Shown: positions 1-29,223 of the stretch, piece by piece
Layout of the letters: every line of letters begins with the position of its first letter
How positions within the stretch are numbered: the first letter of the stretch is position 1
Virus record (IMG/VR): IMGVR_UViG_3300010155_000054
Coordinates: 1 to 29,223 of that record
DNA from: a virus
Length of the DNA stretch: 29,223 bases
Direction: 5' to 3' (one strand)
The notes under the pieces: generated by a model
The model's input: only the letters and a program-made list of their open reading frames with translations
The model's database searches: none
What the model was told of the DNA's origin: nothing
Translations under genes and position numbers: made by a program

Positions 1-1
1 T

Positions 2-664
2 CATCAATTTGGTGTTGCTAATAGTAACTATGCTACAACTTATGGAACTTGGGCGAAAGTCGGCGACGGTGCCAGCGGTAAACAAGTATGGATTCCGTTC
101 TCTGGAGTTGCTGCGAAAATATACGCACGAAATGATGCAACATACGCACCATGGTACGCACCAGCAGGATTCAATCGTGGTGTTGTTAACGGTGTAAATG
201 ATATTGCAGTAAGCCCGACTCAACGCCAAAGAGATCAATTGTATAGAATTGCAATTAATCCTGTTACACAATTTCCTGCTGAAGGAATAATTGTATTCGG
301 TCAAAAGACTTTACAACGAAAACCTACGGCATTTGATAGAGTTAATGTTCGTAGACTGTTCCTCGATTTAGAGAAAAGAACGCGGCAGACCTTGAAATTC
401 TTTATCTTTGAACCTAATACGTTCTTAACAAGAAATAAGGTCGTTAATACGTTAACACCTATTTTTGAAAACTGTAAGCAAACAGAAGGTGTTTATGATT
501 ATCTTATTGTTTGTGATGAAAGGAATAACCCTTCTAGTGTTATCGAACAGAATGAGCTAAGAGTAGATATTTACTTAAAGCCAGTCCGCGCTGCAGAGTT
601 TATATTAGTTAACTTTTACGCTGTTAATACAGACGTTAATTTCGAGGAGATAGTTGGACAATAA
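2..664 (+). CDS. gp18: Tail sheath protein, C-terminal part (T4 gp18-like, 5' truncated by window)
   Basis: The open frame runs in from the window edge, so only the last 220 residues are visible; the first in-frame ATG-like codon at 239 (TTG) is internal, not the start. The fragment reads through APWYAPAGFNRGVVNGV, then SPTQRQRDQLYRIAINPV, then IIVFGQKTLQRKPTAFDRVNVRRL and ends with a beta-strand segment ILVNFYAVNTDVNFEE. These blocks are the hallmark of the conserved C-terminal sheath domain (Phage_sheath_1C) that forms the inner layer around the tail tube and links neighbouring subunits in contractile tails. The tail-tube gene follows 31 nt downstream, the usual sheath-tube order. No terminator is visible after the stop. 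The identity is secure; how long the missing N-terminal part is cannot be told. Confidence 0.93.
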   Translation, partial: HQFGVANSNYATTYGTWAKVGDGASGKQVWIPFSGVAAKIYARNDATYAPWYAPAGFNRGVVNGVNDIAVSPTQRQRDQLYRIAINPVTQFPAEGIIVFGQKTLQRKPTAFDRVNVRRLFLDLEKRTRQTLKFFIFEPNTFLTRNKVVNTLTPIFENCKQTEGVYDYLIVCDERNNPSSVIEQNELRVDIYLKPVRAAEFILVNFYAVNTDVNFEEIVGQ

Positions 665-678
665 GTTAAAGTAAACAT

Positions 679-698
679 TAAATAATTATAACATCATG
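679..698 (+). promoter_or_regulatory. TAAATA late-promoter-like box upstream of tail tube gene
   Basis: TAAATAATTATA lies in the 31-nt gap between sheath and tube genes; the TAAATA hexamer (679-684) ends 11 nt before the ATG. It resembles the core of the T4 late promoter (TATAAATA). The spacer is longer than in the 5-nt class seen elsewhere in the window, so a short leader of about 6 nt would be expected by T4 geometry. Inference from sequence only. Confidence 0.4.
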
Positions 699-1286
699 TC
701 AGATATTAAACAAACGATTCAAGATTTTTATAAAGTAGCTCAGACGAGAGACTTTGCTAGGGACTTTCAATTCCGAGTATTAGATGTCTCAAACAAAGGT
801 ACCCCTGTTTTTGATGAAACAGATTTAGTATACGCGACTGCTGTTGAACTACCAGGTAAAACAATTGCAACAAAAGACGTCCCGTATAACGGGTTTAATT
901 TTCGAATCCCAGGTACTGTCTCTTATAATAATAGTGATGCATTTACTATTGATTTTTATTGTGATGCTACAACGACTGCTCGTGTTGCAATGGAAAACTG
1001 GATAACTGAAACTTACGATGATAGAACAACAACCGGTGACGGTATATTACATGATGATAGTAGAGTTACATTAGTACAATTAGATACTAATTTTGAACCA
1101 ATGCGTACATATAAGTTACATGGCGTGTTTCCTACAGATTGTGGCAATATAGCATATTCTATGTCAGGTGATGGTGAGGTCGCGACTGTTACAGTAACTA
1201 TGGCTTATCAATTCTTTAGAAGGGACGAGACTATAGGTAAAGTAGGTAACGCAATTGGTAAACTCGCTGGTGCTCTCGCACCGTAA
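696..1286 (+). CDS. gp19: Tail tube protein (T4 gp19-like)
   Basis: This 196-residue protein should stack as hexameric rings to form the inner tube of the contractile tail. Recognisable features are the N-terminal ARDFQFRVLDV strand, the VELPGKTIATKDVPYNGFNFRIPG loop/strand region, an N-W-containing helix (ENWITETYDD), and the C-terminal block LHGVFPTDCGNIAYSMSGDGEVATVTVTMAYQFF typical of gp19-type tubes. T4 gp19 is 163 residues, so this version is slightly long, mainly by a hydrophobic Gly/Ala tail (GKVGNAIGKLAGALAP). Start: ATG at 696 is preceded by a TAAATA box 11 nt upstream and no Shine-Dalgarno. It lies directly after the sheath gene. Confidence 0.92.
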   Translation: MSDIKQTIQDFYKVAQTRDFARDFQFRVLDVSNKGTPVFDETDLVYATAVELPGKTIATKDVPYNGFNFRIPGTVSYNNSDAFTIDFYCDATTTARVAMENWITETYDDRTTTGDGILHDDSRVTLVQLDTNFEPMRTYKLHGVFPTDCGNIAYSMSGDGEVATVTVTMAYQFFRRDETIGKVGNAIGKLAGALAP

Positions 1287-1310
1287 AGTATTTATTTGCC
1301 TTAAATACTT
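1286..1310. repeat. Perfect 9-bp inverted repeat between tail tube gene and next gene
   Basis: AAGTATTTA (1286-1294), a 7-nt loop, and TAAATACTT (1302-1310) form a perfect inverted repeat. The right arm is the conserved promoter box of the next gene, so the left arm is the same box pointing the other way. The stem is AT-rich and not followed by a T-run on either strand, so a terminator is unlikely. It could be a hairpin at the tube mRNA 3' end or a two-fold factor site. Confidence 0.6.
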
Positions 1311-1316
1311 ATATGG
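1302..1316 (+). promoter_or_regulatory. TAAATACTT-N2-ATGG promoter/start motif
   Basis: TAAATACTTATATGG: the TAAATA hexamer ends exactly 5 nt before the ATG. In T4 late promoters (TATAAATA at -13 to -6) this spacing would place +1 on the A of the start codon. The same arrangement recurs at 3479, 24134 and, on the minus strand, 10240. Confidence 0.6.
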
Positions 1317-2128
1317 ACGTACAATCTCCTCCATCTGATGTAGGCGAATTAATCACAAAATTCTATCAACTACTCACAAGGTACGAGACTTTCCCTGCCG
1401 CCAAAAACTTCTTTCTAGTTAAAATAGAAAGTGTCCCATCTACAATTACAGATGACAATATACGAAAGCTAGGTTTTGGTCGAGTAACCTCAAGAGGTAT
1501 TGATATAGTTAAACCTCAATTTGAACCGCTTATATCAGGTAGTGAATACACATTAATAGCAACAGGAGTTGATACAAATACTGAAAAAACAAATACTGAA
1601 TCTCAATCTGAAAAATATAAAAATGGGTTACTACCAACCGGTCCATATACAACCGGACATGAATATAATGATACAGACTTAGATATTCAATTTTTAGAAA
1701 CTAATATTAGTTTTCTCGATGGAGTCATTAGACCATGGATTCAACTATATAGCGTATATGGTAATATGCAATTAAATGAAGGTGACCCTAAACTCACAAC
1801 TAATATAGATATATTTTTCATCTCAAAACAACTACCTCCATTTGACGCAAAAATACAAAGAGATATATTAAAAGTTCATAAAGATACAATCAGGGATCCT
1901 GGCGATCAAGCTCCAGCGGTCGATCCAGTTGTCCGAAAAATATACAAATACTATGATTGTATACCTCATGAAATTACTTCAGCGGGAGTTAGTGAATATA
2001 CCGGAGATATAGATATTGGTAGTATAGCAACAAAATGGAGATTTTCTAAATTTGACGTAAGTACTCCTGGATTTTTGGCTTCTAATACTGAAACTGATTT
2101 CGGGTTTGCCAAACACCCGAATTTTTAA
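1313..2128 (+). CDS. Tail-tube-fold structural protein, unassigned (possible tube initiator/terminator paralogue)
   Basis: A 271-residue protein with no single diagnostic motif. Its C-terminal half looks like a tube-fold pattern: ISFLDGVIRPWIQLYSVYG (helix and strand near residue 135-155), then NIDIFFISKQ, then KIYKYYDCIPHEITS followed by EYTGDIDIGSIATKWRFSKFDV. An order of W-bearing helix, aromatic strand with a P-x-x-I turn, and a final alternating strand is what gp19/gp48/gp54-type proteins show. Position right after the tail tube supports a tail-shaft role. A central Thr/Asn/Glu-rich stretch (about residues 87-105) is probably a disordered loop. Start ATG 1313 is fixed by the TAAATA-5 nt-ATGG motif. 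The assignment to a fold is inference; a precise T4 counterpart is not claimed. Confidence 0.55.
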   Translation: MDVQSPPSDVGELITKFYQLLTRYETFPAAKNFFLVKIESVPSTITDDNIRKLGFGRVTSRGIDIVKPQFEPLISGSEYTLIATGVDTNTEKTNTESQSEKYKNGLLPTGPYTTGHEYNDTDLDIQFLETNISFLDGVIRPWIQLYSVYGNMQLNEGDPKLTTNIDIFFISKQLPPFDAKIQRDILKVHKDTIRDPGDQAPAVDPVVRKIYKYYDCIPHEITSAGVSEYTGDIDIGSIATKWRFSKFDVSTPGFLASNTETDFGFAKHPNF

Positions 2129-2132
2129 AATC

Positions 2133-2822
2133 GTGATAAGTTATAATGATATAATCAAAATATCAACATTACATAATAATAAACAACACGACGAATTATT
2201 AGAATTTATTATTACTAAATTTCCTCATACAAATATTCTTGATTTATTACATAAAATAAAACAAGAACGATTTCTACACGATACAGACGCCATCAAATTT
2301 AATTATAATAAAAAAGAATTAGTAATTTATAAAGACAGTTTTTTAACTGAATTACCTGAATATTCAGAAGAACAAGTTATTGTAGATGATATTACTTTAA
2401 CTATAGGTTATCCAGCTGGAGATTTTTATAGTACGGCTGCTTTTATAAAAGAAATACAATACGAAGACACAATTTTAAAAATTGATAAAACTAATTATCA
2501 TGATATACCAATATCACTTATTAATAAATGTAATAAATATATAGAAAAATACTTAAATAAGCTAAATAAAAGCTACTTATATTTCGTTAACAAGGAATAC
2601 AGTTGTGGATTTTTATACTGTGAAGAGATAATTACTCATATAATACAATTATGTTTCGTACATGATGTAAATATATTATTAGAAGAACAATTATGCTTAA
2701 TGTCTCATAGCGGGTTTAATTATACAGATTTCAATCTCATTACATATGATCAATTCCGAAAATATGCAAAAATATATGTTAAGCAAGCAAAAAGAGAACA
2801 AGCACAATATAAACAAAAATGA
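2133..2822 (+). CDS. Unassigned small structural/assembly protein (position of gp51 or tail chaperone)
   Basis: About 229 residues, rich in Ile, Lys, Asn and Tyr, with no recognised motif and no membrane segment. There is no in-frame ATG near the 5' end: the choices are GTG at 2133, 4 nt after the preceding stop, or TTG at 2106 inside the previous gene. I prefer GTG 2133 because most junctions here are tight and without overlap of 20 nt or more. The C-terminus is lysine-rich (YVKQAKREQAQYKQK) and its stop overlaps the next start by ATGA, so the two products are likely made in fixed ratio. Lying between the tube and tape-measure genes it could be an assembly chaperone (T4 gp51 is adjacent to gp26), but sequence similarity is not visible. 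Confidence 0.6.
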   Translation: MISYNDIIKISTLHNNKQHDELLEFIITKFPHTNILDLLHKIKQERFLHDTDAIKFNYNKKELVIYKDSFLTELPEYSEEQVIVDDITLTIGYPAGDFYSTAAFIKEIQYEDTILKIDKTNYHDIPISLINKCNKYIEKYLNKLNKSYLYFVNKEYSCGFLYCEEIITHIIQLCFVHDVNILLEEQLCLMSHSGFNYTDFNLITYDQFRKYAKIYVKQAKREQAQYKQK

Positions 2823-3466
2823 GTAATATTCTAACTAAATTTAAAGAGTTATATACTCAAAAAATAACTCTACCAGATGGCGGTGAAATTGAAATATCGC
2901 AAATTAATATTGATTTTCAAGATAAATTATTACGTAAAGTAAAAAAAGCTGATGGAGACGTACATGCTGTATTACTTTATATTCTTCATATTAGTAATTA
3001 TATGTCAGATAAAACGAAGAAAGATCTTACATATAAAGATAAATTATACGTACTTCAACACTGGAGAAATAATATTGTTGACAAGCCTACGGATCATGAT
3101 TTAAATTCATCAATATTAGAAAGCGAACCATATAAAGCTAAAATTGGTACTGCAGATGTAGAAATAGGATTTAAACTACCACAATTAAAATATGAATTAG
3201 ATTTATTACAATATCTTAATAAGAGAAAAGAACCTGCGGAAACAGATTTAATATTTTATGATACTTTTAGATTTATAAATTACCTAAAAATAGGTGCAAC
3301 AACCTATAATATAGACGATATTACTAATAACGATCTTCATGAATTATTTTTATTATTTGATCCTAATATGTTAACTCCCTTAGCAGAGCACATTTCAACA
3401 AACCTACAAGATCTCAATAACATGAGAATATATGAAGCAGACTATTCTAATTTCCTTGATGTATAA
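2819..3466 (+). CDS. Baseplate hub/assembly protein of the T4_baseplate (gp26-like) family, tentative
   Basis: A 215-residue protein. The N-terminal half has the layout of the T4_baseplate family: a short strand with TLPDGGEIEISQIN, then an acidic/basic helix (DFQDKLLRKVKKADGD), a helical middle, and LTYKDKLYVLQHWRNNIV around residues 69-86, which matches the family's D-x-x-Y-L-x-x-x-R helix. T4 gp26 is 208 residues, similar in length. It starts by ATGA overlap with the upstream gene and precedes the tape-measure-like gene. Together the pair 2133/2819 resembles the T4 26-51 neighbours in position. The family call is by pattern only and could be wrong; a tail-assembly chaperone is the main alternative. 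Confidence 0.5.
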   Translation: MSNILTKFKELYTQKITLPDGGEIEISQINIDFQDKLLRKVKKADGDVHAVLLYILHISNYMSDKTKKDLTYKDKLYVLQHWRNNIVDKPTDHDLNSSILESEPYKAKIGTADVEIGFKLPQLKYELDLLQYLNKRKEPAETDLIFYDTFRFINYLKIGATTYNIDDITNNDLHELFLLFDPNMLTPLAEHISTNLQDLNNMRIYEADYSNFLDV

Positions 3467-3467
3467 T

Positions 3468-3482
3468 TAAATACTTACATGG
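3468..3482 (+). promoter_or_regulatory. TAAATACTT-N2-ATGG promoter/start motif
   Basis: TAAATACTTACATGG directly after the stop of the previous gene. TAAATA occupies 3468-3473 and the spacer CTTAC is 5 nt, so a T4-type late promoter would start transcription on the A of ATG at 3479. Confidence 0.6.
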
Positions 3483-5362
3483 AGTTAGGCGAGCAGCTTT
3501 TAACTGATATAAAAAAGAGCTTAGGTAACCTGGAGGTAAAAGTCGAGGAATTTACTGGTGATGAAAAATCTATTAAAAAGTCTCCTCTTAAAGTGTTCAC
3601 TACGTCAATTGACGACTTATCTGAAGCAGTTAAAAAATTAACAGAATCTTCTGCAGCTTCTCCCTCAGAAGCGACTATTACCTCTTTAGATAAAAGTGTT
3701 GCCTCTCTAGATCGAATTTTAAAAGATTATGGTACACACGTATCAACACATAAAAAAAGTTTAGATGACCATATAAAAGCATTAGAGGGAGCAACTGGAG
3801 ATTCAGATGGCGCCGGCGGTGGTGTTCGAAGATTATCTGGCGCTACTAGAGAACGAGGTCTTACGACAGACATCATAAAAGGAACTCTTATAACATCTAT
3901 AATTATAGGAGCATTTAAAAAATTAATGAGTCCAATAATGGCACCTATTCGTGCAATTAAAGATTCTAGTTTATTTTATCCTGCTCTGTTTTTCGCATTA
4001 TTCGGAGATGTACTAGAAGAAGGGTTTAAAGGGATAACTGACAGGTTAAGACAATGGCTAGATCCCACTGGAAGCTCTTGGTGGGACGAACTGCTAGGAA
4101 CTGGTATATTTGCTGTTGGTTGGTGGTCAAAGATTCCCGGGCTGATGCCTATAGGAATTCTAATAGGGTTCTTAGATCAACTTATGAATATCATAACCGG
4201 GGATTACCATTGGGCAATAAAACTTATAACGGCAATTAGTACACTTGTTATGTCTGGTTTTGCGATTAAGACCGCATATGGGATACTAAAAAAGGTATTT
4301 TATGATTGGCCGAAATGGTTAATTGCAGCGTGGCCACATTTTGCGGCCAAGTCGATGAAGGTACTCAAGGCAATTAAAAGCTTTTTTACATTTGGCTGGC
4401 TGACAAAATTATTTGCAGCCGGGGAATTTTTTGGTGCAGGAGGTGCGTTCCGTACCTTCTTCAAGTTCGGTTGGTTGACAAAATTATTTAAAGCGGGTAG
4501 TTTTTTTGGTAGAGGTGGCGCTATCGCAAAATTAATTATGAAAATTCCCGGTATAACAACTATTATAACTGCCGCGGTCGGAGCCATAACAGCCTTCACA
4601 ACGGCAATCGCCGGGCTGGTAGCATTTTTTATGACATATGTAAATATGTTCCGGGAACAAGTAAAAGCTGAGCAAGAAGCAGAAGGATTAAAAGAGGGAT
4701 TCGTAACAGAATCATATCGACTCAGGGATAAGAAACACCTGCAAAGAATGAGAGAAGGCGGGCGTTTCTCAGACGCCGAACTCGACGAGATGTCGCAACT
4801 TCAAAAAGATACAGCAAGACTTAGAGCGCTAGGTAATCGTCGGCATTCAGCGGGTAGAGTATATGAAGAAATGACTTGGTGGCAAAAATTTAAGGACCAA
4901 GGCGGCCCGCTCGGATGGGTTTGGCCTGATGGTTATAATTCAGCATTATCAGACCAAGAGGAAGAAGAGTATCAAGATTTGAGAGCATCTGAAGCAAAGA
5001 GTCGTGAGAGATATCACGAGCTTAAAAACCAACAAATAAACTTACAAACTAATAAAGAAGCAGGATATGATCTCCATAAACAGTTAAACCATCGAAATAT
5101 TGCCGAATCAATATTAAATCCAAACACTGTTGTTGGAATAGATCAAGCTTTAATAACACGAGAATATAAAGATGGGACGCTTGAAGCCTTAAGAACAATG
5201 GTAACTGAACTACAAACATCTGGAAAATCAATAGAGGTTCAAACAGAATTATTAGAGAAATTCTTACAGAGTGAAGGACTCCGGAAGCCAGGCGCTACTA
5301 TAATTGTTCAACCACCAGCAGATACAACTGACGACAGTGTATCTCATAAATATACAGAGTAA
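3479..5362 (+). CDS. Tape-measure-like tail protein with membrane helices
   Basis: 627 residues with three zones. Residues 1-105 are charged and helical (coiled-coil-like KKLTESS, LDKSVASLDRILKDY). Residues 130-390 are hydrophobic, with likely membrane or amphipathic segments near 131-147, 164-178, 205-235, 247-270 and 355-388. Residues 390-610 are charged helices again. A 25-residue tandem repeat lies at 302-351 (unit core FGWLTKLF-x-AG-x-FFG). This layout, together with its place between tube and baseplate-initiator genes, fits a tape measure (T4 gp29 is 590 residues) that sets tail length and enters the host envelope on infection. There is no lysozyme or peptidase motif. The DNA of the hydrophobic zone is visibly richer in GC than its neighbours. 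Start is set by the upstream TAAATA motif. Confidence 0.65.
   Translation: MELGEQLLTDIKKSLGNLEVKVEEFTGDEKSIKKSPLKVFTTSIDDLSEAVKKLTESSAASPSEATITSLDKSVASLDRILKDYGTHVSTHKKSLDDHIKALEGATGDSDGAGGGVRRLSGATRERGLTTDIIKGTLITSIIIGAFKKLMSPIMAPIRAIKDSSLFYPALFFALFGDVLEEGFKGITDRLRQWLDPTGSSWWDELLGTGIFAVGWWSKIPGLMPIGILIGFLDQLMNIITGDYHWAIKLITAISTLVMSGFAIKTAYGILKKVFYDWPKWLIAAWPHFAAKSMKVLKAIKSFFTFGWLTKLFAAGEFFGAGGAFRTFFKFGWLTKLFKAGSFFGRGGAIAKLIMKIPGITTIITAAVGAITAFTTAIAGLVAFFMTYVNMFREQVKAEQEAEGLKEGFVTESYRLRDKKHLQRMREGGRFSDAELDEMSQLQKDTARLRALGNRRHSAGRVYEEMTWWQKFKDQGGPLGWVWPDGYNSALSDQEEEEYQDLRASEAKSRERYHELKNQQINLQTNKEAGYDLHKQLNHRNIAESILNPNTVVGIDQALITREYKDGTLEALRTMVTELQTSGKSIEVQTELLEKFLQSEGLRKPGATIIVQPPADTTDDSVSHKYTE
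4382..4531 (+). repeat. Two-copy 75-bp in-frame tandem repeat inside tape-measure-like gene
   Basis: Units 4382-4456 and 4457-4531 abut exactly and encode 25 residues each; 18 of 25 residues are identical. The shared core is FGWLTKLF-x-AG-x-FFG-x-GGA. Many third codon positions differ (GGC/GGT, CTG/TTG), so the duplication is not recent and the protein sequence has been kept under selection. Confidence 0.85.
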
Positions 5363-5376
5363 AAATACAATTATGG
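5362..5376 (+). promoter_or_regulatory. Variant AAAATA-N5-ATGG promoter/start motif
   Basis: AAAATACAATTATGG overlaps the stop codon of the preceding gene. The last A of AAAATA (5367) is 5 nt before ATG 5373, the same geometry as the TAAATACTT class but with one change in the hexamer. It supports 5373 rather than the upstream TTG at 5304 as the start. Confidence 0.4.
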
Positions 5377-6710
5377 ATTCAAACAAGCAAAACTTTTTAT
5401 TTAAATTCGGTGAAATAAAATGCTCCGACACCGGTACTCCTCAAAAAGGAGTCGAGAAAGTAGAGAACCCGGAAACCTCAAAGCCGTTGGTCTTGCCAGA
5501 GTCCATGGGAGCTGGGCAACCGAACGTGACCGCGGCCGTCGACTCGATAGGCGAAACAATGAAAACAATGCAAGAGTCAGCACATCGAGGACCTGATTGC
5601 CTACCGCTTAGTGAAGGTCATAGGACTGATATAAATATTGTACAAGATTTTCCATGGACAAAAACATCAATACGAAGTCCAATACTTCAACATACCCCTA
5701 CTATAACTCTAGAAGAATTAACAGTATCAAGTCCTGCTTTTTTTAATAATATTATATTAATAACTGATCAATTTATTACACCCGGGTCCGGGTCTGGAGA
5801 CAACTTCACCGCCGCCGGTACCGGGAAAGTTTTGCAGCAAATAGCTGCCTCAATCGGCGAGGCGTCGAAACAGGACAACCCGAACTATGATCCAACTCAA
5901 GCGGATACTGAGTCAAACCCTCCGACGATTGATACATGGAAGGGTGTACCAAAACTATTAAAAACAGGTGTAAAGAACGCACTTAATGGTATAAGTTTTG
6001 TTCGAGACATGGCGGTTCGTTTAAAACAAGTTGGGTATGGTGTAAATCCGGTATCGAATGCACCGCCTCATCTTAAAAATTATGAACCAATGTACGGTAT
6101 TAGACCTACAAACTTTATGTATAGACTACCGTATATGGCGGATAGTATAAGAGAAATATCTAATAGCTGGAGTACCGATAGTAGTATTGTAGGAGGCCAT
6201 CTTGATTTAATGAAAAAAATTACTTCATTAGTTTCGCCTGGAGTAGGTATAGATTTATCAAAAACATTTGACTTTCCAGATTCCGGACCATCATACGAAA
6301 TAAATTTTTATTTAGACAACCAAGGATCTAGTAATGATTGGAAAAGAAATTTTAGATTTATATATTTACTATTATATCAAAACCTACCTAACAAACTAAC
6401 TAGAACCGCCTTAACTCCACCAGTTATATATAGAGCGAATTTACCGGGTGTATTTAGTTTTTATTGGAGTTTTTTAAGTAATATAGCTGTAAAATTTATG
6501 GGTAATAGACGGACGGCATTCTTAAAAGTTGGTGCGACTGATCCAAACGAATCAGAAATAGTTATACCTGAAGGATATGAGATAAAATTAACATTAACCA
6601 GCTTAACACCAGAGACAAGAAATTTGATGTATAATGCATTAGGAGGAAATGTAACTTCTAGTATTGACAATTCTCCTGTGCTTCCAGATTTAAATTTACC
6701 TAATATGTAA
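5373..6710 (+). CDS. Baseplate tail-tube cap/initiator (T4 gp48/gp54-like)
   Basis: 445 residues. The C-terminal third carries a tube-like pattern: YEINFYLDNQ (strand), then a W-containing helix DWKRNFRFIYLLLYQNLPNK, PVIYRANLPG, VKFMGNRRTAF, and last IPEGYEIKLTLTSLTPETR. This is how T4 gp48/gp54 end (strand, I-x-x-Y helix, P-x-V/P-x-I strand, then P-x-x-Y/F-x-x-x-L-x-x-x). Such proteins cap the baseplate hub and start tube polymerisation. T4 gp48 is 364 and gp54 320 residues; the extra length is an N-terminal 120-residue region and Gly/Ser/Ala-rich linkers. Two of these linkers are GC-rich islands (about residues 18-63 and 137-176). ATG 5373 is chosen over TTG 5304, which would overlap the tape-measure gene by 59 nt. 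Which of gp48/gp54 it equals is not decidable by eye. Confidence 0.65.
   Translation: MDSNKQNFLFKFGEIKCSDTGTPQKGVEKVENPETSKPLVLPESMGAGQPNVTAAVDSIGETMKTMQESAHRGPDCLPLSEGHRTDINIVQDFPWTKTSIRSPILQHTPTITLEELTVSSPAFFNNIILITDQFITPGSGSGDNFTAAGTGKVLQQIAASIGEASKQDNPNYDPTQADTESNPPTIDTWKGVPKLLKTGVKNALNGISFVRDMAVRLKQVGYGVNPVSNAPPHLKNYEPMYGIRPTNFMYRLPYMADSIREISNSWSTDSSIVGGHLDLMKKITSLVSPGVGIDLSKTFDFPDSGPSYEINFYLDNQGSSNDWKRNFRFIYLLLYQNLPNKLTRTALTPPVIYRANLPGVFSFYWSFLSNIAVKFMGNRRTAFLKVGATDPNESEIVIPEGYEIKLTLTSLTPETRNLMYNALGGNVTSSIDNSPVLPDLNLPNM
5423..5560. other. GC-rich in-frame island 1 (gp48-like gene)
   Basis: The line 5461-5520 is 34/60 GC (57%) against 13/60 (22%) at 5701-5760 in the same gene. Codons shift to CCG, GCC, GTC, GAC and TCG. 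The encoded stretch is a Pro/Ala/Gly/Glu-rich linker. Confidence 0.75.
5781..5900. other. GC-rich in-frame island 2 (gp48-like gene)
   Basis: 5781-5820 is 28/40 GC (70%). The segment begins with CCCGGGTCCGGG and encodes a Gly/Ser/Ala/Thr linker (TPGSGSGDNFTAAGTG) and a short helix. AT-rich coding resumes by about 5900. Confidence 0.75.
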
Positions 6711-6713
6711 AAT

Positions 6714-7064
6714 ATGATTACTGATATACAAAAAACTAGAAACGATTCTCTTGATGATACTAGATATGAAAATATATTTAATCTAGCAAAAGCTGATAAG
6801 TATTTTTTTTACAATATCATTAAAAAAGTAAGTTTTCCAGATACATTAGATGATGAAGTATTTTATCATGTACAAATTACAAGTAAAATGCCATGGACGA
6901 CTTTTGCTCATCAAATTTATGGAGATCAAAATTTATGGTGGTTAATATGTATATTAAACAATATACAAAACCCTATACATAATCCTCAATTAGGTCGATC
7001 ATATAAAGTTATTGAACCTTCGTTTATAAGTCAAATCTTACGAGAAATAAACATACAATCATGA
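6714..7064 (+). CDS. gp53: Baseplate wedge protein gp53-like
   Basis: 116 residues. The diagnostic part is residues 61-87, WTTFAHQIYGDQNLWWLICILN followed by NIQNP, the LysM-like block (W-x-x-[LIF]-A-x-x-[LI]-Y-G-[DN]-x-x-L-WW-x-[LI]-x-x-x-N) of T4 gp53-type wedge proteins, followed by a GRSYKVIEPSF strand. In T4 gp53 joins the wedge complex with gp25 and gp6, and both partners are encoded further downstream here. The protein is shorter than T4 gp53 (196 residues), lacking most of the C-terminal part. The start is 3 nt after the previous stop and its own stop overlaps the next start as ATGA. No Shine-Dalgarno. Confidence 0.75.
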   Translation: MITDIQKTRNDSLDDTRYENIFNLAKADKYFFYNIIKKVSFPDTLDDEVFYHVQITSKMPWTTFAHQIYGDQNLWWLICILNNIQNPIHNPQLGRSYKVIEPSFISQILREINIQS

Positions 7065-8689
7065 CGACACCTGGAGTAAATGCAAAAATAAAAAAAACAG
7101 GCAGTAGTGGCGAAATTCCAATAACTTGCAATGGAGAAACATTTTTTATTACTTTAGAGTTTAAAAGCCTATATGGGCTTGCATTTACAATACCAAAGGA
7201 ACAATTTGGAAAATTGGTATTTGATAATTCATATAAAACACCATGGATAACCGGGTTATTACAATTTAGGAATATGTCAGATATTCAAAAAGATTCTATT
7301 GTAGGTACACAAGCTGCTCTTGTTTTAGAATCTAATCCATCAGGGTATAGTGGTCAAATGCTAAAAATAGTTGTTGAAAAACAATCTTTAAAAACAAACT
7401 GTCAGCGAGTAGTATTAATAGATCAACTTTTTTTTGTAACTCATATAGAACAAGCACCTAAAAATTCTAAAATTATTAATTATTATTTTGCACATATAGA
7501 TGTAGCACCTTTAATGTTTACTAAATCTTTTTCATGGTCGACAAACAACCACATAATAAGTAAACTAGCTGCTCCCTCTACAGGAGAATCTGGTAGAATC
7601 GGTCCGATAGATTTCGCCGCCTCGGCCTCGGCCGATGTCGATTTCTCAAAACCGGAGCCGTGGACCGAGGCTTGGTCTGGAACGAAAGTACGTACTTCTA
7701 TTCCTTTTAAGCAAGCAGAGAGAATAGTTTCACATCTCAGTGATGATCAAAAACAAGTATTTGTAAGCGATGCAATAAAAAATCTTTTAAATACATTTTG
7801 TCAGAAAGAAGAATTTGATATCATTAATCATACAAAATGGGATAAAAGCGCTACTAAAGTTGAATACACATCATCTCAAGGTGATCGACCTTTAGATGCA
7901 TTATTCTATCTTATGTCACAATATGTGTCCGAAGATCAACAGGATATGGGTCTTCTAAGGTTACATGAAGGAACATATTCACTTACGTCTCTAACAAATT
8001 TAATTAAATCCTCTGGTAAATTAAATACTCCGAGCACGCCGTTCGGAATACAATTTAAAGAAAATTTCGGCGGCATAATTGAAGTACAAACAGATGATAT
8101 AAGACCAAAATATTCAAAACGGCAAGCCGACTCATTATGGGATAGACATTTTGCGTCGCAGGTTGTCCGAAAAGATAAAATTAAAGAACATCCAAAACAA
8201 CCGAAGGATGGTGCAAAATATATAATCGATCATTCTATTAGTTCATATAATTTTACAAACGGTATTTTTAATTTATACAATGAAGACGGTAGTATAGGAA
8301 ATTTAAAAAATAAATTTAAAGAGAATATGCAAACCGGGTTTACTGACTCAGAGAAAAAAGAACTGAATGCTAATACAGATGATTTAACTTCTAATAATAA
8401 ACAAATAATCAGTCAAACATCTACTGGGTCTGGCGATCCGGGAGGTCGATATTTAGGCAAAACGACACTCCAACAAAAAATATTAGATAAATCAAATAAA
8501 ATTACTATAAATATGACGGGTAATTTGAACATGACCGGAGGAAAATTTATCGGTATTCATATGCCAGGACGACACATAAACCCTAGTCTACCTGGTATGT
8601 GGTTTGTACTTAACAATACAACAACACTTACTCAAAATTCTTTTCAAACTAAATTAACATGTAGTCAAATGGACGCGAATGCAGGATGA
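7061..8689 (+). CDS. Baseplate hub-like protein (possible gp27 counterpart)
   Basis: 542 residues, start by ATGA overlap with gp53. The N-terminal 150 residues are beta-rich (TFFITLEFKSLYGLAF, LLQFRNMSD, YSGQMLKIVVEKQS, VVLIDQLFFVTHIEQ, IINYYFAHID). A central helical part (VFVSDAIKNLLNTFCQKEEFD, then DALFYLMSQYVSEDQQD) matches the hub layout where a residue-rich helix precedes a second beta domain. Residues 494-542 read GKFIGIHMPGRHINPSLPGMWFVLNN then SFQTKLTCSQ, the G-x-W-x-V...Y/F-x-T-x-L ending common to gp27/gpD-type hubs. T4 gp27 is 391 residues. A GC-rich Ala/Ser linker sits at residues 180-208. Function by pattern and context; the spike/lysozyme (gp5) partner is not in this window. Confidence 0.5.
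   Translation: MTTPGVNAKIKKTGSSGEIPITCNGETFFITLEFKSLYGLAFTIPKEQFGKLVFDNSYKTPWITGLLQFRNMSDIQKDSIVGTQAALVLESNPSGYSGQMLKIVVEKQSLKTNCQRVVLIDQLFFVTHIEQAPKNSKIINYYFAHIDVAPLMFTKSFSWSTNNHIISKLAAPSTGESGRIGPIDFAASASADVDFSKPEPWTEAWSGTKVRTSIPFKQAERIVSHLSDDQKQVFVSDAIKNLLNTFCQKEEFDIINHTKWDKSATKVEYTSSQGDRPLDALFYLMSQYVSEDQQDMGLLRLHEGTYSLTSLTNLIKSSGKLNTPSTPFGIQFKENFGGIIEVQTDDIRPKYSKRQADSLWDRHFASQVVRKDKIKEHPKQPKDGAKYIIDHSISSYNFTNGIFNLYNEDGSIGNLKNKFKENMQTGFTDSEKKELNANTDDLTSNNKQIISQTSTGSGDPGGRYLGKTTLQQKILDKSNKITINMTGNLNMTGGKFIGIHMPGRHINPSLPGMWFVLNNTTTLTQNSFQTKLTCSQMDANAG
7598..7687. other. GC-rich in-frame island 3 (hub-like gene)
   Basis: 7621-7680 is 38/60 GC (63%). It encodes GPIDFAASASADVDFSKPEPW with TCG, GCC, CCG and GTC codons, flanked on both sides by AT-rich coding DNA. 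It looks like an inserted or independently evolving linker. Confidence 0.75.
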
Positions 8690-9768
8690 GCTCAATACCA
8701 ACAAAAACAGGTATACCAGAGGTAATAGATAGTAATTTAGCTACATCTATTGACTTTCATATTGCCTTTACAAATTATACTTCTATTACAAAATCATACA
8801 TAAATTTTGTATCTTTAGCAAAATATTATGATAGTATAAAATATAAAGCTGATCCAATTACAGCAGAGACTGACTTTTGGGAAGGTCTAGCAACAGCTAG
8901 TTTAGACTTACAATTATTCGCAAAAAACCCAAAAGCATCAAAATATATTAAAAAAATAGAAATTAATATACCACCTGGTGATTCTTTACAAGTAGATAAT
9001 CAAGGTAATCCTATCTTAAGCATTGTAAATAATCAAGTAGTAACTATCACGACACGAGGCCATGAAATACGAACAACTAAAGATATTACTGCAGATATAG
9101 AAGAACAAACTAGCCAAATAAGTACTGCCTTTGATCTAGCGAATGAAGATAATAGCGGAGAATTTGTCGCATGGTGGTTAGATAAATATAGAAAAGCTCA
9201 TCATGAAGTTAAGAAGCTATTAAATGAGCGGCTTAATGTAGAAGATACAATACTTCAAACTATATCAGAAAGTGTAGGATTATTATATGATCAATATAAT
9301 TTTCCACAAAGTAGATACACTCACTATGCTGATGAAGAAGTAGATCCGACCCCGTCTCCTTACAATAGTATTATTGATAACAAATTAGAATTCGATACAC
9401 GACAAAATATATTAGGATTAAGTAAAAGAGCAGAAGCTATATTTAAACGAAACATGCAACAAGTAATTAGATATGGCAGTGTCGCAACTGATGCACATCG
9501 CGATAATTTAGTTACTGATCATTTTCATTACAAGCGATTAGGAGAAGTACATGCAGATGTTATGATTGAGATAGGCAGAATATTAGGCGATTCATATAAA
9601 TTATTATACTGGCTGTCTACTAATAAAATAGCTAATAAACAAACCACAGCACCTGGTGTTTTTGAAGTTATCGTTGAAAACTCTATAGAAGAAGTAGATT
9701 ATTTAATGAACAAAATCCAAGATTACGAGCGCTCCTTTACAACAAATAGTTTGCGAGCTACTGTTTAG
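8686..9768 (+). CDS. Unassigned structural-region protein
   Basis: 360 residues, start by ATGA overlap with the hub-like gene, so probably the last gene of the 5373-9768 operon and co-expressed with baseplate proteins. The N-terminal 130 residues look alpha/beta; residues about 140-240 are strongly helical and charged (EEQTSQISTAFDLANEDN, WWLDKYRKAHHEVKKLLNER); the C-terminal third is helical too (GEVHADVMIEIGRILGDSYKLLYWL). No signal peptide, membrane segment or catalytic motif is visible. It may be a baseplate or tail-completion protein by position. It ends in an 11-nt tail-to-tail overlap with the next, minus-strand gene. Confidence 0.6.
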   Translation: MSSIPTKTGIPEVIDSNLATSIDFHIAFTNYTSITKSYINFVSLAKYYDSIKYKADPITAETDFWEGLATASLDLQLFAKNPKASKYIKKIEINIPPGDSLQVDNQGNPILSIVNNQVVTITTRGHEIRTTKDITADIEEQTSQISTAFDLANEDNSGEFVAWWLDKYRKAHHEVKKLLNERLNVEDTILQTISESVGLLYDQYNFPQSRYTHYADEEVDPTPSPYNSIIDNKLEFDTRQNILGLSKRAEAIFKRNMQQVIRYGSVATDAHRDNLVTDHFHYKRLGEVHADVMIEIGRILGDSYKLLYWLSTNKIANKQTTAPGVFEVIVENSIEEVDYLMNKIQDYERSFTTNSLRATV

Positions 9769-10240
9769 ATTCTATCTTATCAGGGTCTCTTACATTTGCC
9801 TCTACGTTAATTACTTTTGAATCCTTCAATAAGCGATCAAGAACCTCTTCTCTACTTAACATTAATGCATGATGTTGGTCGGAATCTTGAAGTTCTTTTC
9901 TAGAATCTATATCTAATTGTTTTGCTTTTATTGTAGTGTTAGACTTTTTATCTTGAACAACTAATTTGTTTAATGTTTCAATGGCACCGGTAGATGCTTT
10001 AATTAATTCCGCAAGAGAAGATACATTTTCTGCCTCAGGCATATGATGAACAACCTCTTTCATATTATCTATTAACTCTAGAGAATCTTGTATTAATTTT
10101 GAAGATTTTTGAATAATAAATTGTTCAACATCTTCTTTAGATAAATTAGGTACATCTTCTACTGCACGTATTAATTTCTTATTATCTTTAGGTAATGTTT
10201 TTAGCTGTGATATTAAATCATCTGGATTAATGTCATCCAT
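9758..10240 (-). CDS. Small helical protein, possibly terminase small subunit-like (gp16), tentative
   Basis: 160 residues, wholly helical and charged. The central part, SSLAELIKASTGAIETLNKL then KKSNTTIKAKQLDI, recalls the central coiled-coil region of T4-type gp16 small terminases (about 164 residues; E-V/L-x-x-L-I/M-x-x-x-x-x-x-x-x-E-x-L-x-x-L), and the N-terminus is acidic (MDDINPDDLISQLK). The resemblance is weak and other helical phage proteins would look similar. Start: ATG 10240 is preferred over TTG 10264 because it carries a perfect TAAATACTT-N2-ATGG motif. The gene is divergent from dut and convergent with the upstream unassigned gene, with an 11-nt overlap at the stops. Confidence 0.6.
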   Translation of the reverse strand: MDDINPDDLISQLKTLPKDNKKLIRAVEDVPNLSKEDVEQFIIQKSSKLIQDSLELIDNMKEVVHHMPEAENVSSLAELIKASTGAIETLNKLVVQDKKSNTTIKAKQLDIDSRKELQDSDQHHALMLSREEVLDRLLKDSKVINVEANVRDPDKIESKQ

Positions 10241-10251
10241 AAAAGTATTTA
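10237..10251 (-). promoter_or_regulatory. Minus-strand TAAATACTT-N2-ATGG promoter/start motif
   Basis: Read on the minus strand: TAAATACTTTTATGG, with exactly 5 nt (CTTTT) between TAAATA and ATG. The motif thus occurs on both strands and always at a gene start. It lies in the 46-bp divergent gap before dut. Confidence 0.6.
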
Positions 10252-10286
10252 CTTGAAAAATCAAATATATACACTATATTTAATAC

Positions 10287-10796
10287 ATGGAACTTAAAGT
10301 AATTAAAACTCACCCAGATGCTAAATTACCAGAAAGAGCACATGAGGCCGATTCCGGATATGATATATACAGTGTAGAAGAGGCAACGATACCTGGTCGG
10401 GGTTCAACTGTTGTCAATGTGGGATTAAAATTAGCTTTCCTTACGAAAGGTTGGTGGTTTAGAATAGAGCCTAGAAGCGGTCTAGGATTTAAGCACAATA
10501 TACAACCTCACTTAGGTATTATTGATAATGGATATAGAGGAGATCTAGGTGTTAAGTTATATAATTTCAGTGAGGTAGACGTAACTTTAGAAAAGGGAAG
10601 TCGTATTGCTCAATTAATATTATATCCACACATATCATTTGAAATATCAGAAACAGATAAAATTGATAATACTGAACGTGGTGATTCAGGGTTTGGATCT
10701 ACAGGAGGCAGTACAGTTAAAAAGAAATCCGCACCACTAGATATACATATGATAAGAGAAATGGAAGCTTGCGGTACTCAGCTACCAATCATTTAA
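10287..10796 (+). CDS. dut: dUTPase (dUTP pyrophosphatase)
   Basis: 169 residues, trimeric dUTPase family: hydrolyses dUTP to dUMP and PPi, keeping uracil out of phage DNA and feeding dTMP synthesis. All five motifs are present: 1, ADSGYDIYS (21-29); 2, PRSGLG (62-67); 3, GIIDNGYRGDLGVKLYNF region (77-94) with the catalytic Asp80 and uracil-stacking Tyr83; 4, GSRIAQLIL (104-112); 5, RGDSGFGSTG (131-140). After motif 5, which is normally close to the C-terminus, there are 29 further residues including a basic VKKKSAPLDIHMIREMEACG segment. The start ATG has TTTAATAC just before it and no Shine-Dalgarno. It is followed after 7 nt by gp44. Confidence 0.96.
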   Translation: MELKVIKTHPDAKLPERAHEADSGYDIYSVEEATIPGRGSTVVNVGLKLAFLTKGWWFRIEPRSGLGFKHNIQPHLGIIDNGYRGDLGVKLYNFSEVDVTLEKGSRIAQLILYPHISFEISETDKIDNTERGDSGFGSTGGSTVKKKSAPLDIHMIREMEACGTQLPII

Positions 10797-10803
10797 TAAG
10801 TAA

Positions 10804-11712
10804 ATGACAATTTCTGATATCTGGTGTGAGAAATATCGACCTAGTAATTTAGATGAGATAGTCTTAGATAAGAGTACTAAAACGTATTTTAATAAAGTAC
10901 AATCAGAACAGAATATATCTAATGTTTTATTTGTAGGGAAACCTGGTATCGGTAAAACTTCTCTAGCTAAAATTATTGTAAAAAATATCCTTAAATGTCA
11001 ATATCTCTACATCAATGCATCAGATGAAAACGGTATAGATACAATCCGTACAAAAGTTCTAAGCTTTGCTCAGACAAAGAGTCTCTTCGGGCAAATTAAG
11101 GTTATAATACTTGACGAGTGTGATGGATTATCTATTGATGCACAAAAAGCGCTACGCAACTCGATAGAAGAATATCACGATTTAACAAGGTTTATTCTCA
11201 CAGCAAATTATAAACATAAAATCATTCCAGCTCTGCAAAGTAGATGTCAAATATTTGATATTAGCTATGATAAAAATGAATATATAACTCAGCTTATTAA
11301 TATTGTAAAATCTGAAAAAATGAAAATAGGTAAAGAAGATTTTACTAATATAGCTGATAATTGTTATCCGGATTTCCGAAAAGGTATTAACGCACTTCAA
11401 AAGTATTATCTCTCCGATGGAAAAGAAACTTGTAATAATATTACGGAACATTTTTTTGATGGGTTAATAGAGCTACTAAAACAAAAAAAGTATTTTTTAA
11501 TTCGCAAGCAAATCATTGAAAATGAAACTTTGTTCAATAATGATTATGATGAACTATTTAAACGCTTATTCGATTTTATGTATATCAGTAGTATACCTGA
11601 AGACAAAAAAAGAGACTGTCTAATTACAGTCTCTAAATACTTTTATCAGAATAGTCAGTGTATAGATCAAGAGATCAACTTCTATTCTTGTATACTCGAC
11701 TTAAACATTTAA
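10804..11712 (+). CDS. gp44: Sliding-clamp loader ATPase subunit (T4 gp44-like)
   Basis: 302 residues, AAA+ clamp-loader subunit. It should hydrolyse ATP to open and place the sliding clamp (gp45) on primer-template DNA together with gp62. Visible motifs: WCEKYRPSNLDEI at the N-terminus, Walker A GKPGIGKT (45-52), Walker B IILDECDG (101-108; DECD instead of DEAD/DEFD), sensor 1 TAN (133-135), the arginine-finger SRC (146-148), and a sensor-2 block PDFRKGINALQKY (189-201), PDFRK being the T4-type version (archaeal and eukaryal RFC usually have GDMR or GDLR). Length is close to T4 gp44 (319). No gp62 or gp45 gene is in this window. It follows dut by 7 nt, probably one unit. Its stop shares TTAA with the convergent minus-strand gene, and its last 100 nt contain that gene's terminator on the opposite strand. 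Confidence 0.95.
   Translation: MTISDIWCEKYRPSNLDEIVLDKSTKTYFNKVQSEQNISNVLFVGKPGIGKTSLAKIIVKNILKCQYLYINASDENGIDTIRTKVLSFAQTKSLFGQIKVIILDECDGLSIDAQKALRNSIEEYHDLTRFILTANYKHKIIPALQSRCQIFDISYDKNEYITQLINIVKSEKMKIGKEDFTNIADNCYPDFRKGINALQKYYLSDGKETCNNITEHFFDGLIELLKQKKYFLIRKQIIENETLFNNDYDELFKRLFDFMYISSIPEDKKRDCLITVSKYFYQNSQCIDQEINFYSCILDLNI
11605..11634 (-). terminator. Rho-independent terminator (minus strand) within 3' end of gp44
   Basis: On the minus strand a perfect 9-bp stem AGAGACTGT / ACAGTCTCT with a 6-nt loop (plus coordinates 11611-11619, 11620-11625, 11626-11634) runs straight into a T7 tract (plus A7 at 11605-11611). It lies 75 nt past the stop of the minus-strand gene at 11709, so it should end that transcript inside the gp44 coding sequence. 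Confidence 0.8.
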
Positions 11713-12224
11713 GGCATATAGTTCGCAGTACCTAACTTATAATCACCGTCTGGTGCGTGTGTCTGCTGACCAACATCAATTGCTGCATCTTCTACGTCTT
11801 TAGGTTTTAATTCAACGTCGCTTTGTTCCCCTTTAACGGATCGAGTTGCTCTAGCTTCATCCCATGACATATCAAACTCTAGAAGAGCTAACGGTATTGT
11901 TAAAGTATGTGAGAAGAAACCAGGATTAACCTCAACTACAATATCAGCAATATCCCAAGCTGTACCCGCAGTACCTTCTCGGGTGCTAGGTGCTTTTTGA
12001 GCTACTTCATATTTCGCGCTTTTAATAGTAGAAAGCATGAGATATTTACCTTGCTCAACTAAGGTTAAAATTTCTTTCACATAATTTTGCTTAGATTCAT
12101 CAAGAGTCTTATACCACTCTGATGATTTATGATCTCCTTTAATTTTGACATAATCTCCAGCAATAGGTCCATGTTGAGTAAACTGACCAATCTGTTCTTC
12201 AAATAATGTATCGAACGTACTCAT
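11709..12224 (-). CDS. Conserved-looking hypothetical protein, acidic, with GPIAGDYVKIK motif
   Basis: 171 residues. The N-terminal FDTLFEEQIGQFTQHGPIAG plus DYVKIKGDH segment suggests a small beta-barrel (the G-P-I-x-G-D-x-V-K pattern is common in SH3/KOW-like folds) followed by a helix (SKQNYVKEILTLVEQGK), a beta region (YLMLSTIKSAKYEVAQ, AWDIADIVVEVNPGFFSHTLTIPLALLEFD), and an acidic tail. From memory, small proteins with a GxIxGDxVK start occur in marine T4-like phages, but I cannot verify that. It is the only other minus-strand gene of the dut/gp44 cassette, has a TAAATA box 6 nt before its ATG, and has its own terminator. Confidence 0.65.
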   Translation of the reverse strand: MSTFDTLFEEQIGQFTQHGPIAGDYVKIKGDHKSSEWYKTLDESKQNYVKEILTLVEQGKYLMLSTIKSAKYEVAQKAPSTREGTAGTAWDIADIVVEVNPGFFSHTLTIPLALLEFDMSWDEARATRSVKGEQSDVELKPKDVEDAAIDVGQQTHAPDGDYKLGTANYMP

Positions 12225-12270
12225 TTAAATTATTTATTGTTTTAAGCACTTATAAATTAAATAATTATAC
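12225..12270. promoter_or_regulatory. Divergent 46-bp promoter region between minus-strand gene and gp25
   Basis: Minus strand: TAAATAATTTAAATG, TAAATA at plus 12231-12236, spacer 6 nt to ATG 12224. Plus strand: TAAATAATTATACATGG, TAAATA at 12258-12263, spacer 7 nt to ATG 12271; a second TATAAATT lies just upstream (12251-12258). The gap thus holds two back-to-back late-type boxes close to the two start codons. Confidence 0.5.
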
Positions 12271-12753
12271 ATGGCTATTAAGTTAGATATATTTAAAAGT
12301 GGTAGAAATAAAGACAGCTTCCGGAACTTCACCTATGCTGACTTAAATTTAGATATAGAATTTAACGCTAATGCTCAATCTGTTCCTGTAAATAGGAGTC
12401 ATAATCCTCAAGATTTAAAATTAAGTTACGATCATAGTGCGATTTATAATTCTATAAGAAATATTTTTAACACAAAAAAAGGTCAAAAGATTTTAAATCC
12501 TGAGTTTGGATTAGATTTAGAACAATTTTTATTTGACAGTATTACAAAGGAAAATGCAGATATTATTGGTAAAGCTATATATGGGCAATTAGGTCTATAT
12601 GAACCACGACTAACAGTAGCCTCAGTTGATGTAGTGGCACGACCGAATGATCATGAATATAAAATTAAGATAGCTATCATTCTACCGTCATTAAATAATC
12701 AAAAAGTACAAACTACAGGAACACTAACACAGGAAGGATTTAATTATATTTAA
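12271..12753 (+). CDS. gp25: Baseplate wedge protein gp25
   Basis: 160 residues, GPW_gp25 family, the conserved wedge core component that contacts the first sheath ring. Key blocks: NSIRNIFNTKKGQKILNPEF (60-79, the R-x-I/L-x-T-x-x-G-x-R/K-x-x-x-P-x-F/Y-G signature), GLDLEQFLFD (80-89) and GLYEPRLTV (108-116) with the EPR motif at 111-113 that is conserved throughout contractile systems. The C-terminal strand YKIKIAIILP is standard. T4 gp25 is 132 residues; the extra length is N-terminal (residues 1-45). It is followed 2 nt later by gp6, as expected for wedge partners. Confidence 0.95.
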   Translation: MAIKLDIFKSGRNKDSFRNFTYADLNLDIEFNANAQSVPVNRSHNPQDLKLSYDHSAIYNSIRNIFNTKKGQKILNPEFGLDLEQFLFDSITKENADIIGKAIYGQLGLYEPRLTVASVDVVARPNDHEYKIKIAIILPSLNNQKVQTTGTLTQEGFNYI

Positions 12754-12755
12754 CC

Positions 12756-14606
12756 ATGACTAATTATTCAAATACAGCTAAATTTACAGAGTTTAATCTA
12801 CCGACAGACGCATATACTGGGTTTGACGCTCAAAGTATGCGAGAACTAATTATTGCTCGTCTTAATAACGATAACGTTATTAATTTTACAGATCAAAATT
12901 TTGAAGGCAGTAACGTCTCTGCACTTATAGACATCATAGCATACTCATATCACACCTTACTATTCTATTTAAATCAAACTAGTGCAGAAAGTAATTTTGC
13001 AGACGCTCAATTATATGAAAATGTTAATAGAATAGTTAAATTAATAGGATATAAGCCTGTTGGTAAACAATCATGTATCTTGCCAATTACCATAAGTGCT
13101 AAATCAACAATGAGTACAGGTTATTTTACTATACCTAAATTTGCCTTTATGACGGCTGGTGGTCAAACATTTACTCTTGCACAAGATATAACGTTCGAAA
13201 AAATAACAGCCGGCACAGAAGAAGTGACACCTATAGATACACCGTTAGCGCATGAAGGTACTATAGAAGAATATCCTCTTATATATCCTATAGGAGAAAA
13301 TTTTGAAATAATAAATTTACTACCAGGTGCCCTTACAATTATAGATCATTTTAATATTTCTGTATATGTAAAAGAAACAAATAACCAAAATAAATGGTAT
13401 GAATGGAAGCGTGTACCTAGCTTATTTTTATCAAACCCTAACGATAGACATTTTGAAGCTCGGTATAATGAAAATAAAAATTATGAATTAAAATTTGGAA
13501 ATAGTGTTAATGGCAAAAAATTAATTTTAGGGGATGCTATAGCAATATACTACTTAAAATCATCCGGAACGGGTGGTAAGATGACAAAAAATGCATTAGC
13601 AAATGCATCTGTAAATATTTATAATAACGCTCGATATGATGCAATATTTGCTGATGTAAAAGATACTTCTCTTAATTATATTAGTATTGAAGAGAGTGTC
13701 GGAGTTACTATTACCAATTCAGAAGATAGTACTGATTTCGGAGAAGAGGAAACCGTAGCAGATATTAAACAAAATGCTCCTAGGTTCTTTAGTTCAGAAT
13801 ATAGATTAACTACAAAAGCAGATTATAAAACATTTCTAAGCCGTAATTATAAAAATTTAATATACGACGTCACAGTCCTTAATAACAGTGACTATATAAA
13901 TGATTATTTAAAATATCTTAATAATGATCTTGGATTAACTGATTTTTCAGAAGATACTAATGCATTAATTAACCAATATTATTATGCAGATAGTGCTGAT
14001 GCAAATAATATATATTTAAGTATAGTACCTAATTTACGCAAAAACAGGTCAGTAGTAACTAGAGCAAATTATCTATCACCATCTTTAAAAGAAAAAATTC
14101 AAAGAGAAATTACAGCGTACAAATTATTAAACAGTGAAATTTCTTTTATTGATCCAGTATATTTAAATTTAGATTTTTCAGTACGATTAAATCAAGAGCC
14201 TAAAAAAATATCATACCGAGATTATACTGAATTTCATATAATTAAAGAAGCAAGAGCATTAATAAGTACTGAAGAGCTAAAATCAAAAGTATGTAGTATT
14301 ATTACTACATATATTAACACCTTAAAGCTCGGCGACACAATTGATATAAAATATCTAAATAACGAAATTCAAAATATCGACGGAGTTGTCGACTTTGTAA
14401 CAAAACGTACGGATGTAGGCGTTGAAACTACAGGAATATCATTGTGCGTATATAATCCTATATATAACGGAAAAGATATAAAATTTATTGATACCGTATT
14501 TAAATTACGACCATATCAAATACCTTATATAGAAAACGAACAAGCATTTAAAAGTAAAATTAAAGTAACAAGTACACTATCTAATAAAGCAGTAATAGAA
14601 TATTAA
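12756..14606 (+). CDS. gp6: Baseplate wedge protein gp6 (baseplate J-like)
   Basis: 616 residues (T4 gp6: 660). The N-terminal segment, NFEGSNVSALIDIIAYSYH then LLFYLNQTSAESNF and DAQLYENVNRIVKLIGYKP (residues 47-101), is the characteristic gp6/BaseJ helix bundle. The C-terminal region carries the D-Y-x-x-F-L-x-x-x-Y (ADYKTFLSRNY) signature and the ELKSKVCSIITTYINTLKLGD / IDIKYLNNEIQNIDGVVDF elements seen in all gp6/gpJ proteins, which fold into the domain that closes the iris-like wedge ring. It starts 2 nt after gp25, and its stop overlaps the next start (TAATG). gp6 pairs with gp25 and gp53 to build the wedge core. Confidence 0.93.
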   Translation: MTNYSNTAKFTEFNLPTDAYTGFDAQSMRELIIARLNNDNVINFTDQNFEGSNVSALIDIIAYSYHTLLFYLNQTSAESNFADAQLYENVNRIVKLIGYKPVGKQSCILPITISAKSTMSTGYFTIPKFAFMTAGGQTFTLAQDITFEKITAGTEEVTPIDTPLAHEGTIEEYPLIYPIGENFEIINLLPGALTIIDHFNISVYVKETNNQNKWYEWKRVPSLFLSNPNDRHFEARYNENKNYELKFGNSVNGKKLILGDAIAIYYLKSSGTGGKMTKNALANASVNIYNNARYDAIFADVKDTSLNYISIEESVGVTITNSEDSTDFGEEETVADIKQNAPRFFSSEYRLTTKADYKTFLSRNYKNLIYDVTVLNNSDYINDYLKYLNNDLGLTDFSEDTNALINQYYYADSADANNIYLSIVPNLRKNRSVVTRANYLSPSLKEKIQREITAYKLLNSEISFIDPVYLNLDFSVRLNQEPKKISYRDYTEFHIIKEARALISTEELKSKVCSIITTYINTLKLGDTIDIKYLNNEIQNIDGVVDFVTKRTDVGVETTGISLCVYNPIYNGKDIKFIDTVFKLRPYQIPYIENEQAFKSKIKVTSTLSNKAVIEY

Positions 14607-17533
14607 TGAGCGATTCAATAAGTAATAATAATTTTCCTACAACTATACCAGTACCGCTTTCTATTACTGTAAATACATCCGCATCACCTCCACCGATAGT
14701 AACTGGACATCCGTTATCAAATACACACTCAGGGTTTACTCGTATATCTGAATTTACATTATTACCAGCGATAATCGGTGAAAATATATCTATGCAAGAT
14801 TATTTTCCTGATGGTTTATCCAACAGTACTGCAAAATGGGATTTTGGTGATGGATATACTCTTAGTGGTACAGATAATTTTACAGCAACACACACATATA
14901 ATGTACCGGGAATTTATACAGTATCAGTCTATTTATATAATAAAGACGGTGAAGCGTCATTTAGCTCTTTAACAGAAACAATATCAGTATATAATTATGC
15001 AGATACACATTTAGCAGTTGATACATCAAATATTACATATCAAGACGGATTAAGTTCTCGAGTTATGACGGCTAGTCAGAAAAAGACTTTTAATTTAGGA
15101 GTAACAGCCTCATGGCAAGATGTACCTAATCCTACTCTTCAAGACCAAACAATATTTTTCACAGCAAGTGGCAGCAAAACAAAACCATATGATTTTAATA
15201 ATAAATATGCGCATTTAATACCATACAATGCATTCTATGATATTAATGATAATCGTATTAATAGTATTAATGGTTTAACCACTATATTAAACCCTCATTA
15301 CTTTTATGTTAATACAGATAATACTATAACTCGGTCATTAGAAAAAGACATTACAACAAATACTGCAGTATTATTATATTCAAGTACTGATGCGGTGCAG
15401 CAGAAAGGCACAGGTGTTACTACAATATCTAATCCTACAAAATTTAGCTACTATGATGATATACCAACTGAACAAGTTAATCTATTAATTAAATTAAATA
15501 CAAGCAACCATAAATTAAAAAGCTTTTATGTAGACGGAGTAGAGGTTGATATTAATACAAGTGGATTAAATTATCAAGAAACAGATATCGCTAGAGCTCG
15601 TGTAAGATCAAAAGCAACTATTAATGAAAGAACAAGTACTACGCTCGGAGTACCTGTTAAAATTTTAGCACCATTTACAAGTCGATTATCTTTCACATCT
15701 ACTGGCATGAAAGAAATGTCAGGTATACAATATAAAAGACAAGGTGATAAATTTCAAGTGTTTGTTGCATTAGCAGACGATAAATTAAACATAGGAAAAT
15801 ATTATTCACCATTTTTCCATGAACCAATTAATAATTTTATAACTTTAAATAATGGTAATTTTACATCGGCACTATCAGGAACATCTGCAGACCCATCAAC
15901 TTGGACTACCGATGGTCACGATGGATGGGAATACGGGTCGGCAGGTATAGATGGAGGATTAAATGATTATCCTATTTCAGGTATATATAGATCAGGCTGG
16001 ACGTGGGATAACGGATATGCCGAACATATTGACATGGACGACTCAACCGGGAATCCATCTGGAATCGCTGATAATTTATACCAAGATATAAATACAACTC
16101 TCGGAAATGAGTATAAAATTACTTTAACTATATCTGGTTATAGTGGAGACGGACATATAAGAGTATTTCTCGGTACTAGTGATCCTACCCCACCATACTA
16201 TAAAGAAGGGTTAAAGGGAGATGGAACTTATACGATACTTGTTGATGCCGATATGAATGCACCGCAGAGACTATTCATACAAGCAAGCCCTGATTTTGTA
16301 GGTAAAGTAGATAATATTTCACTAGATATTTGTCAATTTTATTATAACTGGAGTGACGGTAACACAACAACAACAAGTAATATAAGCAGTGTAAGTACTA
16401 CTAACCTACCATTTAATACGACATCAAACGCAACAGAATTAAGTAGTTTTTTATATCTTAATATTGATCCGCTCGAAGCTGGAACATGGACATTAAACAT
16501 AACTGGAAGATTAGATTCATTTGTAAGTAATCCTGCGACATCTATTGGTGAAATAATTGATTATGATCCCGATGGGCCGCTTGGTCCTGTATCAGTAGGG
16601 ATCGGGGTAACAGTTCCTCCAGGAGTTGTTGTTAATAATTTAATTACCGGTTCTTATACTTTTACAGTTTTTCCTTCTACAAACGATACTGAAATTTATA
16701 AAATTAATGAAGATATAGATTATTCAGAAGTACTTAAAAGTTATAGATTTCAATCTTTGTTAACCGAATATGATAACTTATTCGATGGTGTGTTTACTTC
16801 GTTTGTAGGAGCCGCCAGCTCAACACCGACGTCATTCGGTAAAACAATTGTAGAAAAAATAGCAAATTTTACTATGAACAATAGCGATGTTGATTTTTGT
16901 AAAATTGAAAATATAAAATCCTTCTATGCTTTTTTAAATGAAGAGATAGATTTTACAACACCAGCACCACCTCCTGAATTAAAGAGATTATATAATCTAT
17001 TTAGTATAAAAATTTCTAAACTATTAGGAGAGTATCAACGGGTTAATGAAAATTTTGATACACACTTTTATACTTCCTCTGCTTATGGTAGAAATATCGA
17101 TCTTACAAGCCCGATTACATCATTAACATATGAAGTAACCGCCGGAACTAATTTTATTGCTAGACAAAAATTTAATAATCAATATATTTTTATTAAACCC
17201 CAAACCGTACCTACAATAAGAGTTGATGGTTCATCTTCAGGAGTATCAACTACATATCCTCTCTCTGCATATAATGTATATAATAACTGGGGTTGGCCGT
17301 TAGATACAACAATAAGTGGTGCTTCCGGGTTGGATTTATTTTATGAGTTTTATCCATTTGTATCATATGATACTACAGAAAATACGTATATTCAAAACAA
17401 TATTATAGATTTTAATAATACATATAATTCAGTCACCCGATCCCAATCATCACTCAGTGCCAATTGGGAACATGAAAATGGTATAGTGTTTAAGAATGTA
17501 GATTATCAAATTAGAAAAGGATTACAATTATAA
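14606..17533 (+). CDS. Large baseplate/adhesin protein with PKD and CBM-like domains
   Basis: 975 residues, starting by TAATG overlap with gp6 and so likely a baseplate component. A PKD domain lies at residues 77-129 (KWDFGDGYTLSG then THTYNVPGIYTVSVYLYN, the textbook WDFGDG and H-x-Y-x-x-x-G-x-Y-x-V signatures). Residues about 413-575 look like a carbohydrate-binding beta-sandwich of CBM_4_9 type: NGNFTSALSGT, DPSTWTTDG, NLYQDINTTLGNEYKITLTI, then DFVGKVDNISLDI (the final G-x-I/V-D-N-I/V-S strand is diagnostic). A second NWSDGN lies near residue 585. The C-terminus is enriched in aromatics and ends in KNVDYQIRKGLQL. In T4 gp6 is followed by gp7 (1032 residues), a wedge component; position and size agree, but sequence is not comparable by eye. 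Sugar-binding domains in such a place suggest surface attachment. Confidence 0.7.
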   Translation: MSDSISNNNFPTTIPVPLSITVNTSASPPPIVTGHPLSNTHSGFTRISEFTLLPAIIGENISMQDYFPDGLSNSTAKWDFGDGYTLSGTDNFTATHTYNVPGIYTVSVYLYNKDGEASFSSLTETISVYNYADTHLAVDTSNITYQDGLSSRVMTASQKKTFNLGVTASWQDVPNPTLQDQTIFFTASGSKTKPYDFNNKYAHLIPYNAFYDINDNRINSINGLTTILNPHYFYVNTDNTITRSLEKDITTNTAVLLYSSTDAVQQKGTGVTTISNPTKFSYYDDIPTEQVNLLIKLNTSNHKLKSFYVDGVEVDINTSGLNYQETDIARARVRSKATINERTSTTLGVPVKILAPFTSRLSFTSTGMKEMSGIQYKRQGDKFQVFVALADDKLNIGKYYSPFFHEPINNFITLNNGNFTSALSGTSADPSTWTTDGHDGWEYGSAGIDGGLNDYPISGIYRSGWTWDNGYAEHIDMDDSTGNPSGIADNLYQDINTTLGNEYKITLTISGYSGDGHIRVFLGTSDPTPPYYKEGLKGDGTYTILVDADMNAPQRLFIQASPDFVGKVDNISLDICQFYYNWSDGNTTTTSNISSVSTTNLPFNTTSNATELSSFLYLNIDPLEAGTWTLNITGRLDSFVSNPATSIGEIIDYDPDGPLGPVSVGIGVTVPPGVVVNNLITGSYTFTVFPSTNDTEIYKINEDIDYSEVLKSYRFQSLLTEYDNLFDGVFTSFVGAASSTPTSFGKTIVEKIANFTMNNSDVDFCKIENIKSFYAFLNEEIDFTTPAPPPELKRLYNLFSIKISKLLGEYQRVNENFDTHFYTSSAYGRNIDLTSPITSLTYEVTAGTNFIARQKFNNQYIFIKPQTVPTIRVDGSSSGVSTTYPLSAYNVYNNWGWPLDTTISGASGLDLFYEFYPFVSYDTTENTYIQNNIIDFNNTYNSVTRSQSSLSANWEHENGIVFKNVDYQIRKGLQL

Positions 17534-19812
17534 TGATTGAACAATATAATACAACTACCCCATTATCATATTTAGAGTGGAAATCACATTATGAAGATAG
17601 TTATGATTCATCTGATCTACCTGTATTATATAATAATTATTTAGCTGATTGGAAGGAAGAGAAAGTAACAAGAACAACAGTTACAGCTGATTATACTAAA
17701 ACTATATATAAACAATTTTTAAAAAATATAAATCTTAGTACCTTAAGCAGCGACATACATATATTTCTTAATAGACTCGATACAGATAATATTTATGAAT
17801 TAGAATTAGCAGTTCATTATTATTCTAATATAATAAAAGACCAATTAAAGAATATTTGTAGTATAAGAGAAGAACTCCAATTTACTAAAACAAAAAATAA
17901 ACTTAAATCCTCTAGAAAAGGGATTACAAGTTACCTTAAAAACTTCATTCTAAAATTACTCAGTAACAAAGAGTTTGTCACTGAAGGTACTGACACACAT
18001 ATTACTGATATATCTATAGAAAGAATAGCGAATAATATACAAATTAATTTAGATACATATGTCGCTGATAGCTTCGTATATAGCGACAATAAAGTAAATA
18101 AGAATCTGATTTTAAATATGAACACTAGAGTTATAGAAGAAATGTATAATATAACTCAAGTGTTATCTATTAATAAAGATAATAAACCTCTTAAAATCAG
18201 AATAAATAATACTTCTTCTCCGAATAGTATAGTTGGTATAAATCAACCTTTTACTAATTGGGAACGACTACCAGTTAGATATTTTAAAGACGAAACTAAA
18301 ACTATAGAAAATTTAAAATTTATTTTTGAGAGGGGGCTAATTGAAAAATATTTATCTAATGATTTGTACTATTTAGAAAGTAAAAATAAAACATTAATTA
18401 AATTATTTGAACATGAAAATACTACAAATAATCTTTCTCAAAGATATAAACCTAATTTATTCGTACAATTAACTGATATTAAAAACAAGCAAGTATTTCC
18501 ACAGCAATTATGTTTTTATAACGCAGGTATCACTCCGTTTTATTCAAGTAACTTAACGTTTACAATAAATATGTCTGCACTTAACGGACAAAATTATATT
18601 ATACCTGATCCATCGAAATTTCAACCAGGTGTAACAACTACAGGGTTTGTTAAGGATAGTATTACTGGTGAAATAATTAAAAACCTAACAAGCAAGCGGA
18701 AGGTACCAATAACTTTTAGCAATAAAACTGCACACTTTAAAAATACTAATGTAGGTACATCTACTAATATTTATAATAATAAAATTTTACGTAATTATGG
18801 ATATCAAAGTAAAGAGAATAGTATAGATTATTCACACACAGGTATTAATAGAAAAGAAGATAATATAAGTTTTTGGGACAATGATAAAACTCATGTTGTA
18901 TGGCAAAACACTGATACATATCCAATAGAAGGCTTAAATATATATCCCGAATCCTCACGACTTGAAGACTTATTAATAACAAATAAAACTGGAATAAAAC
19001 TAAAAAGTGATATTTATGGCAATGAGTTCCTTTTTATTAAATCAGTATACCCTAAAAGATTAGCTGGTATTGATTATATTCCAGCTCCAGAGTCAACAGC
19101 AAGTGCATGTATAACTAGTGCAGAATATTATGATGGTTTGTTTTTTAATCCGCTTCTTTCAGCATTGAGTGCCGCGTATTATGAAACACACAATACATTA
19201 TTAGATGGTATTACAGCAATATATGATACGTTTGTTTATAATGATACACCAAGCTGTGATAATGGTAGTGCGGAATTATTTTCAGCTCCTTTAACAGATT
19301 ATTCGTGTGATACTTTATTTACAGACGCGCTTTCATGTGGTTCAGTCTCAGCAACATCTGCTATAGACTGCGGCTCTTTTCTTAATCATCCAGGAGATTC
19401 AACTGATTTATTAATGGCATATTTTCAAGAAACAACTGTACCGTATTTTACGATAGATACAACAGCTATATATTCCAACAGATCTACATCTTATGAAAGC
19501 ACCACTCTCAATAATTTTGCTACTAGTGCAGTTCATTTATTTGAACAACAATATGTAAGTGCAGGTGAGATTTATGTAAGAAATGCAGGCACTCAATTAG
19601 TATCACCACTATCAGCAGCCTTTAGTGATATATTTAATAAGCATACCAACTCGACAAAATCTAATATTTTAACTAGCAGTAATATTTTAGATTTTGACAT
19701 TATAGAGAATACAATATATATACAAACATCCGCAGAGACAATAACTGAAAAATATAAATTTAAAGAGAATAAATTTAAAATCGATGCGAGCTCGAAAACG
19801 ATAATAATCTAG
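17533..19812 (+). CDS. Unassigned large structural protein
   Basis: 759 residues, TAATG overlap with the upstream gene, so translationally coupled to it. The N-terminal 160 residues are helical and lysine-rich (WKSHYEDSYDSSDLPVLYNN, IYELELAVHYYSNIIKDQLK, ITSYLKNFILKLLSN), then the sequence turns beta-rich with many Asn, Thr and Ser. A block at about residues 574-613 carries four regularly placed cysteines (SCDNG, YSCDT, LSCGS, IDCGS). No known domain is visible; there is no signal peptide or collagen-like repeat. Position suggests a baseplate wedge or fibre-attachment role (T4 gp8/gp9/gp10 region). Confidence 0.6.
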   Translation: MIEQYNTTTPLSYLEWKSHYEDSYDSSDLPVLYNNYLADWKEEKVTRTTVTADYTKTIYKQFLKNINLSTLSSDIHIFLNRLDTDNIYELELAVHYYSNIIKDQLKNICSIREELQFTKTKNKLKSSRKGITSYLKNFILKLLSNKEFVTEGTDTHITDISIERIANNIQINLDTYVADSFVYSDNKVNKNLILNMNTRVIEEMYNITQVLSINKDNKPLKIRINNTSSPNSIVGINQPFTNWERLPVRYFKDETKTIENLKFIFERGLIEKYLSNDLYYLESKNKTLIKLFEHENTTNNLSQRYKPNLFVQLTDIKNKQVFPQQLCFYNAGITPFYSSNLTFTINMSALNGQNYIIPDPSKFQPGVTTTGFVKDSITGEIIKNLTSKRKVPITFSNKTAHFKNTNVGTSTNIYNNKILRNYGYQSKENSIDYSHTGINRKEDNISFWDNDKTHVVWQNTDTYPIEGLNIYPESSRLEDLLITNKTGIKLKSDIYGNEFLFIKSVYPKRLAGIDYIPAPESTASACITSAEYYDGLFFNPLLSALSAAYYETHNTLLDGITAIYDTFVYNDTPSCDNGSAELFSAPLTDYSCDTLFTDALSCGSVSATSAIDCGSFLNHPGDSTDLLMAYFQETTVPYFTIDTTAIYSNRSTSYESTTLNNFATSAVHLFEQQYVSAGEIYVRNAGTQLVSPLSAAFSDIFNKHTNSTKSNILTSSNILDFDIIENTIYIQTSAETITEKYKFKENKFKIDASSKTIII

Positions 19813-19827
19813 TAAATAATTTAAATG
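19813..19827 (+). promoter_or_regulatory. TAAATAATTTAAATG promoter/start motif
   Basis: The 15 bases TAAATAATTTAAATG are identical to those before the minus-strand gene at 12224. The TAAATA-to-ATG spacer is 6 nt. It begins right after the TAG stop of the previous gene (19810-19812). Confidence 0.5.
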
Positions 19828-22800
19828 TTCGAAACGAAACAATCAGATGTATTTTATAATGAACAAACAAAACAAATGTTTGTTTGTACTGTAAGCTCCA
19901 TTTCTGGATATAAATGCGAAGGATCCAGTGAGAGAATTTATAGTGCTGTTCCTATAATTTATAAAATAGATCAAGACACAAATTATAAGTCACGTGTATA
20001 TCCGAGAGATTTAGATACATTTCTATCTGACGGGAGCACTACATCACAAAATAGTGAATTATTTGATCTAACTCCTAGATGTACCCCGAACAACGTTGAG
20101 AGTCAAACACAGTTTACAAGCATTACAAAACCTCTCTTAAATTATAATAAAACAAAAGATAGATATTCAGTTACATTTTTAGGTAAATATTCAGATTTAG
20201 ATGACGGGTTTGGAATTTATAATTATATTTTTCAATATATAGATACTTCATTTTATTTATTAGATGCAAAGAACTACGTACCAGATAAACCGTCTGCATT
20301 CCATTTCTTAAATGGATATATAAGCTCTGATCTTATTACTGGAGGTAATACTATACGTAATTACGATGATAATTGGTATGCTGATACTGTTCGTACACCA
20401 AATTATCTAATTAGTCCTACATACCTCCATCATAATAATAGCTTAGGATTTAATTTAATGCAAATCGATAATGATCAATTTGTAGATCATATCATTACTG
20501 GTGCCATGACCGGTGATGTACAGTACCCGTTAATGTATAGTGGAGGATTTATTACATATAATCCTAAATATACAACATTTGATCCTACACATGATATTCG
20601 TGTAGATTTTACAGCTAGATCATTTAATGTTAATCCTATGACTGCATTTGGATCTGTACAAGACGATGACCCACCATCTAGATGGATTGAAAAATACGTA
20701 CTTGATGATCCCACAGATGCAGGTAGTGGCTTTTGTGTATATTTTCATAATGATGTACAAGAGGATGATGCGACCATTGTACCTAATGGTGTAGGTAGTA
20801 CATTAGGATACTCATCGGCAACTGAAAATGTAAATGAAGTTGCTGGTATTACGCAACCAGTGGACGGGTTATTTGTTGAAAGAGGTAACATAGGTGAAGG
20901 CAGAGGTGAACCAGCGAATAGCTTTTTAGGAATAGGGTTTGATATTGAAGGTGATTTCTGTACTACTTCAGAAGGTAAACCAGGCTGGGTTGATGGTACG
21001 GTATCATTTACAACTTCACCGTGTTCGGTTGGTATTAGAGGTAATAGGCGTCATGATACAAAAGTATTAACTTGTATACCAATGACAACAGTAGCTGCCA
21101 GTGCCGTGCCGATGCATACAAATACAGTATCATACCCGCAAGGCTTGGCTGCAGCTGATGTTCCATTTGTAGATTATAGAATTGATCTTTCAGAAAAAGG
21201 TTCTAGACTTACAGTATATAATAAATTAACTAGCGATACTGATTATAATACAATATTAGATCTTAATTTAAACAGTACGCCCGGTGATGGTAATCCTATA
21301 GGAGGTTGTATAGGATATGATCCGTGGGGTAATATAGGAGAGCCTTTAGTAATAACTCCAACATTAGCTCCACTCAATATCGGATTAACATTTACAACTG
21401 CTAACTCATGTAGTTATTTTGAATTATTATCGTTTGAAGCTACTGGTAATAAAATAGGTGATCCTAATAAAAAACAAAAGAAACAAAGCAGTAATAAAGC
21501 TATAGAATATTTAGAAGAATCATCTAAGAATTTAAGAAGAAAATTAGTTACTATTGATTCAGATAATCCAGTTGATATGCAAATGCTTATCCCTCTTGAG
21601 TCTATGTTAGATAGAATTTCTCTATGTGATATGCCTCGAAAGCTAACATCAATTGATGTTGAAATAAAATGGACTGGTATTCCACCGCACCGTATTCCTG
21701 GTAGATTACCAATACCACATTTTCAACCAAATTTGTGTTTTGAATATTATAGAACAATAACGGACGCCGCTGGGACTGACCACAGCATCGTGGAAATACC
21801 TATAGAACAGCAAGGAAATTTTAATCACACCGCGCTGTATGGGAACGATCCGGAGTGTCTAACTGTGCGCGGGCTCGAGATGGGATTGGACTTAGGAAAG
21901 GCGTACAATGTATTTGTAACTAGAGCAATCACCGATCAATTAAAGGCAGTTGAAAAGGCTGGAACAAATTGTGGTGAGCTTCGTTGGAGAGATACTAATG
22001 AACTTTATGGTTCAGTAACTGCAACAACAATTACTCTTACGACCCCAGAAACAGAAAACCCAGAAATACAATCCTTTGTAACAACTCATTTAGTTAATCC
22101 TGAAGGAGCGGGATGGAATTATCGAAGCGTTCCATGTCCATCTGAAATACCGGTGAAAGACAAGGGTAGTGGATTAGATCCAAACGATTGGACACCTGGT
22201 TGTTTCGTCTTGCCGATGCACGTCGCGGGCCATAATTATGCTAATAGAGAGATATGGTATATACCATTTGAAATAAAAGGAAGGACCTTTTACTTATTTA
22301 TAGAGTCTAACTTTTTTAATTGGAGCTCGGACGCCGTAGTCACAGCTAGTGATGGTAAACAATATTTCGCAGGTGAGATGGCGTATGGTGACAAGACGCT
22401 GAGTGATGAACTTCAGGCCGCGTGGGGTACGACGACGATAAAAGTCGATGGCGAAACGCTCAAAGGCGTACCTGTAGTAGCATCCTACGACAGAGGTGAT
22501 CTAAAAGACTGGCAAATCGCTAACACGACCAAATACTATAGCGGTTTGCCCGAAGGTACTATTGCTGAATTGGTCCGCATCAACTTGACGACCACCAAAA
22601 CGTATCTGGAACACTTCCCGGGTCGGGACCTGGAAACTAATCCACCAACTCCTGAGGAACTGGCGATCGTGTATCTGAAGACGACCAGATGGTCGTATTA
22701 CGGTAAATATCCTTCATACTTTCATGGTGAAGAATTTCAATATACAAAAGAAATAGGCGAAATGTTTATAAACAGTGATGTATTTAAAAATAATCAAGAT

Positions 22801-23049
22801 CAACAATATTGGGAAATAGTGGGTGGTGGTGGTGGGCATTACTTCCGGAACTTCGACGGTGTAATAATGTATGACAACCAAGACTATGGATCAGAACTTT
22901 ACGATATGAAAGAAGTAACGTTTGAAGTTATTCCTAATACAGAAGTCTTTGAATATTCGAGGTGTGATCCAGCTTGGTCACAAGGAGAAAAACCCGGATT
23001 CGGTATAGGGCATCCGTTCCCAACTGCTGGTACGCCACCTGATGATTAA
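19825..23049 (+). CDS. Large adhesin-like protein with an L-type (legume) lectin-like domain
   Basis: 1074 residues. Residues about 255-545 look like a concanavalin-type L-type lectin sandwich: GFCVYFHND (302-310), GVGSTLGYS (322-330), FLGIGFDIEGDF (368-379, the V-E-F-D-T-like strand), CSVGIRGNRRH (400-410, the H-V-G-I-like strand), YRIDLSEKGSRLTVY, and SCSYFELLSFEATG (the G-F-S-A-x-T-G-like end). It contains several cysteines. After a lysine-rich linker (near 555-580) there is a second, poorly defined part to the C-terminus, whose codons are far more GC-rich than the rest. Ends with a Gly-rich run (VGGGGGHYF). A lectin-like domain in a tail-region protein suggests binding to glycan receptors. 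The domain is by pattern only; no signal peptide or catalytic residues are seen. Confidence 0.65.
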   Translation: MFETKQSDVFYNEQTKQMFVCTVSSISGYKCEGSSERIYSAVPIIYKIDQDTNYKSRVYPRDLDTFLSDGSTTSQNSELFDLTPRCTPNNVESQTQFTSITKPLLNYNKTKDRYSVTFLGKYSDLDDGFGIYNYIFQYIDTSFYLLDAKNYVPDKPSAFHFLNGYISSDLITGGNTIRNYDDNWYADTVRTPNYLISPTYLHHNNSLGFNLMQIDNDQFVDHIITGAMTGDVQYPLMYSGGFITYNPKYTTFDPTHDIRVDFTARSFNVNPMTAFGSVQDDDPPSRWIEKYVLDDPTDAGSGFCVYFHNDVQEDDATIVPNGVGSTLGYSSATENVNEVAGITQPVDGLFVERGNIGEGRGEPANSFLGIGFDIEGDFCTTSEGKPGWVDGTVSFTTSPCSVGIRGNRRHDTKVLTCIPMTTVAASAVPMHTNTVSYPQGLAAADVPFVDYRIDLSEKGSRLTVYNKLTSDTDYNTILDLNLNSTPGDGNPIGGCIGYDPWGNIGEPLVITPTLAPLNIGLTFTTANSCSYFELLSFEATGNKIGDPNKKQKKQSSNKAIEYLEESSKNLRRKLVTIDSDNPVDMQMLIPLESMLDRISLCDMPRKLTSIDVEIKWTGIPPHRIPGRLPIPHFQPNLCFEYYRTITDAAGTDHSIVEIPIEQQGNFNHTALYGNDPECLTVRGLEMGLDLGKAYNVFVTRAITDQLKAVEKAGTNCGELRWRDTNELYGSVTATTITLTTPETENPEIQSFVTTHLVNPEGAGWNYRSVPCPSEIPVKDKGSGLDPNDWTPGCFVLPMHVAGHNYANREIWYIPFEIKGRTFYLFIESNFFNWSSDAVVTASDGKQYFAGEMAYGDKTLSDELQAAWGTTTIKVDGETLKGVPVVASYDRGDLKDWQIANTTKYYSGLPEGTIAELVRINLTTTKTYLEHFPGRDLETNPPTPEELAIVYLKTTRWSYYGKYPSYFHGEEFQYTKEIGEMFINSDVFKNNQDQQYWEIVGGGGGHYFRNFDGVIMYDNQDYGSELYDMKEVTFEVIPNTEVFEYSRCDPAWSQGEKPGFGIGHPFPTAGTPPDD
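21764..21905. other. GC-rich in-frame island 4a (lectin-like gene)
   Basis: 21841-21900 is 33/60 GC (55%), with CGC, GGG, CTC and GAC codons, in an otherwise AT-rich gene. It encodes the start of the C-terminal part, ITDAAGTDHSIVE... to GLEMGLDLGKAYN. Confidence 0.6.
22330..22700. other. GC-rich in-frame island 4b (lectin-like gene)
   Basis: 22381-22440 and 22621-22680 are both 33/60 GC (55%); both ends fall back to AT-rich coding by about 22320 and 22720. Codons such as GCC, GCG, ACG, CTG and GAC become frequent. The residues (about 836-958) are not low complexity, so this is a compositionally different domain rather than a linker. Confidence 0.7.
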
Positions 23050-23056
23050 TTAAAAG

Positions 23057-24115
23057 ATGAATACATATACATATACAGTTAGTGCAGAACCTCAAATAAC
23101 GAGTTCTCTCTCCACTTTCTCGGCTTCATTGACTGGTACAACTAATGTAACGTTTTCTCTTTCTGGTCTTTCAGCGTATGACATCAATCCAACAAAAAAA
23201 ATTAATAAAGTAATCGTTGATTTTAAAAAAGATGGATCAGATGAATTAATAATAAACCGACCAATTTCCACGACGACAATACCAGTAATTTCAACTAATA
23301 CATTTACTCATGTTATTGAAACTGAAGCAATCGATAATGCTCTAAAAAATGTATATTTAACTCTATATAGAGACGATTTAGAAGTTGATATAATTGATAT
23401 TAAATTTACTATGATACGACCTCCAATCGGAACATATGAAGATATTAATTTAATTAACACTGATTATTTTACAACAGACGAAGATGACGAAAAAATATTA
23501 TTAACATTTATTAAAAAAAATCCAGAAGTATTAGGTTTAAGTTTAATAGATTTAGAAGTACTAGCTAGTAGTGAATTTGATCCTGGCTTAACTACAACTC
23601 AAACTATTAGCAGTGAATCCTTTAATATTGGGTTCACTACTGAATATGTACAAATAGATGCCTCTAATTCTAATACCGGAGATAGTATACTAGTACAACT
23701 TTCCGAAATTATAAATCCAATAACAAAACAACCAAAAAATAATAATGATATTACTGTTAAATACAGAACAAGAGCAAGTACTTATGGCCATATAAATATA
23801 CCTGGAGATATAAGCGCATATTATGTACCATTAACTGCTAATTCGTCATTTATACATCTTAGCGGGTTTATAAACTGGAATTGTGGAGATATAATTAAAG
23901 ACATAGAATTAAGCAATAAAGTAGTAAATATACCGTTAGTAGATATCGTTGGAACTAGAACAGATTTAGCTGATTATTACTTTACAAATGTCGGGATGGG
24001 GGCATCAGTAACTCCAATATCTGGTGGATACTTTTATGTAGATTTATATAATACTGTTAGTTGTGATACACTGACAACAACAATAAGTACCATAACTGCG
24101 TTTATAAATTATTAA
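23057..24115 (+). CDS. Unassigned Ser/Thr-rich structural protein
   Basis: 352 residues. The N-terminal 125 residues look like one or more Ig/PKD-type sandwiches: KKINKVIVDFKKDGSDELII resembles a PKD strand that lost its WDFGDG, and ends at IDIKFTMIRPPIG. The middle has an acidic stretch (TTDEDDEKILL), and the C-terminal part is Ser/Thr/Asn-rich beta (SGYFYVDLYNTVSCDT). No enzymatic motif or membrane helix. It starts 7 nt after the previous stop. It likely is a decorating or fibre-associated protein on the tail, by position; no specific function is claimed. Confidence 0.55.
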   Translation: MNTYTYTVSAEPQITSSLSTFSASLTGTTNVTFSLSGLSAYDINPTKKINKVIVDFKKDGSDELIINRPISTTTIPVISTNTFTHVIETEAIDNALKNVYLTLYRDDLEVDIIDIKFTMIRPPIGTYEDINLINTDYFTTDEDDEKILLTFIKKNPEVLGLSLIDLEVLASSEFDPGLTTTQTISSESFNIGFTTEYVQIDASNSNTGDSILVQLSEIINPITKQPKNNNDITVKYRTRASTYGHINIPGDISAYYVPLTANSSFIHLSGFINWNCGDIIKDIELSNKVVNIPLVDIVGTRTDLADYYFTNVGMGASVTPISGGYFYVDLYNTVSCDTLTTTISTITAFINY

Positions 24116-24122
24116 TACGAAT

Positions 24123-24137
24123 TAAATACTTATATGG
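24123..24137 (+). promoter_or_regulatory. TAAATACTT-N2-ATGG promoter/start motif
   Basis: TAAATACTTATATGG, the same 15 bases as before the gene at 1313. TAAATA is at 24123-24128 and ATG at 24134, spacer exactly 5 nt. Upstream is a short AT-rich gap after the stop of the preceding gene. Confidence 0.6.
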
Positions 24138-25216
24138 CAATAGAAGATGAAATTATTAATATATCTGATTTAGATATTGGAACAGAAATATTACAGACAG
24201 ATAAGCTATTAATAGAAACTAATAGTGGTACTAAATTATTAGATTTTAAAGATTTTGTTATTGGTATTGATAATATTAGTTTTTATCATTTAATATCCGC
24301 GCGAGGTGATGTTTCAGATGTCGTAGATACAGAAACCATTGCAGGTCATACTGGTGGTAATTTCGAACTGTTAACAACAGGTACAGCTCTCGATCATAAA
24401 CCAAATTATGAAGATTTAAAAGGAACTATTGATCTTACCAAACGTAATAATGAAGGTTTGATACAATTTGCCAGTGTCTCAGCTGCAATTACTCAAAATA
24501 CAGGAGATATACAAAATATATTATCTACACTATCTCGCATTCAAAATTCGTTAGAGACAGAATCATTTGCTGATTTAGAGGTAGGTAAAACAATAGCTGT
24601 ATCAGTATTAGAATCATATAAATCTAATAATGAATTTGTTGGTAACGGAGAATTATATTTAAACGGTCAAGCTACATTAAAAATAATAGATAATGTCCAA
24701 GGAACGGAACCATCAACCGAACTCATTACAGTAGCACCTAAACTTACAACAGATACAGAAGCTGGAACATCCAAATCTGTTAACTTTAAAGTATCAAATA
24801 TACTTTCTCATACAGTTAATAATTCAACAGCAGGGATACCGTTTAATAGAATAGACATTGATCCAGCAAAGTCAAATTTTATGTCAATATTTGACAACTC
24901 GCCATTCACTATAACATACCCATCCGACGCGTCATATGCCTCTGCTTTAATTTTATTCGATGTATATTTAAAAATATTTGTACCTACCGGTGCTGATACA
25001 GCGTCATTAATACCCGTTCACATAACAAAAGGTTCAAGCGGAAGCGCTGAAGGTATTATAAGAGAAGCTTACGGTACTAAAAAAGGAGACAATCTTATAT
25101 TTGATTTTAGTTTGATCGATACAGTTCACCCAGGAGAAACAATTTCTATAAAATATGGTATAAACGGAGCACACATACTACCACTTTCTTATTTCACTGG
25201 TATAAGGCAATTCTAA
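24134..25216 (+). CDS. Tail fibre/collar-like protein
   Basis: 360 residues. The N-terminus has ISDLDIGTEILQTDKLLIET (9-28), the I-S-D-L-x-x-x-x-x-L-x-x-T-D-x-L segment that opens many phage fibre proteins. Residues near 100-115 (RNNEGLIQFASVSAAI) resemble the K-x-x-E-G-I-x-x-x-A fibre-collar block found in T4-type short-fibre proteins. A coiled-coil-like helix follows (NTGDIQNILSTLSRIQNSLETES). The C-terminal 130 residues are beta-rich (IPFNRIDIDPAKSNFMSIF, ALILFDVYLKIF, GETISIKYGINGAHIL), maybe a head domain. Probably a trimeric fibre or collar on the baseplate. Its start is set by the conserved motif; the next gene begins 1 nt after its stop. Confidence 0.6.
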   Translation: MAIEDEIINISDLDIGTEILQTDKLLIETNSGTKLLDFKDFVIGIDNISFYHLISARGDVSDVVDTETIAGHTGGNFELLTTGTALDHKPNYEDLKGTIDLTKRNNEGLIQFASVSAAITQNTGDIQNILSTLSRIQNSLETESFADLEVGKTIAVSVLESYKSNNEFVGNGELYLNGQATLKIIDNVQGTEPSTELITVAPKLTTDTEAGTSKSVNFKVSNILSHTVNNSTAGIPFNRIDIDPAKSNFMSIFDNSPFTITYPSDASYASALILFDVYLKIFVPTGADTASLIPVHITKGSSGSAEGIIREAYGTKKGDNLIFDFSLIDTVHPGETISIKYGINGAHILPLSYFTGIRQF

Positions 25217-25217
25217 A

Positions 25218-28200
25218 ATGAAATTAGAGTTTATTGACAGTAGAAAACTAAAACCAACTGAATACAGACACGTACACGACTCTACGATACTATTTAAAAA
25301 GCATCGCGAAAATTTTAATTTTGGACTATCCGTTGATCAATATTATTTTAATCAAGATCCTAAAGATAAAAAAACTAATTTTAATACTCAATATACGTTA
25401 ACTAATTTATATTCATTATCTACTATAGCAGAGCTTAATATACCATTCACTACTGCAGCTGTAAGCGCATTCACTACAACTATTCAACAAGATGGAAAAT
25501 ATCTTAAAACCGATTTCACTCATGTCGGCTCAACTGTAGATTCTATTTCATCTGATTTTGTAAGTGAAGGTGAATTTACTGCAGCAAAAGGTTTAAGTAG
25601 TCAGTTCTTCTTTACATTTACTGTTAGCAGTATAGCTGCAGATAATATAGTAGGTAGACAAGATACAGTTTTTATAAGTCAACAATATAATAGTGAAACA
25701 TACTATTTAAGTGCTCCGGGGATTCAAAACACACCTGCAGTTTGGACCACAACAGATCCATCATACTTTAGATACGCACTTGATGATAATAAGATCACAA
25801 TCCATGGATATGATACAGTAACAAATATATTAGTCAATTCTGTAGTTGAAGAAACTAATTCGTGGTATTGGAAAGCACCCGGGGCTTGGCAAAATACTAT
25901 AACAGATTTAGATGATAGTTTCTTTACTGTAAATAGAAATGTACTAACTAAAGATTTCAAAGATATACCAAATAAATTTAATAGATATAAATCAGATTAT
26001 AATGTTGATAATGTAGTGATAGAATCTGCAACATCTGTAAATAATAATTATTTTGTATTTAATAATAATTATAATTTTTATCAAGACAATAGTGAGAGAA
26101 AATTTGTAATGCATGCTGATTTCTTCCCATTAAAAAACCAAGCTACATTACATGAATATTATTCTGAAAATAATCATTTCAATGCAGAGCCTGATACACA
26201 AAATAGAATCTATGAAAAAATTCACGCCGGTGTTCATCAAATCGACGGGTATGATAAAGTAGGACTATCTTATAATATAGGTACATATGATATGGTATTT
26301 AAGCCTAATAAAATGACTTATTTTACAACACCGAATTCTATGTCACCATATACTGTTCTCAATATTAATGATTCAAAGATTGAGAATTTAGGTGCAGTAC
26401 CTGGCAATAATCCTTTAATGTCAGATAAAGTTTTTAAGAGAAGAGAGGTTATAAAAAACAATGCATTTAGTGATGATAATGATCCGATGTATTTATGCAG
26501 TTGGCTGTCAGGAGGAAGTGACGGGAGTACAATGTGGGTTGATAGATATTACAATCCGCTAGCTTCTAATTTTGAAAGTGCATTATCTGGAACGTCACAT
26601 TATAATGTAATTACCGCTGCAGGAGCACAAACAACAGAAACATTTGATATTTCATCTAATTTAACATTTGAACCTAATAATGATTATGCATATTATCATA
26701 TTGGGGATTTTGATTATAAAAAATTATTTAAAGCATATGACAGTAAGTATAATGCATCAGTTGATTGTCGGTATACAACACATAAAGGAATACCTATTGT
26801 ACCTACTATGGTAAAAGACGATGTTGAATTAATTTTAGATGGAACTAATTTTGCTAAAAATAATACTGACATACAAGGTGATTGTAGCATTAATTTCTGG
26901 CTACATACTAAAACTAACAATGAACCGTTCTGTTATAAATTATTAGGAAATTATTTTGAAGATGGTGTTGGTATATTTAATACAGATCTTGTTACACCAA
27001 ATATTATTTTACCAGTTGCTAATAAAGGTAGTCGCCGGTACGGAACAGATCCTGTAAGTAAATTGCTATTTTTAAATAACGATTTTGAAGTATATGATGA
27101 AGTTGTTGTTAAAGACGGTGCGCGTCAAGTTGAAATTATTGGTGTAGGTCGTAAAGATAATTTTTCGGAATATTATGTATTAGCGTTACCAGATTTAAAA
27201 AATAAAGAGACATGGTCAGATGGAACATCAGGAGCGAAAATATTTGTTTATAATAATAATAATAATTTTGTAAGTATATTAGAAGACTTAACTACTGTAG
27301 ATCCTTTACTTGTTGGAGAAGTTCAGACCAGAATAGATGACTTTAATGTAAGTGAGGATAAAGTACACGTCTTGTTTAATCCTGTTGATACTGCAGCCGG
27401 TACAACTCAATATTTTTCATATAATATCACGAACAATGAAACTGGATTTAAAGGTGGTATACCTTCGAAAACAACACATAAAGATACACTTGGAAAAAAA
27501 GGAAAAATTTTTAGAAGAAAAGATGAAAGCGGCGTATTAAAGACTATAATATTAGAAGCAGATAGTAAAAATGGATATGGTAACGAAGTTGCATTTGATA
27601 GTAACAATACACCGTTTATAATTAAAGCACAAGACCCGACAGACCCAGCAAACTCTAGAAACTTTTTAATAAAAGGTAACGGTGTTTATACAGATAAGCA
27701 AAACCGAGTACTATCTAGTCGGGATAAAAGATCGAAAGTTAATGGCGTAGTAATAAACGATGACGATGAAATTATTATATTACATGATGAAAATACAATC
27801 TCCATATTAAACAATGATCGTAAATTACTTCGAACTAGAGAATATTGTAATTTAAGAAATTCAGTTATAGATCAATCCTATTTAGATTTAATATATGATT
27901 TTGAAGACGGGCAATATAAAAAGTACATATTACTTCTACAAGAATTTAACGGTGGTGTTCGACTGTCAAAGATTGATCCAGAAACTTTAGGTATTGTATA
28001 TTCTAAAAAACTAAACGGAGTTAATGTAGGAGATCTCAACTTAACCAAAACAATTACTTCCTATTCATATTTAAAAACTATTGGTGCAAATAAAAATAGA
28101 TTAAAAATTATATTAAAAAAGAGACCCAAGTTCCATAGTTCAGGTGTCTTGTTTAAAACTAAATCAATTATTGATTTTGATATATCCACACTCAATGGAG

Positions 28201-28730
28201 GTTATAATCATTTCTTTATTAACATTTCTTTATTAAAAGGTTTTATGTGCCTGTATGTAAATGGAAAATTATATACTACAGTTAAATTTAAAGCGGGTGA
28301 TTATGCTTTAAATAATATATTAGAAACAGGTATGTATATCGGAGCTGTAAGTTCACCGTTTTATCTGACATTAGCTAACAAACTATTACAACCTAAAAAG
28401 TATTTTGTAAATAATGCAAAAATTAAAGCGTTTAAAATATACAATAAAACAATGAACTACTTTGATATGTTAGCTCATTATAATTATCATATGACAGACA
28501 AGGATGTTATTTGGTCGTATCCGCTCGGTCAAAGAACGTATATTGATACAATTGATAAAGTAATTAAATTTAATTACCCAGAGAAAATTAGTAATGAGTA
28601 TAAAATAGATATCAAAAATACAAATATAACAGACAATAAATTAATAGACAAACTTGAAGAGAGAATAAAAGACGAAATACCAAAATTAACTCCATTTTTT
28701 GATAAAGCTAAGAATGTATATATTTCTTAA
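25218..28730 (+). CDS. Large adhesin-like protein with split LamG-like domain around a propeller-like insert
   Basis: 1170 residues. Two halves of a LamG/concanavalin-like fold seem to be far apart: half one at about 535-590 (SINFWLHTKTNNEPFCYKLL, the W-x-H-x-x-N start of the sandwich) and half two at about 980-1092 (HFFINISLLKGFMCLYVNGK then AKIKAFKIYNKTMNYFDMLA, the classic W-H-x-x-x-x-F-x-x-x-x-x-L-Y-V-N-G followed by I-x-x-x-x-I-Y-N-R-A-L). Between them lie about 390 residues with repeated strands and DxN/G turns (EVAFDSNNTPFIIKAQD, EIIILHDENTISILNNDRK, VRLSKIDPETLGIVYSKKL), like a beta-propeller. The N-terminal part is unassigned. The last gene before a convergent minus-strand gene; their stops share TTAA at 28727-28730. 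Likely a receptor-binding fibre; the domain reading is by pattern. Confidence 0.6.
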   Translation: MKLEFIDSRKLKPTEYRHVHDSTILFKKHRENFNFGLSVDQYYFNQDPKDKKTNFNTQYTLTNLYSLSTIAELNIPFTTAAVSAFTTTIQQDGKYLKTDFTHVGSTVDSISSDFVSEGEFTAAKGLSSQFFFTFTVSSIAADNIVGRQDTVFISQQYNSETYYLSAPGIQNTPAVWTTTDPSYFRYALDDNKITIHGYDTVTNILVNSVVEETNSWYWKAPGAWQNTITDLDDSFFTVNRNVLTKDFKDIPNKFNRYKSDYNVDNVVIESATSVNNNYFVFNNNYNFYQDNSERKFVMHADFFPLKNQATLHEYYSENNHFNAEPDTQNRIYEKIHAGVHQIDGYDKVGLSYNIGTYDMVFKPNKMTYFTTPNSMSPYTVLNINDSKIENLGAVPGNNPLMSDKVFKRREVIKNNAFSDDNDPMYLCSWLSGGSDGSTMWVDRYYNPLASNFESALSGTSHYNVITAAGAQTTETFDISSNLTFEPNNDYAYYHIGDFDYKKLFKAYDSKYNASVDCRYTTHKGIPIVPTMVKDDVELILDGTNFAKNNTDIQGDCSINFWLHTKTNNEPFCYKLLGNYFEDGVGIFNTDLVTPNIILPVANKGSRRYGTDPVSKLLFLNNDFEVYDEVVVKDGARQVEIIGVGRKDNFSEYYVLALPDLKNKETWSDGTSGAKIFVYNNNNNFVSILEDLTTVDPLLVGEVQTRIDDFNVSEDKVHVLFNPVDTAAGTTQYFSYNITNNETGFKGGIPSKTTHKDTLGKKGKIFRRKDESGVLKTIILEADSKNGYGNEVAFDSNNTPFIIKAQDPTDPANSRNFLIKGNGVYTDKQNRVLSSRDKRSKVNGVVINDDDEIIILHDENTISILNNDRKLLRTREYCNLRNSVIDQSYLDLIYDFEDGQYKKYILLLQEFNGGVRLSKIDPETLGIVYSKKLNGVNVGDLNLTKTITSYSYLKTIGANKNRLKIILKKRPKFHSSGVLFKTKSIIDFDISTLNGGYNHFFINISLLKGFMCLYVNGKLYTTVKFKAGDYALNNILETGMYIGAVSSPFYLTLANKLLQPKKYFVNNAKIKAFKIYNKTMNYFDMLAHYNYHMTDKDVIWSYPLGQRTYIDTIDKVIKFNYPEKISNEYKIDIKNTNITDNKLIDKLEERIKDEIPKLTPFFDKAKNVYIS

Positions 28731-28942
28731 ACTCCGGTTAAAAATACTCTCTTTATATTCTCAAGGTCACTAACAATCTGCTGTGCTAATGATACACGAG
28801 CGCAATCAGTCTGCTCCATGATTAAAGTCTTACCTTGATAAGTATGTTCGTTTACTATGTGTCGATACTTAGCAATTGCGCTATCAAGAGCAGCATATGT
28901 CTGTGTCGGTTTAGTACGTTCGAATTCTGATATGTTTTGCAT
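28727..28942 (-). CDS. Small helical hypothetical protein
   Basis: 71 residues, largely helical and charged (FERTKPTQTYAALDSAIAKY, CARVSLAQQIVSDLENIKR), not recognised. ATG 28942 follows the stop of the upstream minus-strand gene by 4 nt, so the two are likely cotranscribed. Its stop overlaps the stop of the large plus-strand gene by 4 nt. The codons and reading frame look natural (no shadow frame on the other strand in the 28731-28942 stretch), but there is no homology to support it. Confidence 0.5.
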   Translation of the reverse strand: MQNISEFERTKPTQTYAALDSAIAKYRHIVNEHTYQGKTLIMEQTDCARVSLAQQIVSDLENIKRVFLTGV

Positions 28943-28946
28943 AATA

Positions 28947-29223
28947 TTAATAAAAAAGTTTTTTTCTAGAGAGGTTATCTAGAAGATAATATAGATCGGT
29001 AAAGTCTCTCTTATACTGCCGTTCAAATTTCCGGGCGTCGACCTCCCATTTGTTATAATAATATTTATCATTCTCCTTTTCACTGTCTTCATCAGTATAA
29101 TTTAACCGACGCTCGGATACATGAAGCATGTTGTCCTGTATCCAGTGTCTAAATTCATGAAGAAAATGAGCAGCAAATGTGTCGAACTTCTTATCACTAC
29201 TCCACCCGTTCTGATCTAAATAA
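28947..29223 (-). CDS. HEFRH zinc-metallopeptidase-like protein, C-terminal part (5' truncated by window)
   Basis: The frame is open to the window edge, so the in-frame ATG at 29129 is internal. Reading from the edge: YLDQNGWSSDKKFDTFAAHF, then LHEFRHWIQDNM and onward to YYYNKWEVDARKFERQYKRD. The HEFRH motif (plus 29145-29159) is a canonical HExxH zinc site, and the E of KWEVDAR (29043-29045), about 32 residues later, would be the third ligand (E-x-D/x-A-R-x-F-E is the pattern in ImmA/IrrE-like and related phage peptidases). The C-terminus is highly charged. The substrate is unknown: such genes in phages range from repressor-cleaving to virion-maturation roles. At least 92 residues are visible; the N-terminus is missing. 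Confidence 0.75.
   Translation of the reverse strand, partial: YLDQNGWSSDKKFDTFAAHFLHEFRHWIQDNMLHVSERRLNYTDEDSEKENDKYYYNKWEVDARKFERQYKRDFTDLYYLLDNLSRKKLFY

Follow-up and report, generated by a model that had tools for sequence, protein, structure and literature searches.

Gene content and box sites of the window

The window analysed here, the whole 29,223-base stretch of IMG/VR record IMGVR_UViG_3300010155_000054, carries a T4-like tail module with sheath, tail tube, tape measure and baseplate wedge proteins, the last including members of the gp25 and gp6 families. A dUTPase and a clamp loader are also encoded among these tail genes. The clamp-loader gene (gp44-like, 10804-11712) lies beside the dUTPase gene within the baseplate cluster, whereas in T4 it is found in the replication cluster.

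A preliminary description of this DNA had reported the pattern TAAATACTT-N2-ATGG before the genes that start at 1313, 3479 and 24134 on the plus strand and at 10240 on the minus strand. Exactly these four sites are present, with TAAATACTTNNATGG at 1302-1316, 3468-3482 and 24123-24137 (plus strand) and at 10237-10251 (minus strand), and the reversed pattern does not occur in the window. The looser spacers that it listed, of 6 nt before 19825 and 12224 (minus strand), 7 nt before 12271 and 11 nt before 696, are likewise as described. The window as a whole has no excess of TAAATA (97 occurrences, with 90.6 expected). At position -11, however, it precedes 4 of 20 called starts versus 1 of 947 other ATGs (Fisher P = 7e-7), and thus the non-random feature is the position of the box, not its frequency.

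In the numbering of the T4 late promoter, the two bases before TAAATA are -13 and -12 (PMC2988020), which puts TAAATA itself at -11 to -6 and +1 at a distance of 11 nt from the first T. For a box at -11 of a start codon, the predicted +1 therefore falls on the A of ATG, and a nearer box would cut the codon, which is the limit observed. By this rule the predicted +1 is the A of ATG for gene 1313 (box at 1302-1307, plus strand), and leaders of 0 nt are predicted for the tape-measure gene 3479 (3468-3473, plus strand), gene 10240 (10246-10251, minus strand) and gene 24134 (24123-24128, plus strand). The predicted leader is 1 nt for genes 12224 (12231-12236, minus strand) and 19825 (19813-19818, plus strand), 2 nt for the gp25 baseplate wedge gene 12271 (12258-12263, plus strand) and 6 nt for the tail tube gene 696 (679-684, plus strand; predicted +1 at 690).

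These positions recur in related phages when starts are fixed by orthology. The box stands at -11 in all 12 orthologues of gene 10240 and all 13 of gene 24134 (31-50% protein identity), at -12 in 19 of 19 for gene 12224, at -13 in 20 of 20 for gp25, at -17 in 7 of 7 for the tail tube gene, at -11 to -15 in 25 of 25 for gene 19825, and at -11 to -13 in five of the six for gene 1313. For the tape-measure gene, of which no orthologue starts were recovered, the prediction comes from the window itself. In the gene 24134 set, box and spacer are invariant, and the DNA further upstream has diverged (mean majority-base frequency 0.66).

The sequence AAAATA-N5-ATGG, which had been proposed as a variant at 5373, is indeed present (AAAATA at 5362-5367, plus strand), but its status as a variant is not supported. 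The enrichment of AAAATA at -11 is weak (4 occurrences, with about 1.2 expected), and in the two orthologues of 5373 that were recovered the variant is not seen and no TAAATA occupies its place. We therefore rejected AAAATA as a true form of the box, and gene 5373 probably has none.

Two divergent intergenic regions of 46 nt were noted in the window. In one (10241-10286), a late box stands back-to-back with a sigma70-type promoter, and in the other (12225-12270) two late boxes are back-to-back; all of these elements are start-proximal. The 46-nt gap upstream of gp25 was found again in ten genomes. The sigma70-type promoter, TTGAAA-16-TATATT at 10253-10280 (plus strand), precedes the dUTPase gene 10287 with its -10 hexamer at -12, so that the predicted +1 is again the A of ATG.

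Position of the box across the clade

The gp6 protein was used to scan IMG/VR, and 80 relatives were recovered, including records of 200, 132, 122, 119, 116 and 115 kb. The 200-kb relative has a direct repeat at its ends (the last 40 bases reappear at base 80), as for a complete circular genome. Among the T4-type proteins encoded by the relatives are gp17, gp20, gp23, gp41, gp43 and UvsX. Genes were called by codon use with our own caller, which is blind to the motif, and nine long relatives together with the window gave 984 called starts, a set in which orthologous genes are non-independent.

Across these 984 starts, TAAATA was found 96, 58, 28, 14 and 30 times at -11, -12, -13, -14 and -15, respectively, against a far-upstream background of about 2 per position. 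At each of -10, -9 and -8 it was found fewer than 4 times, i.e., at background, such that the cut-off is one-sided. Among ATGs that are not starts, only 0.05-0.18% have TAAATA at -11. The 200-kb genome by itself has 17 boxes at -11 and 14 at -12, compared with 18 summed over the 30 positions from -60 to -31; since this genome alone repeats the picture, the histogram is not due to repeated counting of orthologues. The preliminary description had suggested such a genome-wide histogram, and its sharp, one-sided rise at -11 rules out random distances between box and start. Such a pattern would be predicted by a model in which the transcript begins 11 nt beyond the first T and the AUG must stay uncut. 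The box positions imply leaders of 0 to about 6 nt. The proposed fusion of promoter and start codon is thus well supported computationally, with the amendment that about one-third of boxed genes have an implied leader of exactly 0 nt and the others one of 1-6 nt.

Operon heads, internal genes and gene classes

The box is a feature of operon heads. It precedes 52% of genes whose upstream neighbor lies on the other strand versus 2.3% of co-directional genes that overlap their neighbor, and about half of the divergent heads are without it. Starts within operons had been described as boxless, and this holds in the window and for nearly all of their orthologues. For example, the internal genes 12756 (gp6), 14606 and 17533 (together 12756-19812, plus strand) have neither a box nor a Shine-Dalgarno (SD) sequence; their starts lie 2 or -1 nt from the stop codon before them, and they are probably translationally coupled. 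More generally, 472 of the 714 boxless co-directional genes begin between -40 and +4 relative to the stop codon before them, and the commonest intergene gaps overall are -4, -1 and -8, which makes coupling the likely route to later cistrons.

When each recognized gene was traced to the nearest upstream promoter-like element, all 72 assignable virion genes led back to TAAATA. Replication genes were led by a TTGA/TATAAT (sigma70-type) element in 31 cases, by both elements in 7 and by TAAATA in 12; because the latter belong to the gp32 and gp61 operons, the split between late and early genes is imperfect. The sigma70-type early promoters are likewise placed for leaderless starts (predicted leaders of 0-4 nt). 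The -10 hexamer lies at -12 in 33 of the 51 clade genes with a sigma70-like element (search range -16 to -12), and in an unrestricted TATAAT histogram of heads without a late box the peak is again at -12 (14 occurrences), with 0-1 at nearer positions.

Capsid, sheath and protease genes (gp23, gp18 and gp21, respectively) are exceptions with a longer leader, in some cases with an SD-like AAAGG. In relatives, the longer leader of gp23 and gp18 (e.g., at G001:8752, plus strand) carries an SD-like AAAGG(A). Such leaders at capsid and sheath genes suggest that the host ribosome may still use SD sequences for the most abundant proteins.

Sequence around the box

Where a leader is implied, the base at the predicted +1 is a purine in 136 of 165 cases, compared with 47% in the leader background, even though this base lies outside the start codon. 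When the box is at -11, the base directly before ATG is a pyrimidine in 99% of cases. No -35 element was detected upstream of the box, as the information content is at most 0.42 bit at every position from 1 to 30 (259 boxes). Relative to the T4-type promoter TATAAATA, the TAAATA core is retained; T-13 and A-12 are not conserved (A in 70% at -13, mixed bases at -12), and +1 is predicted. An archaeal TATA box was considered and rejected, as it would sit about 25-37 nt upstream (PMC3160421), not 11.

The G at +4 had been counted as part of the element. It is present in all five cases with a 5-nt spacer, and across the clade in 42% of boxed genes versus 18% of others. However, the class with the box at -12 has it in 10%, and in the SD-led late genes of phage Melnitz the bias is equally strong (54%). 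We therefore rejected it as a promoter element; its more likely source is the second codon of late proteins, which is often Ala.

Transcription apparatus

The preliminary description had named a gp55-like late sigma factor, gp33 and gp45 as partners to look for in the rest of the genome. The gp55 region lies outside the 29-kb window, which is a fragment, and homologues of the sigma factor were found in six relatives (phrog_234, E about 1e-28; 7e-29 and 2e-28 in two of them). These proteins (in G001-G003 and G005-G007) share a nearly invariant KDYDxELYT end and are without the C-terminal LDFL clamp motif of T4 gp55; perhaps this tail makes a different clamp contact. Searches of the relatives for gp45 with Pfam PF09116 and profiles gave nothing significant. 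A conserved family of about 245 residues has weak sequence similarity to gp45, and its structural model, built from 16 sequences (pLDDT 87.6), matches PCNA and beta clamps over the full length (Foldseek 1.6e-12; Z 21.1 to PCNA, rmsd 2.4 over 224 residues). On the strength of this predicted fold, the family is a predicted sliding clamp, and the expectation of a gp45 counterpart is borne out to that extent. For gp33, no significant match was found in the relatives with the T4 protein as query, which barely detects the known gp33 of pelagiphages and cyanophages.

Shine-Dalgarno sequences

SD-like words precede 9% of clade starts, compared with 10% in a control window, and are thus at background; among near-box genes they occur in 8 of 244. 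Elsewhere the frequency is 64% in T4, 81% in CP220, 55% in HTVC008M and Mosig, and 0.34 in S-PM2, with a range of 0.55-0.81 over T4, pelagiphages, methylophages and Campylobacter phages.

Two relatives encode the ribosomal protein bS21 (G001:80975-81127, i.e., L089:975-1127; and G004:60388-60537, i.e., L113:388-537, minus strand), both with Phe at position 54 by our own count. In Bacteroidetes bS21, a Tyr at the matching position blocks the anti-SD (PMC9723584), and the phage bS21 could be linked to the missing SD.

Proposed fusion of late promoter and start codon

The boxes are very probably T4-type late promoters fused or nearly fused to the AUG, which use a gp55-like sigma factor and a clamp and give leaderless late mRNAs with coupled later cistrons. 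In such a mechanism, host RNA polymerase with the phage gp55-like sigma would read the TAAATA boxes, assisted by the phage sliding clamp, and transcription would begin at a position, 11 nt beyond the first T, that coincides with the A of AUG or precedes it by no more than about 6 nt. With a start at or near the AUG, the late operon mRNAs would be leaderless or nearly so. The first cistron would then be initiated at the 5'-terminal AUG without an SD, and later cistrons would be reached mostly by translational coupling at overlapping ATGA/TAATG junctions. From the computed features of these genomes we infer where the 5' ends lie, that gp55 acts at the boxes and that the host ribosome initiates without a leader.

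The alternative that survives best accepts the box as a leaderless promoter and assigns its reading to a host sigma or another phage factor. The gp55 assignment was made by homology only, and neither the TA of T4 at -13/-12 nor its LDFL clamp motif is retained. Nevertheless, the TAAATA core, the lack of a -35 element, the A/T-rich melting region and the late targets are all traits of the late promoters of T4, and six relatives encode a gp55 homologue, which makes another factor unlikely. Still less probable, and in our view carrying only a slim chance, is that the A/T-rich segment TAAATA-NTTAY acts in translation, as a landing site for host ribosomes working without SD on mRNAs that begin further upstream. 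The segment does occupy the usual place of the SD, and SD motifs are missing genome-wide. Against this, genes inside the same operons lack the segment and are still translated, early heads have the quite different TTGA/TATAAT element at a matching distance, the cut-off is one-sided, the purine follows the box and not the ATG, and in pelagiphages the box is also found at -20 to -45, where it is accompanied by an SD. Finally, a chance product of A/T-rich intergenic DNA, to which the unexceptional number of TAAATA words in the window might point, is refuted by the histogram (96 at -11 versus about 2 expected, and the rarity at non-start ATGs) and by the invariance of the box in orthologues despite diverged upstream DNA.

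Cultured phages and other known systems

HTVC008M and Mosig are SAR11 phages that grow on Pelagibacter ubique HTCC1062. Like the clade, these pelagimyophages and the methylophage Melnitz have a subset of genes, many of them late, with the box at -11 and no SD. TAAATA stands exactly at -11 in 9 genes of HTVC008M (several of them tail and head-completion genes), 6 of Mosig and 2 of Melnitz, most without SD. Unlike in the clade, where SD words are at background, most of their genes keep an SD. Within each pelagimyophage the two arrangements divide: an SD accompanies 2 of 13 near boxes versus 9 of 10 far boxes (-20 to -45) in HTVC008M (P = 6e-4), and 0 of 7 versus 15 of 18 in Mosig (P = 2.5e-4). 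The gp55 proteins of HTVC008M, Mosig and Melnitz are among the closest to those of the clade (41-44%).

In T4 late transcription, promoter, leader and ribosome-binding site are separate parts. T4 late promoters, which depend on gp55, gp33 and gp45, share with the clade the TAAATA core, the lack of a -35 element, the A/T-rich melting region and virion genes as targets, and both T4 and the relatives encode a gp55-like sigma and a sliding clamp (in the clade by predicted structure). In contrast to the clade, most T4 boxes are found 18-60 nt upstream and are separated from the start by an SD (25 of the 27 far boxes have one), and only one box is at -11 to -15; T4 also keeps the TA at -13/-12 and has a gp33, of which none was found in the clade. 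The cyanophage S-PM2, with late promoters of the form NATAAATA (PMC2984593), is also a marine T4-like phage with the same core, but has no TAAATA at -11 to -15. Indeed, near-start boxes are few or absent in T4, S-PM2 and the Campylobacter phages, the pattern count in P-SSM2 equals its reversed control (6 and 6), and Rhodothermus phage RM378 gave 0 matches. Among named phages no close relative of the clade was found, as gp6 matches are all below 60% identity, those listed at 21-26%. Bacterial and archaeal genomes were scanned twice with alignments of gp6 and gp17, and no relative that would indicate a host was found.

The late promoter of vaccinia virus, TAAATG, is an element fused to the start codon; it is alike in this fusion and unlike in virus lineage and polymerase. 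In bacteria, leaderless 'TA-led' genes have a -10-like element roughly 12 bp upstream of the start codon and no SD (Zheng 2011, PMC3160421; for Deinococcus-Thermus, PMC12340547). The clade shows both the start-proximal box, within about 12 nt of the start, and the absence of SD; TA-led genes use the -10 box of the housekeeping sigma, whereas the clade uses mainly a phage late box. Middle and late mRNAs of Thermus phage phiYS40 are leaderless (PMC3594737). Its later transcripts thus resemble those proposed for the clade. To our knowledge, phiYS40 is not a T4-type gp55 system.

Leaderless expression of this kind is therefore already known from phiYS40 (PMC3594737) and from bacterial promoter boxes at about -12 (PMC3160421). 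What is new is the proposed leaderless use of a T4-type late promoter across a phage clade with SD at background, and no papers on leaderless T4-type late promoters were found in the open-access literature (subscription journals being outside this scope). In these uncultured marine T4-related phages, a widespread group, the T4 late promoter type appears to have become one with the start codon. If so, the box offers a rule for locating true gene starts and late operons in genomes of the clade. It may also explain why an earlier prediction of late promoters in pelagimyophages was unsuccessful (PMC7029224). As HTVC008M and Mosig are in culture and show the pattern for part of their late genes, the proposal is testable now, and these phages would allow leadered and leaderless late mRNAs to be compared within one infection.

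It is tempting to speculate further that the clade gave up the SD almost wholly, with nearly all operon heads made leaderless through gp55-type and sigma70-type promoters, both classes joined to the start codon, coupling inside operons, and phage products such as bS21 perhaps tuning the ribosome. Pelagiphages like HTVC008M and Mosig would then be intermediate. We regard this wider scenario as possible but tentative, and rather less probable than not.

The gain or loss of boxes can be seen at the gene start at 28942 (minus strand), where TAAATA is present in some relatives and absent from others and from the window. This is promoter turnover between close relatives.
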